Below are positions 1-64,000 of a stretch of 64,000 bases of DNA, piece by piece; the stretch's first letter is position 1, and the number at the start of each line of letters is the position of its first letter. Made by a program: the position numbers and the translations under genes. The stretch is from a virus. A model generated the notes under the pieces. It had not been told where the DNA came from. It was given only the letters and a program-made list of their open reading frames with translations, and made no database searches. The DNA lies in the IMG/VR virus record IMGVR_UViG_3300047157_000197, positions 124,001 through 188,000 of that record; one strand, 5' to 3'.

Positions 1-3000
1 ACAATCACATCTGGTAGTAATATCATTACTATAACTTCAACTGCAAGTGGTGGAGGTGGTTCAAACGAATCTTTAAACTCATTTACTGCATCATACTATA
101 CAGATTCTTCATCATTTGATTCAAGAATTGTAGGTATTTCTGCAAGTGGTAGTGGTGCTGATTGGAATACTAATTTACAAAATATTCCAAATGGAATTAT
201 TAGTGGTTCTATTCAAATTCTTGGTGGAACTGATATTATTAGTAGTTCTGCTCAAATATCATCTTTAGGATTTTTAACATCATCACATACAGATATATCA
301 TCTTTAAATGATTATACTGCATCAAATGATTTAAGATTAACTAATTTAGAATCAACAACTTCTTCATTAGATACACGAATAACTCAATTATCAGATACGA
401 CTGGTTCTTATGAAACAATAGGTAGAGGGATAATAAGTTCATCAGAACAATTCCCAAGTGGTATTGTTTCAAGTTCGGTTCAAATATTAGGTGGGACAGG
501 AATCCTTAGTGGTTCACATAGTGATTTATCATCATTAAATACATACACATCATCTACTGATGAAAGATTATCAAATATAGAAGCTGCAACTGGTTCTTAC
601 TTAACAAGTGATAGTGATTCTCAAACACTTTCTATAAGTGGAGACCAATTAACAATATCAAGTGGTAATGTTGTAACTATACCAACTGGTTCAAGTGCAG
701 TAGAAGGAACTATTAGTGGTTCACAACAAATAACTGATTTAGGATTCATTTCTTCATCACATACAGATGTAACTCATTTAAATACGTTTACTTCATCAAT
801 ACAAACCGAAGTAGATGCATTATCTGCAGCAACATCATCGTATTTAACAAGTGAAACTGATTCTCAAACACTTTCTATAAGTGGAGACCAACTTACAATA
901 TCAAGTGGTAATACAATAACAATACCAAGTGGTAGTAGTGGTACAACAGATTATACTCAACTTACAAATGTTCCAAGTGGATTAGTAAGTGGTTCATCTC
1001 AAGTAGATTATGATGTTCTAACTGGTGGTAAAGGATTACTTAGTGGTTCTCATACAGATATAAGTTCATTAAATGATTATACATCATCAACCGATACACG
1101 ATTAAGTGGTATAGATTCAATAACTTCTTCTTTAGAACAAAGAGTTAGTGAAATTGAATCAAATACAGGTTCATATGATGATTTAACAAATATAACACAC
1201 TTAAATACATTTACATCTTCTTATTATACTGATTCTGCATCATTTGATACTCAGATATCAACTGAAAAGGGTAGAATAGATAATATACTAAGTGGTGCTA
1301 ATGCAGATTACGACCAATTCGTAGAAATTGTTAATTTAGTTAACTCAACTGATACAGAAAACGATACGGCATTTGCAAACCATTATACTTCAAGTAGACA
1401 AAGGTTAACTGCTCTTGAAACATTCACATCATCAATAGATACAAGTATAAAATCTAAATTAGATTCTGATGGTGTATTTAGTGGTTCATTAGTTGCAGGT
1501 GAAAATATAACAATAAATGTAGATGGTAGTAACTATATTATATCATCTTCTGCAAGTGGTGGTAGTTCAAGTGTAACTGTTTCAGATTCTGCACCAAGTT
1601 CTCCATCACAAGGAGATTTATGGTGGAAATCAGATGATGGTAATCTTTATGTTTACTATGATGGGTATTGGGTAATTTCACTTGATACTACATCTACTTT
1701 ACCAAGTGGTGTAATTAGTGGTTCATCTCAATTAACTTCTTCTTATGATACAAGATATTCTTTAAGTGGTTCAAGTGGTGTATCTGATTATACTGATTTA
1801 ACAAATATACCTACTAATATTATTAGTGGTTCACAACAAATTACTGATTTAGGATTTATATCCTCATCACATACTGTAATTGACTCGTTAAATACATTTA
1901 CTTCATCAATACAAACAGAAGTAAATGCTATATCTGCTCAAACATCATCTTACCTAACAGAACTTCCTGATGGATTAGTTTCTGGTTCTGTTCTTAGAAC
2001 TTTAGGTGGAACAGGTGTTTTAAGTGGTTCTAAAACTGATATAAGTTCATTAAACGTATTCACTTCTTCAATTCAAACAGAAGTAGATGGTTTGAGTTCG
2101 TTTACATCATCTTATTTAACTGAAATACCAGCTGGTACAATAAGTGGTTCATCACAATTAACATCTTCTTATGATACAAGGTATGCGTTAAGTGGTTCTG
2201 GTGGTGGTGGAGATACTGATTTTGATGGAAATAGAATTGTATCACAAGAAAAACTACCAACGATGTTTTCATCATCGTTTAATCCAGGTACAAGTGGTTC
2301 AGTAGTAGATTTCTTAAACGCAGTATTTTATCCAAACTCAGACCCTGCTATATCAAGTGGTAATCAAACTATATCTGAATATAGTTCAAGTGGTTCACCA
2401 ATATTTACTTTAGAAGCAACAGACCCTGAAGGACAGGCATTAACATTTGGTACAGGTTCAACATATACTGATGATTTAGTTAGAGTTGCATCCAATGGTG
2501 TTGTAACCTTAAATGCAGTACCAACATCTGCATCATTTAATACTGATTTAGTAGGTGGTTCACATGGACATACGTTTATTGCAAAAACAACTGATACATT
2601 TAACTCATCAATTGAAAAAGATATTACAATATTTGTAACACCAAACTCAACACCTGTATTTAGAGAAACTTCTACTAGTGGAAATGTAATTACATCGGTA
2701 ACTTCAAACTTAAACGAAAGTTCAGCTGATAATACTTTATTAAAAAGAGTATTCTTTACAGATGCAAATGGAGATTCAATAACAATACACTCATCTTCAA
2801 TAGATGGTAATCATTTTGAAGTAATAAAATCATCAACGTATGTTGATATCTTACAAAATACTGGTTCTTTAAATTATGAAGAACAAACAACATATAATTT
2901 CAGTATATCTGCATCGGATGAACACTATGAGTTAGGACAAGATTCTGATTCAATAGCTGTTTTACCAATTACTGTAAATGTAACTGATAACTTAGTACCA

Positions 3001-6000
3001 ACTATTTCAAATCAATCACTATCATCTATAAATGAGAATTCATCAGATGGAACAACTGTTGGAACAATATCTGCAGCAGATAATGAAGGAGATACTATAA
3101 CATTTGCTAATTTTACTTTATATAAGTTAGAATTAGATAATGTAAATGTATCAAGTGGTTCGTATGGTGGTACTTCTCAATTAACAGACCCACATGAGAA
3201 CCCATTCCAAATGAGTTCAAGTGGAGTAGTGACAAGAAAAGTAGGAATTTTCTTAAATTCCGATTTAATAAACGAATACCAATATACAGTTCAAGTTAAA
3301 GATTCATATAACGAATCTTCTAACCCTGCAATCATCACAATACCAATTACTGATGATACACCAGCAATTATTTCTGATAACTGGTCAGCAGGACCGTATA
3401 TTAAAGAATCTGAAGAAAATGGTACAACTATAAAAACAACAAACTATGGTTCTAGTACTGCAGATTATAATTCAAATCAAAGTGGAACATTTACATCATC
3501 AAATCCAGCAATTGTAATAAATGGTAGTGGTAATTTATCATTAGGAGTTGATTTAAGTGGTTCTGTAACACAAAGTGATGATTCATTGGATTCTGTAATT
3601 ACATTTACTAATACTTTCGGTACAATAACGACTGATAACTTAAATGTAGATATAGTACACAACCATCACCCAAGTGCATCGTTCACATTACAAAATTCTA
3701 ATCTAAATACAAATTTAGCAACAACAAATACAAACTTGGTTCTTGTTTCGATAACTGACACTGAAGGTGATACTCCTTATTCTGCTTCTTTATCTGGTAC
3801 TGATGCGGGGAAACTCAATCTCAATTATACAAACTCAAATTCATCTTCTTTATACATTAGAGCAAATGAGAATTTATCTGCAGGGACCATAACTTATAAC
3901 CTAAGAGTATCTGATTCTTATAGTGAAGTTTCAGATTACATAGGTAACACGATTTCAATCAATCAAACCGATACTGGTACACTTGGTGGAGATACAACCT
4001 CTCATATTATAGAATCAGCAAGAAATAATGATTCATTGAGAGATGCAACTGGCTTTGAAGGTGGTAATACCTCTCAATTAACTGTTTCATACTCTGGTTC
4101 TGATGGAACTCCGAGTGTTCAATCATTTACTTCATCAAATCCATCGATAGATATTGATTCAAGTGGTAATCTTACCCTTGCAGTTGATATAAGTGGTTCA
4201 CTTACAAGTTCAGGTGATACAATTTCATCTGATATTACATTCCAAGATAACTATGGTAATGTTGGTAGTGGTAGTTTAACAGTAAATGTATTTGGAAACT
4301 CACATCCAAGTGCTTCGTTCACTAATAATAGTGGAGTTTACAATACAAACCAAGCAACATCAAGTGCATTAATGGTTTCACTAACAATTACAGATGAAGA
4401 ATCAGATACTCCATTCAGTATGAGTTTAAGTGGTACAGATGCTAACAAATTTAACATCGAATCACAAAATTCTAACACATCATCTATTCAATTAACTGCG
4501 GTTTCTGATTTAGATAGTGGAACTTACTCATATACTGCTTCAGTATTTGACCAATTTAGTGAAGTATCACAATATGAAAGAGAAATAACAATCGCAGAGG
4601 CTGATTTGGGTACTCTTTCAACAAATGGTACGTTCTATGTTATAGAATCTGCTGTAAATGGTAACAATATCGTAACAAACTCAAATGGTAGAACAGGAAC
4701 ACAAGGAGATTTAGGAGTTTCTTACTCACCTAACTATGGTTCACAAGTTGTACAAGAGTTTACTTCATCAAATGCATTTGTTTCTGTAAATTCAAGTGGT
4801 AATTTATCAGTTGGAACAAACATAAGTGGAAGTAGTGAAACAAGTGGAGATAGTATTACCTCTAATATAACTTGGGCAGACCAACATGGTAATGTAGGTA
4901 GTGGTTCTATATCAGTTAATGTAACAACTAACAATGCACCAACTACAAGTTCAGTATCAACTCAATTTGAAAACACAAATCAAGCAACTGGTTCCGTTGA
5001 AGTATTAGAATTAACAATATCTGATACTGAAAGTGATTCAATGCCAAATTCTGGCTTAACTTGGTCAAGTTATAACTCAACTTATTTCACACCATCGGTT
5101 TCAACACCTAATATGCGTTTAAATGCAAACAATATATCAGTTCCAAGTGGAACTTACCCTTGGGAAGTAACATTAAAAGATGAACATGGATTTAATACAC
5201 GAGTTGTAAGTGGTTCATTAGTAATAACACAAGCCGATACAGGTACTTTAGGAGGAGATACAACATCATATATTATTGAATCTGCATTAAGTGGTGATGT
5301 ATTAAGAGATGCAACTGGTTTTAACAATGGAAACCCATCTGATTTAGATGTTTCATATTCTCCATCATATGGTTCACCATCAGTTCAATCATTTACTTCA
5401 TCTAATCCTGCTATATTAGTTAATAGTAGTGGGGCTTTAACTTTAGGTGTAAATTTAAGTGGTTCAGTAACACAAAGTGGAGATACTATAAATTCAGATA
5501 TAACATTCCAAGATGAATATGGTAATATTGGTAGTGGTTCTGTAACTTTAACAGTATTTGGTAATCAATCACCAGCAGCATCATTCGTTTCATCTTCAAA
5601 TTATGAAGCTGATAACGCAACCAATGGTTCAACTGCAGGTTTAGTAACAGTATCCGATACTGAATCAAATTCACCATTTACTTTAACAATCGGTGGTACA
5701 CATGGTTCAAGTTTCCAAGTAAGTGGTAGTTCATCTCCATTTACAATACAACCGAATACAAGTTTATCGGCAGGAACATATACAATTGACATAACAGTAG
5801 CAGATAGTTATTCAGAATCAGTAACATTATCAAATGAAACAATAACAGTTGATGCATCAGCAAATAATGGTGAAATTTATATTTACTATTCTAATTTTGG
5901 TTCAAATGCAGGATTTAGTGCAAACTATAATGGTGTAATGGGTGCAAGTACTGTAAATAGTGATTCTCCACCTCAAGTAACTGCATATACTGCAAATACT

Positions 6001-6444
6001 GCATCACCATACTATAAATTTAAAGCAGGTGATATAGGAAGTACAAGTATTTCATTAGCAGGTGGAAAAACTGCAACATTAGCAGCAACAGTAAGTGGTT
6101 CTGATTTAAATACAGCAATATCTGCATCAGCTGGAGCTATGAGTTGGGCAGGTGGAGTACAAACAATTATAGTTTTCCCAAGTGGTTCATCAATGTTAGG
6201 TGTACCTACATCTATGACAGATGGATTTGGTGGAAGTACGACTGGAGAGTATGTTTTAGTAGAATATGCAGATGGAACGAGTGCACCTTTAGGAGCTTCA
6301 CCAACAGTAATACAATCTATTGTGTTAGATTCAACAAAAGATGGGTTTGATGAGTGGAATGTAATAGGAACAGTAGGACAGAACTCAGCAACAACAATGA
6401 GATTAAAAGTAATTGCAAGTAGTGGTTCACTTGGAGATTTTTAA
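1..6444 (+). CDS. Giant tail-fibre/adhesin protein, 5' end outside window
   Basis: The frame is open from base 1 to the stop at 6442-6444, so at least 2147 residues are encoded and the true start lies upstream. There is no ATG, GTG or TTG in this frame before the TTG at 2092, which is internal and not a real start. The first ~700 residues are Ser/Thr/Asn-rich fibre sequence with recurrent SGSSQ units, two copies of a DSQTLSISGDQLTIS element (about 612-660 and 858-906), and a GDLWWKSDDGNLYVYYDG-type element near 1612-1665. Bases about 2350-3350 encode cadherin-like segments (DNEGDTITF, ATDPEGQALTF). Four tandem repeats follow, then a distinct C-terminal domain from about 5870. The role is most likely host adhesion or a long tail fibre, inferred from composition and from the fibre genes that follow. 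The exact fibre class is unknown. Confidence 0.85.
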   Translation, partial: TITSGSNIITITSTASGGGGSNESLNSFTASYYTDSSSFDSRIVGISASGSGADWNTNLQNIPNGIISGSIQILGGTDIISSSAQISSLGFLTSSHTDISSLNDYTASNDLRLTNLESTTSSLDTRITQLSDTTGSYETIGRGIISSSEQFPSGIVSSSVQILGGTGILSGSHSDLSSLNTYTSSTDERLSNIEAATGSYLTSDSDSQTLSISGDQLTISSGNVVTIPTGSSAVEGTISGSQQITDLGFISSSHTDVTHLNTFTSSIQTEVDALSAATSSYLTSETDSQTLSISGDQLTISSGNTITIPSGSSGTTDYTQLTNVPSGLVSGSSQVDYDVLTGGKGLLSGSHTDISSLNDYTSSTDTRLSGIDSITSSLEQRVSEIESNTGSYDDLTNITHLNTFTSSYYTDSASFDTQISTEKGRIDNILSGANADYDQFVEIVNLVNSTDTENDTAFANHYTSSRQRLTALETFTSSIDTSIKSKLDSDGVFSGSLVAGENITINVDGSNYIISSSASGGSSSVTVSDSAPSSPSQGDLWWKSDDGNLYVYYDGYWVISLDTTSTLPSGVISGSSQLTSSYDTRYSLSGSSGVSDYTDLTNIPTNIISGSQQITDLGFISSSHTVIDSLNTFTSSIQTEVNAISAQTSSYLTELPDGLVSGSVLRTLGGTGVLSGSKTDISSLNVFTSSIQTEVDGLSSFTSSYLTEIPAGTISGSSQLTSSYDTRYALSGSGGGGDTDFDGNRIVSQEKLPTMFSSSFNPGTSGSVVDFLNAVFYPNSDPAISSGNQTISEYSSSGSPIFTLEATDPEGQALTFGTGSTYTDDLVRVASNGVVTLNAVPTSASFNTDLVGGSHGHTFIAKTTDTFNSSIEKDITIFVTPNSTPVFRETSTSGNVITSVTSNLNESSADNTLLKRVFFTDANGDSITIHSSSIDGNHFEVIKSSTYVDILQNTGSLNYEEQTTYNFSISASDEHYELGQDSDSIAVLPITVNVTDNLVPTISNQSLSSINENSSDGTTVGTISAADNEGDTITFANFTLYKLELDNVNVSSGSYGGTSQLTDPHENPFQMSSSGVVTRKVGIFLNSDLINEYQYTVQVKDSYNESSNPAIITIPITDDTPAIISDNWSAGPYIKESEENGTTIKTTNYGSSTADYNSNQSGTFTSSNPAIVINGSGNLSLGVDLSGSVTQSDDSLDSVITFTNTFGTITTDNLNVDIVHNHHPSASFTLQNSNLNTNLATTNTNLVLVSITDTEGDTPYSASLSGTDAGKLNLNYTNSNSSSLYIRANENLSAGTITYNLRVSDSYSEVSDYIGNTISINQTDTGTLGGDTTSHIIESARNNDSLRDATGFEGGNTSQLTVSYSGSDGTPSVQSFTSSNPSIDIDSSGNLTLAVDISGSLTSSGDTISSDITFQDNYGNVGSGSLTVNVFGNSHPSASFTNNSGVYNTNQATSSALMVSLTITDEESDTPFSMSLSGTDANKFNIESQNSNTSSIQLTAVSDLDSGTYSYTASVFDQFSEVSQYEREITIAEADLGTLSTNGTFYVIESAVNGNNIVTNSNGRTGTQGDLGVSYSPNYGSQVVQEFTSSNAFVSVNSSGNLSVGTNISGSSETSGDSITSNITWADQHGNVGSGSISVNVTTNNAPTTSSVSTQFENTNQATGSVEVLELTISDTESDSMPNSGLTWSSYNSTYFTPSVSTPNMRLNANNISVPSGTYPWEVTLKDEHGFNTRVVSGSLVITQADTGTLGGDTTSYIIESALSGDVLRDATGFNNGNPSDLDVSYSPSYGSPSVQSFTSSNPAILVNSSGALTLGVNLSGSVTQSGDTINSDITFQDEYGNIGSGSVTLTVFGNQSPAASFVSSSNYEADNATNGSTAGLVTVSDTESNSPFTLTIGGTHGSSFQVSGSSSPFTIQPNTSLSAGTYTIDITVADSYSESVTLSNETITVDASANNGEIYIYYSNFGSNAGFSANYNGVMGASTVNSDSPPQVTAYTANTASPYYKFKAGDIGSTSISLAGGKTATLAATVSGSDLNTAISASAGAMSWAGGVQTIIVFPSGSSMLGVPTSMTDGFGGSTTGEYVLVEYADGTSAPLGASPTVIQSIVLDSTKDGFDEWNVIGTVGQNSATTMRLKVIASSGSLGDF
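3352..5870 (+). repeat. Four tandem protein-level repeats of about 206-211 residues
   Basis: Within the giant adhesin, units begin near 3352, 3970, 4600 and 5233. Each runs through a YIIES/HIIES/YVIES-type opening, a QSFTSSNP-type strand, a SGNLTL-VDISGS-type turn, a DITFQD-YGNVGSGS strand and a PSASF-type linker. The fourth unit is followed by a closing segment ending near 5870. Similarity is clear in protein and weak in DNA, so these are old duplications. They resemble cadherin/Ig-like bacterial surface repeats. Confidence 0.8.
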
Positions 6445-6452
6445 TATTTATA
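6445..6452 (+). promoter_or_regulatory. TATTTATA motif, candidate late promoter
   Basis: TATTTATA directly follows the stop codon of the giant adhesin and lies 30 bases before the ATG at 6483. It is one of a series of such motifs placed before virion genes in this window. Confidence 0.5.
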
Positions 6453-6482
6453 AAATAAGGATATAAAAGAAAGAAAAATAAA

Positions 6483-7073
6483 ATGCCAATTAGTGTTAGT
6501 TCAAAATTACAGTTAAATTCAGCAGCAATAGCAGCGAATGATGTATTCGCTGATATTCAGAGAATTAAGGGTGCATTTAAGATTTATACCTCTACTGTAA
6601 TGAATTCAACATCTGTAAATCATTTTTCAGATGGACAAATTGTTTATGTAGAAGATAGTGGTTCTTTATATAAAGCTAATGTAACTTTAGCAGATTATGT
6701 AAGTACATTCGAAGATACAGTATCTTTTTCTCAATTTTCTTTCGATAGTGGTTCATTTACTTCAGCATCATTTGATACTGGAACATCGGTTCTTACTTTC
6801 TTCGGACAAAACTTAGTAGGTTCTCCTCAAACATCTATGTCAATAGACCTATCTTCTCTTGAAGGAGGAGGTGGAGGAGGCGGTGGAGATATTACCGCAG
6901 TATTCACATCAGATGAAGGTATTACAGGCGGTGCATCAAGTGGTAATGTTGTATTAGAATTAGACCCAGGTGATGGAATTGTTTTAAATTCAAGTGGTAT
7001 AAACGTAAGTACAGGTTCTGCTCATTTTGTGAGTGGAGTTCAAAAAGTAGAAATAGATGGAGAAACTTTTTAG
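6483..7073 (+). CDS. Short tail-fibre protein ending in DGETF
   Basis: This 196-residue protein has an N-terminal half without low-complexity repeats (MPISVSSKLQLNS...). A Gly-rich stretch at about residues 124-132 is followed by a DITAVFTSDEGITGG-VVLELDPGDGIVLN segment typical of phage fibre shafts. It ends in IDGETF, a terminus shared with the fibre at 15579 and almost with the fibre ending at 10242 (IDGGTF). It lies between two fibre genes behind a TATTTATA motif. A role as fibre or fibre connector is inferred from composition and position. Confidence 0.7.
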   Translation: MPISVSSKLQLNSAAIAANDVFADIQRIKGAFKIYTSTVMNSTSVNHFSDGQIVYVEDSGSLYKANVTLADYVSTFEDTVSFSQFSFDSGSFTSASFDTGTSVLTFFGQNLVGSPQTSMSIDLSSLEGGGGGGGGDITAVFTSDEGITGGASSGNVVLELDPGDGIVLNSSGINVSTGSAHFVSGVQKVEIDGETF

Positions 7074-7091
7074 TATTAAAAATTCTCATCA

Positions 7092-7099
7092 TATTTATA
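7092..7099 (+). promoter_or_regulatory. TATTTATA motif in the 7074-7241 gap
   Basis: This is a copy of the late-type motif, 142 bases before the ATG at 7242 and upstream of two perfect palindromes. The distance is longer than for most copies, so activity would imply a long leader. Confidence 0.35.
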
Positions 7100-7108
7100 A
7101 AAGTAACA

Positions 7109-7144
7109 AACACTATATAGTGTTTTAATTATGGGAATATTCCC
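7109..7144 (+). other. Two adjacent perfect palindromes, possible terminator or regulatory site
   Basis: AACACTATATAGTGTT (7109-7124) is a perfect 16-base palindrome followed by TTAATT. GGGAATATTCCC (7133-7144) is a perfect 12-base palindrome. Both sit in the gap between the fibre genes at 6483 and 7242. They could form hairpins that stop or process the transcript, or bind a dimeric protein. There is no long T-run, so a standard terminator is not certain. Confidence 0.4.
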
Positions 7145-7241
7145 GTTGAACAAATGGTTACATAAATAAAATTCAATAAAGGTTATTTAACAAAAAATTA
7201 TTTTAAATTAACATTTTAACAAAAAAAGGAAAAAATTAAAA

Positions 7242-10200
7242 ATGGCACAAATTATTAAGCACAGAAGAGGTAATCTCGAAGGTCTGAAAGATGCAACAAC
7301 AAGAGCAGGTGAACTGTTAGTTGTTACTGGTTCAAGTGGTCTTGGAACGATTGCCAATGGAGCTGATTTAGTATTTGTTGGTATCGATGGTTCAACGGCG
7401 AGTCCTGTAAACAAAATATTACAAGGAACAACCGTACCGAATTTAAGTGGAGCAGACTACAACACTCATGTTGATGGTATTCCCTTCTTCGATACAGATG
7501 ATGAAAAATTATATATCTTAAACAAAGGTGGAAACGTCGAAGTTAAAGCATCTCCTCAAACAGGTGGAACAGGTATTGTATCTGGTTCCTCACAAGTAGT
7601 ATTACAATCTGCTGATAAAACAGGATTTACAGGAGCAAGTTCAATAACAACATTAGGTACAATTACTGCCGGTGTATGGAATGGTACTGCAATTGCAAAT
7701 GCTAATTTAGCAAACTCAAGTATAACAATAGATGGTTCTGCTATCTCATTAGGAGGTTCAGTAACTACTTTACAATTAGGTACAAGTTCAACAACTGCAC
7801 TTGCTGGAGATACAACAACTATAACTGGTGGACAAGCATCAGCAATTACTGCGAATACTGCTAAAGTATCAAACGTATCAACTGATTTAAGTATTAGTGG
7901 TACATCTGGAGCTAGCTAGAACGATAGAATCTTCAGATGGTACTAATGCAATCATACCAATAGCAACAACATCGGTTTCTGGTTTATTATCACCAGGATT
8001 ATTTGATGAAATAGATGCTAACACTGCTAAAACTGGAATTACTAGTGGTCAAGCATCAGCAATTACTGCGAATACTGCTAAAGTATCTGCTACTTCATCT
8101 AATGTAGTATCAGCACTTTCTAACCAAGCAACCGATTTCGGTACTGGTAGAGTTAGTGGTGATGATTTTGGTGATTCAGCTGGAACATCTACATTTACAG
8201 GTTCATTTGTTGGAGATGGTAGTGGTTTAACTGGATTAGCAACTAACTTAACTGTTGATGGTGATAGTGGAACTCAAAACGTAGATTTAATTGCAGATGA
8301 TTTACAATTCTTAGGAACTGCAAATGAAATCGCAACTGCAGTAACTAAAGTTGGTAATGATGTAAAAGTAACATTAAGTTTACCTGATGATGTAACAATC
8401 GGAAACGATTTAACAGTTGTTGGTAATTTAGAAGTACAAGGAACAACTACATCAGTTGATTCAACTACTGTTGTATTAGGAGATAACATTTTAGCTCTTA
8501 ATGGTAGTGGAGCAGCACTTGGTGGTTTAGAAGTACATGATTCAAATGGTCCTGCAAGTGGTTCATTATTATGGAATGGTACAACTAACCAATGGATTGC
8601 TGGAGCAAGTGGTTCAGAATCTAAAGTATTAGTTGCAAATGGTGATGGAGTATTCTCTGGTTCTGCACAAGTATCAGGAATTACAAATTCACAATTGGCT
8701 GGTTCAATATCAAATGATAAATTAGCTGGTTCTATATCTAACGATAAATTAGCTGGTTCAATTGCAAATAATAAATTAGCAAATTCTTCTATAACAATAG
8801 ATGGTTCTGCTATAGCATTAGGTGGTTCAGTAACTACTTTACAATTAGGTACAAGTTCAACAACTGCTTTAGCGGGTGATACTACAACTATAACTGGTGG
8901 ACAGGCTTCTGCAATTACTGCGAATACTGCTAAGAATACAAACGTAAGTACAGATTTATCTATAACAGGTACAACTGATGCTAGAACAATAGTTTCTTCA
9001 GATGGTACTAATGCAGTTATACCTGTTGCTACAACAAGTGTATCGGGTGTAATGTCAAAAACAATATTTGATGAACATACTGCAAATAACGCTAAGGTAT
9101 CTAACGTATCTACTAACTTATCATCAACAACTGCAACAGGACAAATAACAATTAATTCATCAGATGGTGATAATGTTGTTATTGGTGAAGCAACAGATGC
9201 TATTGCAGGTTTAATGAGTACAACTCATCACGATAAATTAGATGGTATTGAAGCTGGTGCTGATGTAACTGATGCTACTAATGTAACTGCTGCTGGAGCC
9301 TTAATGGATTCAGAAGTAACTAACTTAGCAGATGTAAAAGCATTTGATACTACTGATTATTTAGCAAGTTCAACAACAACTATAAGTGGAGCACAAGCAT
9401 CTGCAATTACTGCGAATACTGCTAAAGTATCTGCTACTTCATCTAATGTAGTATCTGCTTTATCAAATCAGGCAACTGATTTCGGTACTGGTAGAGTTAG
9501 TGGAGATGATTTCGGTAATGTTGCCGGAGATTCTACATTTACTGGTTCTTTCGTAGGAGATGGTAGTGGATTGACAGGATTAGCAACTAACTTAACAGTT
9601 AATACTGCTGATGTTGATTTATTAGCTGATGATTTAGATATCGTTGGTACTGCTAATGAAATCGAAGTTGCAACTGCAAAAGTTGGTAACGATGTAACTG
9701 TAACTATTGGTTTACCAGATGATGTATCAATTGGAAATAACCTTACGGTTGCTGGTAATCTTACAGTTGAAGGTACAACAACTACGGTTGATTCAACTCA
9801 AGTAACAATTGGTGATAGAATTATTGAATTAAACTATGCTAGAAATGCTGGTGATGCTGGTCTTTTAGTTTCTGATGTTGATGGTAGTGGAACTGTAAGT
9901 GGTTCTTTACTATGGGATGCATCTGCTGATAATTGGATGGCTGGTGCACTTGGAAGTGAAAAGGAAATTGCTTTATTAAACGCTTCTCCTACTTCTAATA
10001 CAGTACTTAAAGCTGATTCTAATGGATTATTAGTTGATTCATTGATTACTGATGATGGTACAAATGTAACAATAAGTGGAACTGCAGAATTAAGAATTAA
10101 TGCTGCAACTGCTAACTCATTTGTTTACTTTGATTCAAACAAATCTCTTGAATCGGTATCAGCTGCAACTGCAGGTGATGTAATTCAATGGAATGGTTCA

Positions 10201-10242
10201 TCATTCGTTGCTTCAAACGAGATAGATGGTGGTACATTCTAA
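7242..10242 (+). CDS. Large tail-fibre gene split by a CTAG duplication (frameshift)
   Basis: The first frame (7242-7919) starts with MAQIIKHRRGN, a motif like the N-terminus of other fibres here, and stops at TAG 7917-7919. The continuing frame runs to 10242; its apparent GTG start at 7897 is only a frame artefact. A paralogous stretch inside the same gene (about 8945-9010) reads DLSITGTTDARTIVSSDG without interruption. Here the DNA reads GCTAGCTAGA where GCTAGA is expected, so a 4-base CTAG duplication shifts the frame by +1. Joined, the protein is about 1000 residues, rich in SSITIDGSA-LGGSVTTLQL and ITGGQASAITANTAKV repeats, and ends IDGGTF. It could be a real mutation, an assembly error or a +1 frameshift at the UAG. 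Confidence 0.8.
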
Positions 10243-10264
10243 TAGGAATATACCTTAATAAATC

Positions 10265-10296
10265 AATCCCCCTTGGTAACTTGGGGGATTTTTTTT
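10265..10296 (+). terminator. Rho-independent terminator after the fibre gene
   Basis: Arms AATCCCCC (10265-10272) and GGGGGATT (10283-10290) enclose a 10-base loop and are followed by a run of eight T (10289-10296). It lies 22 bases after the stop codon. This is the most GC-rich hairpin in the AT-rich region. Confidence 0.9.
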
Positions 10297-10314
10297 ATAC
10301 TTTTTATTTTTTTA

Positions 10315-10322
10315 TATTTATA
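10315..10322 (+). promoter_or_regulatory. TATTTATA motif after terminator; second near-copy at 10366
   Basis: TATATTTATA follows the terminator and lies 81 bases before the ATG at 10404. A near-copy, TATATTTATTA at 10366-10375, sits 28 bases before the same ATG, the spacing usual for this motif in the window. Either could start the fibre transcript. Confidence 0.45.
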
Positions 10323-10403
10323 TAGGTGGATGATAGTATAATAAATACCCAAAATCCTAATGCATTATATTTATTAGTAATATAAAAAAGATAACATAAT
10401 TAA

Positions 10404-13400
10404 ATGGCAGTTTATACATTAAAATTTAGAAGAGGTACGACAATACCTTCATTAGTAGAATCAGAACCGTTCTTTAAAACAGATAGTGATACCTTACATA
10501 TAGGAGATGGGTCATCAAGTATTACTTTAGTAAAACTTGGTTCGAATACTGGTGACATTAATTTTACTGGCGATATCACTGCATCAAATATATCAGTTAC
10601 CAATGACTTAACAATTGGTGGTAATATTATTTTAGGAAACGAAATTCAAGATAATATAACAGTATCAGGACAATTTGATTCTGATTTAATCCCATCTGCA
10701 TCAGCACTTTACGATATAGGTTCTAGCACAAAAAAATGGAAAAAGATTTTTGCGGTTTCTGCATCATTTGATAATTTATCATTAGATGGAACAGGAGTTT
10801 TATCAGGTTCAGACCAATTAACAGGTTCTTTTTTAGAAATAGGTGGTGATAATGTATTTAGTGGGTCATCACAAGTAAATGCAGATTCAATTACAAACTT
10901 TGATTCAAATGTAAAAGCAAAATTAGATACTGAAACAGTAATTAGTGGTTCATCACAAGTTTCTTATGTAGGACTTTCAAACATACCAAGTAATATTGTA
11001 TCAGGTTCATCACAAGTTTCTTATGTAGGACTTTCAAACATACCAAGTGGCATCGTTAGTGGTTCATCACAAATAACAATTACCGAATCTCAAATTTCGG
11101 ATTTATCACATACAGATATAAGTTCACTAAACACTTATACTGGTTCAAACAATACAACCCAATCAATACAAAATTCTAGATTAGACCAACTTTCAACTGA
11201 AACTGGTTCTATTACTACTGAACAAGGAATACAAGATTCAAGATTAGACCAACTTTCAACTGAAACAGGTTCTATCACATCAGAACAATCAGTTCAAGAC
11301 CAACGATTAGGTGCTATTGAAGCAGATAGTGGTTCTTATTTAAAAACTGTTGATATTTCAACTGATACAAATTTAGCTGTAAGTGATACTTCACAAGTTG
11401 ATATGATTTTAACTGGTGATACTCTATCAGCAAACTTAAAGGGTGGTGTTGTATCTGGTTCAATCCAAATATTAGGTGGAAGTACAATTCTTTCATCATC
11501 AAATGAAAACTTTAATGGATTCTCATCTTCAATAGATAGTAGATTAGATACAATTGAAGGACCTCTTTCTACATCAATAGATAGTAGATTAGATTCATTA
11601 GAATCTGATACACATACACATTCAAACAAATCCACACTTGATGGAATTAATCAAGGATTATCAACATCGGATAATGTAACTTTTGCAGATGGAGATTTTA
11701 CAGGTGATGTTCAAGTAACTGGTAATTTAACAGTATTAGGTTCTGCAGTTGAAATTTCTTCAACAGAATTAAGTATTGAAGATAAATTAATTACAGTTGC
11801 AAGTGGTTCTGCAGATTCTGCAGCATCAGATGGTGCTGGTATTGAAATAGCAGGAGCAAATAAATCATTAAAATGGGACCATAACACAACTTCTTTCGTA
11901 TTAGATGCAAAAGTAAGTTCATCAGTAGGATTTAAAGGAGATGGTTCAGAATTAACTGGAGTAACTGCAGCATCTGTTGGTTATTCAAACATTACATCAA
12001 TACCAAGTGGTATTGTAAGTGGTTCATCTCAAATAGTATATAATAGTGTTTCATCAATACCAAGTGGTATTGTAAGTGGTTCATCGCAAGTAAATGCTGA
12101 TTCAATTACAAACTTTGATGAAAATGTAAAACAGAAAATGACTGATGAGGTTGCTCATAGTGGTTCATTCTTAGGAACTGCAACAACTACTCATTTAGAT
12201 GAGGGTGGTAATCTTTATTGGACAGAAACAAGATTTAGTGAATCACTTGATGATAGAGGAGTAATTAGTGGTTCCTCTCAAACATTAGAAATATTAAATT
12301 CTTTAAATTCATATACATCTTCAAACGATACAATAAATACAACTCAGAATACAAGATTAGACCAACTTTCAACTGAAACTGGTTCTATTACTACTGAACA
12401 ATCAGTTCAAGACCAAAGATTATCAGCAATTGAAGCAGATAGTGGTTCTTATTTAAAAACTGTTGATATATCGAGTGATACAAACTTAGCAGTATCAGAT
12501 AGTGCGAATATAGATATGATTTTAACCGATGATACTCTATCAGCAAACTTAAAAGGTGGTGTTGTATCTGGTTCTGAACAACTAAGTAGTACTTTCCTAT
12601 CAAAACTTGGAGATAATGTGTTAAGTAGTTCTGCATTTAGTTCTCCATCACAAGGAACGATTCGAGCAACAATTAATGGAGTAAATTCTGATGTAGATAG
12701 TGGATTACAAATAACAGATTCACCATCGTTCAATGCATTATCATTAAGTTCACTTTCAGAAATAGCTGGTAGTCAATTTAGTGCTTTATTTGTAAGTTCA
12801 TCAAACCTAATAGGTAAACGAGATTTAGGTACAAGTGCTTTTTTACATTATTCAAATTCTATTGATGATGGTAACTCACAAGTAATTGGTACTGCACAGG
12901 CAGTTAAAAATTATGTAGATGCTCAATTTATAGAAGCCGGTGCAGGTGATATTACAGAAGTAGTTGCAGGTAATGGTTTAAGTGGAGGAGCACAGACTGG
13001 TTCTGCAACTCTTACAATAGATACAGGTTCAGCTCACTTCTTAGGTGGAGTTTCAGCAGCTGGAGCACCTACAGGAACAGTTTCAGGTTCTCAACAAGTA
13101 ATTGACCATTTACCAACTGGTACTGTTAGTGGTTCATCGCAAATAACAATAACAGAATCACAAATAAGTGATTTAGACCATTATACTGATTCAGATGTAA
13201 AACTTAAATTAGATGCAGATGGAGTAATTAGTGGTTCATCTCAACTTTATAGTGATTTAGATTTACGATATAATAACGAACTTGGAGAAGGTATAATTAG
13301 TGGTTCATCACAAGTTGATGTAACTGCAACAACTAATTATTCTTCAATAAATCAATATTCTGATTCAAAGGTAAAACTTAAATTAGATGCAGATGGTGTA

Positions 13401-15566
13401 ATTAGTGGTTCATCTCAAATAACAATAACAGAATCTCAGATTTCTGATTTATCTCACTATACTGATGCTAATGTAAAAACTAAATTAGATTCAGAAGGTG
13501 TAATTAGTGGTTCATCACAAATAGACCACGATTCAACTACAAACTTTGTAGCAAACGAACATATTGACCACTCAAGTATTACAATTGGTAGTGGTAAGGG
13601 TTTAACTGGTGGTGGTACTATTGATACAAATAGAAGTTTATCATTAGATACTGGTTCAGTACACTTTAACGAGGGTGTAGTAACTAATCTAATATCTTTA
13701 AACTCATATACTTCATCAAACGATATAGATATAACAGAATTATTTGCATCTTCTTCGGACCATGAAGGAAGAATCGATACTTTAGAGGGAGAGGCTCATG
13801 AAAATCCACTTACTTTTAATGATACTACTCAAGTTGATTTAATTAGAGCAGGTAATGTAATTACTGCAAATCTTAAAGGTGGAGTAATAAGTGGTTCATC
13901 TCAAGTAGATGTTGCTTCAACTACAAACTACTCTAGTATTAATCAATATAGTGATGCAAAAGTAAAAACAAAATTAGATGCAGAAACAGTAATAAGTGGG
14001 TCATCTCAAGTAATTGATTTTGTTACCAATGGTGATTTAGATATGGGTGGTAATAAAGTTCTCTTTGGGAATGTTTATTCAAGTGAAGGAGATTTACCAA
14101 CCGCAAGTACATATCATGGTATGTTTGCTCATGTTCATGGAACTGGCAAAGGATATTATGCACATGGTGGTAATTGGATAAAACTTATAGATGAAAGTTC
14201 ATCAGATACCAATGATTTATCAGAAGGTTCTTCAAATCTTTATTATACAGATGCAAGAGTAAAAACAAAATTAACTGCAGAAGAAGTTGTTAGTGGTTCA
14301 GCTTCAGATGTAAAATCGTTCTTATCCATATCCTCATCGGATATTTCTGATGTTGAAGCGTTCTCACAAAGTGGAACATATGCAAGTTTAAGAGCACAAG
14401 CAACAACTGCAACTGATGTTGGATTAGGAAATGTAACAAACGAATCTAAAGCAACTATGTTTACATCAGCTGCTCTAACATCCAATCCAACCGCACCAAC
14501 TCAAGCTGGTAGTGATGATTCTACTAAAATTGCAACAACTGCGTTTGTTCAAGATAGAATAGAAACAGTTATTGGTAGTGCAGGTTCTACATTAGATACT
14601 TTGGGTGAACTTTCTGCTTCTTTAGCAGATGATTCTGGTTCACTTGCAAGTTTAGTAACAGAAGTAGGAACAAAATTAGCAAAGGCATCTAACTTATCAG
14701 ATTTAGCAGATGCATCAACTTCAAGAACAAACTTAGGAGTTGAAATTGGAACAGATGTACAAGCTTATAACGCAACACTAGCTGCTGTTGCCGATAGTAC
14801 TTATACTGGTGATAATGCAATTACAACATTAGGAACAATCGGAACAGGTGTATGGGAAGGTACTGCAATTAATCAAACTTACTTAAATGGACAAAGTGGA
14901 ACCAACACAGGTGATGAATCAGATGCAAGTGTAACAGTCAAAGGTATTGTAGAATTAGCAACTACTGCTGAAACAACTACTGGTACTGATGCAACAAGAG
15001 CAGTAACACCTGATGGATTGAAGGATGGTTACCAAGGTTCAACTAATGTAGATACTCTTGGTACAATTACGAGTGGTACATGGAATGGTAGTGTAATCGC
15101 ATCGGCTTATTTAGATTCTGATACTGCACACCTAAGTGGAACACAAACATTTAGTGGAGCTAAAACATTCTCTAACACAACTGCATCAACAAGTAAAACT
15201 GAAGGAGCAGTTATAGTGACTGGTGGTGTAGGTATTGGTGGAACATTGAATGTAGGTGGTGATGTTGTAGCATACGCATCATCAGATGAAAGATTAAAAA
15301 ATAATATTCAACCGATTAAAAACCCAATAGAAAAAATAAATTCAATTTCTGGTAACAGTTTTAGTTGGAATGAGGAAAAACAAGATATTTATAAAGGTAA
15401 CGATTACGGTGTAATTGCTCAGGAAATTGAAAAAATATTACCAGAACTTGTAGATACTCGTGATGATGGTTATAAAGCCGTAAAATATGATAAATTAATA
15501 TCACTATTAATTGAAGGTATCAAAGAGTTATCAAGTGAAGTAACTAAATTAAAAGAAAAAAACTAG
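10404..15566 (+). CDS. Giant tail-fibre protein with C-terminal S74 intramolecular chaperone
   Basis: This is a 1720-residue protein. The N-terminus (MAVYTLKFRRGTT, then HIGDGSSSI) resembles the Mtd-type N-terminal fibre domain. The long middle is built of SGSSQ repeats and short coiled segments (RLDQLSTETGSITTEQ). Near residues 1310-1415 it carries a classical phage-fibre segment (LTSNPTAPTQ, KIATTAFVQDRI, LDTLGELSASL). From about residue 1622 the SDERLKNNI motif opens an S74/endosialidase-type chaperone (IAQEIEKILPELV, KYDKLISLLIEGIKEL), which in this family assists trimer folding and cleaves itself off before the serine. It therefore probably acts as a receptor-binding or side fibre. The spacing to the next fibre gene is 12 bases. 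Confidence 0.9.
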   Translation: MAVYTLKFRRGTTIPSLVESEPFFKTDSDTLHIGDGSSSITLVKLGSNTGDINFTGDITASNISVTNDLTIGGNIILGNEIQDNITVSGQFDSDLIPSASALYDIGSSTKKWKKIFAVSASFDNLSLDGTGVLSGSDQLTGSFLEIGGDNVFSGSSQVNADSITNFDSNVKAKLDTETVISGSSQVSYVGLSNIPSNIVSGSSQVSYVGLSNIPSGIVSGSSQITITESQISDLSHTDISSLNTYTGSNNTTQSIQNSRLDQLSTETGSITTEQGIQDSRLDQLSTETGSITSEQSVQDQRLGAIEADSGSYLKTVDISTDTNLAVSDTSQVDMILTGDTLSANLKGGVVSGSIQILGGSTILSSSNENFNGFSSSIDSRLDTIEGPLSTSIDSRLDSLESDTHTHSNKSTLDGINQGLSTSDNVTFADGDFTGDVQVTGNLTVLGSAVEISSTELSIEDKLITVASGSADSAASDGAGIEIAGANKSLKWDHNTTSFVLDAKVSSSVGFKGDGSELTGVTAASVGYSNITSIPSGIVSGSSQIVYNSVSSIPSGIVSGSSQVNADSITNFDENVKQKMTDEVAHSGSFLGTATTTHLDEGGNLYWTETRFSESLDDRGVISGSSQTLEILNSLNSYTSSNDTINTTQNTRLDQLSTETGSITTEQSVQDQRLSAIEADSGSYLKTVDISSDTNLAVSDSANIDMILTDDTLSANLKGGVVSGSEQLSSTFLSKLGDNVLSSSAFSSPSQGTIRATINGVNSDVDSGLQITDSPSFNALSLSSLSEIAGSQFSALFVSSSNLIGKRDLGTSAFLHYSNSIDDGNSQVIGTAQAVKNYVDAQFIEAGAGDITEVVAGNGLSGGAQTGSATLTIDTGSAHFLGGVSAAGAPTGTVSGSQQVIDHLPTGTVSGSSQITITESQISDLDHYTDSDVKLKLDADGVISGSSQLYSDLDLRYNNELGEGIISGSSQVDVTATTNYSSINQYSDSKVKLKLDADGVISGSSQITITESQISDLSHYTDANVKTKLDSEGVISGSSQIDHDSTTNFVANEHIDHSSITIGSGKGLTGGGTIDTNRSLSLDTGSVHFNEGVVTNLISLNSYTSSNDIDITELFASSSDHEGRIDTLEGEAHENPLTFNDTTQVDLIRAGNVITANLKGGVISGSSQVDVASTTNYSSINQYSDAKVKTKLDAETVISGSSQVIDFVTNGDLDMGGNKVLFGNVYSSEGDLPTASTYHGMFAHVHGTGKGYYAHGGNWIKLIDESSSDTNDLSEGSSNLYYTDARVKTKLTAEEVVSGSASDVKSFLSISSSDISDVEAFSQSGTYASLRAQATTATDVGLGNVTNESKATMFTSAALTSNPTAPTQAGSDDSTKIATTAFVQDRIETVIGSAGSTLDTLGELSASLADDSGSLASLVTEVGTKLAKASNLSDLADASTSRTNLGVEIGTDVQAYNATLAAVADSTYTGDNAITTLGTIGTGVWEGTAINQTYLNGQSGTNTGDESDASVTVKGIVELATTAETTTGTDATRAVTPDGLKDGYQGSTNVDTLGTITSGTWNGSVIASAYLDSDTAHLSGTQTFSGAKTFSNTTASTSKTEGAVIVTGGVGIGGTLNVGGDVVAYASSDERLKNNIQPIKNPIEKINSISGNSFSWNEEKQDIYKGNDYGVIAQEIEKILPELVDTRDDGYKAVKYDKLISLLIEGIKELSSEVTKLKEKN

Positions 15567-15578
15567 GAAAGCAAACGA

Positions 15579-16226
15579 ATGGCACAAATAATTAAACTTA
15601 AAAGAAGTATTGCAGCTGGTAGTAAGCCAACAACATCTGATTTAGCAATTGGTGAATTGGCAATGAATGTAACGGATGGAAAAGTGTTTCTTCGTAAAAG
15701 TGGTTCTGCTGGTGATAATGTAAAAGAATTAGTAACACTTGACCATGATGGAACTTTAAGTGGTTCACTAAACATCACAGGTTCTATTACTGCATCTGCA
15801 TTCGTAGGAGATGGTTCACGATTAACAAATATAACAGTATCTCAAAACGCAACTGTAAAAAAGCAATTTACCAATTCAGTATCTTGGAGTGTAGACCATA
15901 ATTTATCTACACCAAATGCAATAATTCAAGCATACGATTCTACAAATTATCAAATAATTCCAGAAAGTGTGTTAATAATTGATGATGATAATATATTAAT
16001 TACATTTCCTGCACCTGAAAGTGGTTATGTAGTAGTTGCTAAAGGTGGTCACATTGTTAGTGGTTCAATCGAAGTAGAAAATATTAGTGGATTTGATGCA
16101 AGAGTATTAGATGAAATAAACGAAGCTGGTGTATTTAGTGGTTCAGCACAAATAACTCTAACAGGTGATGTTACAGGAACAGGTAATGCAACTGTTATAT
16201 CAACCGTTGATGGAGAAACATTTTAA
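15579..16226 (+). CDS. Short tail-fibre protein (215 residues)
   Basis: The start MAQIIKLKRS, with KPTTSDLAIGELAMN and DGKVFLRK, matches the fibre at 20314 (MAQVLKLKRT, KPTTSNLELGELAIN, DGKIYFEK), so these N-termini are paralogous attachment domains. An ITASAFVGDGSRLTNI element follows. Residues about 91-158 form a beta-rich domain (VDHNL, PESVLI, ESGYVVVAKGGH) that occurs twice in the 20314 fibre. It ends VDGETF. It probably forms a short fibre or adaptor next to the S74 fibres. Confidence 0.75.
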   Translation: MAQIIKLKRSIAAGSKPTTSDLAIGELAMNVTDGKVFLRKSGSAGDNVKELVTLDHDGTLSGSLNITGSITASAFVGDGSRLTNITVSQNATVKKQFTNSVSWSVDHNLSTPNAIIQAYDSTNYQIIPESVLIIDDDNILITFPAPESGYVVVAKGGHIVSGSIEVENISGFDARVLDEINEAGVFSGSAQITLTGDVTGTGNATVISTVDGETF

Positions 16227-16237
16227 TTAAAATACAA

Positions 16238-16245
16238 TATTTATA
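16238..16245 (+). promoter_or_regulatory. TATTTATA motif, candidate late promoter
   Basis: It lies in the short gap after the 15579 gene, 28 bases before the ATG at 16274. The spacing matches that at the tail genes. Confidence 0.5.
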
Positions 16246-16273
16246 ATAAGAAAATTAATAAGGAAAAAATAAC

Positions 16274-19200
16274 ATGATTATACATAATCCCAAGATATCA
16301 GGTTCATTACAATTCCCATCAGATGAGAATGGCAATTTAATAACCTTTCAAGTACAGAATGGTACTCTTGAAACCATAACCTTAAACTCAAGTGGAGTTG
16401 ACCAAGGAATACAACCAGCTGTTAATTATTCTGGTTCATTCACAGGTTCATTTGTTGGAGATGGTTCAAGTTTAACTGGTGTAGCCGCAAGTGGTTTTAA
16501 CATTGATATTTTAGATGCCGTTGGTGGTGCTTCAGTCGAACAATCTGATACATTTCTTATTAGTGATGCTGGAACTGAAAAGAAAATAACATTCTCAAAC
16601 ATAGAAGATTCAATATTTGCAAATGTAAGTGGAGATGTTAGTGTTGCTGCCGGTGGTGTTGCAACTCTTAATAGAGCTGGAGTAATATCTGGTTCTGCTC
16701 AAATTACAGCATTAGGATTTTCTACTACTGATAATGAATTAACTACTGAAGAAGTTCAAGATATAGTAGGTGGAATGGTAAGTGGTAATACCGAAAGTGG
16801 TATTAGTGTTACTTATGATGATACTGGTAATTCATTAGATTTCTCAGTTACATCACAAACAGAAAATGATTTTACAACTGTATTAAAAGATAAACTAGAT
16901 GGAATTGCTGCATCGGCAAACAATTATGCATTACCAACTAACTTAGCTGGTGATGATATAGATATTGATACAACTGCATTAAGTGGAGCAACTGTAATAT
17001 CAGATTTAGACCTTAACATAACAACAAATACAAGTGGATTAGTAACAGATGCAAATGGTAGTATTTCAACAAGAGATTTAACACCAAGTGATTTAGGATT
17101 AGGAAATGTAGATAATACTTCTGATGCTAACAAACCAGTATCAACTGCTCAACAAACAGAAATTGATACCAAAGCTGATATTGCTTCACCAGCATTAACT
17201 GGTAATCCAACTGCACCAACACAAGCTGATAACGATAACTCAACTAAAATCGCAACAACTGCGTATGTACAAAGAGAAGTATCTGATTTATTAGGTGGTG
17301 CACCCGCAGCGTTTGATACATTATTAGAAATTTCTGCAAGTATTGCAAATGGGGATAGTGATGTAGTTGCATTAACAACAACAGTAGGTGGAAAACTACA
17401 AAAAGACCAAAACTTAAGTGATTTAACAAATGCTTCAACTGCAAGAACTAACTTAGGAGTTGCAATTGGTTCAGATGTACAAGCATTTAATTCAACATTG
17501 GCAACTGTTGCTGGTGGAACATATGCTGGTGATAACTCAATAGTAACAATAGGTACTGTAACCACAGGTGATGTACAAACAATATTACCAAGTGGAGTTG
17601 TATCTGGTTCATCTCAAGTACAAGCATTAGGTGGTGTTAATGATAATACAATTACATTTACTGCAGGTGCAGGATTAGATGGTGGTGGTGCAATAACACT
17701 TAACCAAGGTTCAGATGAAACAGTAACATTTACAGTAGGTGATGGAGTTATAAGTGGTTCATCACAAGTAAGTGGTATAACAAATACTCAATTAGCTGGT
17801 TCAATAGCTAATTCAAAATTATCAAATTCAAGTATAACAATAGATGGTTCGGCTATCTCACTAGGTGGTTCAGTAACAACTTTACAATTAGGTTCAACTT
17901 CATCAACTGCACTTGCAGGTGATACTACAACTATTAGTGGTGGACAAGCTTCAGCAATTACTGCTAATACTGCTAAAGTTGGATATACTGATGCACTTGT
18001 AAAATCAAAATTAGATACAGAAGCAGTACTTAGTGGTTCAATTACATCAGCTGATATTTCTGATGTTGCTGCGTTCTCACAAAGTGGTACATATAGTGGA
18101 TTAAGAGCTCAAGCAACTACTGCTGGTGATGTTGGATTAGGAAATGTAACAAATGAAAGTAAAGCAACGATGTTTACATCAGCTGCTTTAACAAGTAACC
18201 CAACTGCACCAACTCAAACTGGTACAGATGATTCTACTAAAATAGCAACAACTGCTTTCGTACAAGATAGAATAGATACAATTATAGGAAACGCTGGTTC
18301 AACTTTAGATACTTTAGGTGAACTTTCAGCTTCTTTATCTGATGATGAAGATGCACTAACTTCTTTAACCACAACTGTTGGTACTAAGTTAGCAAAGGCA
18401 TCTAACTTATCTGATTTAGCAAATGCTGGAACTGCTAGAACAAACTTAGGTGTAGATGCAGCAGGAACTGATAATTCAACAGATGTAACTTTAGCTGGTA
18501 ACGATTACTTAACTATAAGTGGACAAGAAATTACTGCAGGTGCTATAAACAATGATGATTTAACAAATTCATCAATTACAATAGATGGTTCAGCTGTTTC
18601 ATTAGGTGGTTCAATTACAACAAATAACACACAATTATCAACAGAAGCAGTTCAAGATATAGTAGGTGGAATGGTAAGTGGTAATACTGAAAGTGGTATT
18701 ACAGTAACTTATGATGATGCTGGCAATTCATTAGATTTCTCAGTTGCATCTCAAACAGACGAAAACTTTACTACAGCTGACCATTCTAAATTAGATGGTA
18801 TCGAAACAGGTGCTACAGCGGACCAATCTGCATCAGAAATAAGAACTTTAATAGGAACTGGTAATGGGAATTTAGTACCAGCGGAAGGAACAGCCGGTCA
18901 TTTCTTAAAACATGACGGTACATTTGGTTTACCATCTTATACTACAAATACAGATACAAACACACAACTAACACAAGAACAAGTTGAAGATTTCGTAGGT
19001 GGAATGTTAGATGGAACAGAAACAGGAATTACTGTTGGATATGATGATACTAATGGTAACCTTGATTTCGTAGTTGCAACTCAATCTGATAACAACTTTA
19101 CAACTGCTTTAAAAAATAAATTAGATGGTATTGAAGCATCTGCAGATGTAAACGTTGTTACAAGTGTAGCAAGTAAAACAGGAGATGTTTCTTTAGTAAA

Positions 19201-20194
19201 AGGAGATGTAGGTTTAGGAAATGTAGATAATACTGCAGATTCTGCTAAACCAGTTTCAACTGCACAACAAACTGCATTGGATTTGAAAGCTAATTTGGCT
19301 TCTCCTACATTTACAGGAACACCAATATCAACAACACCAAGTGCTAATGATGATTCTACAAAAATAGCAACTACTGCTTATGTACAAGCAGAACTTACAG
19401 AGTTAATTGGTACTGCACCAGCAACATTAGATACATTAGGAGAAATTTCAGCAAGTATTGCAAATGGAGATTCGGATGTAGTTGCTTTAACTACAACAGT
19501 TGGAACAAAGTTAGCTAAAGCAAGTAACTTATCTGATTTAGCAAACGCATCAACTGCAAGAGGTAATCTAGGTGTAGATGCAGCAGGAACTGATAACTCA
19601 ACTAATGTAAGTTTAACTGGTACACCTGATTATATAACAATAAGTGGACAAGTAATTACAAGAAATCAAATTGATTTAGCAAATGATGTAACAGGTGTGT
19701 TACCATCGGCTAATTTAGATTCAGATACGGCACACTTAAGTGGAACACAAACATTTAGTGGTGCTAAATCATTCTCCTCAGCTGTTAACATAGATGCAAC
19801 AACTGCATCAACAAGTAAAACTGAAGGAGCATTAATTGTAGATGGTGGTGTAGGTATCGCAGGAGCATTAAACGTAGGTGGAGATGTTGTAGCATACGCT
19901 TCTTCGGATGAAAGATTAAAAGATAATATAGAACTTATTTCTAATCCAATTGAAAAAGTACAATCACTTAAAGGTGTTACTTGGAATTGGAATGATAATG
20001 CAGATGAGTTACAACAATCATTACCAAATGTTGGTGTAATTGCACAAGATGTTGAGAAAGTTCTACCACAGTTGGTAACTGATAGAGATAATGGATTTAA
20101 GGGTGTAGATTATGCTAAACTTACTGGATTACTTATCGAAGCAGTTAAAGACCAACAAAAACAGATTGATGAATTGAAGAATAAACTATCTTAA
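16274..20194 (+). CDS. Giant tail-fibre protein with C-terminal S74 chaperone (paralogue of 10404)
   Basis: This is a 1306-residue protein. The N-terminal region (IIHNPKISGSLQFPSDENGNL) differs from the MAQ-type starts. The body has SGSSQ units, SSITIDGSA-LGGSVTTLQL repeats shared with the 7242 gene, and three P2/lambda-type fibre segments (for example NPTAPTQ, KIATTAYVQ, FDTLLEISASI). These lie near 17110-17520, 18060-18440 and 19220-19600. From about residue 1210 SDERLKDNI begins an S74-type chaperone (IAQDVEKVLPQLV, DYAKLTGLLIEAVKDQQKQIDEL). One fibre segment is almost identical in protein to that of the 10404 gene, which suggests domain swapping between the two. Confidence 0.9.
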   Translation: MIIHNPKISGSLQFPSDENGNLITFQVQNGTLETITLNSSGVDQGIQPAVNYSGSFTGSFVGDGSSLTGVAASGFNIDILDAVGGASVEQSDTFLISDAGTEKKITFSNIEDSIFANVSGDVSVAAGGVATLNRAGVISGSAQITALGFSTTDNELTTEEVQDIVGGMVSGNTESGISVTYDDTGNSLDFSVTSQTENDFTTVLKDKLDGIAASANNYALPTNLAGDDIDIDTTALSGATVISDLDLNITTNTSGLVTDANGSISTRDLTPSDLGLGNVDNTSDANKPVSTAQQTEIDTKADIASPALTGNPTAPTQADNDNSTKIATTAYVQREVSDLLGGAPAAFDTLLEISASIANGDSDVVALTTTVGGKLQKDQNLSDLTNASTARTNLGVAIGSDVQAFNSTLATVAGGTYAGDNSIVTIGTVTTGDVQTILPSGVVSGSSQVQALGGVNDNTITFTAGAGLDGGGAITLNQGSDETVTFTVGDGVISGSSQVSGITNTQLAGSIANSKLSNSSITIDGSAISLGGSVTTLQLGSTSSTALAGDTTTISGGQASAITANTAKVGYTDALVKSKLDTEAVLSGSITSADISDVAAFSQSGTYSGLRAQATTAGDVGLGNVTNESKATMFTSAALTSNPTAPTQTGTDDSTKIATTAFVQDRIDTIIGNAGSTLDTLGELSASLSDDEDALTSLTTTVGTKLAKASNLSDLANAGTARTNLGVDAAGTDNSTDVTLAGNDYLTISGQEITAGAINNDDLTNSSITIDGSAVSLGGSITTNNTQLSTEAVQDIVGGMVSGNTESGITVTYDDAGNSLDFSVASQTDENFTTADHSKLDGIETGATADQSASEIRTLIGTGNGNLVPAEGTAGHFLKHDGTFGLPSYTTNTDTNTQLTQEQVEDFVGGMLDGTETGITVGYDDTNGNLDFVVATQSDNNFTTALKNKLDGIEASADVNVVTSVASKTGDVSLVKGDVGLGNVDNTADSAKPVSTAQQTALDLKANLASPTFTGTPISTTPSANDDSTKIATTAYVQAELTELIGTAPATLDTLGEISASIANGDSDVVALTTTVGTKLAKASNLSDLANASTARGNLGVDAAGTDNSTNVSLTGTPDYITISGQVITRNQIDLANDVTGVLPSANLDSDTAHLSGTQTFSGAKSFSSAVNIDATTASTSKTEGALIVDGGVGIAGALNVGGDVVAYASSDERLKDNIELISNPIEKVQSLKGVTWNWNDNADELQQSLPNVGVIAQDVEKVLPQLVTDRDNGFKGVDYAKLTGLLIEAVKDQQKQIDELKNKLS

Positions 20195-20233
20195 ATAAGA
20201 GAGTTCATTTAACGATTCAAATTTTAAAAAGTT

Positions 20234-20276
20234 AAATAGTATATATATATCTTTATATAAAGGTAATATACTATTT
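20234..20276 (+). other. Nested inverted repeat between fibre genes
   Basis: AAATAGTATAT (20234-20244) and ATATACTATTT (20266-20276) are perfect 11-base arms. Between them lies the perfect palindrome CTTTATATAAAG (20251-20262). The structure sits in the 119-base gap between the fibre genes at 16274 and 20314. It could be an AT-rich terminator, an RNA-processing site or an operator. Confidence 0.45.
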
Positions 20277-20313
20277 AGGGTAGATAATTATATAAACAAG
20301 GTAAGTCATATAT

Positions 20314-22032
20314 ATGGCACAAGTATTAAAGCTAAAAAGAACATCGGTTGAAGGAAGAAAACCTACTACATCTAATTTAGAGTTAGGTGAGTTGGCAATA
20401 AACACATACGATGGAAAGATTTACTTTGAAAAAGATAATGGAACTCCTTCCATTAGAGAAATAGCCACAGAAGATACTTACCACTTTTACACAACTTCAC
20501 TAGATTCAAGATATGTTAACCTCACAGGTAATGAAACCATAGCAGGTAACAAAACATTTTCAAACAACATAACGATTGTAGGAAACCTCTCAGTAGAGGG
20601 AACTACAACTACAATTGATTCAACTACTGTTAACATAGGAGATAATACCTTAGAACTCAACTATGGTGGTTCTCAAACAACAGGAGGTATCTTAGTAAAG
20701 GATGCAACTGGTAGTTCAACTGTAAGTGGTTCTTTATTATGGGATTCTTCAAATGATTTTTGGAAATTAGGAAAATTAGGTTCTGAATCAGAAGTAATTA
20801 CCGTTTCTAATATTGTAACTAACTTACCGACTGGAACTGTTAGTGGTTCTTCACAAATATCACTTAGTGGATTCAATACTTCACAATTATCTGAAAATAC
20901 AAACCTTTATTATACAGATGCAAGAGTAAAAACTAAATTAGATGCCGATAGTGTTATAAGTGGTAGTAATTTAGATGGAATGACCGTAAGTGGTTCATTT
21001 AGTGGTTCTTTTCAAGGTGATGGTTCTAATTTAACAGGAATTACAGTAGAACAAGCAGCAACAGTAACCGATACTTTTACAAATGTATCTTCTAAAGTAG
21101 TAACTCACAACTTTGGTACTAAAAATGTAATTGTAACTGTATATGATGAAAATGATGGGTATTTTATACCAAATTCAATTGTAACAACAAATGATAATCA
21201 AGTAACTGTAACATTTGCATCAACTGAAAGTGGTAGAGTAGTAGTTGCAAAAGGTGGACACGTTGTACAAGGTGTTGCATCAGATGCAAACTTATTAGAT
21301 GGAGAAGATGGAACTTATTACTTAGATTATGGTAATTTTACAAATATTCCAAGTGGAATCGTTAGTGGTTCATCTCAGACAGTAGCTCATTTAGTAAATC
21401 AAGATGTAAATTTAGGTACAGGTGATTTAACAGCAACAACAGGTTCTTTTGATGTAATCGATTTAGATAGATTATCACTAACTTCAACACAAACAACAGT
21501 ACCACCATTACAGCTTACTGCTAATTCACTTCAAGATGGAGTAGGTGCATTACGAATAGATGGTTCTCAAGCAGATATATTCCTTAACCCTTCCACCGCT
21601 ACCCATACTACTGTAACTTTTGCAGTAAATAATGACCAAAGGTTAGCATTTGGTATGGATAATAATAGTGATTTTTATATCACTCGAAGAACTGGTGGAA
21701 CTTGGTATGATGATACATTAGTTTTAGATAGAGATACCGGTGAAGTTACTTTAGGATATGATTTAACTGTAAATGGAAACATAAATGCTACAAATGGTAT
21801 CGTTAGTGGTTCAGCACAAATAACAAATTTAACAACTCACAAAGAAACAGTTAGTGGAGCATCTTCTTATGATGTAGACCATAACTTAGGTGAACAATAT
21901 CCAATTGTTCAAGCATGGAATACTGCAACTTCAAAACAAGAATTACCTAATTCTATAACAACAAATTCAGTAAATCAAGTAACTGTTGATTTTTCTACAA
22001 CTTTTGCAGGAATTATAATCGTAAAAAAATAA
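20314..22032 (+). CDS. Tail-fibre protein with two copies of a C-terminal beta domain
   Basis: This 572-residue protein starts with MAQVLKLKRT, KPTTSNLELGELAIN and DGKIYFEK, an N-terminal domain shared with 15579. A shaft segment follows (INVGN-like GNLSVEGTTTTIDSTTVNIGDN, also seen in the 7242 gene), with SGSSQ units. Two copies of a beta-rich domain (VTHNFGTKNVIVTVYD...VVVAKGGHV at about 248-318; VDHNLGEQYPIVQAWN...GIIIVKK at about 509-572) end the protein. Related domains close many phage fibre proteins. Only three bases separate it from the glycosyltransferase-like gene, so the two are probably co-transcribed. Confidence 0.85.
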   Translation: MAQVLKLKRTSVEGRKPTTSNLELGELAINTYDGKIYFEKDNGTPSIREIATEDTYHFYTTSLDSRYVNLTGNETIAGNKTFSNNITIVGNLSVEGTTTTIDSTTVNIGDNTLELNYGGSQTTGGILVKDATGSSTVSGSLLWDSSNDFWKLGKLGSESEVITVSNIVTNLPTGTVSGSSQISLSGFNTSQLSENTNLYYTDARVKTKLDADSVISGSNLDGMTVSGSFSGSFQGDGSNLTGITVEQAATVTDTFTNVSSKVVTHNFGTKNVIVTVYDENDGYFIPNSIVTTNDNQVTVTFASTESGRVVVAKGGHVVQGVASDANLLDGEDGTYYLDYGNFTNIPSGIVSGSSQTVAHLVNQDVNLGTGDLTATTGSFDVIDLDRLSLTSTQTTVPPLQLTANSLQDGVGALRIDGSQADIFLNPSTATHTTVTFAVNNDQRLAFGMDNNSDFYITRRTGGTWYDDTLVLDRDTGEVTLGYDLTVNGNINATNGIVSGSAQITNLTTHKETVSGASSYDVDHNLGEQYPIVQAWNTATSKQELPNSITTNSVNQVTVDFSTTFAGIIIVKK

Positions 22033-22035
22033 AAT

Positions 22036-23031
22036 ATGTATGATGTGTATTATACTACTGGTGGTGGCCCTTGGGTAAATGCTGGTACTGATACTTGGGT
22101 TAATTTATGGATGGAATTGATTGCTCCTAAATTAGATGTAAAACCTATTCTTCTTTTACACAGAAACAAACCAAAAGGACATAAAGATTATGAATTTCCT
22201 ATTGAAGCACATTGGCATGGAGATAATATAGAAAAGTTTGAGGAACTATGTAAAGGAGCAAGGAGAATCAATATATTACATGGTCATTATACTCCAATGA
22301 AAGTGATAGAAGAAAATAAACATAAAATTCATTCGAATATTTTACATAATTCAGTAGACCATATAATAAAAACACAATTTGGAACAGATGCTTCATTTAT
22401 ACAACATCCTTATATGGATTCGGTGTGGGAAATTGATATTAACAAAATTGCAACACATTCTATTTGGGTTGGTGTATATGATATTTTAATAAAAAACAAA
22501 AATATACCTAATTTTTACGAATTTAAACATAATTTAAAATTATCCGAATCAAATAAAATTGGATTTACTGCTAGAAGTGAGGGTAGAAAGAATCCACGAT
22601 ATTTAGATGGATTACCATCGTTGTTATTTACAGATTCAAAAGCTTTTAATGTATTATGGAAAGGTGGTATGAAAATGGATACTTCTAAAATAAAAGTGTA
22701 TCACTACAAACCTAATTTCAAAAATGTTTTTTATAATATGAATTGGGGAATATCACATTCATGTTTTACACACGAACCATTTGGTTATTCTATATTTGAA
22801 GCAGTAGATTATGGTAAATTACCAATATTACATACATCTTGGTGTAAAGATTTAAATTATCCATATAGAGCTTCATCTAAAAAAGAATTTAATCATATTT
22901 ATATGAGGTTAAGTAAAACTACATATTCAGAAAAAAATAAATGGTTTGACTTATTAAAAAAGTATATGATTGAAAATTATACTAATAAAGATAGGTGGAT
23001 TAATCAATTACTTAATATTTATAATATATAG
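22036..23031 (+). CDS. GT-B (GT4-like) glycosyltransferase
   Basis: The 331-residue protein shows no fibre repeats. The C-terminal half has HEPFGYSIFEAVDYGKLPIL (about residues 249-268), matching the E-x7-E nucleotide-sugar site of GT4-type enzymes (usually EGFGxxxxEAMAxGxPV). Upstream, KIGFTARSEGRKNPRYLDGLP is consistent with the start of the second Rossmann domain. The N-terminus (TGGGPWVNAGTDTWVNLW) is glycine-rich, as in acceptor domains. Its place directly behind a fibre gene and before the Hint protein suggests that it glycosylates virion fibres. An alternative is modification of host surface glycans. The substrate cannot be read from the sequence. Confidence 0.7.
   Translation: MYDVYYTTGGGPWVNAGTDTWVNLWMELIAPKLDVKPILLLHRNKPKGHKDYEFPIEAHWHGDNIEKFEELCKGARRINILHGHYTPMKVIEENKHKIHSNILHNSVDHIIKTQFGTDASFIQHPYMDSVWEIDINKIATHSIWVGVYDILIKNKNIPNFYEFKHNLKLSESNKIGFTARSEGRKNPRYLDGLPSLLFTDSKAFNVLWKGGMKMDTSKIKVYHYKPNFKNVFYNMNWGISHSCFTHEPFGYSIFEAVDYGKLPILHTSWCKDLNYPYRASSKKEFNHIYMRLSKTTYSEKNKWFDLLKKYMIENYTNKDRWINQLLNIYNI
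23016..23023 (+). promoter_or_regulatory. TATTTATA motif inside end of glycosyltransferase gene
   Basis: The motif overlaps the last codons of the preceding gene and lies 20 bases before the ATG at 23044. The spacing fits the other copies, so it may start transcription of the Hint-domain gene. Confidence 0.4.
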
Positions 23032-23043
23032 GGAAAAGTATAT

Positions 23044-24363
23044 ATGGCAATTTCAGCAGGAGAAACACTCAGTTTAAATAATTTAGCAGGAGCAACTGGT
23101 AATACACAAGGTGCAAATGTATCATTAGGTACAATTAAAGGTTCACCTGTAGCGGGTGATAATATTACATTATCTTCATATGGTGTAGATGCAATAGGTT
23201 CTTTGACGGGATATACTTATGCTGTTGAATCTACAAACGAAACTTACACATTAGGATTTACAGGCGAGGGTGCCAAGTTTAGTTCACAGATAAAAACAAA
23301 TTCAGATAATTTTACATGGGCAGTAACCCCAGCATATAATATGAATACAGATTCTGCAGGATATTTAAGTATTGCTTCAAATTCAGATTATACTGGTGTA
23401 ATTACAGTTGGTTCTATGAATCCACAAGGTGTTGGTTCACAAACAACTTTAGCTGGAAATGTATCACATACATTATCGGTAACATTTGCTGATGGATTCA
23501 ATACCCATGCTACAAATTATAATAGTGCAAGAACTAAAACTGTTTATTCAGTAGATTCTTATGATGGAAATTCAACCGCATTATGTTTAGTTATTGATTC
23601 ACCCGTAACACTTGCAGATGGTTCAATTGTAGAAGTTGGTGATTTAGAAGAAGGAGATGAACTAAGAGGATTTTCTATTGGTGGTTTAGGAACTGATGAA
23701 GCTGGTTTTTTAGATTGGGATACTGATTCATTATCAACAACAGCACAAAATGTAACTGTTGAAAATTTAGTATATTCGTTTTCTAATAGACATTATGATA
23801 TAAATGATGGTGAAATAAAAGCAACATCAGAACACCCTATGTTAGTTAAAGATGCATCAGATGGTAATTATAGATTTAAAGAAATGTTCAATATATCAAC
23901 TGATGATAAATTAATAAAAGAAATTGATAGTGTTATTACTGAAGTAGATATTACTTCAATTGAAATAGTTAGTCAAACTAATGAAATTGTTTCAATTGAT
24001 GTTGAAACAAATGATACATATTTAGTTAATGGATATATAACACACAACAAAGGTGGAAATTCACATACCGATGAAACAGCAGGTAGTGCACCAACTTCAT
24101 TAGCATGGACAAATGGTACATTAACTCTTTCATGGAGTGGTGATGGTACAAATGATGTATTTGATGTACAAATAGATAATAATTCAGATTTTAGTTCACC
24201 TCTTATAGATGAAACACAATGGTCTGAAACAACAGTAGTAACAACTACTGATGGTGGAGATTTCGATATTGGAACTGGTACAAGATATGCAAGAGTAAGA
24301 CAATATGGAACAAATGGATTATTAAGTGATTATAGTTCAACGTTAACATTTACTGTATCATAA
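23044..24363 (+). CDS. Virion-like protein with internal Hint (bacterial intein-like) domain and FN3-like end
   Basis: This 439-residue protein has three parts. Residues 1-180 are beta-rich and fibre-like (GETLSLNNLAGATGNTQGANVSLGTIKG). A Hint domain runs from Cys181 to Asn335: CLVIDSPVTLADGSIVEVGD (block A), TSEHPMLV (block B), IVSIDVETNDTYLVNGYITH then N335 (blocks F/G). There is no homing-endonuclease insert. Residue 336 is Lys, not Cys/Ser/Thr, so normal splicing is unlikely and cleavage or a bacterial-intein-like reaction is expected. Residues ~347-439 look like a fibronectin type III domain (PTSLAWTNGTLTLSW). It precedes the tail genes and is probably a virion surface protein that processes itself. 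Confidence 0.8.
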   Translation: MAISAGETLSLNNLAGATGNTQGANVSLGTIKGSPVAGDNITLSSYGVDAIGSLTGYTYAVESTNETYTLGFTGEGAKFSSQIKTNSDNFTWAVTPAYNMNTDSAGYLSIASNSDYTGVITVGSMNPQGVGSQTTLAGNVSHTLSVTFADGFNTHATNYNSARTKTVYSVDSYDGNSTALCLVIDSPVTLADGSIVEVGDLEEGDELRGFSIGGLGTDEAGFLDWDTDSLSTTAQNVTVENLVYSFSNRHYDINDGEIKATSEHPMLVKDASDGNYRFKEMFNISTDDKLIKEIDSVITEVDITSIEIVSQTNEIVSIDVETNDTYLVNGYITHNKGGNSHTDETAGSAPTSLAWTNGTLTLSWSGDGTNDVFDVQIDNNSDFSSPLIDETQWSETTVVTTTDGGDFDIGTGTRYARVRQYGTNGLLSDYSSTLTFTVS

Positions 24364-24388
24364 AAATATCGTTTTGAAAAAAACTATA

Positions 24389-24396
24389 TATTTATA
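24389..24396 (+). promoter_or_regulatory. TATTTATA motif, candidate late promoter
   Basis: TATATTTATA stands 34 bases before the ATG at 24431 in a 67-base gap. It matches the motif before the tube and baseplate genes. Confidence 0.5.
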
Positions 24397-24430
24397 TATA
24401 TAAACAAAAAGTTAACTAAAATATATCAAA

Positions 24431-24736
24431 ATGGCGGAAGCAATTAAGTTTACAGAAGAAGAAGTTTCACAATTAAATCAATTAAGACAAGATGTAGCTG
24501 AAACTTTTACAAAACTTGGACAACTTCAAATCGAAAAGAAGAGAAGAATCGAAGAAGTTACTAAAGTTGAAGATGAATTATTACAAAAACATTCAAATTT
24601 GGTTCAACAAGAACAAGAGATTTTCAAAGGTTTAAATGATAAATATGGTGATGGAAATTACGACCCTACATCAAATACATTTATACCAAGCGAAACTAAA
24701 GAAGAAAAATCTATATCTAAAGAAAGTAAAAAATAA
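24431..24736 (+). CDS. Small coiled-coil protein upstream of the sheath gene
   Basis: This 101-residue protein has a continuous helical heptad pattern at about residues 8-70 (EEEVSQLNQLRQDVAETF, QIEKKRRIEEVTKVEDELL). The tail NDKYGDGNYDPTSNTFIP leads to a charged C-terminus. Small proteins of this design (long helix, KYG-G-DP-TG-F-P end) recur near structural genes of marine T4-like phages, as I recall; the function is not established. It could be a chaperone or minor virion component. It is separated from the sheath gene by 72 bases that hold two weak hairpins (24736-24751 and 24755-24774). Confidence 0.6.
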   Translation: MAEAIKFTEEEVSQLNQLRQDVAETFTKLGQLQIEKKRRIEEVTKVEDELLQKHSNLVQQEQEIFKGLNDKYGDGNYDPTSNTFIPSETKEEKSISKESKK

Positions 24737-24808
24737 TCTTTAGGAAAAGATGTTAATACTTATATAAGAGTATTATTATACAAAAAACATAACAAGGAGT
24801 AATAAAAA

Positions 24809-27160
24809 ATGGCAGAAAAAATTGTATCACCTGGGGTATTTACGAGAGAAAACGACCTTTCTTTCTTATCACAAGGGATTGGTGAAATAGGAGCAGCAAT
24901 AATTGGACCTTTCCATAAAGGACCTGCTTTTGTACCAACCGTTGTTAATACACAATCGGAATTTGAAGAAATATTCGGTACACCTGATGGTTCTTACTAT
25001 ACAGGATATACCGTACAAAACTACCTTAGAGAAGCAGGAACAGTAACTATTGTTCGTGTTGGTCATCAAGGTGGATATTCACAAGCTAAACCAATAGGAA
25101 TTGAAATAAGTGGTTCATCATCAGAAGGTGGAAGAAAATTAATCGGTGTTTTAAACGCAACACACAAGGGTTCTTTAACCGTTGGATTTCCTTCATGTTC
25201 TATTGATTCTACTGCAGGAGAATCCGTATTCAGTATTAGTGGTTCTAATATAGCAGCAGTATCAGCATCTGTACTACCAAGTGCAGGAAATGATATATCA
25301 GACGTATTTGGAAGTAACCCAAGAGGTTCTAAAAAAGCGTATGGAGCTCATTATTTTGAAAAAGCTGCAACTGATTTTACTGATTGGTTTCAAAGTGGTT
25401 CTCAAGTATTACACAGAGAATTAGCTACACAAGATTTTACACAAGATATTCAACATGCTTCTACTCCTTATATACAATCACAATTGATTTCAGGAGAAAG
25501 ACATGATTTATTTAGATTCCATACTTTAGGTGATGGTTCTAATTATAATAAAGAATACAAAATTGGTATCTTTAATGTAAAAGCTGCTGGTGCATCAAAT
25601 GCAACTGATTATGCAACTTTTTCAATTTCAATTAGAAAATATAGTGATACTAATAAAAGAACTAATGTACTTGAAACGTTTAGTAATGTAAACTTAGACC
25701 CTGCATCACCAAATTATATCAAGAAAAGAATTGGTGATAGAAATGTAACTATTGATGCTAATGGAAAACAATCTGAAAATGGTGATTATCCAAACTACTC
25801 GAAATTTGTTAGAGTAGAGTGTTCAGAAGAAGGTTCATTCCCAATTACTGCAGCACCATTTGGACATGGAGCATATACAAATCCAATATATCATGGAACG
25901 GATGAATCATTAATTCCATCGGTAATATTTTCAACAGGTTCGGAAAATAACAATTCTTCCAAATCAGCTGAGTATAGTGGTATTGATTTAGAATCTGCAG
26001 TTGTTAAAATTGACAACAGTAATTACTTATCTCCAATACCTGCTTCGGCAACAGTTGGTGGAAATACTGCTTTCTCATTCGATGCAGCATTTACTGCAAT
26101 CGTAACTGGTTCTGTTGGAACTAAAAACTTTGCATATACATTATCAACATCTGATACTCCTGCAATTATTAACAAAAGACAGTTTATCGTAGGATTCCAA
26201 AGTGGATTCGATGGTATATCACCAACAATCAAATCAGCTAAATATGGTGATTCTGATTGGGGTGCTGGAAACTCACAAGGATTTGATTTATCAACTTCAA
26301 CCGCTAATGGTTCAGTTGCGTATGTAAAAGCAATAAACTCAGTATCTAATCCAGATGATTTCGATATTAACTTAGTATCTGCACCAGGTGTAGTTAGAAG
26401 ATTACATTCTTATGTATTTGATAAAGTAGTTGATATGGTAGAAGCAAGAGAAGATGCATTCTTTATTGGTGATGCTAATGACGGTGGAGATACTATCGCT
26501 GAAGCAATTACACAAGGTGAAGCGGTTGATTCTAACTATGTAGGTACATACTACCCATGGGTTAAAACAATCGACAGAAACACTAATAAATTAACTGCAG
26601 TTCCACCATCAGTATTGATGCCAGGAATATATGCAGCAAATGATGCTATCGCAGCAGAATGGTTTGCACCTGCAGGTTTAAACAGAGGTGGTATCGTAGG
26701 AGCTGTTTCTGTATTAAATAGATTGACACATGCTGAAAGAGATTCTTTATATGAAGGTAAAATTAATCCAATCGCTCAATTCCCAGGAGAGGGTATTGTT
26801 GCTTTCGGACAAAAAACTTTACAAGATAAAGCATCAGCACTTGATAGAATTAACGTAAGAAGATTAATGATTAAAGTTAAGAAGTATATCGCTTCAACTT
26901 CAAGATACTTAGTATTCGAACAAAATACTTCACAAACAAGAAGTAGATTCTTAAATACTGTGAATCCTTATTTAGAAGGAATACAACAAAGACAAGGATT
27001 GTATGCTTTTAGAGTAGTGATGGACGAAAGTAATAACACACCAGATGTTATCGACAGAAATATATTGGCTGGACAGATTTTCTTACAACCAACAAAAACT
27101 GCTGAATTTATCGTGTTAGACTTTAACATATTACCGACTGGAGCATCATTCTCGGCATAA
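24809..27160 (+). CDS. Contractile tail sheath protein (gp18-like)
   Basis: This 783-residue protein has hallmarks of the T4 gp18 family. The N-terminal SPGVFTRENDLSF is followed by IGPFHKGPAFVPTVVNT, a FEEIFGTP element, and TGYTVQNYLREAGTVTIVRV. The C-terminal domain has PPSVLMPGIYAANDAIAAEW, AGLNRGGI, LNRLTHAERDSLYEGKINPI and RRLMIKVKKYIASTSRYLVF. It ends with QGLYAFRVVMDESNNTPDVID and LQPTKTAEFIVLDFNI. These match the conserved C-terminal sheath core that packs on the tube. The sheath contracts to drive the tube through the envelope. The spacer with GGAGTAATAAAAA before the ATG supports the chosen start. The tube gene follows, as in T4-like phages. Confidence 0.96.
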   Translation: MAEKIVSPGVFTRENDLSFLSQGIGEIGAAIIGPFHKGPAFVPTVVNTQSEFEEIFGTPDGSYYTGYTVQNYLREAGTVTIVRVGHQGGYSQAKPIGIEISGSSSEGGRKLIGVLNATHKGSLTVGFPSCSIDSTAGESVFSISGSNIAAVSASVLPSAGNDISDVFGSNPRGSKKAYGAHYFEKAATDFTDWFQSGSQVLHRELATQDFTQDIQHASTPYIQSQLISGERHDLFRFHTLGDGSNYNKEYKIGIFNVKAAGASNATDYATFSISIRKYSDTNKRTNVLETFSNVNLDPASPNYIKKRIGDRNVTIDANGKQSENGDYPNYSKFVRVECSEEGSFPITAAPFGHGAYTNPIYHGTDESLIPSVIFSTGSENNNSSKSAEYSGIDLESAVVKIDNSNYLSPIPASATVGGNTAFSFDAAFTAIVTGSVGTKNFAYTLSTSDTPAIINKRQFIVGFQSGFDGISPTIKSAKYGDSDWGAGNSQGFDLSTSTANGSVAYVKAINSVSNPDDFDINLVSAPGVVRRLHSYVFDKVVDMVEAREDAFFIGDANDGGDTIAEAITQGEAVDSNYVGTYYPWVKTIDRNTNKLTAVPPSVLMPGIYAANDAIAAEWFAPAGLNRGGIVGAVSVLNRLTHAERDSLYEGKINPIAQFPGEGIVAFGQKTLQDKASALDRINVRRLMIKVKKYIASTSRYLVFEQNTSQTRSRFLNTVNPYLEGIQQRQGLYAFRVVMDESNNTPDVIDRNILAGQIFLQPTKTAEFIVLDFNILPTGASFSA

Positions 27161-27184
27161 TTAATTAAAAATAAAAAAGAACTA

Positions 27185-27192
27185 TATTTATA
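27185..27192 (+). promoter_or_regulatory. TATTTATA motif, candidate late promoter for tube gene
   Basis: TATATTTATA is placed 26 bases before the tube ATG in the 58-base sheath-tube gap. It would allow separate high-level transcription of the tube gene, which ends in its own terminator at 27741. Confidence 0.55.
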
Positions 27193-27218
27193 GTAGAATA
27201 TAATTAGGAGAAAACAAA

Positions 27219-27710
27219 ATGGCAGAAGTATTAGAATTTAACGATATGTTTTATACCAACTTCGAACCGAAGATGAAGAATAGATTCATCATGGAAATCG
27301 ATGGTATCCCTTCATATCTTATAAAAACAGCAAATAGACCTTCAATTCAGTTTGAAACTATTACCTTAGACCACATTAACGTTAAAAGAAAACTTAAAGG
27401 AAAAGGTGAATGGCAAGATATAGAGATTACTCTATATGACCCAATCGTTCCTTCAGGTGCTCAAGCAGTAATGGAATGGGTGAGAACATCTCACGAATCT
27501 ATTACAGGTAGAGATGGATATGCAGATTTCTATAAGAAAGATATCCAATGTTACCTATTAGGACCAGTTGGTGATAAAATTGAACAATGGACTATGAAAG
27601 GTGCATTTATCAATAATGCAGTGTTTAATGATTTAGATTGGTCAAACGCGACTGATCCTGTTGAAATTACTTTAACACTATCTTATGATTATGCAATATT
27701 AGAATATTAA
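27219..27710 (+). CDS. Tail tube protein (gp19-like)
   Basis: This 163-residue protein has the usual length and pattern of the T4 gp19 family: KNRFIMEIDGIPSYLIKTANRPSI, ITLDHINVKRKLKGKGEWQDIEITLYDPI, GAQAVMEWVRTSHES, YADFYKKDIQCYLLGPVG and a C-terminal DPVEITLTLSYDYAILEY. It polymerises as hexameric rings inside the sheath. It follows the sheath gene and has its own promoter-like motif and terminator. This is consistent with the high copy number needed for a tail tube. Confidence 0.96.
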   Translation: MAEVLEFNDMFYTNFEPKMKNRFIMEIDGIPSYLIKTANRPSIQFETITLDHINVKRKLKGKGEWQDIEITLYDPIVPSGAQAVMEWVRTSHESITGRDGYADFYKKDIQCYLLGPVGDKIEQWTMKGAFINNAVFNDLDWSNATDPVEITLTLSYDYAILEY

Positions 27711-27740
27711 TACTCCCAAAATATATTTTTATAAAGAAAA

Positions 27741-27767
27741 AAGTTCTCTTAGTGAGAACTTTTTTTG
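27741..27767 (+). terminator. Rho-independent terminator after tail tube gene
   Basis: AAGTTCTC (27741-27748), loop TTAGT, GAGAACTT (27754-27761), then a T-run to 27767. It is a clear intrinsic terminator 30 bases after the tube stop. Confidence 0.95.
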
Positions 27768-27800
27768 TGTCTTTATTTTTCTAATTTTTTAAAAGTTATA

Positions 27801-27808
27801 TATTTATA
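27801..27808 (+). promoter_or_regulatory. TATTTATA motif, candidate late promoter for baseplate operon
   Basis: TATATTTATA lies between the tube terminator and the ATG at 27832 (23 bases). A terminator followed at once by this motif argues strongly that it is a promoter. Confidence 0.6.
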
Positions 27809-27831
27809 TACAAACAAATAAATTAAATGTT

Positions 27832-28599
27832 ATGGCAAATTATGAATTTCCAACTGAAATTATAGACCTTCCATCAAAAGGTAAGGTTTACTCACCAGAA
27901 AACCCATTATCAAAGGGTACGGTGGAGATTAAGTATATGACTGCTCGTGAAGAGGATATACTTGCTTCCCAAAATTTGATAAGGAAGGGGGTGGTGCTCG
28001 ATAAACTCTTTGAATCTGTTGTAGTAGAAGAAGGTGTAAATATTGACGATATTTTAATCGGTGATAAAAACGCAATTCTCTTAGCAACCCGTATTTTAGG
28101 ATATGGTAAAGATTATCAAGTAGATATAACCGACCCATTCTCAGGCGAACAACAAAAAACAAATATTGATTTAGCTAAAATACAAATCAAAGAAATAGAT
28201 AGTACTCTTTTAAATTCAAATAACAAATATGAATTTGAATTACCAATTGCAAAGAAAAAGATAGTCTTTAAACTATTATCACATAAAGATGAAAAAGATA
28301 TTAATGCTGAAATACAAGCACTTAATAGATTAAGTAAAGATAAAGATGGCGTAAGTAGTGAAATAAGTACTCGTTTAAGATATATGATAGAAGAGATTGA
28401 GGGTAACAATGATAGAGGATTCATTAATAACTTTGTTAAGAATAATTTATTAGCAAGAGATTCAAGAGTATTAAGAAACTATATACAACAAATTAGTCCA
28501 GATTTAGAATTAAAATTTGATTTTACTTCAGATTTAACAGGAGAGAAGGAGGCTCTTGATATACCATTAGGTGCCGGGTTTTTTTACCCTTCCGAATGA
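27832..28599 (+). CDS. T4-type baseplate protein (gp26-like family)
   Basis: This 255-residue protein opens with FPTEIIDLPSKGKVYSPENPLSKGTVEIKYMTAREEDILASQNLIRKGVVLDKLFES, the pattern of the T4 baseplate family that includes the hub-assembly protein gp26 (LPSKG-Y-NPL-G-I-YMTA-EE). Later elements are IGDKNAILLATRILGYGKDY and NNFVKNNLLARDSRVLRNYIQQISPD. It lies between tube and tape-measure genes, as expected for a tail-assembly factor. The last 29 bases overlap the small frame at 28571 in the +1 frame across a run of seven T, discussed as a possible recoding site. Confidence 0.85.
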   Translation: MANYEFPTEIIDLPSKGKVYSPENPLSKGTVEIKYMTAREEDILASQNLIRKGVVLDKLFESVVVEEGVNIDDILIGDKNAILLATRILGYGKDYQVDITDPFSGEQQKTNIDLAKIQIKEIDSTLLNSNNKYEFELPIAKKKIVFKLLSHKDEKDINAEIQALNRLSKDKDGVSSEISTRLRYMIEEIEGNNDRGFINNFVKNNLLARDSRVLRNYIQQISPDLELKFDFTSDLTGEKEALDIPLGAGFFYPSE

Positions 28600-28807
28600 T
28601 TATAGTCTCCAACTACATAATCAAATTTGGGAAATGGTTAACTTCGGTAATGGATTTACTTGGGCAGAGGTTTATACAATGCCTATTCATTGGAGAAGAT
28701 TCTATTTCAAAAAACTAGTAGATAGTAAAGCAAAAGAAAAAGCAGAATACGATAAAAGTAGTAAAAAGAGTGGTTCTAAAGGACCAAATGTAAGAGTGAG
28801 GAAATAA
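28571..28807 (+). CDS. Small overlapping tail-assembly frame (possible +1 frameshift product)
   Basis: This 78-codon frame is open from GTG 28571, overlapping the end of the gp26-like gene. Convincing sequence begins around NDYSLQLHNQIWEMVNFGNGFTWAEVYTMPIHWRRFYFKKL, just past the upstream stop (28597-28599). The overlap holds GGGTTTTTTTACCC, and SD-like GAAGGAGG lies about 20 bases before. Either the GTG is a weak start by translational coupling, or a +1 shift (on TTT or at the UGA) fuses it to the baseplate protein, as tail-assembly chaperones do by frameshift in many phages. The highly charged C-terminus ends in KGPNVRVRK. The stop codon falls at the base of the terminator loop. Confidence 0.7.
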   Translation: MPGFFTLPNDYSLQLHNQIWEMVNFGNGFTWAEVYTMPIHWRRFYFKKLVDSKAKEKAEYDKSSKKSGSKGPNVRVRK

Positions 28808-28824
28808 TTCCTCACTTTTTTTTT
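28795..28824 (+). terminator. Rho-independent terminator overlapping a stop codon
   Basis: AGTGAGGAA (28795-28803), loop ATAA, TTCCTCACT (28808-28816), then T to 28824. The TAA stop at 28805-28807 lies within the loop, so the ribosome finishing the small frame would cover the hairpin. Confidence 0.93.
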
Positions 28825-28830
28825 ACCCTA

Positions 28831-28838
28831 TATTTATA
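28831..28838 (+). promoter_or_regulatory. TATTTATA motif, candidate late promoter for tape-measure operon
   Basis: TATATTTATA follows the terminator by six bases and lies 27 bases before the ATG at 28866. It repeats the terminator-then-motif arrangement seen at 27741-27808. Confidence 0.6.
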
Positions 28839-28865
28839 TAAGAACAATTATATAGGAAAAGCACT

Positions 28866-29099
28866 ATGTCTAAAAATAAAATAAATGAAAATATGCTATC
28901 TCGTTTCTTTGGAGATGTATTCGATAATTTAAGAGATGGAACTGCTGATAGGTTTATCAGTAAGGTAAGAAAAAGAAAATTCCCAAAAGAAATTGTTGAC
29001 TCTTTAGAAAAATTAAAAAAAGATAGAGAAGATTTAGCAAAATCTATTGAAAAATACAATAAGCAAGCACAGAAGTTAGGTAAAGATAAAATAAAATAA
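28866..29099 (+). CDS. Small charged helical protein before tape measure
   Basis: This 77-residue protein is not recognised. It opens with NENMLSRFFGDVFDNLRDGTADRFISKVRKRKFPKE, then a lysine-rich helix, IVDSLEKLKKDREDLAKSIEKY. It is the first gene of the operon that carries the tape measure, which starts 13 bases after its stop. The position suggests a minor tail or tail-assembly protein. No catalytic motif is visible. Confidence 0.65.
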   Translation: MSKNKINENMLSRFFGDVFDNLRDGTADRFISKVRKRKFPKEIVDSLEKLKKDREDLAKSIEKYNKQAQKLGKDKIK

Positions 29100-29112
29100 C
29101 TTAAGGTAAACA

Positions 29113-31719
29113 ATGGCTGGAGAAAAAAGCAGATTACAATTATTAAAAGAGATTAAAGCTAAGGAACAGGAAATAGCTAAATTCGCTCTTGATAATGACC
29201 TGCGCTTTAAAAAAAATAAAGTAGAAGCACTTAAGTTAGAAGCGGATTCAATTGCATTAAAAAAAGAATCTGCAAAAATACTTGAAGATAATTTAAAAAC
29301 ATTTGCATCATCAGAAAAAAGTATAAGTCGTATAAGTAATAGTTACCGAGATTTTAAAAATCAACAAAAAGAAACAAATGATTTAGCCAAATCATTGGGA
29401 GACGATATAACTCCTCAACAAGCCAAAGGAATAGCTGAAGTACTCTCACTTTCACGAGATTTATCAGAACTTAATATTGAAGATACAATACAAATAGAAG
29501 CAGCAACAAACGAAATAGATAATAAAATAGCTAATCTTCAAAAAGTATTAAAACTAAACGATAAAGTACTTGACTCTCTTAAAAAACAAAATATAGCAAG
29601 TGGTAATATTGCTAAATCAACTAAAGAAGAAAAAGAGTCATTAAAAGCAAGTGATAAAGCATCCGAACAACTGAAAGAAAAGTTTCAAGGTATATCAGAA
29701 ACTTTAGAATCTGCAGCAAGACAAGTCTTTAACATTTTTGGTTTTCTAGGATTAGCTTTTGCAGCTGCAGGAAAATTTGCAGGAAAAATTGCAGAAACTA
29801 ATAGAGAAATAGGTAATGTTGGTGGAGGATTGGGTAATCTTTCCTATGAAGTTGGATTACTGAGTTTGTATTTTGATAATACAAATGAAGGCCTTAAAGC
29901 ATTTTCACAAGAGTTTGGAAATATACCATCAGAAAGAGTTCTTGAAGATACACTCTTAATATCAAAAAATATGGGAGTATCGGCAACCGATGCTGCTAGA
30001 TTACAACAAAACTTTGCTGGAGTAAATGGTGGTTCAAAGGATATTGCTAATAATATGCTTAAAACCACTCAAGAATTTGCTAATCAGAATAATCTTATAC
30101 CATCACAGTTGATGGCTGATTTAGCAGCAAATACTGAACAGTTTGCATTGTTTGGAAAAGATGGTGGAAAAAATATATTAGCTGCAGCAGGATATGCAGC
30201 AAAACTTGGTGTATCAATGTCCCAAATTGCAGGAATAACAGATAATCTGTTAGATTTTGAATCATCAATAACTAAAGAATTAGAACTTTCTGCTATGTTA
30301 GGTAAAAATATTAACCTAAGTAAAGCTAGAGAACTTGCGTATGCGGGTGATTTAAAGGGAGCAACTCAAGAAACATTAAGACAACTCGGTGGAATATCTG
30401 CATTCAATCAAATGGATTACTACCAAAAGAAACAAACTGCAGACTTGTTAGGAGTTACTGTTGAACAGTTTAAAAAAATGGCAACCAATCAAGGTCAAGC
30501 CAATGATATGACTTCAATAGGAGTTTCTCAATTCGATAGTATGGGTGAAATGATAGCTAATATTGGTAATAGTTATATACCTACAATATTAACAGGAATA
30601 GCTGGATTCCTTACTTTAATGGCATTAGCAAATAAAAAAACTGGCATATTAGGAAAAATGTTTGGTGGTATTGGTAATGCAGTAGGTGGAGCAAAAGATA
30701 AACTTCTTGCAATGGTATCGGGAGGAAAAGGACCAACTGGACCACTTACAAAAGGTGGTGGACCTGATATGAGATTTAAAACAAATAAACAAAGTTCAGG
30801 TGGATTAAAATCTCTAGCAGAGGGATTAAAAGCAATGGGTAATCCTAAAGTTCTCTTCGGAGCACTTAACCTAATACCAACCGCATTAGGTATGGTTGCA
30901 ATGATAGCAGCGATACCAGGTATGTTAGGAGTAGGATTAGTCGGTGGAATGGCAGGAACTGGTTTACTTTCATTAGCACCTGGTTTAAACGCTATGTCCA
31001 CCACATTTAGTGGTATTGGTGCTTTAGCCTTATTAGGACTTGCTGGAATAACAATGATTGCTGGTTCCGTAGGTTTAGGATTACTTGGACCAGCTGGAAT
31101 AGCAGCTGCAGCAGGTCTAGCAGCATTAACACCGGCATTAGAAGCACTAGGAGCAGCAATGGCTACTGGATTAGGTGCTCTTGGTTTAGCAGCTTTAATT
31201 GCAATGGGTGTTGGTATGGGTGCAAGTTTTGCATTAATCGGAGTTGGAGCAATGGCGATGGGTAAAGGAATACAATACGCAGCACAAGGATTCTCAACTT
31301 TATTACCTACAATATCCGCATTCATGGAGGGTATAAATTTAGAAAAAGTAGGAGAACTTTATCTATTTTCAATAGCTATTGCTGGATTAGCAGGTTCAAT
31401 GCTTTTATTAGGAGCATCACTAGCATTTTTAGGAGCTGCAGGTTTACCAGGATTAGCAATGTTAGCTGGAATTGCTGCATTATCTGTACCAATTATAAAA
31501 TTGGCATCTATGTTAGGAATCGGTGGTGAAAGTTCTGAGGAAACATCAGCAATAGAACAAGGTGGAGAATCATTAGAACAACAAATGTTAAATCAGTTAA
31601 AATTAATGACCTCTGCTCTTGAAAAAGGACATATAATAAAAATGAACGGTCAGACGGTTGGTAAAACAATTTTTAGTAATGAAGATAATAATCAAATGCA
31701 ATCTACTGCAATAAACTAG
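29113..31719 (+). CDS. Tail tape-measure protein (gp29-like role)
   Basis: This is an 868-residue protein. Residues 1-200 are charged coiled coil (LQLLKEIKAKEQEIAKF, KVLKLNDKVLDSLKKQN). A hydrophobic segment (NIFGFLGLAFAAAGKFAGKI) sits near 207-226, a helical middle follows, and about residues 490-800 are Ala/Gly/Leu-rich with several membrane-like stretches (GLGLLGPAGIAAAAGLAAL, MLLLGASLAFLGAAGLPG). This layout is typical of myovirus tape-measure proteins, which set tail length and leave the tail during DNA entry. It lies between tube/assembly genes and the tube-initiator and hub genes. The sequence itself diverges from T4 gp29, so the call rests on architecture and order. Confidence 0.85.
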   Translation: MAGEKSRLQLLKEIKAKEQEIAKFALDNDLRFKKNKVEALKLEADSIALKKESAKILEDNLKTFASSEKSISRISNSYRDFKNQQKETNDLAKSLGDDITPQQAKGIAEVLSLSRDLSELNIEDTIQIEAATNEIDNKIANLQKVLKLNDKVLDSLKKQNIASGNIAKSTKEEKESLKASDKASEQLKEKFQGISETLESAARQVFNIFGFLGLAFAAAGKFAGKIAETNREIGNVGGGLGNLSYEVGLLSLYFDNTNEGLKAFSQEFGNIPSERVLEDTLLISKNMGVSATDAARLQQNFAGVNGGSKDIANNMLKTTQEFANQNNLIPSQLMADLAANTEQFALFGKDGGKNILAAAGYAAKLGVSMSQIAGITDNLLDFESSITKELELSAMLGKNINLSKARELAYAGDLKGATQETLRQLGGISAFNQMDYYQKKQTADLLGVTVEQFKKMATNQGQANDMTSIGVSQFDSMGEMIANIGNSYIPTILTGIAGFLTLMALANKKTGILGKMFGGIGNAVGGAKDKLLAMVSGGKGPTGPLTKGGGPDMRFKTNKQSSGGLKSLAEGLKAMGNPKVLFGALNLIPTALGMVAMIAAIPGMLGVGLVGGMAGTGLLSLAPGLNAMSTTFSGIGALALLGLAGITMIAGSVGLGLLGPAGIAAAAGLAALTPALEALGAAMATGLGALGLAALIAMGVGMGASFALIGVGAMAMGKGIQYAAQGFSTLLPTISAFMEGINLEKVGELYLFSIAIAGLAGSMLLLGASLAFLGAAGLPGLAMLAGIAALSVPIIKLASMLGIGGESSEETSAIEQGGESLEQQMLNQLKLMTSALEKGHIIKMNGQTVGKTIFSNEDNNQMQSTAIN

Positions 31720-31728
31720 GAGTAAATT

Positions 31729-33927
31729 ATGTCAAGAACAATAATGGAATTATTTCATAGTAGTGGTTTAAAGGAATCAGTTAAGGCTGATAAAGAAACT
31801 TTTGTAGAACAAGAAACAAGTGGTATTAGAATTAAATCATTAGTTGATGTAAATAATCCTTTAATATATGGTAATGAGGCAACTCGTATTGCTCTTCGTT
31901 CTACTCCTGATTTGGAGAAGATGAAACAAGGTACGGGTGGTACTGAAGGTGGCGGTGGATTAATCGGTGGTAAAATCACAGAAGCTCGTAATTTTGTAAA
32001 TGATAAATTAGGAATTCCAAAGGGATTAATTCCAAGTGAAGTTGTAAATAAAATAATTGATAGTAAACCAAATGTTAAGGGAGAGGGTTCTGTTAATAAT
32101 TCTCAAACTCCAATTACAAAAGATTTATATGGACCAAATGGTAAAGATGTTGGTAAGTTTTTAAAACAATCGGGTGGTGGTAACCCAACAACTATTGGTA
32201 AACAAGCATTAGGAAAGGGAATTGGTCTTTTAAAAGATAAAGCAAGAGAAGGGTTATTTGGTGGACCACAATCAATAGGTGAAGCTGCTGGTGATGATAA
32301 TGCAGAAAAAATTAAAGAATACTCAGATAAAAACCCATATACTAAAATAGTAAAAGATGTAAGAGATTATAAAAACGAGGGTGGGTATCAAGATTTTGAG
32401 GGTTATTATGATAAATCTCCAATTAAGTTTGCAAATGCAAGTGATAGTCAAATAGATTTAAGAGATGTATCTCCAGCATATGCAATTCCAAGAGGTACAA
32501 TAGGAAGATTTGGAAATACTGAATATGCATTTCAAGCAAAAGATAAAGAAGAGGCTAAAAAGATACGATATCAATATAGTTCTGAAGAACCATATGCTAA
32601 TGTTTATAAGAACGGTGAAAGGGGAGGTGTCGTAAAAGGAAGTATTGCAGAAGCAAATAGTTTAGAAAACTTATATGGTTTAACTAATTCTGATAATATC
32701 AATACCGTAAGTGTAGGAGATGACTTTGATTTGGATGAAACTGATTCATTCATAAAAACGGATGATAAAACATATGCTGATTTAATTCCATTGTGGTTCA
32801 GAAGAAAGGGTGGAACAAAACCTATTGTATTTAGAGCAATCATTTCAGGTATTACAGAAACCACTTCACCATCATGGTCTGGACAAAAATTTTTAGGAAA
32901 CCCTTATCAATTTTATTTATATGAGGGAATTGAAAGAAGTTTATCGTTCAATGTAAAAGTTGCTGCAGCATCTCCAGTTGAACTTGCTACTATTTGGGAA
33001 AGATTAAAAGTACTAACTTCATATACTTATCCAACAATTAAAAATGGATTATCAAACCCACCTATTATAGAATTTAGATTAGGTTCAATGTATAGTAATA
33101 GAACTTCATTTATTGATTCATTAAGTTATACAATACCAGATGAAGGAGTTTGGGAAACAGAGGGTTCTATTGGATATTTACCAAAATTTATTGATATAGC
33201 AATATCACTTAAATTTATTGAACAAGAGGGTGATGAACAACAACTTTATGATTTCAATTTAAGTAAAGCAGCAGTTAAAAAAATTAATGAACAAAGAGAA
33301 GCAACAAACTTTTCAACAAATGAACGAGTTAATTCTAATGGTACCGGAACAGCAAAACCAATAAAAATACCGAAATTAACAATAAGAAAACAATCCGTTG
33401 CTAAATTGGAACTTGGGAGTATGATAAAGACTCATGTACCAAGTATAAATCCTAATGTACCACCAACAATACCTCCTTCTTCAGATACAGCAACAGAAGA
33501 TATAAAAACTGAAGGTGCACAATCTTCGGTAGCAGATTCATTGAAAGGAAAAACACCAATACAAGCTAAAAAGGAATTAGAAAAGAAAGCAGGTATATCA
33601 TTAGCTCAAGCAGAATATATCACAAATAGGAAAGCACAATATATGGGTAAAGGAATAAAAGTTGAACAAATAAAATATAATCAATTACCTCCTATGGCCA
33701 AAGATGAAGCAACTACAAACCCTGGTAATATATTTGTAAAAACAGAAGGACCTCATACTGTATCTAAAATAAATACATATCAATTTCATGAAGTATCTCA
33801 ATGGGGAAGCCCTTGGGAGTTAATGCATGGAACTGGTGAAATAATAGAAAAAACTCCAAGACAAATTGAATTATCACGAGCAATGGATGAGGCTATAGGT
33901 GTGTCAAGAAAAAAGAAAAAAATATAA
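31729..33927 (+). CDS. Baseplate tube-initiator protein (gp48/gp54 or CIS-tube-like)
   Basis: This is a 732-residue protein. Residues about 355-502 form the recognisable domain: RRKGGTKPIVFRAIISGITE, NPYQFYLYEGIERSLSFNVKVAAASPVELATIWERLKVLTSYTYP, NPPIIEFRLGSMYSNRTSFIDSLSYTI, and PKFIDIAISLKFIE. The same pattern (fibre-like strand, P-V-E-ql-L, PP-v-f-lG, a-v-i-l-f-E) occurs in tube-initiating baseplate proteins of contractile injection systems. The N-terminal 250 residues are Gly/Lys-rich and probably flexible. It follows the tape measure by 9 bases and precedes the LysM protein by 3. It probably caps the baseplate and seeds tube assembly. Confidence 0.7.
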   Translation: MSRTIMELFHSSGLKESVKADKETFVEQETSGIRIKSLVDVNNPLIYGNEATRIALRSTPDLEKMKQGTGGTEGGGGLIGGKITEARNFVNDKLGIPKGLIPSEVVNKIIDSKPNVKGEGSVNNSQTPITKDLYGPNGKDVGKFLKQSGGGNPTTIGKQALGKGIGLLKDKAREGLFGGPQSIGEAAGDDNAEKIKEYSDKNPYTKIVKDVRDYKNEGGYQDFEGYYDKSPIKFANASDSQIDLRDVSPAYAIPRGTIGRFGNTEYAFQAKDKEEAKKIRYQYSSEEPYANVYKNGERGGVVKGSIAEANSLENLYGLTNSDNINTVSVGDDFDLDETDSFIKTDDKTYADLIPLWFRRKGGTKPIVFRAIISGITETTSPSWSGQKFLGNPYQFYLYEGIERSLSFNVKVAAASPVELATIWERLKVLTSYTYPTIKNGLSNPPIIEFRLGSMYSNRTSFIDSLSYTIPDEGVWETEGSIGYLPKFIDIAISLKFIEQEGDEQQLYDFNLSKAAVKKINEQREATNFSTNERVNSNGTGTAKPIKIPKLTIRKQSVAKLELGSMIKTHVPSINPNVPPTIPPSSDTATEDIKTEGAQSSVADSLKGKTPIQAKKELEKKAGISLAQAEYITNRKAQYMGKGIKVEQIKYNQLPPMAKDEATTNPGNIFVKTEGPHTVSKINTYQFHEVSQWGSPWELMHGTGEIIEKTPRQIELSRAMDEAIGVSRKKKKI

Positions 33928-33930
33928 AGT

Positions 33931-34221
33931 ATGTCAAGTAGATATCAAAATAATAGAAGTAAAAAACTCAAAAATGGTAAAACCGTATTTCGTTCAAAAC
34001 GTTATCCTAAGATACCAAAAAGAGATAGTGATATTTATGTCGTAACTCAAGGTGGTGATAGGTTAGATACCTTAGCTAATCAATTTTATAGTGATTCATC
34101 ATTATGGTGGATAATTGCAGCTTCAAATAATATCCACGATGCACCCTTTGCATTAAAAGAAGGAACGATAATAAGAATACCAATAGATAAAAATACAATT
34201 TTAAATAATTTTTACGAATAG
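33931..34221 (+). CDS. LysM-type baseplate wedge protein (gp53/tail protein X-like)
   Basis: This 96-residue protein has a basic N-terminus and a LysM-like fold in residues about 33-88: DIYVVTQGGDRLDTLANQFY, SSLWWIIAASNNIHD and LKEGTIIRIP. This is the pattern shared by P2 tail protein X, T4 gp53 and small LysM baseplate proteins that staple the wedge to the tail tube. The spacing to neighbours is 3 and 2 bases, so it is in one operon with the tube initiator and hub-like gene. Confidence 0.85.
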   Translation: MSSRYQNNRSKKLKNGKTVFRSKRYPKIPKRDSDIYVVTQGGDRLDTLANQFYSDSSLWWIIAASNNIHDAPFALKEGTIIRIPIDKNTILNNFYE

Positions 34222-34223
34222 TT

Positions 34224-37190
34224 ATGGGGTTTCCACAATTTGCAAACATAGATAGTCGTATTTATAAAACCATGGTTAACAGAGCCGGTAACAATAAAGG
34301 TATGTCTGAACTTCAACCTTGGATACGAGTAACCTCAACTTTACATGAATTTTTAACATTAGAATCTATTAAAAATATAGAATCTTTTTCAGAAAAATAT
34401 GGTGATACTCAAAAAAGTGGTAGAGTTGGTACAAATAAAAATGGTACATCAATATATGCAGGTAATGAAAGAGCATTTAGACCATCTCCTACAATTAGTG
34501 CACTAGATATATCACAAGGAAATGAAGGTTTAAGTAAAAAGGCATCTTTTACAATTACCGCATACACTAAAGGTCAAGCAGAACTTATTATTAATTACTT
34601 CATGGAACCAGGAGTACATTGTTTAATAGAATTTGGATTCAATCAAAATCAGAGTGTATCACAAAAATGTCAATTTGGTGGAAATGTTGAAACTAAAAGT
34701 GGAGGTTTATCATATAATGGATTACCAGGACAATCAACGTATGCAAGTAAAGATTCAAGTGATACTTCTGCCACTTGTGAAGTTATTAGATATAAAAATA
34801 TAGCATACGTTCAAGAAAAAAGAAAAAAATCGAATGGAAGTTATGATGCAATGCTAGCAATTATAACAGGTGGAAATACTAATTTTGGAGATAATGAATC
34901 TTACAACATTAATGTAGAATGTACATCCATTGGAGAACTTCCAGCATATTTACAACATCATAAAAATATACAAACAACTGATGTTGGTTCGCCTAATCAA
35001 TTTAGTAAAAGATACAACCCAGCAGAGTTTTCTGATTATGGTAAAGATGAGAAAGGGAGTACAGAAGAAATAGGAAAGTCATTATTTAAACAAATGTTTA
35101 ATGAATTACCTGCTCATAAGAGAATGAAAAAGGTAAAAGACCTTGATGCATTACCTTGGGCAATACATCCATCTAATTTTGTTAATATGGATAAGGAGAT
35201 TAGAACCACCTTAACAGAAGACGTTAAGAATGGAATGCTTGCATTAACGAGTAATGAAAAGCTTGAACAAACAGCAGAAGAAATCTCATCAAATGGTATT
35301 GCAGAAAAAGCCCAAGCTCAAAATAATAAAGAAGAAATCAAAGAAAGCCTTCAAGTAAGTGCCGATAATGTTAATACAAAAGCTGGAATAGGTGATAATG
35401 TTGTAGGTAAAATTCCAGGTGACCAACCTTTATTTTCAGATAGAAGATATATTAAAGTTGCACTTGCTTTTACAATTTTAGAAATGCAACCAAATACAAG
35501 TGATGAAATACCAATTATATGTCAAGATGGTACAACAGTATCACCCTTATTTATAAATTGGCAAGATACTATTTGTAAAGCACATAAGCATATATACTCT
35601 GTTGACCCAAACACTTTATATATTCCAAATAAAAATCATCCAAGATTTAGAATTGAAGGTGCGTTTATGGATCCAGTTGAGGAAATAAAAGATGGTAAAG
35701 AAACTATTACTGCATTTACAAATCCTATACCAAATTTACTTGTAGCAGATGATAAAGGTGTCGTTACATTTAATGATATTCCAGGTAATACTATTACAGA
35801 TATGCATCCAAATCCACATGGAGCAGAAAAGTATTCATATTTTCCAAGTGATATCCCATTAAAATGTGGTAGTCAAAGAGATAGTGATGTTAGTTATAAT
35901 GTTGTTGAAGCAAATGCTTTTGATTGGGGTTATTTAAGAAATCTTTATATAGATTTTGATTTTTTTATTCAAACAATACAACAAACTAGTTATTTATCAA
36001 AAGATATAATGTACACCCTTCTAAATGGGTTATCCAGTGGTGTAAATATGATGTGGGATTTTCAAATAGTTGAACAATGTTCAATTGATTATAATAAATC
36101 AAGAACTGAAAATGGAAATGAAAAAGATGATTTTTATAAATGGTATTCAAGTAATATAAGACAGTGCACTGAAGAGAGTGGTCCAACGCCAGGTCAAGAA
36201 GAACTTGCAGTAGTAGATTTAAACTTTTTTGGTAAACAAACTCAGCAACCATCATTGGGTATTGCTGGATTCCAATCTCGTGGATTAAAATCTCCATTTC
36301 TATCAGCAACTTTAAAATTTGATATTCCTTCTGCTATGAAAGGACAAATAGTTGCACAAAGAAGAAAAGGTGGAAATACTCATAATCCAAATTTAGAACA
36401 AAAAGATAAAAACTTTAAACAAAGTGATAATACAAAAGAATCTCTTTTTTCTCATTTAACAGATTCAGTAGGAGAAATGGTTTATCATTTTAACAACCAT
36501 GGAGCAGGTAAGATACGTCAACTAAAATTAGAGGCTAACGAAGAAGCTAGACAAGAACTAGATAGTGATAAGAAGTATCAAGAGGCAGTTGAGGCAGAAA
36601 AACCTTGGTATAAGAGAGCTGGAAAAGTAATTGGAGAAGCATATGACGGTGTAAAAACGAGTATTGGGTTTGATACTGAGAAACAAAGTGAGGTAAGAAA
36701 TGCAAACTATGAAATGGTTTTAGGTAATGCTAATGTTGTTCCATTTACACAAGATAGAAAAGCTGATTTAGACCTTATACAAGGATTCTTTGATGGGTAC
36801 ACTGGCAACAACACAACTCTTGATGTAGTTGCACGAGTTAGTGCATGGAAAGATACTCAAATTTTAAAAATTATTAGTGACTGGGATGCACAAGAATCTC
36901 ATAAAAGTAAACAACATTCTATTATTTTACCAATAGAATTTGAATTTGAAATACCTGGTATAAGTGGTTTTAAAATGGGAGATACTTTTACAATAATCGA
37001 TTTACCTAAAAAACAATATTGCGAACGATATTTTCAAGTTGTAGAAGTTAGTCATCAAATTGAACAAAGTATATGGAAAACTAAAATAAGAGGTCAAATG
37101 CGAAATGAAAAAAGTGGTTATAAACCTGATGTTTCTCCAAAAACATATGATGATGTAATATTAGCAAAGACAACCTCTGTAAAATCTTAA
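34224..37190 (+). CDS. Large baseplate hub-like structural protein
   Basis: This 988-residue protein has an N-terminal region with LQPWIRVTSTLHEFLTLESI and SPTISALDISQGNEGLSKKASFTITAYTKGQAELIINYFMEPGVHCLIEFGF, a pattern I associate with hub/structural proteins of marine T4-like phages. The central segment (about 570-640) includes GYLRNLYIDFDFFIQTIQQTSYLSKDIMYTLLNGLSSGVNMMWDFQIVEQ. The C-terminal part ends with IILPIEFEFEIPGISGFKMGDTFTIIDLPKKQY and VVEVSHQIEQSIWKTKIRGQMR, as expected for the gp27-like ring that docks on the tube. The two conserved halves are separated by lower-complexity charged sequence. No lysozyme motif is seen. Confidence 0.65.
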   Translation: MGFPQFANIDSRIYKTMVNRAGNNKGMSELQPWIRVTSTLHEFLTLESIKNIESFSEKYGDTQKSGRVGTNKNGTSIYAGNERAFRPSPTISALDISQGNEGLSKKASFTITAYTKGQAELIINYFMEPGVHCLIEFGFNQNQSVSQKCQFGGNVETKSGGLSYNGLPGQSTYASKDSSDTSATCEVIRYKNIAYVQEKRKKSNGSYDAMLAIITGGNTNFGDNESYNINVECTSIGELPAYLQHHKNIQTTDVGSPNQFSKRYNPAEFSDYGKDEKGSTEEIGKSLFKQMFNELPAHKRMKKVKDLDALPWAIHPSNFVNMDKEIRTTLTEDVKNGMLALTSNEKLEQTAEEISSNGIAEKAQAQNNKEEIKESLQVSADNVNTKAGIGDNVVGKIPGDQPLFSDRRYIKVALAFTILEMQPNTSDEIPIICQDGTTVSPLFINWQDTICKAHKHIYSVDPNTLYIPNKNHPRFRIEGAFMDPVEEIKDGKETITAFTNPIPNLLVADDKGVVTFNDIPGNTITDMHPNPHGAEKYSYFPSDIPLKCGSQRDSDVSYNVVEANAFDWGYLRNLYIDFDFFIQTIQQTSYLSKDIMYTLLNGLSSGVNMMWDFQIVEQCSIDYNKSRTENGNEKDDFYKWYSSNIRQCTEESGPTPGQEELAVVDLNFFGKQTQQPSLGIAGFQSRGLKSPFLSATLKFDIPSAMKGQIVAQRRKGGNTHNPNLEQKDKNFKQSDNTKESLFSHLTDSVGEMVYHFNNHGAGKIRQLKLEANEEARQELDSDKKYQEAVEAEKPWYKRAGKVIGEAYDGVKTSIGFDTEKQSEVRNANYEMVLGNANVVPFTQDRKADLDLIQGFFDGYTGNNTTLDVVARVSAWKDTQILKIISDWDAQESHKSKQHSIILPIEFEFEIPGISGFKMGDTFTIIDLPKKQYCERYFQVVEVSHQIEQSIWKTKIRGQMRNEKSGYKPDVSPKTYDDVILAKTTSVKS

Positions 37191-37196
37191 AAAAGA

Positions 37197-37583
37197 ATGA
37201 GTGTAAATAGATACAATAGAATAAAAACGATAGTAATTCGTTCTAATACTAAATTTAAAACACATATACCAAAACCTATAAGTAGTGATTATAATGTTGG
37301 GTATATAGTTCGTTATTTTATTCAAAAAGCTAACGATAAAGGTTCTCCGATATACGAAGTTAATCATCTTACTTTTAGAAAAATGCAGAGTAATGTAGAC
37401 TATCAAGCAATTAGATTACGATGGAGAATTTTCGGTTCAAAGACAGAAAAATATGATGTAGAGGGAAATCAGATAGATAAAGGAGTATCAGTATCAAATA
37501 GTATAGCAATCAAAAATAAATCTCATCTTATTCCTAATTTAAAATTATATTTACCAAATTTACTACAATTTTATAAAAGTTAA
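37197..37583 (+). CDS. Small structural protein of the baseplate operon, unknown
   Basis: This 128-residue protein is rich in basic and aromatic residues (VGYIVRYFIQKANDKGSPIYEVNHLTFRKM, YQAIRLRWRIFGSKTEKYD). It follows the hub-like gene by six bases and is the last gene of that operon. It shows no signal peptide, repeat or catalytic motif. Its position makes a small baseplate or hub accessory protein likely, but nothing in the sequence fixes the function. Confidence 0.6.
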   Translation: MSVNRYNRIKTIVIRSNTKFKTHIPKPISSDYNVGYIVRYFIQKANDKGSPIYEVNHLTFRKMQSNVDYQAIRLRWRIFGSKTEKYDVEGNQIDKGVSVSNSIAIKNKSHLIPNLKLYLPNLLQFYKS

Positions 37584-37615
37584 TATATATACATATACAA
37601 ACTAAATTAGGTTAT

Positions 37616-38368
37616 ATGAGTTATTTATCAGCTGCAGAAAAACAACAATTACAATTCGATTGGAGATATAGAGGAGTATCTATTTTAAATTTACTAACAG
37701 AATCCGAAACTGATGCTATTTCAAGTGAGTTAGAAAGAATTCGAGTTAAACGGCAGGAAAACGATGTAAATGGAGAGTGGGGAGATTACGACCCTTATAT
37801 GTACCCACATAAAGAATCCAAAGTTCTTGATGGATTAATGAAACACCCTAAAATAATAGAAGCTTGTGAATTTTTAATGGATTCTAAAATATTAGGTGTT
37901 CAAACTTGGGCATACTTTAAACCACCTGGTCAATTAGGTAGAGATATGCACCAAAACATATTTTACACACAATGTAAAACTAATGAAATAATAAACGTTT
38001 CAGTTGCTCTTGATAATGCAGACCCTCAGAATGGTTCTGTTTGGTATTTAGAAGGTTCTCATCGTTTAGGTAAGTTACCTATTGCAATAGATGAAGAAAG
38101 AGTAGGTTCAAACCCCAAAAATTGGAGAAGTGAAAGAGGTAAAGCATGTGTATTACCAACTGACCATAATTTTCCACATATAGATGGGTATCTTAGAAAA
38201 GGACAAGTTGCTTTATTACATTCAAATGTAATACATGGTTCAGAAAAAAATACATCTGATAGATTCCGAAAAGCATTCTTAACTGGTTACATAAAAGAGG
38301 GAGCTAAGTTTGCAGCTGGTGCACAAATGAATAGAAAACCAATTGATGTTGGTTCTGCAAAACTTTAA
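37616..38368 (+). CDS. PhyH-type 2-oxoglutarate/Fe(II) dioxygenase
   Basis: This 250-residue protein matches the phytanoyl-CoA dioxygenase family in order: AISSELERIRV, PKIIEACEFLMDSKILGVQ, FKPPGQLGRDMHQNIFY, INVSVALDNADPQNGSVWYLEGSHRLG, KGQVALLHSNVIHGSEKNTSDRFRKAF. The first metal ligand is His112 and the distal one is His207, with Arg216/218 for 2-oxoglutarate. The usual HxD carboxylate is Asn114 here (HQN), which may change or reduce hydroxylation activity. Phage members of this family often modify small molecules, proteins or nucleotides; the substrate is unknown. It stands between the tail operon and the accessory block, in a 32-base gap without a clear promoter. Confidence 0.85.
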   Translation: MSYLSAAEKQQLQFDWRYRGVSILNLLTESETDAISSELERIRVKRQENDVNGEWGDYDPYMYPHKESKVLDGLMKHPKIIEACEFLMDSKILGVQTWAYFKPPGQLGRDMHQNIFYTQCKTNEIINVSVALDNADPQNGSVWYLEGSHRLGKLPIAIDEERVGSNPKNWRSERGKACVLPTDHNFPHIDGYLRKGQVALLHSNVIHGSEKNTSDRFRKAFLTGYIKEGAKFAAGAQMNRKPIDVGSAKL

Positions 38369-38416
38369 TGACCCTTATTTAGAATTAATATAAATTAAAA
38401 AATAATTGACTTTTTA

Positions 38417-38448
38417 TTAGGTTTTCTCATACTTTTTTCGTATATTTA
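38417..38448 (+). promoter_or_regulatory. Bacteroidota-type promoter (TTAG-N20-TATATTTA)
   Basis: TTAG (38417-38420) and TATATTTA (38441-38448) are exactly 20 bases apart. The leader that follows (38449-38467) is almost the same as those after the 47447 and 48197 boxes. It drives the LPD29-like gene at 38484. An upstream 21-base block (38374-38394) is repeated at 47377-47397. Confidence 0.7.
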
Positions 38449-38483
38449 CTATGTAAATAATTAATAACACTAAAAGATAAAAC

Positions 38484-39086
38484 ATGAGTAAATTAAAAAA
38501 GTTAAAATTTTCAATCAACAAAAACGAATTCACATTACCTCTTGACTCTTATAGAGAACAAACTTGGGGTGGTTCTCTTGAGAAGTATATCCATATGAGT
38601 GCAAAGAACTGTGCTTCTATAATCAAACAATTTGTTAAAAAGAATTATCCTGAACTAAAAGTATGGGCTGGTTCAGATACATATAGTGGTGGTTCTTCTA
38701 CCAGAGTAAGTGTTTGTAACAAAGATGGTTCGGAAGTAGATTATGAAACTTTCAAAGAAATATCTAAATGGAAACATATCTTACAAGGTGGTAACTTCAA
38801 TGGTATGGAAGACATCTACGAATATAGAGAAGATAAATTATGTACTGATAATGGTATGGAATTGAAATACTTCCCTTCTTATATCTTTATTGATAACAAA
38901 CCACAATGGGGTTCTGTTGAATATTGGTTAAATCAGTATCAAGAATACAAAGATAATATCAACAATCCTAATTACTCTAAACAAAGAGAAATTATGAATG
39001 AAAAATACAATGGTTCGTTCTTAGAAATGAATAAAACTTATATGACTAAAAAAGAATATGAAAGATGTTCTTTAGTATTATCTTAA
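38484..39086 (+). CDS. LPD29-like protein
   Basis: This 200-residue protein has AKNCASIIKQFVKKNYPELKVWAGSDTYSGGSSTRVSV, then VDYETFKEISKWKHILQGGNFNGMEDIYEY. This is the pattern of the large-polyvalent-protein-associated domain LPD29 (helix, FP-KF-V-sd-ysGGsSi-V, then F-GM-D-Y), common in mobile elements and phages. The molecular function of that domain is not known. The C-terminal ~70 residues are helical and charged. It has its own host-type promoter, which suggests early expression. Confidence 0.65.
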   Translation: MSKLKKLKFSINKNEFTLPLDSYREQTWGGSLEKYIHMSAKNCASIIKQFVKKNYPELKVWAGSDTYSGGSSTRVSVCNKDGSEVDYETFKEISKWKHILQGGNFNGMEDIYEYREDKLCTDNGMELKYFPSYIFIDNKPQWGSVEYWLNQYQEYKDNINNPNYSKQREIMNEKYNGSFLEMNKTYMTKKEYERCSLVLS

Positions 39087-39104
39087 AACTTAAAACTATA
39101 AATT

Positions 39105-39404
39105 ATGATGAATTGTACAGTAAAAGTAATGGCTCAGTATTTCGAAAATTATTCAGATACTAATACACCTTATTGGAAACCAAAAGGTGGACAGGAATTT
39201 CAAATTGTAATTGATTCAGATACTATATTGTATTCTGATGAGTTAAAGAGTCATCTTACAACCTTAGTAGCTGCTCAATCTAATGAACATCATAAGTATG
39301 AGTACATCGAACATGATGTTGAGTTTATTAAACCAATAGTATTGGAAAGTAAGGAGTTGGAGAGTTTAATTCAAACTGAATATGAAAAATGGAATCTGCC
39401 TTAA
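39105..39404 (+). CDS. Small unknown protein
   Basis: This 99-residue protein is not recognised. It contains VKVMAQYFENYSDTNTPYWKPKGGQEFQIVID and a helical, acidic C-terminus (VLESKELESLIQTEYEKW). It has two consecutive ATG codons at the start. It lies 18 bases after the LPD29-like gene and overlaps the radical SAM gene by 16 bases, so all three are probably one transcription unit. Confidence 0.65.
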   Translation: MMNCTVKVMAQYFENYSDTNTPYWKPKGGQEFQIVIDSDTILYSDELKSHLTTLVAAQSNEHHKYEYIEHDVEFIKPIVLESKELESLIQTEYEKWNLP

Positions 39405-41398
39405 GAGTATTTGAAGAAATCCAAAAACTTTCAAATCCCTCTAACAAAAAATTAACAGATGTTGATATAATAAAGTTAGATAGGGATTCTGATGTTATAT
39501 TTGTATTGTTACCTGAGTGGGCTCCAAATCTACCTCCTTATAATATAGCAAGATTATCATCGATAATAAATCAAGCTGGTTATAAATCATCATGTCTTGA
39601 TTTAAACATTGAAACTTATCAAGAATCAAAGAAATGGAAAAAAGAATTGGGAATTGACCCATATAATCCAAATAATCTAAATAAGTGGGCAATAAGTGAA
39701 TATGAAAAATATCTGGCACCAACTATAAATCCATTTTTAGATAAATGGATTGAAAAAATAGTAGAAATAAACCCAAAAGTACTAGGGTTTACTCTGTATT
39801 TTTGTAACTCAGGTCCTGTAGATTATGTAGTAAAAAAATTAAGAAAAAGATTACCAAACTCAACTTTTTTTGCTGGTGGACCTGATTTATCACAAATTAA
39901 AGATAAAATCAAAAATGGTGAAATGTACTGTGATGATAACGATACTCCTTATTTTGATTATGGTATTCTTGGAGAATCTGAAATTATATTATTAGATGTA
40001 CTTGAAGAAATAGAACAAGGTGTTGAGCATAAAGGAATGAAAATTCTTACTCAACCTATTAAACAAAGAATTAATCTAAATAACTTTCCATTACCAAATT
40101 ATGAAAACTTTGATTTTTCTAAATATAAAATATCAGATGGAGCATTAACAGAACTAAGTAGAGGTTGTACTGCAAAATGTACATTTTGTTCAGAAACACA
40201 TTTTTGGGAATATAGACAAAGAAATCATACTTCGGTTTTAGATGAAATACAATATCTTTATGATAAAGGAGTACGAATAATATGGTTTGTTGATTCATTA
40301 GTAAATGGAAATCTAAAAGAATTAAAAGAATTTGCACAAGGAGTTATTGATAGAGAATTGGATATAAAATGGCAAGGATATGCAAGATGTGATGGTAGAA
40401 TGGATTATGAGTATTTAAAATTACTTAAAGATTCTGGTTGTCATTCATTATCCTTTGGTGCTGAATCTGCTAGTGATAAAGTTTTAAAAGATATAAACAA
40501 AAGAGTTACTAACTCTGAAATGGAACAAAACTTTAAAGATTGTAATAAATTAGGAATTCATATATTTTCAACATGGATTACATCATTTCCAACAGAAGAT
40601 ACTGAAGATTTTATAGATACTCTTGTTTTTTTAAATAGAAACACAGTAGATTCTATTTTTTTAACACCAGGATTTCAACTTACAGATGATTCAATAGTTG
40701 GCCAAAACTTTGAAAAATTTGGATTAGCACCTTTTAGTTATAATGGTGGTTGGATTAAAGATGATTATTCCTACACAAAACCACATATATTAACAAGAGC
40801 AAAACTATTTGATATATTTGCTAAAGAATGTACAGATATAATTACATGGGATAGACCATTACTTTCAAAAATGTATAATATCTCTTTTAATAATAAATTA
40901 AATAAAAAAATAGATTATTATAGAACTGATATTAATGTATTTAAAAAAGATAATAATAACTTTAAAAATAATTTGTTACTTGAGCCTTTTTATGTATTTC
41001 ACTTAATGTGGAAAATAAAAGGAGGTTTTGAAATAAATTTAAAATTTGATAAAGATATAGATTACCAAGAATATGGAAATGTATTAGAAACAAATTACTG
41101 GTCAGATTTTTATTTTAAAATAGATGATAGTGGTAATTGGGAAACAAAAATAAAATCTAAATTTGAACAAGTACCAAATGCATTTAACTTTATTGATTAT
41201 TCTCAGAGAAAATCTCCCACAATAGAAAGAGCCAGAGTTCACGCAAAACCAAAATGGAAAGATGGCAGTAGAACTGTTGCTGAAATTAAAGAAGGTTTAA
41301 AAACTGAAAATTACTTAAATAAAACAAAAGATTTTACATTTAAGTTTGATTGGGAAGGTAGTGGATATTGGGGAGAAAAAAAGAAAAACTTATTTTAA
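39389..41398 (+). CDS. B12-binding-domain radical SAM enzyme
   Basis: This 669-residue protein has a cobalamin-binding-type N-terminal Rossmann domain (DVIFVLLPEWAPNLPPYNIARLSSIINQAGY, LGFTLYFCNS, STFFAGGPDLS). It is followed by a radical SAM core with the cluster motif Cys260-x3-Cys264-x2-Cys267 (RGCTAKCTFCSE). Further core elements are DKGVRIIWFVDSLVNGN, CDGRMDYEYLKLLKDSGCHSLSFGAESASDKVLK and TWITSFPTEDTEDF. This matches class B radical SAM enzymes (methyltransferases, MiaB/hopanoid-type families). The C-terminal ~200 residues are not recognised and may bind the substrate. The substrate is unknown; modification of a peptide, tRNA or glycan are all possible. The start overlaps the preceding gene. 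Confidence 0.85.
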   Translation: MESALRVFEEIQKLSNPSNKKLTDVDIIKLDRDSDVIFVLLPEWAPNLPPYNIARLSSIINQAGYKSSCLDLNIETYQESKKWKKELGIDPYNPNNLNKWAISEYEKYLAPTINPFLDKWIEKIVEINPKVLGFTLYFCNSGPVDYVVKKLRKRLPNSTFFAGGPDLSQIKDKIKNGEMYCDDNDTPYFDYGILGESEIILLDVLEEIEQGVEHKGMKILTQPIKQRINLNNFPLPNYENFDFSKYKISDGALTELSRGCTAKCTFCSETHFWEYRQRNHTSVLDEIQYLYDKGVRIIWFVDSLVNGNLKELKEFAQGVIDRELDIKWQGYARCDGRMDYEYLKLLKDSGCHSLSFGAESASDKVLKDINKRVTNSEMEQNFKDCNKLGIHIFSTWITSFPTEDTEDFIDTLVFLNRNTVDSIFLTPGFQLTDDSIVGQNFEKFGLAPFSYNGGWIKDDYSYTKPHILTRAKLFDIFAKECTDIITWDRPLLSKMYNISFNNKLNKKIDYYRTDINVFKKDNNNFKNNLLLEPFYVFHLMWKIKGGFEINLKFDKDIDYQEYGNVLETNYWSDFYFKIDDSGNWETKIKSKFEQVPNAFNFIDYSQRKSPTIERARVHAKPKWKDGSRTVAEIKEGLKTENYLNKTKDFTFKFDWEGSGYWGEKKKNLF

Positions 41399-41430
41399 TT
41401 AGGATATTAAAAATAAATTTCGTATATTTG
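41399..41430 (+). promoter_or_regulatory. Bacteroidota-type promoter (TTAG-N20-TATATTTG)
   Basis: TTAG (41399-41402) is followed after 20 bases by TATATTTG (41423-41430), identical in the 10 preceding bases to the promoter at 55659. It lies 7 bases before the ATG at 41438, so the transcript would have a very short or no leader. Confidence 0.75.
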
Positions 41431-41437
41431 ATTTATT

Positions 41438-41575
41438 ATGAATAAAACAGATTTAACACAACAAGATGGAATGTATTATGTAGGACACTTAATCGATATC
41501 GATGGAAGTGGTTATGTAGATGCAGAAACTGCAGAACTTATCCTATTAGAACATAATGCAGGAGTTACTGAATGA
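41438..41575 (+). CDS. 45-residue protein overlapping the polymerase start
   Basis: The frame from ATG 41438 encodes MNKTDLTQQDGMYYVGHLI... and ends in ...HNAGVTE with TGA 41573-41575. It overlaps the ATG of the next gene (ATGA), which is typical translational coupling. It is directly behind a host-type promoter. It is acidic (DIDGSGYVDAETAELIL) with a calcium-loop-like DIDGSGYVD stretch, perhaps by chance. Function unknown. Confidence 0.65.
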   Translation: MNKTDLTQQDGMYYVGHLIDIDGSGYVDAETAELILLEHNAGVTE

Positions 41576-42828
41576 TTATAGTAGAAACTAATAAAGAGAA
41601 AGAACAATTTCTCGAATATTGGAATAACGAAGAATCTAAGATTATTCCGATTTGGGAAGATTTGGATAGACATCCTATGACTAATGGGTTGTCATTTTTG
41701 TATGTCCGATTCTCAAACTTAGATTTTATACTACCATTTAATCACAATGATTGTGAAAAGTTAGAAATAGATTTATCAACCTCGAATCAAACAAAGTGGA
41801 TTTGGAACAAAAAAGGATTTCTCCAAACCGATATTAAGATAAATAACCTAAAAGATGTGCAAACTTCTTTATTCTTTGAGAAATTCCAATTATATGATAT
41901 ACAATCGAAATTAGAGGGTTTAACGAGTTTTTACTATCGTTTGGGTATAAGAGATGGTTTGGGTAAGAGTATCTCTATAATGAAGTGGAGTGAAGTACTA
42001 CGAGGTATATGTGATGAATGGGATATAAAACATACAAATCTTTGGGTGGATGAAACGATGATTCCTCTTTTATCAGATATCGAGAGAAAAGGCATTCAAG
42101 TCGATAGGGAAAAATTTTTTGATAGATGGCCAGATAATAAGAAATCTTTATGGTTCTCACATACATTCACCGAGTACAATCCATACACGATTACATCAAG
42201 ACCTTCCAATAGACATTTAGGTATCAATTATGGTGCATTAAACAAATCCGATGGTAGTAGGGGAGTATTCGTTCCAAAGAAAGGAAAGTTGTTCTTACAA
42301 TTCGATTACGATGCATATCATGTTAGGATTATTGGTAAGTTGATTAAATACAAACTACCCGATACTTCGGTTCACCAATGGTTAGCAGACCAATATGGTT
42401 GTGATTATGGGGAATCCAAAGGAAGAACGTTCCGTATCTTATATGGGGGAGTATCCGATGAAGATAGAAAAATACCATTCTTTGATAAAGTAGATAAGTT
42501 TATTTACAAGATGCAAGAAGAGAGTATTCGAAATGGGTATCTACAAACTCCAAAAGGAAGAAAGATTCCTTTAGAGTGGATTGAAAACCCCAACTCTCAA
42601 AAGTTCTTCAACTATATTCTTCAAGCGACTGAAACTGAATTCAATATTGAGGTAATGAATAAGTTGAAAACGTTGCAACTTCCTCTACCTATTCTTTATA
42701 CTTATGATTCATTCTTATTTGAGTTTGATGAAACCGAGGTAGAAACTATTAAATTAGTTAAATCCGTTCTCGAAAGTTATGGATTTCCTGTCAAAGCCGA
42801 TTGGGGGAGTGATTACTCAAAAGTTTAA
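41572..42828 (+). CDS. Short, divergent family A DNA polymerase
   Basis: This 418-residue protein has the three palm/fingers motifs of family A polymerases in order. Motif A is FLQFDYDAYHVRII (catalytic Asp245; Arg in the usual place). Motif B is SKGRTFRILYGG (Lys283, Arg288, Tyr291-Gly). Motif C is TYDSFLFEF with Asp379 kept but His and Glu of HDE replaced by Tyr and Ser. IERKGIQVDREKF before motif A resembles the thumb/palm entry (E-GI-vd). There is no recognisable 3'-5' exonuclease, and the first ~160 residues are unassigned. It is much shorter than the usual 550-900 residues. A role in replication or repair is likely. Whether it is the main replicase cannot be told from this window. Confidence 0.75.
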   Translation: MIIVETNKEKEQFLEYWNNEESKIIPIWEDLDRHPMTNGLSFLYVRFSNLDFILPFNHNDCEKLEIDLSTSNQTKWIWNKKGFLQTDIKINNLKDVQTSLFFEKFQLYDIQSKLEGLTSFYYRLGIRDGLGKSISIMKWSEVLRGICDEWDIKHTNLWVDETMIPLLSDIERKGIQVDREKFFDRWPDNKKSLWFSHTFTEYNPYTITSRPSNRHLGINYGALNKSDGSRGVFVPKKGKLFLQFDYDAYHVRIIGKLIKYKLPDTSVHQWLADQYGCDYGESKGRTFRILYGGVSDEDRKIPFFDKVDKFIYKMQEESIRNGYLQTPKGRKIPLEWIENPNSQKFFNYILQATETEFNIEVMNKLKTLQLPLPILYTYDSFLFEFDETEVETIKLVKSVLESYGFPVKADWGSDYSKV

Positions 42829-42836
42829 TATTTATA
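42829..42836 (+). promoter_or_regulatory. TATTTATA motif, candidate late promoter for nuclease gene
   Basis: It directly follows the polymerase stop and lies 25 bases before the ATG at 42862. It suggests that the nuclease is expressed with virion genes. Confidence 0.5.
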
Positions 42837-42861
42837 TATACATTAAAAAATAAGGAAAATT

Positions 42862-43473
42862 ATGAAATTATTTAAAATATTACTGCTATCATTCATCTTG
42901 TGGGGATGTGAAGCAGAATCAATTGTTGCACAAGAATTAAGACAAGAAGTTATTGTTGAAAATGCAGTATTCAAAGTTTGGTACAATGAAGTAAAAGAAC
43001 AACCAGTAAAATTAGTTTATACATCTACTAATAGACCAAAGAATGTAGATAGAGGTTCAATGAACTTTTATAATGAATCTGATTATCATACATCTGATAA
43101 TGCTGATTATTATGCAAATGTTTGGGATAAAGGACATCTTGCTCCAGCAGCAACTTATTCTGATTCTAAAGAAAATCTACGACAAACATTTTCGTTTTTA
43201 AATTGTGCTTTACAAGACCAGTACCTTAATAGAGGTGAGTGGAGATTATTAGAAGAACAAGAAAGAAAATGGGATGATGAACAAAATTTAAGAATTGTAG
43301 TTGAACTAGTATGGGAAGATGGATATGAAATACTACCAACAGGTGGACATATTCCAACTACAATGATAAAAACAATTTACTTTGAAAACGACGGTACTTG
43401 TAGAAAATTTGTATTTCCAAATCAAAAACCAACTCAAGGTTGGGAAGAATACGAGGTAACTTGTACAGACTAA
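42862..43473 (+). CDS. Lipoprotein-type DNA/RNA non-specific endonuclease
   Basis: This 203-residue protein begins with a lipoprotein signal peptide (MKLFKILLLSFILWGC, lipobox LWGC, Cys16). The mature part is a beta-beta-alpha-metal nuclease of the NucA/EndoG type: VWDKGHLAPAAT with Asp89-Lys-Gly-His92 in place of DRGH, then FSFLNCALQDQYLNRGEWRLLE with the metal-binding Asn in the usual context. Catalytic His is kept. Such nucleases degrade DNA and RNA outside the cytoplasm. A phage lipoprotein version might block superinfecting DNA or degrade host or environmental nucleic acid; that is inference. Late-type motifs stand before it and after it. Confidence 0.85.
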   Translation: MKLFKILLLSFILWGCEAESIVAQELRQEVIVENAVFKVWYNEVKEQPVKLVYTSTNRPKNVDRGSMNFYNESDYHTSDNADYYANVWDKGHLAPAATYSDSKENLRQTFSFLNCALQDQYLNRGEWRLLEEQERKWDDEQNLRIVVELVWEDGYEILPTGGHIPTTMIKTIYFENDGTCRKFVFPNQKPTQGWEEYEVTCTD

Positions 43474-43481
43474 TATTTATA
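43474..43481 (+). promoter_or_regulatory. TATTTATA motif, candidate late promoter
   Basis: It overlaps the end of the nuclease gene region and lies 19 bases before the ATG at 43501, the shortest usual spacing in the set. Confidence 0.5.
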
Positions 43482-43500
43482 ATAAATAGGAGATTAAATT

Positions 43501-43905
43501 ATGGCTTTCAACTTTCCTGATGGAGCATCAAACGGAGATACACATACAGCAAGTAATGGTACAGTTTATATTTACAATGGAACAACATGGTTAGTTGATT
43601 CAGTAACCACTACAACAAACTTCGATACAAAATATCTAAATACAAATGGTGATGGAATTTTAAGTGGTTCTGTGACTGACCAACTTCCAAGTGGAGTAAT
43701 TAGTGGAAGTTCTCAAATTACAATTACTGAATCACAAATTTCAGATTTATCACATACAACTTTACCAAGTGGATTAGTTAGTGGTTCATCTCAGTTAGAT
43801 GGATTTGTAAGTTCATCTTCAACAAATATTATAGAAGTAATGACATCTGCATCTTATGATGCAATTACACCAGTTAGTGGTACTTTATATATTATACAAG
43901 GATAA
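43501..43905 (+). CDS. Short tail-fibre protein
   Basis: This 134-residue protein starts with FNFPDGASNGDTHTASNGTVYIYNGTTWLVD, a common N-terminal element of phage fibre proteins. Two SGSSQ units (LPSGVISGSSQITITESQIS, SGLVSGSSQL) follow, the same as in the giant fibres at 10404 and 20314. A short domain ends in SGTLYIIQG. It is two bases before the LamG-like gene, so the two probably form one adhesin module away from the main fibre cluster. Confidence 0.8.
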   Translation: MAFNFPDGASNGDTHTASNGTVYIYNGTTWLVDSVTTTTNFDTKYLNTNGDGILSGSVTDQLPSGVISGSSQITITESQISDLSHTTLPSGLVSGSSQLDGFVSSSSTNIIEVMTSASYDAITPVSGTLYIIQG

Positions 43906-43907
43906 AA

Positions 43908-44813
43908 ATGGACAGAAGGATTAATACTGCACAAGGCATTACTTTCAATAATGTTTCGGTAGATGATGTTTATTATAATAACGAACACATCTGGCCAACA
44001 GGTAGTGCTTCAACTCCTTGGTCACCAAGTACTGATATTACAACAGTTGCTTGGATTGATGCATCCGATTCTTCAAATTATTCAACAAGTGGAACAACCC
44101 TAACTTCGGTAACTGATAAAGCAGGAACTTATACAATGACAGTTGGTGGAACTCCAACTACTGGTAATACTCAAAATGGATTAAATGTATTTGATTTTAA
44201 TGGTAGTAATGAGTATTTACAAAGTACAACGTATTCTATCCAAGCATCATCTGGTAATCATTGGGCAATAGGTGTATTTAGATTTGAAGGAACAAATAGT
44301 ACTCAAGATTCTATTTGGAGTTATGAAACCAATCAAATTGGTTTTGGTGGGGAAAAAAGAGATTATGCATTGAGTAGTGGTAATTCCTCAAACTCATGGC
44401 CAGGTGAATTAGATTTAGATGGTTTGGCTTTTAATAGAATTAGTTCTACAATTGGTAATTTAGAATCTTGGAATTCAAAAAGTTTAACAAGAAACCAATA
44501 TCATATCGTTTCGTGTTGGTTTAATAAAACAGGAAACCAAATTGGTGTTAGAGTAGATGGTTCAAATGCATTTACACCAGTTAATGATTACGATAACGAA
44601 ATACAAACAAGACAACAATTAAGATTAATGAGAAACAGGTCATCACAAGAATTAGATGGTAAATTAGCAGAGTTCTTTGCAGTAGCAAATATACCTGGTA
44701 CAAGTGGTACTGATTTAACTCATTTAACAAAAGCAGAAGGATATCTTGCACACAAATGGGGATTAGAAAGTTCTCTACCAAGTTCACATCCTTACAAAAC
44801 ATCAGCACCTTAA
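43908..44813 (+). CDS. LamG/concanavalin-like adhesin
   Basis: This 301-residue protein contains, after a short N-terminal collar (NNVSVDDVYYNNEHIWPTG), a lectin-like domain. It has TTVAWIDASDSSNYSTSGTTLTSVTDKAG, NVFDFNGSNEYLQS, WAIGVFRFEG, HIVSCWFNKTGNQIGVRVDG and a C-terminal EGYLAHKWGLESSLPSSHPYK. The last motif is typical of LamG-type carbohydrate-binding domains of marine bacteria and phages. It probably binds host surface glycans as part of a short fibre or tail tip together with the 43501 product. Confidence 0.8.
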   Translation: MDRRINTAQGITFNNVSVDDVYYNNEHIWPTGSASTPWSPSTDITTVAWIDASDSSNYSTSGTTLTSVTDKAGTYTMTVGGTPTTGNTQNGLNVFDFNGSNEYLQSTTYSIQASSGNHWAIGVFRFEGTNSTQDSIWSYETNQIGFGGEKRDYALSSGNSSNSWPGELDLDGLAFNRISSTIGNLESWNSKSLTRNQYHIVSCWFNKTGNQIGVRVDGSNAFTPVNDYDNEIQTRQQLRLMRNRSSQELDGKLAEFFAVANIPGTSGTDLTHLTKAEGYLAHKWGLESSLPSSHPYKTSAP

Positions 44814-44821
44814 TATTTATA
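44814..44821 (+). promoter_or_regulatory. TATTTATA motif seven bases before an ATG
   Basis: The motif follows the LamG-gene stop. The nearest ATG (44829) is only seven bases away, so a transcript from here would be leaderless or use a later start (for example the ATG at 44922). Confidence 0.45.
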
Positions 44822-44828
44822 GTATAGT

Positions 44829-46865
44829 ATGGATTATAAAAAAGTAATAGATAAGTTAGTAAGAGAACTCTCATATAGGGTAGGAATTCCCAATATAGAA
44901 AATAAGGACCATCAATCAATCATGTCTGAAATTCTTTCAGAGTGGGGTGAGTATGATGTAAAAGAAAAAATCTTTGAATTTCTTACTGAAAAAGATGAAA
45001 AATTTAATGCAACAAGTAAAAAGAGTGGTGAAACTGTAACATTCCAATCAAAAAAAGCAAGAGAGGATGCAATAGAAGCAGGAACCCACAAACTTATTGA
45101 TAAAAAAGATGATGATACTCAAACTACACAAGGTAGTGCTTTAAAAAGTAAATCTTATCAAAAAGTAGTTGATAAAGAAGAAGAAACTCGGAAAAAAATT
45201 GATGGTGAAGATGATAATAACCAACAACCTGAAAACGATGAAGAAAGAAAAGAAGAACTGAGAAGTAAAGATGAAGAATTAGTAAATACTCAACTTTTCT
45301 TATATGAAGGTGATGACCAAGATGCGGGAGGTCTTGGAACTCCTGAATCAAGAACTGGTGAAACAGTAACAGTTTATGCTGGTACAAGAATAAAACAACT
45401 CATGGCAGATGGAAAAATGGATTATAAAACTGCCAGAGAACAAGTAAGACAAGAATTACTTGAACACACAAAATCCAAAAAAGGTGGTAAAAAGGCACTC
45501 TTAACAAAAGAATGGGTAGAGTCAGGCCTAAGATGTTTAGATTGGATTAATGAAAATTATGATATAGATGAGGTTGAAAATTTGGCATGGGATACACCTG
45601 AAGGAAATGAATTAGTAGGTTCAACTGGTCATGGAACTTCTGCTGATATGTTTATAAAAACAAAAGATGGAAGAACAATTGGTATTTCTCTTAAAAAAGA
45701 TTTTAAAGTTTTTGTTTTCAATGGTGGATATGATAAAAATATTGAAAAATTTGCAGAAAGTTTGGGATTATCGTTGGATGAATTACCAGATGAACTTCAA
45801 TATAAAGGAAACCCTAAATCATATAAATCAAAAAGAGAAAAAATATTTGAAGAAAGATTTGAGTTATTCAATAATGATGATGTAAAGAAAAAAGTTTGTG
45901 AAAATATAGAAAAGGCAAAATCAAGTGATGAAGGATATATAGAAGTATTTGCTAAAAGAACTTTAAAAAATAAAAAGAGATTAAATTTAATTGCAAAAAA
46001 TGCAGGTAAAGATATTTCTGATATAACTTGTGATGATTTTTATAACTTTGTTTTAAATAAACCAAATAAAACCAATGACGATAAAGCAGTTATTTATGCT
46101 TTTGCACAATATGATTCTGAAATTGAAAAGGGAACTAATGGATTATATTCAGAAACAAGAAAATTAGATAAACAACAGAGAGATGCTTTTTATAGTTTTG
46201 TAACAACACAACCTTACGAGGACAAATTTAAAGAAGTAGTTGCAGAACATACTCATATTGATGATGTTTTGTTTGGAACAAAGGGAGACCAATTAGATAA
46301 ACTTGAAGTTGTATATGGAGAACCACCAGCGGGTGAATCCATGAAAAAAGAAGCTTTAGTTGCTATGTTTGATTTGGGAGATTTATATGAAGAATATGAA
46401 AATGAAAAAGACCCACAGAAAAAACAAGAACTTCAAGATGAAATAAAAAGAAAGTATAAGGAAAAAATGATAATTGATAAAGAATCAAATCCACCGAGAA
46501 TTGGTGTATTGATTGCTAATCCTGTTCCTCCACCAGATACTTCAATTCAACCTCTATTCACTTTAGGAGTTAGAGCTAAGGGTATTACCGCGGCACCTGC
46601 ATTAGAAATGGGACAAACTGCTTTTGGTGGATTGTGTTTTAAAAATGGAACTGTTGATATAAACAAATGGCCTGATGAAGATAGAAAGAAATTTGTTGAT
46701 AGCGAAGTTAAGAGAATACAAGAAGATTTTGATGATGATTTCATAGATTATACAAACAAAAGTGAAGTTGAAGAATTAATATCTTATTTAGAAAGATTAG
46801 ATAAATTAAAATCTGTACCGAAAACTAAAAGGTTAATGGATTTAATAAAATCAAAACAACAATAA
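44829..46865 (+). CDS. Large acidic protein with PD-(D/E)XK-like motif
   Basis: This is a 678-residue protein. Residues 1-230 are charged and low-complexity. At about residues 258-285, EGNELVGSTGHGTSADMFIK is followed by DGRTIGISLKKDFKVF. The spacing of Glu, Asp and the S-L-K-K strand fits the PD-(D/E)XK nuclease core as seen in restriction-endonuclease-like families. The C-terminal part (IGVLIANPVPPPDTSIQPLFTLGVRAKGITAAPALEMGQTAFGGL) forms a separate beta-rich domain. Possible roles are a nuclease used on host DNA or a virion-packaged protein expressed late. The nuclease call is moderate; the rest is unknown. Confidence 0.55.
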   Translation: MDYKKVIDKLVRELSYRVGIPNIENKDHQSIMSEILSEWGEYDVKEKIFEFLTEKDEKFNATSKKSGETVTFQSKKAREDAIEAGTHKLIDKKDDDTQTTQGSALKSKSYQKVVDKEEETRKKIDGEDDNNQQPENDEERKEELRSKDEELVNTQLFLYEGDDQDAGGLGTPESRTGETVTVYAGTRIKQLMADGKMDYKTAREQVRQELLEHTKSKKGGKKALLTKEWVESGLRCLDWINENYDIDEVENLAWDTPEGNELVGSTGHGTSADMFIKTKDGRTIGISLKKDFKVFVFNGGYDKNIEKFAESLGLSLDELPDELQYKGNPKSYKSKREKIFEERFELFNNDDVKKKVCENIEKAKSSDEGYIEVFAKRTLKNKKRLNLIAKNAGKDISDITCDDFYNFVLNKPNKTNDDKAVIYAFAQYDSEIEKGTNGLYSETRKLDKQQRDAFYSFVTTQPYEDKFKEVVAEHTHIDDVLFGTKGDQLDKLEVVYGEPPAGESMKKEALVAMFDLGDLYEEYENEKDPQKKQELQDEIKRKYKEKMIIDKESNPPRIGVLIANPVPPPDTSIQPLFTLGVRAKGITAAPALEMGQTAFGGLCFKNGTVDINKWPDEDRKKFVDSEVKRIQEDFDDDFIDYTNKSEVEELISYLERLDKLKSVPKTKRLMDLIKSKQQ

Positions 46866-46930
46866 GCCCCCTTATTTAAAGGTACATTACAATATATTTA
46901 TTAATAGTAGTTTTTCCATAAAAGAAATCA

Positions 46931-46938
46931 TATTTATA
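46931..46938 (+). promoter_or_regulatory. TATTTATA motif, candidate late promoter
   Basis: It is 29 bases before the ATG at 46968. The remaining 46866-46930 gap holds a C-run (GCCCCC) and a near-copy TATATTTATTAA but no clear terminator. Confidence 0.45.
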
Positions 46939-46967
46939 GTAGAATAAATAAAGAGGATGGAAAATCT

Positions 46968-47369
46968 ATGCAAACCCAGTTACTTTGTACTTTTACTACA
47001 AAAGAAGAACTTAAAACTACCTTACAGCTTATAAGAGAAACCTATCATATAGTGTACAACTATATTTATGTTCTTCAAAATAAGGGTAATTTAGAGGAGT
47101 TGTTCGTTACCTATAATATAGATACTTCTATTAAACCAGAAACACCATTAAAGGATACTATCTTAGTACACCGAAAAAAACAATCTAATACTCTTTATAC
47201 AATCAATGCACTTAACGAATTAGTTAAAGAAGAAAATGGTGGTGTATTAGATAAAAAATTCACAATTGATTGGAATAAATTCAAAAACTCAATTATCGTT
47301 ACCAATGTAGAAGGTACAAAGAAAATTTCTACACGAATCTTCGAGGTAATAGAATTCAACAAAAAATAA
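46968..47369 (+). CDS. Unknown 133-residue protein
   Basis: The sequence is well-formed and globular: MQTQLLCTFTTKEELKTTLQ, YIYVLQNKGNLEELFVTYNID, ILVHRKKQSNTLYTINALNELV, NGGVLDKKFTIDWNKFKNSIIVTN. I do not recognise the family with certainty, though its regularity suggests a conserved phage protein. It is a single gene behind a late-type motif, before the run of small host-promoter genes. It has no signal peptide or catalytic motif. Confidence 0.65.
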   Translation: MQTQLLCTFTTKEELKTTLQLIRETYHIVYNYIYVLQNKGNLEELFVTYNIDTSIKPETPLKDTILVHRKKQSNTLYTINALNELVKEENGGVLDKKFTIDWNKFKNSIIVTNVEGTKKISTRIFEVIEFNKK

Positions 47370-47376
47370 AATTATT

Positions 47377-47397
47377 CTTATTTAGAATCAATATAAA
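47377..47397 (+). repeat. 21-base block repeated upstream of two promoters
   Basis: The block (CTTATTTAGAAT-C-AATATAAA) is identical except for one base to 38374-38394. In both places it lies about 50 bases before a TATATTTA box. It may be an activator or regulator site, or a remnant of a duplicated promoter region. Confidence 0.55.
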
Positions 47398-47400
47398 CTG

Positions 47401-47421
47401 GTAAAATAAATCACATTTTAC
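47401..47421 (+). other. Hairpin just upstream of host-type promoter
   Basis: GTAAAAT (47401-47407) and ATTTTAC (47415-47421) form a 7-base stem with a 7-base loop, directly before the TTGAC of the promoter. It could be an AT-rich terminator for the 46968 gene or an operator. Confidence 0.35.
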
Positions 47422-47454
47422 TTGACTCGTATTGCTTTTTTTTCACTATATTTA
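47422..47454 (+). promoter_or_regulatory. Bacteroidota-type promoter (TTGAC then TATATTTA)
   Basis: TTGAC (47422-47426) and TATATTTA (47447-47454) are followed by a leader nearly the same as at 38449 and 48205. It drives the small genes 47493-48144. Confidence 0.65.
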
Positions 47455-47492
47455 CTATGTAAATAATTAATAATATAAAACGTTAAAAAATT

Positions 47493-47681
47493 ATGACCGT
47501 AAGTAAAATAAAAGAAATCGTAAAAGAAGTATTAAGTATCAATTTAGTAGATTGGTTATCTAAATCTCAAATTGAACTGATAGAAATAGAAGTAGAAGTT
47601 CATGAAATTGCTGAAAAAGATGTTTGTGAATTTATCTTTGATAAATCAGTAATATTCCAATGTTCATTAATGGATGATTAA
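47493..47681 (+). CDS. Small unknown protein (62 residues)
   Basis: It is a mostly helical, acidic protein: SKIKEIVKEVLSINLVDWL, IELIEIEVEVHEIAEKD. It is the first gene behind the 47422 promoter. Its size and position in a series of tiny genes are like early host-takeover or regulatory genes of T4-like phages. The function cannot be read. Confidence 0.6.
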   Translation: MTVSKIKEIVKEVLSINLVDWLSKSQIELIEIEVEVHEIAEKDVCEFIFDKSVIFQCSLMDD

Positions 47682-47705
47682 TATAAACCTATAAAACATT
47701 AAATT

Positions 47706-47918
47706 ATGACAATAGTAAATTTAGTAAAAAAAATAAATGATTTAGAATACTTAACCAAGAAACAATATTCTTGGTTAGCTAGTAACGATTCTAACTTTGA
47801 TAGTTTGGATTTTAGTTACATAGGTGATTTCAGCAAGTATGGTGATTACTTAAATTTACAAGTTTATTCTGAACACGAACATCATGATTTTCAATATCGA
47901 ATGGAATGTGGAATTTAA
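47706..47918 (+). CDS. Small unknown protein (70 residues)
   Basis: The protein begins MTIVNLVKKINDLEYLTKKQYSWLASND and continues FDSLDFSYIGDFSKYGDYLNLQVY. It ends with a His-rich HEHHDFQYRMECGI. It lies 24 bases after the preceding small gene and 25 before the next, so it is probably part of one short operon. Not recognised. Confidence 0.55.
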   Translation: MTIVNLVKKINDLEYLTKKQYSWLASNDSNFDSLDFSYIGDFSKYGDYLNLQVYSEHEHHDFQYRMECGI

Positions 47919-47943
47919 AATATAAATCTTAAAATATAAAAAT

Positions 47944-48144
47944 ATGTCTAAATTAAAACTAAAACAATATATGTTCACCTTTGAAGGTGGAGGTTGGAAT
48001 ACCGTATGGGCCAAGACCCTACGAGGTGCTAAGAAATTGGCAGTTAAGGAATATGAATATTCCGATACGTTGAATGTGAGATTAGATTCAGTTCACTTGG
48101 CAACTGAAAGTGGTTTGAAAACAGCAATGAGTTTATTTTATTAA
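47944..48144 (+). CDS. Small unknown protein (66 residues)
   Basis: The protein has MSKLKLKQYMFTFEGGGWNTVWAKTLRGAKKLAVKEYEY, with a WNTVWAKTLRGAKK stretch that looks like a small alpha/beta fold. The last gene of the 47493 operon, it is followed by the next host-type promoter. Function unknown. Confidence 0.6.
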   Translation: MSKLKLKQYMFTFEGGGWNTVWAKTLRGAKKLAVKEYEYSDTLNVRLDSVHLATESGLKTAMSLFY

Positions 48145-48172
48145 AATTTTAACATAAATTTAACACTTTTTA

Positions 48173-48204
48173 TTAGGAATTGTGGTTTATTTTTCGTATA
48201 TTTA
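48173..48204 (+). promoter_or_regulatory. Bacteroidota-type promoter (TTAG-N20-TATATTTA)
   Basis: TTAG (48173-48176) and TATATTTA (48197-48204) are 20 bases apart. The following leader repeats the one after 38448 (same ACTATGTAAATAATTAATAA). It drives the operon from 48240 onward. Confidence 0.7.
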
Positions 48205-48239
48205 CTATGTAAATAATTAATAACATAAACTTTAAAACT

Positions 48240-48548
48240 ATGAGTAAATTTGAAATCTGGCTTGATGAGGTCAACACTAAGAGAAAAAAGTATTGGGATG
48301 ATAAATATACCTACAAACCCTACACACCCCTAACAATCAAAAAAGGACAAAAGTATGTAAAGATTATGGATGAAACCTCAGTATGGGCGTTTGTTTCCAT
48401 GTGGGAAGGTGTGTTCCAAGGAACGTTAGTTTGTAAAGGAGATTTACTAAAACCAGCTTCTTGGAAAACTCCGGCTAAACATGCAAGAGGAAACATCTTT
48501 GATGGAACTGATAAGTGGGAATTCTTTGGACCAAAATACTTAAAATAA
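48240..48548 (+). CDS. Small unknown protein (102 residues)
   Basis: The protein begins MSKFEIWLDEVNTKRKKYWDDKYTYKPYTPLTIKKGQKYVKIMDETSVWAFVSM. The charged, aromatic-rich sequence with KWEFFGPKYLK at the end gives no family. It is first in an operon with 48554, 48867 and 49060. The operon position just before the glycosylase gene does not say enough to assign a role. Confidence 0.6.
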   Translation: MSKFEIWLDEVNTKRKKYWDDKYTYKPYTPLTIKKGQKYVKIMDETSVWAFVSMWEGVFQGTLVCKGDLLKPASWKTPAKHARGNIFDGTDKWEFFGPKYLK

Positions 48549-48553
48549 AAAAT

Positions 48554-48877
48554 ATGAAGATACCTAAAATAACAAAACCATGGAGTAAAGAGATGTATGA
48601 ATACAACGATTACGTTGCAGAATTCATGAAGATGGAAATTGAAACTAAGATTAACGAAGCTGAAAACAATGATGATTTCAATACCCTAAACGAACTAATG
48701 GTTCTTTGTGGTGGTATTAAATATGGAGATAGTTACACACTTGGTGAACTATGGGAAGATTGTTTGAACGAATTACAGAATGTTCAAAACTATTGGTTAC
48801 ATGAAGAATTCCCATATGCTGTATCAAAAGGATGGGTTGATGATGTTGAATTAAAATTCGTTGGATATGACAAATAG
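48554..48877 (+). CDS. Small unknown acidic protein (107 residues)
   Basis: I choose the ATG at 48554 (MKIPKITKPWSKEMYEYNDYVAEF), five bases after the preceding stop; an upstream in-frame start at 48515 would overlap that gene without support. It is helical and acidic (EIETKINEAENNDDFNTLNELM). It overlaps the next gene by 11 bases. No known motif. Confidence 0.6.
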   Translation: MKIPKITKPWSKEMYEYNDYVAEFMKMEIETKINEAENNDDFNTLNELMVLCGGIKYGDSYTLGELWEDCLNELQNVQNYWLHEEFPYAVSKGWVDDVELKFVGYDK

Positions 48878-49058
48878 TTGGTATTATACAGAGATGGGTT
48901 CTCGTAATAAAAAGACTGGTAAGTTATCTTACTACCAAGTAAAAGTAACTGATTACAAGATTGATGATTGTAATTGTAAGGCAAGAGAATTTCGTTCTTA
49001 TTCACCTTGTAAACACATGAAAAGATTACACGAAAAATTAACACACTTAAGTATATAA
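48867..49058 (+). CDS. Small SWIM-like zinc-finger protein
   Basis: The ATG at 48867 (MTNSWYYTEMGSRNKKTGK) gives 63 residues and is preferred to the TTG at 48861. The C-terminal half has DCNCKAREFRSYSPCKHMKRL, a C-x-C...C-x-H arrangement as in SWIM zinc-finger domains, which bind DNA or proteins. The gene overlaps the previous one and is one base before the glycosylase gene. It may act with it or regulate the host. Confidence 0.65.
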   Translation: MTNSWYYTEMGSRNKKTGKLSYYQVKVTDYKIDDCNCKAREFRSYSPCKHMKRLHEKLTHLSI

Positions 49059-49059
49059 A

Positions 49060-49854
49060 ATGCCAGAAATATCCGAAGTACGACTTACATCTGAGTGGAT
49101 TACTCAAAAAAATAAAAGGAGAACAATTACAGAAGTAGAATATCTTTCCTCTAATAAACTAAAAATGGTAGAGGAAATTGATGTAATAGGAAAAACTTTA
49201 TCCGCAACTAGTAGAGGAAAAGAATTAAGACTTGAATTCGATTTTGAACCAGTTGTTATTACATTAGGTATGAGTGGTGGATTTAAAAACTACAAAGAAC
49301 GAAGTGATGATTCAGATAAACATTGGAAACATTCTCATATCAGATTTAAGATGTCAGATGGTGATTGGTTTACTTGGTCTGATATTCGTAGATTTGGTAA
49401 ATCACTTGGTGATACTTGGGGAACGAAACGAGGACCAGATATTTTTGATGAAGAAGAAGAATTTAGAAAGAACATTGTAAATAATATAGAACATAGAGAT
49501 TTTAATAAACCTGCACATGAAGTTTTAATGAACCAACAATGGTTTAATGGAATTGGAAACTATCTTAGAGCAGAGATTCTTGGTAAGTGGGATGTAAATC
49601 CTTTTCAACCAATGAGAAATATTATAAATACACCATTTTTAGACCATTTAATAGAACAAGTACATTGGTCATATCGATTAGGTGGTGGACAATTATATAC
49701 TTGGATGAATGAAAATGAATCTGCAATTGATTCCAATTTAACTTGGAATGATTGGATGCAATTTTATGGTAAACAAGAATCAATGAAAGATAAACAAAAA
49801 AGAACCTTTTGGTTTAATAAAAAATATTCAAAAAATTTGGATATAACAAAATAA
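49060..49854 (+). CDS. Fpg/Nei-family DNA glycosylase, zinc-less finger
   Basis: This 264-residue protein has the N-terminal MPEISEVRLTSEWI with catalytic Pro2 and Glu3. It also has SRGKELRLEF, ITLGMSGGF, DIRRFGKSLGD and LMNQQWFNGIGNYLRAEIL, the helix-two-turn-helix of the family. The C-terminal DWMQFYGKQESMKDKQKRTFWFNKK holds the Arg of the zinc finger but no cysteine, so the finger is zinc-less, as in NEIL1-like proteins. It would remove oxidised bases from DNA. It follows the SWIM-like gene by one base in the operon of the 48173 promoter. Confidence 0.9.
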   Translation: MPEISEVRLTSEWITQKNKRRTITEVEYLSSNKLKMVEEIDVIGKTLSATSRGKELRLEFDFEPVVITLGMSGGFKNYKERSDDSDKHWKHSHIRFKMSDGDWFTWSDIRRFGKSLGDTWGTKRGPDIFDEEEEFRKNIVNNIEHRDFNKPAHEVLMNQQWFNGIGNYLRAEILGKWDVNPFQPMRNIINTPFLDHLIEQVHWSYRLGGGQLYTWMNENESAIDSNLTWNDWMQFYGKQESMKDKQKRTFWFNKKYSKNLDITK

Positions 49855-49867
49855 TTTTGTATATTAG
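49836..49867 (+). promoter_or_regulatory. Degenerate Bacteroidota-type promoter
   Basis: TTTG (49836-49839), 20 bases, then TATATTAG (49860-49867); its sequence closely resembles the promoter at 51814. It overlaps the end of the glycosylase gene. It may be a weakened copy of the real promoter at 49929. Confidence 0.4.
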
Positions 49868-49928
49868 TAGCTTCAAATGTGAAAGTTTTACATTAATTAC
49901 TCCAAATTTAAAAAAAAATACAAATAAA

Positions 49929-49960
49929 TTTGGAATTGTAAAAATAATTTCGTATATTTG
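49929..49960 (+). promoter_or_regulatory. Bacteroidota-type promoter (TTTG-N20-TATATTTG)
   Basis: TTTG (49929-49932) and TATATTTG (49953-49960), 20 bases apart. It lies inside what would be the N-terminus of the 49857 frame, so translation must begin later. TCCAAATTTA (about 49900) and TAAATTTGGA (about 49926) also make an inverted repeat around it. Confidence 0.75.
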
Positions 49961-49979
49961 TATAAATAAATTAAGAAAA

Positions 49980-51707
49980 TTGAGATTTAACAATCTAAAC
50001 GCCCTAGCAGAAGCAAAGTACGCAACGGCCGTAGGAAAGTTGGACAACCCTACACAACAGAAGGTCCAGTCATTTATTAACGAACAAATCGAAATCGAAA
50101 TGAAGTCGATGAGTGACGTGTTATCTGCAACACAACAACAAAATCAGAAACTACAATTCAATCCATTAAAGTTATGGTTTGAAGGTATAACCAACATTCC
50201 ACTAGGAGTGACCGATATCTACTTCGATATTGAGAAGGTTAAGAACAAGGGATATGAAATCCACATCAGACAAGTTGGACCAGGAACAACACTTGAGACA
50301 ATTAACGGTAATTTACTTGACTCCAAAACGGTTGAATCACAAGTATTCATTCGTAAGGATAACAAATCAGGCTCAATCTATGGGTCTGGTATTGGTACAC
50401 AGTCCCAATACACAAGTAAACTTATCTACAAAGTTAAAACCAAAGGAATGGATTCATTCCATTGTTGGGATGTATTAACCGGTAAAACTTGGTTTGATGA
50501 TAAATTATCTCACGAGAGTGGGGTAATTATCGAGATGTTTGTACCATACTCTCAAAAAATGGTTAGTTATGAAAGATTTATCGATGATTTAAGATGGATG
50601 ATTTCTTTCTACGATAACAAAAACCTTGTTGGGAACAATAGTAGAACCTATCATATTGAAGCTCAAGGTTTCGATACTGGTGGTAATGATAGATTATCCT
50701 TACCAATTCACCCAACTGCAACCAATTGGGTACAACCAGATGGTAAGATTACAAAGATTCCATCATACACACACCTTACTTTAAATAAGAAAGTTTTTAA
50801 GGAACTTCCTATAATTGTTCCACATGATGATGGTGACAAGACAGTTTTACTTACAAACTTTAAGTTTGGTAAAAGAGCTGATAATTACAGAAAATCAGCT
50901 GGAGGTGAACAATGGAAAATCCCATCAAAGATAACTGGTGATATTCCTCAACTAATTGTTTACTATAAAGATTCTAAACAAATAGCGTTTACATTACCAC
51001 TTAGAGGAAACTCTGGTTTAACATCCCTTAACAATGTTACTTTAGAATGTGAAATAGCAAAGGATGATTTAAGACCCTTCTTTACTTCAACTGATAAGTT
51101 CGGTGATATTCAAGGAGTACTTAAAGCAACTTTATTCAATGAGTTAAGACAGTATCTGTTAGATAGATATCCAGATAATGATTTACTAGAAAGAGCAGTT
51201 CAACTATGGTTGTATGCTGTAATCGTTAATGATTTTGGTGGTAAGAATAACGCTAACAATCTTAGAAATTATTATGGTTGGGGATTCTTAAATAATATGA
51301 CTCCACTCAAAAGAACCAAATTCGTAATAATGGAATATGATTCAGATGAAGGTAGACAGGATTTTAGAATCTTTCTCGTTGGTGATACCAATAATAAGAT
51401 TACTAAGTTTACTAAGAGTTGTATTATTGAAGTAAAGAGAAGTGATTTCAATAGAAGAGATACTAATCAATCAATGGGTTACATTACAACGACAGTTAAC
51501 GCAACACAAATTGTTGGAGTTTCATTAAACATCAAAACAAAGAATGATAAATTATTTAAAGAATTCTTTGCTAAAGCGAATGGAACAGGTCAGTTAACAA
51601 GTGATATCAAGTATGATTTGATGGAAGTTGCTGATTGGGGATTCGAGGACGATGTTAAAGATTCGTTTACTTCTGAGGCTTTGGTTGAAAAAAACAGTAA
51701 GAAATAA
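49980..51707 (+). CDS. Unknown 575-residue protein, probable TTG start
   Basis: The long frame opens at 49857, but the host-type promoter at 49929-49960 lies inside it. The first useful start after it is TTG 49980 (LRFNNLNALAEAKYATAV), 20 bases downstream of the box. The protein continues PTQQKVQSFINEQIEIEM, LWFEGITNIPLGVTDIYFDIEKV, RKDNKSGSIYGSGIGTQSQYTSKLIY, RTYHIEAQGFDTGGNDRLSL and KRTKFVIMEYDSDEGRQDFRIFL. I do not recognise it. The Gly-rich GSIYGSGIGTQSQYTS could be a nucleotide loop, but no full GHKL or P-loop set is present. It is between repair and replication genes and has its own promoter, which suggests a DNA-metabolism role. Confidence 0.65.
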   Translation: MRFNNLNALAEAKYATAVGKLDNPTQQKVQSFINEQIEIEMKSMSDVLSATQQQNQKLQFNPLKLWFEGITNIPLGVTDIYFDIEKVKNKGYEIHIRQVGPGTTLETINGNLLDSKTVESQVFIRKDNKSGSIYGSGIGTQSQYTSKLIYKVKTKGMDSFHCWDVLTGKTWFDDKLSHESGVIIEMFVPYSQKMVSYERFIDDLRWMISFYDNKNLVGNNSRTYHIEAQGFDTGGNDRLSLPIHPTATNWVQPDGKITKIPSYTHLTLNKKVFKELPIIVPHDDGDKTVLLTNFKFGKRADNYRKSAGGEQWKIPSKITGDIPQLIVYYKDSKQIAFTLPLRGNSGLTSLNNVTLECEIAKDDLRPFFTSTDKFGDIQGVLKATLFNELRQYLLDRYPDNDLLERAVQLWLYAVIVNDFGGKNNANNLRNYYGWGFLNNMTPLKRTKFVIMEYDSDEGRQDFRIFLVGDTNNKITKFTKSCIIEVKRSDFNRRDTNQSMGYITTTVNATQIVGVSLNIKTKNDKLFKEFFAKANGTGQLTSDIKYDLMEVADWGFEDDVKDSFTSEALVEKNSKK

Positions 51708-51721
51708 CATAAGTTATAAAA

Positions 51722-51765
51722 GAGATAGAAACGCATTCCGAAAAAAAGTAAGAATGCGTAATCTC
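51722..51765 (+). other. Two-part hairpin after the 49980 gene
   Basis: GAGAT and ACGCATTC (51722-51726, 51731-51738) pair with GAATGCGT and ATCTC (51752-51759, 51761-51765), giving an 8-base stem extended by 5 bases across a small internal loop. AATTTT follows. It could be a terminator or a stable RNA end. It lies in the 157-base gap before 51865. Confidence 0.55.
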
Positions 51766-51813
51766 AATTTTAAAAGAAAATTAAAAACAACTAAATAAAT
51801 AAATTATAAAATA

Positions 51814-51845
51814 TTTGGATATAATAAAATAATTTTGTATATTTG
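51814..51845 (+). promoter_or_regulatory. Bacteroidota-type promoter (TTTG-N20-TATATTTG)
   Basis: TTTG (51814-51817) and TATATTTG (51838-51845), 20 bases apart; the ATG follows 19 bases later at 51865. Confidence 0.75.
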
Positions 51846-51864
51846 TATAAATAAAATTTAAATA

Positions 51865-52293
51865 ATGAATAAGATAATAAAAAAAGAAAGTAAAAACCAC
51901 AAATTTAACCCAATTAAAGTAGAACCCCAATATGATGAGGTTATTGCATATGATAATCCAAAAGTGGTTGAGGAAATGGAAAAACAATGGCCTGAAATGA
52001 CGGCAGAGTTTAAAAGAATTATGTTTACACAATATGAATTATTTTGTTTAAAACAATCTAACTATGGACCAGATAATATTTCGGTTGGTAGTAATTTAGA
52101 AACAGAACAAGAAAAGAAAGTATCTCTTACAGGTCTTTGGTTTAGAATGAATGATAAAATTCAAAGATTAAAACAATTAGTTGTATTAGGTAAACAAGAT
52201 AATATAGGTGAATCATGTGAAGATACCTTCCAAGATTTATCAGTATATGGAATCATTGCTCAACTCGTTTCAAGTGGAAAATGGGCTAAGTAA
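51865..52293 (+). CDS. DUF1599 / nucleotide-modification-associated protein
   Basis: This 142-residue protein has FKRIMFTQYELFCLKQSNYGPDNISVG, LTGLWFRMNDKIQRLKQLVV and GESCEDTFQDLSVYGIIAQLVSSGKW. This is the pattern of the DUF1599 (Nmad1-type) family, which is found near nucleotide-modifying enzymes in phages. The biochemical role is not established. It sits alone between two promoters just upstream of the SSB gene. It could link to the thymidylate-synthase-like gene at 62572. Confidence 0.8.
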   Translation: MNKIIKKESKNHKFNPIKVEPQYDEVIAYDNPKVVEEMEKQWPEMTAEFKRIMFTQYELFCLKQSNYGPDNISVGSNLETEQEKKVSLTGLWFRMNDKIQRLKQLVVLGKQDNIGESCEDTFQDLSVYGIIAQLVSSGKWAK

Positions 52294-52342
52294 AATGTTA
52301 ATAAGTAATCATAAAAATTCGGTGGTTTTTGTGATTTCTTTA

Positions 52343-52350
52343 TATTTATA
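52343..52350 (+). promoter_or_regulatory. TATTTATA motif upstream of SSB gene
   Basis: TATATTTATA lies 79 bases before the ATG at 52430, giving a leader with a hairpin (52359-52380). The long leader is different from the virion genes. Confidence 0.45.
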
Positions 52351-52358
52351 TATACACC

Positions 52359-52380
52359 GAGTGTTACTAGTTTAGCACTC
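52359..52380 (+). other. Leader hairpin before the gp32-like gene
   Basis: GAGTG (52359-52363) and CACTC (52376-52380) close a stem (extended by a T-G pair) between the promoter motif and the SSB start. T4 gene 32 is autoregulated through a leader structure, so a similar translational control is possible but unproven. Confidence 0.4.
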
Positions 52381-52429
52381 AAAACTTTAAACTTAAACAA
52401 TTAATAATTAACACTAAAAGGTAAAAATC

Positions 52430-53233
52430 ATGGCTTTAGACATTAACGCAATCAGAAGTAGACTGAACAAACTACAAAACACACAAAGAAAATCAGATTC
52501 ACTATGGAAACCAACTCCAGGTAAACATCAAGTAAGGGTAGTTCCTTACAAATTCGATAAGGATAATCCATTTATCGAATTGTATTTTCACTACAACATT
52601 AACAACAAAACTTATTTATCACCACAATCATTTGGTAGACCAGACCCTATTGTAGAGTTTGCGGATAAACTAAAAAGAATGGGAGATAAAGAAGATTGGA
52701 AAGCAGCAAAGGCTATGGAGCCTAAGTTGAGAACTTTCGTACCTGTTGTTGTAAGAGGTGAAGAAGGCGAAGGAGTTCGTTTTTGGGGATTTGGTAAAAC
52801 AGTATATCAAGAAATTCTTGGGTATATTGCTGATCCAGATTATGGAGACATTACAGACCCAACAAGTGGTAGAGATTTAACAATCGAGTATAAATCAGCA
52901 GAAGAAGCTGGAACTACTTATCCAACTACTACTATTAGAGTTAAACCAAATGAAACACCAGTGAGTGAAGATGCTACAAAAGCAACTGCATTTATTGAAA
53001 ATCAAACTGAAATTACAGATTTATATTCTGAATTATCTTATGATGAATTAAAATCAGTATTAGAGGGATGGTTAAATCCAAGTGGTGAAGGAAAGGAAGA
53101 AACTGTATCTCAGTCTACTTTATCTCAAAGTAAACCAGTACAATCTACACCAACTACACCAAAAGCAGAAGTCAACGCTCCTCAGAAAACTGATGATGTT
53201 GCAGCTGCATTTGATGACTTATTTAACAACTAA
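52430..53233 (+). CDS. Single-strand DNA-binding protein (gp32-like)
   Basis: This 267-residue protein opens with ALDINAIRSRLNKLQ (gp32 N-terminal cooperativity-type region), then SLWKPTPGKHQVRVVPYK, FIELYFHYNI, SPQSFGRPDPIVEFADKL and RFWGFGKTVYQEILGYIADPDYGDITDP, the OB-type core of marine gp32 proteins. The Cys ligands of the T4 zinc finger are absent. The C-terminus is Ser/Thr/Gln-rich and ends with the acidic VAAAFDDLFNN for protein contacts. It covers ssDNA during replication and recombination. The UvsX gene follows 10 bases later. Confidence 0.9.
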   Translation: MALDINAIRSRLNKLQNTQRKSDSLWKPTPGKHQVRVVPYKFDKDNPFIELYFHYNINNKTYLSPQSFGRPDPIVEFADKLKRMGDKEDWKAAKAMEPKLRTFVPVVVRGEEGEGVRFWGFGKTVYQEILGYIADPDYGDITDPTSGRDLTIEYKSAEEAGTTYPTTTIRVKPNETPVSEDATKATAFIENQTEITDLYSELSYDELKSVLEGWLNPSGEGKEETVSQSTLSQSKPVQSTPTTPKAEVNAPQKTDDVAAAFDDLFNN

Positions 53234-53243
53234 ATCAAACTAA

Positions 53244-54371
53244 ATGGCGAAAAAGAAAGCAGTAAAAGAACTGGACCTAGCAGATATTCTGGCAGGTGAG
53301 TTAAACAAACAATCCAAAGAACAGAAAGTAGCATTTTTCTTAGATTCCGATGAAGCACCTACTAATGTAGAAGGCTGGGTATCGACTGGATGTGCTATGT
53401 TGGATGTTGCTATTTCTAATCGTCCTTTTGGTGGTTTACCCGTTGGAAGAATTACAGAAATAACAGGTTTAGAACAAAGTGGAAAATCATTAGTATCGGC
53501 ACACCTCCTTGCGGAAACACAAAAGTTAGGTGGTGTTGCTGTTCTTATTGATACAGAAACTGCAGTAAGTAGAGAATTTTTAGAAGCAATCGGTGTTGAC
53601 GTTTCTAAACTTCTATATGTAACCGCAGATTCGGTTGAACAGATTTTTGACTTTACTGAAACTATTATTGAAAAAGTTCGTGAAACATCTAAAGATAAAA
53701 TTGTAACTATCGTAGTAGATTCAGTTGCAGCAGCATCAACCAAAACAGAACTAGCAGCTGATTATGGTAAAGATGGATATGCTACTGATAAAGCAATTAT
53801 TATCTCCAAAGCAATGAGAAAGATTACCAATATGATTGGTAGACAAAAAATCTCATTAGTGTTCACAAACCAACTTAGACAGAAGATGAATGCCATGCCA
53901 TTCGGTGACCCATGGACTACAAGTGGTGGAAAAGCTCTTGCTTTTCATGCATCTGTAAGATTGAGGTTGAAAGGTATGGGACAAATCAAACAAAAGGTAA
54001 ACGGTAACGATAGGACAGTTGGAATGAAAGTAAGATGTCAAGTAGTAAAAAACAGAATGGGTCCTCCATTGAGAGCAACTGATTTTGAGATTTACTTTGA
54101 CAGAGGTATCGATAACTACGGTTCGTGGTTAAAGGTAATGAAAGAAAACAAATTGGTAAAACAAGCAGGAGCTTGGTACACATATGTAGATACCGAAACT
54201 GGTGAAGAAATTAAATTTCAATCTAAAGATTTCATAGATATTATGGAAGATAGAGATTCAGTTAGAGAACAAATTTACAAGAAAATATGTGAAGAATCAA
54301 TATTACAATATAAAACAGATACTAAAGATATTGATTCACTAGTACACGACCCTAATTTAATACCAGAATAA
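53244..54371 (+). CDS. uvsX: RecA/UvsX recombinase
   Basis: This 375-residue protein has the RecA core: STGCAMLDVAISNRPFGGLPVGRITEITG, Walker A GLEQSGKS (Lys81-Ser82), VLIDTETAVS, Walker B IVTIVVDSVAA, and SLVFTNQLRQKM...TSGGKALAFHASVRLRL, the loop 2 and strand-exchange region. The C-terminus ends in acidic residues. It forms filaments on ssDNA with the gp32-like protein for strand exchange and recombination-dependent replication. It is between the SSB and flap-nuclease genes. Sequence is close to cellular RecA in several motifs, as for many phage UvsX. Confidence 0.95.
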   Translation: MAKKKAVKELDLADILAGELNKQSKEQKVAFFLDSDEAPTNVEGWVSTGCAMLDVAISNRPFGGLPVGRITEITGLEQSGKSLVSAHLLAETQKLGGVAVLIDTETAVSREFLEAIGVDVSKLLYVTADSVEQIFDFTETIIEKVRETSKDKIVTIVVDSVAAASTKTELAADYGKDGYATDKAIIISKAMRKITNMIGRQKISLVFTNQLRQKMNAMPFGDPWTTSGGKALAFHASVRLRLKGMGQIKQKVNGNDRTVGMKVRCQVVKNRMGPPLRATDFEIYFDRGIDNYGSWLKVMKENKLVKQAGAWYTYVDTETGEEIKFQSKDFIDIMEDRDSVREQIYKKICEESILQYKTDTKDIDSLVHDPNLIPE

Positions 54372-54377
54372 ATAATT

Positions 54378-54605
54378 ATGAATAAAAAGTTATATACAAT
54401 GTTAAAAAGTAGTGCTGAGGCTGATAAAGCCAAAGCTCTACTTTCTTTAGACCTTCTTGGAAACAAATCAGTTGGTATCGGCGACCATTCTACTGAAGAT
54501 TTCTACAAAAATGCAGAGGAAGCTCTGATTAAATTAGTAGATGCAGATGATAGATTAAATGCATTAGAAGATTATTTTGAAGAAGATTTAAAAGAAGTTT
54601 TATGA
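54378..54605 (+). CDS. Small helical protein between UvsX and nuclease
   Basis: This 75-residue acidic protein (MNKKLYTMLKSSAEADKAKALLSLDLLGNKSVGIGDHSTEDFY, NAEEALIKLVDADDRLNALEDYF) is not recognised. It follows UvsX by six bases and overlaps the flap-nuclease start by 4 (ATGA), so it is translated together with it. A role in the replication or recombination complex is plausible from position only. Confidence 0.7.
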   Translation: MNKKLYTMLKSSAEADKAKALLSLDLLGNKSVGIGDHSTEDFYKNAEEALIKLVDADDRLNALEDYFEEDLKEVL

Positions 54606-55658
54606 AAGAACTATACAAGAACATATTAGAGTCAGTTGAAACTGATAGAACTCAAAATATCGATAAACACAAGAATTCTCGTGTATTAATTATTGATGGG
54701 TTAAATACATTTATTAGATGTTGGACATCTATACCAACTATGAATGATGATGGAGACCATGTTGCAGGAGTAACTGGTAGTCCTACGTTCTATTGGATAT
54801 GCAATCAGACAAACTCAACCGACTCGAGTTGTTGTTGTTTTTGATGGAAAAAATGGTTCACAGAGTAGAAAAAAAATATATCCTGAATATAAGGCTGGAA
54901 GAGATAAAAACAAACTTAGAGTAAATCGTCAGTACGCTGATATGATGAACGATGAGGATGAAAGAGAATCTATGAAACGTCAGTATGTTTGGTTAATGGA
55001 AATGATGCATGAACTTCCACTTACTACTATGATATACGATGGTGTAGAAGCAGATGATATTATGGCATATATTCCAACTAAAATTTTAAAAGAAGGAGAA
55101 CAAGCTGTAGTTATGTCAACTGATAAAGATTTTTTACAATTAGTTGATGAAGATACAATTGTTTGGTCACCTACTAAAAAGAAAATTTATAATACAAATC
55201 GAATCAAAGAAGAATTTGGTTTAGACCCAAAAAATTTATTACTTTATAGAGTACTTGATGGTGATAAATCAGATAATATACCAGGTGTATATGGATGTGG
55301 TATTAAAACACTTCTAAAGAGGTTTCCAGAACTTACAGATGATAATGAACTATCCGTTGATAATTTACTTGAACTGGCAGAACAAAAAAAGGAAGAAACT
55401 AAAGGTAAGATTAAATTATACAATGATATCTTAGAATCTAAAAAACAGATTATCATGAATGAGAAATTAATGCAATTAAAAGATGTTGATATCTCAGGTC
55501 AAATAAAAATGAATGTTTTAGATAGATTTAATGAAGATATCAAACCATTAAATAAAATAGATTTCCTGAAAGTTTGTTTGAAATATAAAGTTACAGATAA
55601 ATTTGGAGACCTGAATTCTTGGTTGAAAGATACTTTTGGTAATTTAATAACTGATTAA
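54602..55658 (+). CDS. 5'-3' flap exonuclease (RNase H-like), frameshifted
   Basis: Two frames encode one protein. The first (54602-54844) gives SRVLIIDGLNTFIRCWTSIP...HVAGVTG. From 54780 the +1 frame continues with VLRSIGYAIRQTQPTRVVVVFDGKNGSQSRKKIYPEYKAGR through DGVEADDIMAYI, VVMSTDKDFLQLV and LLYRVLDGDKSDNIPGVYGCGIKTLL. All are classical FEN/T4 RNase H motifs with acidic metal ligands. One extra base at 54778/54779 (GGTAGTCC where GGAGTCC would fit) separates the halves. The enzyme removes RNA primers and flaps. The downstream frame keeps intact motifs, so the break is recent or a sequencing error. The gene ends before the promoter at 55659. Confidence 0.88.
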
Positions 55659-55690
55659 TTTGGATATTAAAAATAAATTTCGTATATTTG
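55659..55690 (+). promoter_or_regulatory. Bacteroidota-type promoter (TTTG-N20-TATATTTG)
   Basis: TTTG (55659-55662) and TATATTTG (55683-55690), 20 bases apart, directly after the nuclease stop; the helicase ATG follows at 55714. Confidence 0.8.
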
Positions 55691-55713
55691 TATAAGTTTT
55701 AAAAACCCAATCA

Positions 55714-57078
55714 ATGCAAGAACAAAAAGTAGATACATTATCGAAATACGGGCAATCATTTCAATCAAAGGTTGTATCTGCACTTCTTACTGATACTAAG
55801 TTCCTCGATACAATAGGGGAAATAACCACTCCTAAGTTCTTTGAGAACGATGCTAACAAGTGGATTATATCCGAGATACTTGATTATCACAATGAGTACA
55901 AAAAAGCTCCTACATTAGATGTATTTAAGGTACAGTTATCAAAAGTAGATAATGATATTCTTAAAAAAACTGTAATAGACCAGTTAAAGCATGTTCATAC
56001 ACAAATTGGTAATGTAGATTTAGATTATATTAAAAATGAATTTAAAGATTTTTGTATAAATCAAAATCTTAAGGGAGTAATTCTACGTTCAGTTGATTTA
56101 TTACAAGCTGGTTCTTATGATAGAATCAAAGATTTAGTAGATGCTGCAATGAAAGTTGGTAATGAAACGGATTTAGGATTAGATTATAAAAACGATTTCG
56201 ATGAACGAATGGAAGATTTAAATCGTTCAACCGTTGCAACTAATTGGAAACCTATAAATGATTTAATGGATGGTGGATTAGGACCTGGAGAACTTGGTGT
56301 AATCGTTGCTCCATCTGGTGTAGGTAAAACATGGATACTTACTGCACTTGGTGCAGATGCAGTTAGAAATGGTTTAAGTGTGGTTCATTACTCAATGGAA
56401 TTATCAGAACATTATGTTGGTGCTAGATATGATACTGTATTTACTCAAATACCATCAACAGATTTGAAAGATAAAAAAGAAGAAGTTAAATCAAAGATAC
56501 AATCATTACAAGGAAAGTTACTTATTAAGTATTTCCCTCCAAAGGGTGTTTCTGTTAAGAAATTAAATCAACATATTGAAAAGATGATTGCTTCTGGTAA
56601 CAAACCAGATTTAATCATTGTAGATTATGCAGATTTACTATTATCAGATTCAAACAAAACTGATTCAACTTATGCAGAACAAGGTGGTGTTTATATTGAC
56701 CTTCGTGGTATGGGCGGACATTTAGAAATCCCAATATGGACAGCATCTCAAACCAATCGTTCAGCAATTGATTCAGAAGTAATTGAAGCAGATAAGATTG
56801 CAGATTCTTATGCTAAAGTAATGAATGCAGATTTCATTATGAGTTGGAGTAGAAAATCAAAAGATAAATTGAATGATACTGCAAGAGCTCACATTATGAA
56901 AAACAGATTTGGACCTGATGGAATTACGTTTCCATGTAAGATGAATACGAATACAGGTTACATTGAAGTATATGATGGTAATTCACCAGATGGTGTAATT
57001 GCAACAAAACAATCTGCAAGTGGACAATTAGAAACTAAAAAACTCCTACATAAGAAATATGTGGAAAATATGGGGTAA
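55714..57078 (+). CDS. Replicative DNA helicase (gp41/DnaB-like)
   Basis: This 454-residue protein has an N-terminal helical domain (FQSKVVSALLTDTKFLD, FFENDANKWIISEILDY). A RecA-like motor follows: GGLGPGELGVIVAPSGVGKT (Walker A, Lys205-Thr206), HYSMELSEHYVGARYD, LIIVDYADLLLSD (Walker B) and TASQTNRSA. The end shows KNRFGPDGITFPCKMNTNTG, as in the DnaB family. It unwinds the replication fork as a hexamer. No linked primase gene is seen. It is alone behind the 55659 promoter, and the 170-base gap after it leads to the Hc1 gene. Confidence 0.93.
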   Translation: MQEQKVDTLSKYGQSFQSKVVSALLTDTKFLDTIGEITTPKFFENDANKWIISEILDYHNEYKKAPTLDVFKVQLSKVDNDILKKTVIDQLKHVHTQIGNVDLDYIKNEFKDFCINQNLKGVILRSVDLLQAGSYDRIKDLVDAAMKVGNETDLGLDYKNDFDERMEDLNRSTVATNWKPINDLMDGGLGPGELGVIVAPSGVGKTWILTALGADAVRNGLSVVHYSMELSEHYVGARYDTVFTQIPSTDLKDKKEEVKSKIQSLQGKLLIKYFPPKGVSVKKLNQHIEKMIASGNKPDLIIVDYADLLLSDSNKTDSTYAEQGGVYIDLRGMGGHLEIPIWTASQTNRSAIDSEVIEADKIADSYAKVMNADFIMSWSRKSKDKLNDTARAHIMKNRFGPDGITFPCKMNTNTGYIEVYDGNSPDGVIATKQSASGQLETKKLLHKKYVENMG

Positions 57079-57200
57079 CCCTATCAAAAAAATTATAACA
57101 TAGTTATGATAAAAGTAGTATATGTGTAAAAATGAATAAACACAAAAAAAAATTATAAAAATTAATATCGTTTTTCAATATATACTATAATTATAAACAC

Positions 57201-57216
57201 GACCAAACAATTGGTC
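57201..57216 (+). other. Hairpin in the leader of the Hc1 gene
   Basis: GACCAA (57201-57206) and TTGGTC (57211-57216) form a 6-base stem with loop ACAA, 32 bases before the ATG at 57249. The 57079-57248 gap also holds GGGTAACCC at 57073 onward and ATAACATAGTTAT. No canonical host-type box is seen here; CAATATATACTATAATTAT around 57177 may be a weak one. Confidence 0.35.
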
Positions 57217-57248
57217 ACTTCAAACACAAATTAAAAAAAATAAAATTT

Positions 57249-57419
57249 ATGGCAAATTCACAAGAATTATTTGAACAGATTAAAGATTTATTCGTTCAAT
57301 TCGAAACAGAACACAATGGTGGTTCTAAAGCAGCTAAATCAAGAGCAAGAAAAGCAATTGGTGAAGTTAAAAAATTAGTAACAGATTATAGAAAAGCTTC
57401 AGTAGAAGAATCAAAATAA
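57249..57419 (+). CDS. Histone H1-like (Hc1-type) DNA-binding protein
   Basis: This 56-residue basic protein runs from ATG 57249 (MANSQELFEQIKDLFVQF) through NGGSKAAKSRARKAIGEVKKLVTDYRKASVEES to the stop at 57417-57419. The GN/SKAA-x-RARKA-x-EL-KL-x-x-FRKAS pattern is that of the small Hc1/histone-H1-like proteins abundant in Bacteroidota, which bind DNA and shape the nucleoid. As a phage gene, it may condense or protect phage DNA or replace the host protein. It stands between helicase and NrdB genes, 10 bases before the latter. Confidence 0.85.
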   Translation: MANSQELFEQIKDLFVQFETEHNGGSKAAKSRARKAIGEVKKLVTDYRKASVEESK

Positions 57420-57429
57420 TTAAATTACT

Positions 57430-58425
57430 ATGAGCAAAATTTTCCAAGAAAGAATTCCATTTAAACCATTTGAATATCCAATCTACTATACAGAAGGTTG
57501 GTTAAAACAGGCACAGGCATTTTGGTTACATACTGAAATACCGATGCAGGGTGATGTAAAAGATTGGAATGAACGTTTAACCCCAGCTGAGAAAAACTTA
57601 GTGGGGAATATTCTACTTGGTTTTGCTCAAACTGAATGTGCAGTTTCTGATTATTGGACTAATATGGTTACCGATTGGTTTCCTAAACACGAGATAAGAC
57701 AGATGGCGATGATGTTTGGTTCACAAGAAACAATTCATGCTACTGCATATTCATACTTAAATGAAACATTAGGATTAGATGACTTCTCAGCGTTTTTGCA
57801 CGAACCTGCAGTTGCTGAGAAGTTTGAACTCCTTACTGCTACTACTAACAATTGGACACATGAAGATTTGGCAACAAATCCAAAAGCAAGACAAGAAGTT
57901 GGTAGAAGTTTAGCAATCTTCTCTGCATTTAGTGAGGGAGTATCCCTATACTCTTCATTTGCAGTACTCTACTCATTCCAAATGAGAAATCTACTAAAAG
58001 GTATCGGACAACAAATGAAATGGTCTGTAAGAGATGAATCTCTACATTCTAAGATGGGTTGTCAATTGTTCAGACATATGTGTGAAGAATATCCTACATT
58101 ATTAGATGAGTGTAAAGAATCAATAGAAGAGGCTTCAAGATTAATCGTTCAGTTAGAAACAAACTTTATTGATATGATATTTGAACAAGGTGATTTAGAA
58201 AACCTTGAGAAAGAAGATTTAAAAGAGTTTATTAAAGCAAGAACAAATACAAAATTACAAGAATTGGGCTATAACCCTATTCACGAATTCGATAAACCGA
58301 AGGCTGAAAAGCTAGAATGGTTTTATCATCTTACAGGTGGACTCACTCATACTGATTTTTTTGCTGTTAGACCTACTGATTATAGTAAGGCTAATGAAGG
58401 TGAAGATTGGGGTGATTTATTTTAA
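57430..58425 (+). CDS. nrdB: Ribonucleotide reductase small subunit (class I NrdB)
   Basis: This 331-residue protein has the R2 metal-binding helices: FAQTECAV (Glu69), GSQETIHATAYSY (Glu100, His103, Tyr107), AFSEGVSLYSS (Glu169) and VRDESLHSKMG (Glu203, His206). The C-terminal tail EGEDWGDLF ends in the typical subunit-binding peptide. Glu69 takes the place of the usual Asp as first ligand (31 residues before Glu100, the same distance as in E. coli), while the radical Tyr is kept. With NrdA it makes dNTPs for phage replication. NrdA is not adjacent: a methyltransferase and a SET gene lie between. Confidence 0.95.
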   Translation: MSKIFQERIPFKPFEYPIYYTEGWLKQAQAFWLHTEIPMQGDVKDWNERLTPAEKNLVGNILLGFAQTECAVSDYWTNMVTDWFPKHEIRQMAMMFGSQETIHATAYSYLNETLGLDDFSAFLHEPAVAEKFELLTATTNNWTHEDLATNPKARQEVGRSLAIFSAFSEGVSLYSSFAVLYSFQMRNLLKGIGQQMKWSVRDESLHSKMGCQLFRHMCEEYPTLLDECKESIEEASRLIVQLETNFIDMIFEQGDLENLEKEDLKEFIKARTNTKLQELGYNPIHEFDKPKAEKLEWFYHLTGGLTHTDFFAVRPTDYSKANEGEDWGDLF

Positions 58426-58429
58426 ATAA

Positions 58430-59020
58430 ATGAAAAACAAAAAGGTTACAATAACAGATACGAGAATATCGTATCAAGAAGATGATTCCAAAATTGTAAT
58501 GGATGTAATATCCAAAGAACTGATGGAATTTTATTCTAATATAGTTACACAAAATGGTGGAAAGGTATTAGATGTTGGATTTGGTTTAGGGTATAGTGCT
58601 AATGCAATCTATAATAAGGTTGGTAATTATCATTGTATTGAATCAAACCCACAAATCTTTAAGGAGGCTCAGAAGTGGGCTGAAGATAAAGAGGATGTTC
58701 ATTTATATTTTGGTAATTGGGTAGATGTAATCCCAACTTTAGATGTTAAGTTTGATGGTATCTTTATGGATACTTACGATGACCCTAACTATTCTAAGTT
58801 TGAAGATTATTCAAAACTAATTTCAAATGAAAATTGTGTATTATCAGTTTTTAGTTATTTTGCATTAAGAGATACTAAAGATTTACATTCACATTATTTT
58901 GAAATTAAATCAAAATATAGAGAAAGCTATCCAAAAATAATTGAAAAGGGACACACTTGTAATTGGAGTTATTTTATAGATAGTAAATTCCAAAAAAAGA
59001 AATTAAATGAAACCATTTGA
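58430..59020 (+). CDS. SAM-dependent methyltransferase (GAMT/RMT2-like)
   Basis: This 196-residue protein has motif I GKVLDVGFGLGYSANAI, then YHCIESNPQIFKEAQKWA, LYFGNWVDVIPTL and KFDGIFMDTYDDPNY. This sequence of motifs (IE-NP-F--WA, G-W-DV, FDGI--DTY) is that of guanidinoacetate/arginine N-methyltransferases. Such enzymes methylate guanidino groups of small molecules or protein arginines. The substrate here is unknown. The end overlaps the SET gene by 14 bases, so the two are likely translated together. Confidence 0.8.
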   Translation: MKNKKVTITDTRISYQEDDSKIVMDVISKELMEFYSNIVTQNGGKVLDVGFGLGYSANAIYNKVGNYHCIESNPQIFKEAQKWAEDKEDVHLYFGNWVDVIPTLDVKFDGIFMDTYDDPNYSKFEDYSKLISNENCVLSVFSYFALRDTKDLHSHYFEIKSKYRESYPKIIEKGHTCNWSYFIDSKFQKKKLNETI

Positions 59021-59429
59021 TTATTTAAACACAAGTGTTAAATCATATATAAGAGTAAGTAAAATACATGGAATTGGTTTATTTACTTTGGTTGATATAA
59101 AAAAAGGAGAACATATTTTTCCACTATGGAAAGGAAAAACTGATTGGTATAAAATAAAGTTTAGTAAAGCTAAGTTATTACCAAAAGAAGTATTATCATA
59201 CATACTTCGTTCTTATGGTTCAAAAATAGAAAATGATAATTCAGACATCAATTTTAGATTGGTAAAGGATACTAACTTTTTATTTTCAAACCCATTGTGT
59301 TTACTTAATACCGAATATGAAAATGGTAATGTAGATACTAACGGTATAGCAATAAAGGATATAAAAATAAATAAAGAGATAACAGCAACCTATACAGGCG
59401 AAGGTTACTCACAAGTAAAATTAATATAA
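59007..59429 (+). CDS. SET-domain protein methyltransferase-like
   Basis: This 140-residue protein has IRVSKIHGIGLFTLVDIKKGEHIFPLW at the N-terminus (SET-N type: S-i-GiGLF---dIkkGe-i). Toward the end LCLLNTEYENGNVDTNGIAIKDIKINKEITATYTGEGY aligns with the LNHs--pN...a-rdIk-GeEit-dY part. The usual NH of the motif is NT here. SET enzymes methylate protein lysines. A phage copy coupled to an arginine-type methyltransferase suggests modification of a host or phage protein, which remains inference. It is only one base before nrdA. Confidence 0.75.
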   Translation: MKPFDYLNTSVKSYIRVSKIHGIGLFTLVDIKKGEHIFPLWKGKTDWYKIKFSKAKLLPKEVLSYILRSYGSKIENDNSDINFRLVKDTNFLFSNPLCLLNTEYENGNVDTNGIAIKDIKINKEITATYTGEGYSQVKLI

Positions 59430-59430
59430 A

Positions 59431-61215
59431 ATGGCAGTAAAAAATTACGGTGACGAATTAGGTTGGGAACTTGATGTAGATTTCCCATCATGGGCAAATA
59501 CAGAGATATACGTTAAAACAATATCAAATGGATATTTGTTACCAGGTGAAAAACCAAAGGATGCCTATTGGAGAGTTGCATCAAGAGTTGCAATGAGATT
59601 AGAAAAACCTCAGTTAGCAACCAAATTCTTTGATTACATTTGGAAAGGTTGGTTAAACTTAGCAACACCAGTTCTTTCAAATACTGGTACTGATAGAGGA
59701 TTACCTATATCTTGTTTTGGTATTGATGTTGCCGATTCTATATATGATATTGGTTCAAAGAACTTAGAACTAATGTTACTTGCAAAACATGGTGGTGGTG
59801 TTGGAATTGGTGTAAATCAAATTAGACCAGCAGGAGCTACTATTACAGGTAATGGAACATCAGATGGTGTTGTACCATTTTGTAAAATATACGATTCTAC
59901 AATACTTGCAACAAACCAAGGTTCGGTAAGAAGAGGAGCAGCATCTGTTAACCTTAATATTGAACACGAAGATTTCGAAGAATGGTTAGAAATCAGAGAA
60001 CCTAAAGGAGATGTAAATAGACAATCACTTAATCTACACCAATGTGCAGTTGTAGGTGATAAGTTTATGAGAAAACTTGAACAAGGAGAACCTGATGCGA
60101 GAAGAAAGTGGGGAAAATTACTACAAAAAAGAAAAGCAACTGGTGAACCATACATCATGTACAAAGGGAATATCAATAAAGCTAATCCTGAAATGTACAA
60201 AAAAAATGGATTAAAAGTTCATATGACAAACATATGTTCTGAAATTACTTTACATACAGATGAGAACCATTCATTTGTTTGTTGTTTATCATCAGTAAAT
60301 CTTGCTAAGTACAACGAGTGGAGAGATACTGATTTAGTTTATACAGCAACTTGGTTCTTAGATGGAGTACTTTCTGAATTTATTCAAAAGGCTAAAAACA
60401 TGAAAGGGTTTGAACATTCTGTTGCATCTGCTGAAAAAGGTAGAGCATTAGGATTGGGAGTTTTAGGATGGCACACTTACCTACAACAAAATGGTATTCC
60501 ATTTGAAGGTATGGAGGCTCAATTTGAAACTCGTAAGATTTTTTCTCAGTTAAAGATAGAATCAGAAAGAGCATCAAGAGATTTAGCATCAGAATATGGT
60601 GAACCTCTATGGTGTAGAGAAAGTGGATTTAGAAATACTCACTTAAGAGCAGTTGCTCCAACAGTTAGTAACTCTAAATTAGCTGGAAATGTATCTGCTG
60701 GTATTGAACCATGGGCGGCGAATGTATTCACCGAACAAACTGCAAAAGGAACTTTCATTAGAAAGAACAATGAGTTAGTAAAGGTTTTAAGAAAAGCAGG
60801 TATCAATAACAAAGAAACTTGGGATAAGATAATGGAAGATGGTGGTTCTGTTCAAGGTATTAAAGAACTTGATAAGTGGTGTTACTTAGCTGGTAAAATG
60901 GTACTTTGTAATGATGTAGAAAATGGAGATAGAGATAAGATTTATCCTGTTAAAGATGTTTTCAGAACTTTCAAAGAAATAAATCAAATGGATTTGGTTA
61001 AACAAGCTGGTGTAAGACAACAGTATATTGACCAAGGAGTTTCATTAAACTTAGCATTCCCTTCCATTGCATCACCGAAATGGATTAATCAAGTAACTAT
61101 GGAAGCTTGGAAACAAGGAATTAAAACGTTGTATTATATGAGAACTGAATCAGTTCTTAGAGGTGATATAGCAACACGAGCAGTTGATCCCGATTGTGTG
61201 GCATGTGATGGTTAG
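59431..61215 (+). CDS. nrdA: Ribonucleotide reductase large subunit (class I NrdA)
   Basis: This is a 594-residue protein. Conserved elements are ATPVLSNTGTDRGLPISCFG, LLAKHGGGVGIGVNQIRPAG, NQGSVRRGAASVNLNIEHEDFEEWLEIR, HMTNICSEITL (active-site N-x-C-x-E), CCLSSVNLAKY, LGLGVLGWHTYLQQNGIPF and PSIASPKWINQ...GIKTLYYMRTES. The C-terminal DCVACDG provides the redox Cys pair. The N-terminal ATP-cone is absent, so dATP inhibition is probably lost, as in many phage enzymes. It reduces ribonucleotides together with NrdB and the thioredoxin at 61783. Confidence 0.95.
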   Translation: MAVKNYGDELGWELDVDFPSWANTEIYVKTISNGYLLPGEKPKDAYWRVASRVAMRLEKPQLATKFFDYIWKGWLNLATPVLSNTGTDRGLPISCFGIDVADSIYDIGSKNLELMLLAKHGGGVGIGVNQIRPAGATITGNGTSDGVVPFCKIYDSTILATNQGSVRRGAASVNLNIEHEDFEEWLEIREPKGDVNRQSLNLHQCAVVGDKFMRKLEQGEPDARRKWGKLLQKRKATGEPYIMYKGNINKANPEMYKKNGLKVHMTNICSEITLHTDENHSFVCCLSSVNLAKYNEWRDTDLVYTATWFLDGVLSEFIQKAKNMKGFEHSVASAEKGRALGLGVLGWHTYLQQNGIPFEGMEAQFETRKIFSQLKIESERASRDLASEYGEPLWCRESGFRNTHLRAVAPTVSNSKLAGNVSAGIEPWAANVFTEQTAKGTFIRKNNELVKVLRKAGINNKETWDKIMEDGGSVQGIKELDKWCYLAGKMVLCNDVENGDRDKIYPVKDVFRTFKEINQMDLVKQAGVRQQYIDQGVSLNLAFPSIASPKWINQVTMEAWKQGIKTLYYMRTESVLRGDIATRAVDPDCVACDG

Positions 61216-61786
61216 TATTTTATGTACATCACGAAGTGGGTCAACTAATTTATCACTATACCTAAAGAAAGTTTTAGATTTAGGTTTAGTAAACACTCCC
61301 TTTATAAATAATGAGGGGTTAATTGGTTCTTTGAAAAAAAATAATTTGTATAAACTTATGATTCATAGGTTACCTAGTGGTTATAGTGATTTATACAAAT
61401 TTGGTAAAGATGTTATAAGTTTATCTGATGCTGTTGTTTTATATGATAGAAAAGATAAATTACAACAATCTGAATCATTGGCATTTAGAAAACTAAAATA
61501 CGAAAATGATTTTAGTAAATATCATATAAGAGAACCATATGATAATATCGATGAGAATGTGGTAAATAAATGTTTGTTACAATACAATAAACAAACAGAT
61601 GTTATAACAAAATTATCAAAAGATTTCAACATTCCAATTTTTTGGTATGAAGAAATATATTACGAAGATGGTTTACAAAAATTATCTGATTATTTAAAAA
61701 TAAAAATAAATAAAAAAACAAGAGAGCAGTTTTTATCAACTAACAAAAAACAAAGAATAAATAATTTAAAAGGAGAATTGATATGA
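61208..61786 (+). CDS. Sulfotransferase-like P-loop protein
   Basis: ATG 61208 (MVSILCTSRSGSTNLSLYL) is preferred to the further upstream start at 61184 because it places the conserved CTSRSGSTNL at the N-terminus, giving 192 residues. That loop is the PAPS-binding 5'-phosphosulfate site of sulfotransferases (RSGST-L). Later, LSDAVVLYDRKDKLQQSESL and IFWYEEIYYED are compatible with that family. It overlaps nrdA by 8 bases and thioredoxin by 4. The substrate is unknown; a sulfated glycan or small molecule is possible. Confidence 0.65.
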   Translation: MVSILCTSRSGSTNLSLYLKKVLDLGLVNTPFINNEGLIGSLKKNNLYKLMIHRLPSGYSDLYKFGKDVISLSDAVVLYDRKDKLQQSESLAFRKLKYENDFSKYHIREPYDNIDENVVNKCLLQYNKQTDVITKLSKDFNIPIFWYEEIYYEDGLQKLSDYLKIKINKKTREQFLSTNKKQRINNLKGELI

Positions 61787-62046
61787 TACAAGTAAAGAAA
61801 TTTTATGCAGAATGGTGTGGACCGTGTAAGGTTCTAACACCCCTAATGGAAAATGTAAAAACAAAGTTTTCAAATGTTAAATTTGAAAATGTGGATATTG
61901 ATTCACAATTTGAAATAGCTCAAAAATACTTTGTTCGTTCAGTCCCAACGGTAATTATAGAAAAAAATGGTAAAGAAGTTGAAAGATTTGTAGGAGTTCA
62001 ATCAGAATTGGCTTATATAAATGCTTTAAATGAAAATTTATCATAA
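61783..62046 (+). CDS. Thioredoxin
   Basis: This 87-residue protein has FYAEWCGPCKVLTPLMENV with the CGPC active site, FENVDID, FEIAQKYFVRSVPTVIIEKNGKEVERFVG with the cis-Pro. It is slightly shorter than cellular thioredoxin (about 105) and lacks the first strand and helix. It overlaps the sulfotransferase-like gene by 4 bases (ATGA) and most likely reduces the NrdA C-terminal cysteines. Confidence 0.93.
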   Translation: MIQVKKFYAEWCGPCKVLTPLMENVKTKFSNVKFENVDIDSQFEIAQKYFVRSVPTVIIEKNGKEVERFVGVQSELAYINALNENLS

Positions 62047-62050
62047 ATAA

Positions 62051-62082
62051 TTTGGAAATACCAAATAAATTTCGTATATTTG
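62051..62082 (+). promoter_or_regulatory. Bacteroidota-type promoter (TTTG-N20-TATATTTG)
   Basis: TTTG (62051-62054) and TATATTTG (62075-62082), 20 bases apart, just after the thioredoxin stop; the ATG follows at 62104. Confidence 0.8.
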
Positions 62083-62103
62083 TATAACAAATAAATAAAC
62101 TAT

Positions 62104-62346
62104 ATGGCAAACATTAAATTTGTACATCAAGAAGAAAAACAAATTAAAATAAAGGGAACTCCTAAAGTTCCATTTACTAAGAGCAAAAAATTAACTAGTA
62201 TGACTGGTGGTAACCCGTTATATTATATTGATATTGAAGAAGCATTTAAATTAAAATTAGATTCTGTCTGTAATTTCACTCAAAAACATCCTCAAGACGA
62301 GAATTATGCTCTTATCACTATTCCAATAAATCGAGAAGAAAATTAA
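62104..62346 (+). CDS. Small unknown protein (80 residues)
   Basis: The protein has MANIKFVHQEEKQIKIKGTPKVPFTKSKKLTSMTGGNPLYYIDIEEAFKLKLDSV and ends DENYALITIPINREEN. No family is recognised. It is the first gene behind the 62051 promoter and is followed 11 bases later by the HTH gene. It could be a small regulator. Confidence 0.6.
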   Translation: MANIKFVHQEEKQIKIKGTPKVPFTKSKKLTSMTGGNPLYYIDIEEAFKLKLDSVCNFTQKHPQDENYALITIPINREEN

Positions 62347-62357
62347 AATATAAATTT

Positions 62358-62558
62358 ATGTCAAAAACCGCATGGTTTTTTAGTAATAGGTTACGAGGGG
62401 AATCTCATCCCAGGTCAAAATTAACATCTGAACAAGTAATCCAAATAAGAGAACTTTATTCTAAAGGATTTTCTACTAATGTAATTGCCCGAAACTTCAA
62501 AGTATCGGCTTGGAATGTAGAAGAAATTTGTAAAAGAAGAACCTGGACTCATTTATAA
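62358..62558 (+). CDS. Small helix-turn-helix DNA-binding protein
   Basis: This 66-residue protein has GESHPRSKLTSEQVIQIRELYSKGFSTNVIARNFKVSAWNVEEICKRRTW. This matches the HTH domain that often accompanies HNH/NUMOD-type phage endonucleases (G--HP-AKLT-eqV--IR-LY--G-s---iA--F-VS---V--I---k-W). No nuclease domain is attached here. It may be a free regulator or the remnant of a homing-endonuclease gene. Confidence 0.75.
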   Translation: MSKTAWFFSNRLRGESHPRSKLTSEQVIQIRELYSKGFSTNVIARNFKVSAWNVEEICKRRTWTHL

Positions 62559-62571
62559 ACAAAATTAAAAT

Positions 62572-63270
62572 ATGACAGTTATAGAAGCAACTTCACCTGG
62601 TGATGCTTGGGTAAAAGTATCAAAACATTTATTAGAACATGGTGTAAGAGTAGGTAATCTTACAGAAGAACTTAATGTGATTACCGAAATCACAGAATTT
62701 AAATCAGATGATTGGTTTGATGGACACTTCAGAGAAATTATGGGAGATGATAGAATTGATTTCGCTAAAACAGTAACCTTTCTTAAACCAGAACAAAAGA
62801 AATCAGATAACCCATTCTTTGATGAGGGAGAGGGATTAGATTATAAATTTATTAAAGACCATTACCATCAATCCTATTGGGGTAGAATGGTATCTTGGAG
62901 AGGTGAATTTAATCAAATAGAAAATGTAATCAAAATTCTATCAACTGGTAAAGCAGTAAAACGATGTGAACTTATTATTTTTGACCCTAAGAAAGATGCA
63001 AGGAATCCATATTCACAACCTTGTATGGTTATGATTGATTTAAAACCAAGAAATGGTAAATTATATCTAACATCAGTACTTCGTTCAAATAGAGTATCTA
63101 AAAGTGGTTATGCAGATTACACAGCATTAACCGAAATGGGACATTTCCTTGCTGAACAAAGTGGATTAGAATTAGGAAAAGTAACTACCCTCGCTTGTTC
63201 GTGTCATATTGGTGATATGGATAATGAAAAAAAGAAAACAAACAAGTTATTAGAAGTATTAAATAGATAG
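62572..63270 (+). CDS. Thymidylate-synthase-fold enzyme
   Basis: This 232-residue protein has RNPYSQPCMVMIDLKPRNGKLYLTSVLRSNRVSKSGYADYTALTEMGHFLAEQSGLELGKVTTLACSCHIG. The PC with Cys151, RS (171-172) and the following helix match thymidylate synthase and dUMP/dCMP hydroxymethylase families (P-CH...Q-f---g-L---~~RS-D...), but residues around the dUMP site differ (for example NRV instead of xD(V/I)). The N-terminal 100 residues are unlike standard ThyA. It could produce a modified pyrimidine nucleotide rather than dTMP. It is in line with the DUF1599 gene at 51865 and is two bases from the asparagine synthetase gene. Confidence 0.7.
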   Translation: MTVIEATSPGDAWVKVSKHLLEHGVRVGNLTEELNVITEITEFKSDDWFDGHFREIMGDDRIDFAKTVTFLKPEQKKSDNPFFDEGEGLDYKFIKDHYHQSYWGRMVSWRGEFNQIENVIKILSTGKAVKRCELIIFDPKKDARNPYSQPCMVMIDLKPRNGKLYLTSVLRSNRVSKSGYADYTALTEMGHFLAEQSGLELGKVTTLACSCHIGDMDNEKKKTNKLLEVLNR

Positions 63271-63271
63271 T

Positions 63272-64000
63272 ATGTGTGGAATCGTGGCAACAATTGGATA
63301 TTCTCGTAATGAGGTAGACGATATGTTAGAAGTTATTTCTCATCGAGGTAAAGATAATAGAGGAATAGAAGAATTTGATTATAATGGTAAAAAAGTATGC
63401 TTAGGACATAATCGTTTATCTATTAATGATATATCTCCTTTAGGCAACCAACCAATGAGTTTTGAAAATACTCACTTAATTGTAAATGGTGAGATTTGGA
63501 ACTACCCACAACTTAGAAAAGAATATGAAGAACGAGGATATATTTTTAAATCATCATCAGATTCGGAAATTATATTATACCTTTATAAAGAAAATGAATT
63601 ACAGAGATTAGATGGAATGTTTTCCTTTGTTATATATGATGATAACAAATTAATATTATCTCGTGATTGGGTTGGTAAAATACCTCTTTACATCTATAAT
63701 ACAAACAAATATATTGTTGCTAGTGAATTAAAATCTATACTTGGATATAATGAAACATCAGATATTAGATTCGTTCCAAAAAACTCATTAGTAGAGATTG
63801 ATTTAGATACTGATGAATTTAAAGTAACTAGCGATTTTTATTTTAAATGGTCATCGGATGTAACAAAACCAAAATCAAGTAAAGAAGTTGGTGAAACCAC
63901 ATTTAAATTATTAGAAAGAGCAGTAGATAAACGATTATTATCAGATGTTCCAATTGCAACATCATTAAGTGGAGGTATTGATTCTGCTATTATAACTTAC
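63272..64000 (+). CDS. asnB: Asparagine synthetase, glutamine-hydrolysing (3' end outside window)
   Basis: The frame begins at ATG 63272, right after the preceding stop, and is open to the window end (243 codons). MCGIVATIGYS gives the Ntn amidotransferase nucleophile Cys2. HRGKDNRGIEEFD, GHNRLSINDISPLGNQPMSFENTHLIVNGEIWNYPQLR, DSEIILYLYKE, LDGMFSFVIYDD and SRDWVGKIPLY follow. The ATP-PPi loop SLSGGIDSA appears at the very end. This is the class B Asn synthetase architecture. It could make asparagine or, in phages, an amidated precursor used on a base or glycan. Confidence 0.93.
   Translation, partial: MCGIVATIGYSRNEVDDMLEVISHRGKDNRGIEEFDYNGKKVCLGHNRLSINDISPLGNQPMSFENTHLIVNGEIWNYPQLRKEYEERGYIFKSSSDSEIILYLYKENELQRLDGMFSFVIYDDNKLILSRDWVGKIPLYIYNTNKYIVASELKSILGYNETSDIRFVPKNSLVEIDLDTDEFKVTSDFYFKWSSDVTKPKSSKEVGETTFKLLERAVDKRLLSDVPIATSLSGGIDSAIITY

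Follow-up and report, generated by a model that had tools for sequence, protein, structure and literature searches.

The window analysed here is a stretch of 64,000 nucleotides that spans positions 124001-188000 of a phage contig of 275,970 bases (an IMG/VR virus record, hereafter G000), with virion genes of the T4-like contractile-tail phage type (tail sheath, tube, hub and tape measure). Its closest cultured relatives are Flavobacterium phage immuto (vB_FspM_immuto, Immutovirus), whose host is Flavobacterium sp. LMO8, and phage Mel-JY01, for which Microcystis is listed. The octamer TATTTATA recurs in the window ahead of genes, and the question raised by this locus is whether this word is a phage late promoter and, if so, which factor reads it.

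The octamer in the window and in the whole contig

The initial annotation had listed 14 positions of TATTTATA, all of which we could confirm. At ten of them (6445, 16238, 23016, 24389, 27185, 27801, 28831, 42829, 43474 and 46931) the next ATG does lie 19-34 nt away, and an intrinsic-terminator-like hairpin directly precedes 27801 (stem 27736-27766) and 28831 (stem 28792-28819). The list was nevertheless selective, as it omitted in-gene copies on the + strand (15386, 22896, 32914, 34259 and 35548) and four copies on the - strand of the window. The description of the motif as standing before virion genes is true of the tail genes and fails at 42829, which precedes a nuclease gene, and at 52343, which precedes a gene for a single-strand DNA binding protein. 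The sites, named late boxes after their proposed role, and the two hairpins are as follows (window coordinates):

6445..6452, + strand: late box TATTTATA, 30 nt before the ATG of 6483-7073
7092..7099, + strand: late-box-like TATTTATA, a weaker case, 142 nt before the ATG of 7242-7919
10313..10322, + strand: late box TATATTTATA, 81 nt before 10404-15566
16238..16245, + strand: late box TATTTATA; the tail fibre gene 16274-20194 follows after 28 nt
23016..23023, + strand: late box TATTTATA, at the 3' end of ORF 22036-23031; the ATG of 23044-24363 follows after 20 nt
24387..24396, + strand: late box TATATTTATA, ahead of 24431-24736 and of the tail sheath gene 24809-27160; present in 72/72 relatives
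27183..27192, + strand: late box TATATTTATA, 26 nt before the tail tube gene 27219-27710; TATATTTAT in 77/77 relatives
27736..27766, + strand: intrinsic-terminator-like hairpin, preceding the late box at 27799..27808
27799..27808, + strand: late box TATATTTATA, 23 nt before the baseplate hub gene 27832-28599; 62/62 relatives
28792..28819, + strand: intrinsic-terminator-like hairpin, preceding the late box at 28829..28838
28829..28838, + strand: late box TATATTTATA, 27 nt before 28866-29099, which is followed by the tape measure gene 29113-31719; TATTTATA in 19/19 relatives
42829..42836, + strand: late box TATTTATA, 25 nt before the nuclease gene 42862-43473
43474..43481, + strand: late box TATTTATA, 19 nt before 43501-43905
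44814..44821, + strand: late-box-like TATTTATA, only 7 nt before the ATG of 44829-46865
46931..46938, + strand: late box TATTTATA, 29 nt before 46968-47369; the immuto orthologue has a box too
52341..52350, + strand: late box TATATTTATA; the gene for the single-strand DNA binding protein, 52430-53233, follows after 79 nt

In the window taken alone the excess of TATTTATA is modest (23 copies vs 14.3 expected, both strands; 1/100 shuffles), and the noncoding DNA of G000 is 73% A+T, two observations that would suit an explanation of the motif as a composition effect of AT-rich intergenic DNA. The whole contig, with 322 gene calls (321 on the + strand) covering 92% of it, speaks against this. There are 65 + strand copies of TATTTATA on G000 and 44 lie between genes, where Markov models of order 1-3 of the same noncoding DNA expect 6-7.4; an order-4 model, in which the motif is already partly learnt, expects 13. 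The reverse complement of the octamer, which is the T4 box TATAAATA, is not enriched in this noncoding DNA (10 copies vs ~10 expected). A comparison of frequencies inside and between genes, proposed along with the initial annotation, gave densities of 2.09/kb between and 0.082/kb inside genes on G000 (~25-fold), and a 40-fold difference in 209 related loci. The usual element in G000 is the ten-base form TATATTTATA, with 28 noncoding copies vs ~1 expected; its reverse complement occurs just twice in noncoding DNA. A reversed-pattern control, ATATTTAT, was equally enriched in G000; it is no independent control, both words being part of the extended element TATATTTATATA. De novo enrichment of 8-mers upstream of gene starts placed TATATTTA and TATTTATA among the leading words, plus TTTCGTAT as a separate word.

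Distances from box to start in G000 cluster at 17-34 nt, with a full spread of 3 to 169 nt, and are blurred by our own gene calls, in which the start is the first ATG. The spread bears on another explanation, in which the motif would be an RNA-level element of late leaders, such as a processing site or a translation enhancer, and no promoter. Its location in 5' leaders agrees with such a role, as does the presence of Shine-Dalgarno-like leaders in late genes of G000. The wide range of distances to the ATG, the position of two window boxes directly 3' of terminators, where a new start is needed, and the way in which the motif mirrors early promoters in position and composition argue against an RNA element, and we regard it as very unlikely.

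The likeness to the reverse complement of the T4 late box, which the initial annotation had emphasized, was not a useful guide. In register, TATTTATA and TATAAATA differ only at -10/-9, where TT replaces the AA of the T4 box, and the reverse-complement likeness is a coincidence, since this central change happens to yield it. A promoter on the opposite strand, that is, a true T4 box, was ruled out: TATAAATA is at background, and the lack of genes on that strand excludes such a promoter in practice.

Host-type early promoters and the distinctness of the late class

The TATATTT sites of G000 split into two groups, an early and a late type. Sites of the early class, which was selected for a -33 element, have TTTGG or TTAGG ~20 nt upstream, usually TTTCG beside the box, and TATATTTG or TATATTTA as the box itself; on G000 they precede primase, helicase, PolB, clamp, exonuclease and endonuclease genes. 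In the window we noted the following:

38416..38448, + strand: early promoter, host type; TTAGG (-33), -7 box TATATTTA
41398..41430, + strand: early promoter, host type; TTAGG (-33), -7 box TATATTTG
47422..47454, + strand: early promoter, host type; TTGA at -33, -7 box TATATTTA
48172..48204, + strand: early promoter, host type; TTAGG, -7 box TATATTTA
49928..49960, + strand: early promoter, host type; TTTGG, -7 box TATATTTG
51813..51845, + strand: early promoter, host type; TTTGG, -7 box TATATTTG
55658..55690, + strand: early promoter, host type; the DnaB-like helicase gene 55714-57078 lies downstream
62050..62082, + strand: early promoter, host type; TTTGG, -7 box TATATTTG

The early class matches the Bacteroidota sigma-A promoter (-33 TTTG, -7 TAnnTTTG) and, judged by sequence, the predicted early promoters of G000 are the canonical Bacteroidota promoter, confined to early and replication genes. 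The late class (TATATTTATA or xTATTTATA) differs from it in a box that ends in ATA and in having no -33 element, TT[TA]G being about as frequent at -33 in late sites (9%) as in random noncoding sites of G000 (8%). Upstream of the late sites there is a weak T-rich bias and no activator-like element. The two classes are also distributed differently along G000: the structural block at 82-162 kb holds 16 late promoters and no early one, vs 28 late and 26 early elsewhere (p=2e-4). E. coli-type sigma-70 promoters were rejected as candidates, the 18 found in 24000-29300 being fewer than in shuffles (27.9). The likeness of the motif to the host -7 box, also pointed out in the initial annotation, holds to the extent that very little separates the late box from the early -7 box (TATATTTG/A).

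The late boxes might then be host sigma-A promoters, with a -7 box and no -33 element, activated late by a phage activator or appropriator as in the middle-mode logic of T4, with no phage sigma. The late box has TATATTTA in common with the early -7 box, TATTTATA is one position from TATTTGTA, and sigma-A of Flavobacterium (F. psychrophilum) reads a -7 box TAnnTTTG at -12 to -5 (PMC9723704). We consider activated host promoters unlikely on three counts: in G000 the bias upstream is weak, without an activator-like element, and the -33 signal is at background; in immuto the early box is TATATTTAGG vs a late TATTTATA that is often without the leading TA; and both phages have kept a gp55-like sigma, described below, in the same position.

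These early promoters also bear on the host of G000. Among bacterial genomes we found only one contig encoding the same sigma, in a Saprospiraceae (Bacteroidota) MAG; this contig and the Bacteroidota-type early promoters make a Bacteroidota host likely.

Conservation of the late box in related phages

In the tail sheath loci of ~80 environmental relatives the flanking bases vary and the box before tail genes is almost invariant: the hub box is found in 62/62 and the pre-sheath box in 72/72 relatives, and the tube box is exact in 66/77 and reads TATATTTAT in 77/77. Across 209 loci (2.4 Mb) there are 360 non-redundant noncoding copies of TATTTATA vs 13 of TATAAATA, and 272 of 350 noncoding copies stand at 17-45 nt from an ATG. 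Strand bias is seen in five other sigma-holding phage contigs (35:1, 24:3, 1:20, 11:0 and 0:7). A composition artefact is refuted by the counts on G000, the footprints in relatives and the counts in the 209 loci, and we give it practically no credence.

Immuto, whose proteins are mostly 25-58% identical to those of G000, shares with it the late box, the virion genes, the sigma family and the sigma neighbourhood. In this phage TATTTATA is the best upstream 8-mer (24/30 copies upstream), has 27 noncoding copies vs 4 expected, and precedes the terminase, portal, sheath, tube, hub and tape measure genes. For 65 pairs of G000 and immuto orthologues, the late box is present in both members of 7, in only one of 4+7 and in neither of 47 (p=0.001), half of the orthologous late sites thus being found again in immuto. 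The early promoters of immuto, unlike those of G000, have GTTG at -33 with the box TATATTTAGG; TTG is somewhat commoner at the -33 place in immuto than in the background (30% vs 14%), which speaks against the proposed late class. Mel-JY01 has 17 noncoding copies of TATTTATA vs 5-6 expected.

Two other genomes do not follow this pattern. LR756508 has the sigma (44% identical), and TATTTATA is not enriched in the 100 kb examined. Rhodothermus phage RM378 has a box very similar to the late box of G000, TATTTAAA, before head and tail genes, closer to the ATG (mostly 5-15 nt before it); its annotated sigma is phrog_1740, of a family that is not that of the G000 sigma, and the two sigmas gave no alignment. 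Similar boxes may therefore have arisen with different sigmas.

A candidate gp55-like sigma factor and the replication clamp

The initial annotation had suggested searching the rest of the genome for a gp55-like sigma, and a candidate was found outside the window, at G000:41988-42761. A direct search of G000 with T4 gp55 (phrog_234) gave no match. Immuto gp118 matches phrog_234 weakly but in full register (E=0.008, residues 5-117, HMMER) and has one clear homologue in G000, the product of G000:41988-42761 (38% identical, E=2e-41). The gene has the same neighbourhood in both phages, upstream of a late-box gene, and in G000 its cluster lies behind an early promoter at G000:41092. Profile-profile comparison of the sigma family with the gp55 family aligned 100 co-linear columns with a single-pair E-value of 0.0015. 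In an AlphaFold2 model of the G000 protein (pLDDT 77, pTM 0.44), helices resembling sigma domain 2 are followed by a helix-turn-helix at the C-terminal end. Sigma factors, including T4 gp55 (7d7c_F), make up most of the top 50 fold matches in the PDB, sigma-E region 2 is among the fold matches (TM 0.71), and those in a viral structure library are likewise mostly sigma factors. The best Foldseek E-value against the PDB is 0.03, and with none below it the case for gp55 homology is the agreement of several weak signals. Pfam sigma models did not match the candidate, and PDB sequence searches returned nothing with the protein and only a weak TrpR-like HTH match with its profile. On this sequence and model evidence, G000:41988-42761 probably encodes a remote gp55-like sigma factor, with homology below usual database significance.

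In T4 gp55, A(-12) is recognized by Y97, A(-9) by N13 and H95, and A(-8) by T99, and the residues that bind the clamp helices of RNAP are E70, D74 and E77 (PMC7892883). Three profile alignments, together with an independent one made by MAFFT, were used to map these residues. The DNA contacts correspond to Y93 (for Y97, invariant), G14/F91 (for N13/H95) and T95 (for T99), the residues for -12 and -8 in sigma domain 2 being conserved; of the RNAP-clamp contacts (E70 to D67, D74 to E71, E77 to S74) two of three are kept. The late box keeps A(-12) and A(-8) and has T for A at -9 and -10, and the predicted picture is one in which changed -9 contacts accompany a changed box while the -12 and -8 contacts are kept. 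Like T4 gp55, the sigma has an acidic-hydrophobic C-terminal tail in G000 and most relatives (e.g. NPYIDNEYL), which MAFFT aligns with SLDFLYE/NLDNFYE of the T4 family; it is absent from the immuto and Mel-JY01 sigmas. Unlike T4 gp55, the G000 sigma carries ~100 extra residues with a helix-turn-helix. A gp33-like protein, present in T4, was sought in G000 by its C-terminal tail pattern only and gave no candidate; speculatively, the extra C-terminal domain of the sigma could occupy the place of gp33.

The idea put forward in the initial annotation, that a sigma of the phage reads the motif as a late promoter, is well supported by location, strand bias, spacing, conservation, the lack of a -33 element and the gp55-like sigma gene. 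As in G000, the T4 late promoter is an 8-bp box without a -35/-33 element, before virion genes (PMC2988020, PMC7892883); the boxes themselves differ (TATAAATA in T4, TATTTATA in G000). We are fairly confident that TATTTATA (TATATTTATA in G000) is a T4-type late promoter core, probably read by the phage gp55-like sigma, with early genes served by host promoters. The host holoenzyme would transcribe the early genes, leading to production of the phage sigma, which would displace sigma-A on the host core RNA polymerase and open promoters through recognition of the box alone, at about -13 to -6, with starts 6-8 nt further on. In G000 the sliding clamp would aid the polymerase via the sigma tail N-P-Y-I-D-N-E-Y-L, like S-L-D-F-L-Y-E of T4 gp55. 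The difference from the T4 box at -10/-9 would have arisen because the -9 pocket changed (T4 N13/H95 to G14/F91), with the pockets for -12 (Y97 to Y93) and -8 (T99 to T95) kept. The pairing of sigma and box is what we infer from these data. A different, unrecognised phage factor might read the late promoter, the gp55-like protein having another role, and this would fit RM378, where a similar box is paired with an unrelated-looking sigma, and LR756508, with the sigma and no box in the parts read. We hold this to be improbable, as no other sigma was found with PF04542, PF04545, phrog_1740 and phrog_12791.

A paper on a jumbo lineage lists a sigma factor, without a promoter for it (PMC12619734), and we found no description of a late promoter for Bacteroidota phages in the open-access literature, an absence that is no proof. 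The box variant, which very probably follows T4-type late promoter logic, is not described in the open-access literature searched. It would provide a concrete late promoter and a candidate sigma for a large, mostly uncultured group of aquatic Bacteroidota phages, allowing late genes to be called by sequence alone in hundreds of environmental contigs with the box. The changed box and changed contact residues would amount to a natural experiment on a minimal sigma reading a -10 element, and the cultured relative immuto, with Flavobacterium sp. LMO8, makes the system testable.

As for the T4 gp55-gp33-gp45 system, a polymerase, a sliding clamp and loaders are also present in G000: a family B polymerase gene (G000:191173-193395), an adjoining gene for a PCNA-fold protein (193478-194191; model pLDDT 62, Foldseek E=6e-9), and clamp-loader genes at G000:199627-200577 and 201087-201536, with homology to the annotated loaders of Mel-JY01. 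The clamp was missed by a genome search with phrog_947 and then supported by hmmscan, synteny, homology and fold. In immuto, PolB, clamp and loaders were not detected, nor, unlike in G000, were bS21 and Shine-Dalgarno-like late leaders. Activation by the clamp may not be general, since no clamp was found in immuto; sigma and box appear to persist there, where the clamp seems gone. Tentatively, and as a possibility that we would not yet call probable, the T4-type sigma/promoter system may have outlived the clamp, late transcription in immuto being uncoupled from the replication clamp and G000 adding a translational layer of Shine-Dalgarno-like late leaders and bS21. If true, the apparent loss of the clamp in immuto asks whether the coupling of late transcription to replication known from T4 is dispensable.

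Bacteroidota ribosomes normally ignore Shine-Dalgarno leaders. On G000, such leaders were found in 18/43 late genes vs 39/279 other genes, and G000 has a gene of its own for ribosomal protein bS21.

Leaders of late genes and bS21

In G000, the phage contig that holds the window, Shine-Dalgarno-like leaders are found at 18 of the 43 genes preceded by the late box (the proposed T4-type late promoter motif) versus 39 of the 279 other genes, with a position peak at -13 to -11. The same genome encodes ribosomal protein bS21.

G000:116788-116946, outside the window: bS21 gene (PF01165 match, 7e-13)
Window 27206-27213: Shine-Dalgarno-like late leader, example

Phage bS21 has been linked to late replication in earlier work (PMC9723584), where no mention of a connection with late promoters turned up. 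Of the nearest cultured relatives, Flavobacterium phage immuto gave no match in a search for bS21 and has such leaders in none of its 25 late-box genes, while Mel-JY01 encodes bS21 and has frequent Shine-Dalgarno-like leaders that show no late specificity.

Upstream motifs in other phages

In Rhodothermus phage RM378 (NC_004735), TATTTAAA is strongly enriched upstream of genes (27 of 35 copies). Since it lies mostly 5-15 nt ahead of the ATG, on either strand, its position suggests that late mRNAs of this phage are nearly leaderless. The 484-kb phage LR756508 carries a sigma of the G000/immuto family, and TATTTATA was not enriched in the portions of its genome examined.

Early promoters, polymerases and a host label

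Several early promoters of G000 share TATATTTACTATGTAAATAA, a long near-identical stretch that extends into the leader and looks as if it had been copied around the genome.

Window 38441, 47447 and 48197: early promoters with TATATTTACTATGTAAATAA
G000 24664, 232158 and 247587: early promoters with TATATTTACTATGTAAATAA

Window 41572-42828 is probably an orthologue of divPolA1, a divergent family A polymerase reported for immuto and relatives (PMC11348598), and coexists with a regular PolB encoded elsewhere in the genome. Finally, Mel-JY01 (PP395634), deposited as a Microcystis phage, has virion genes, sigma, clamp set and late box in common with Bacteroidota-type phages including G000, and the host assigned to it may merit re-examination.
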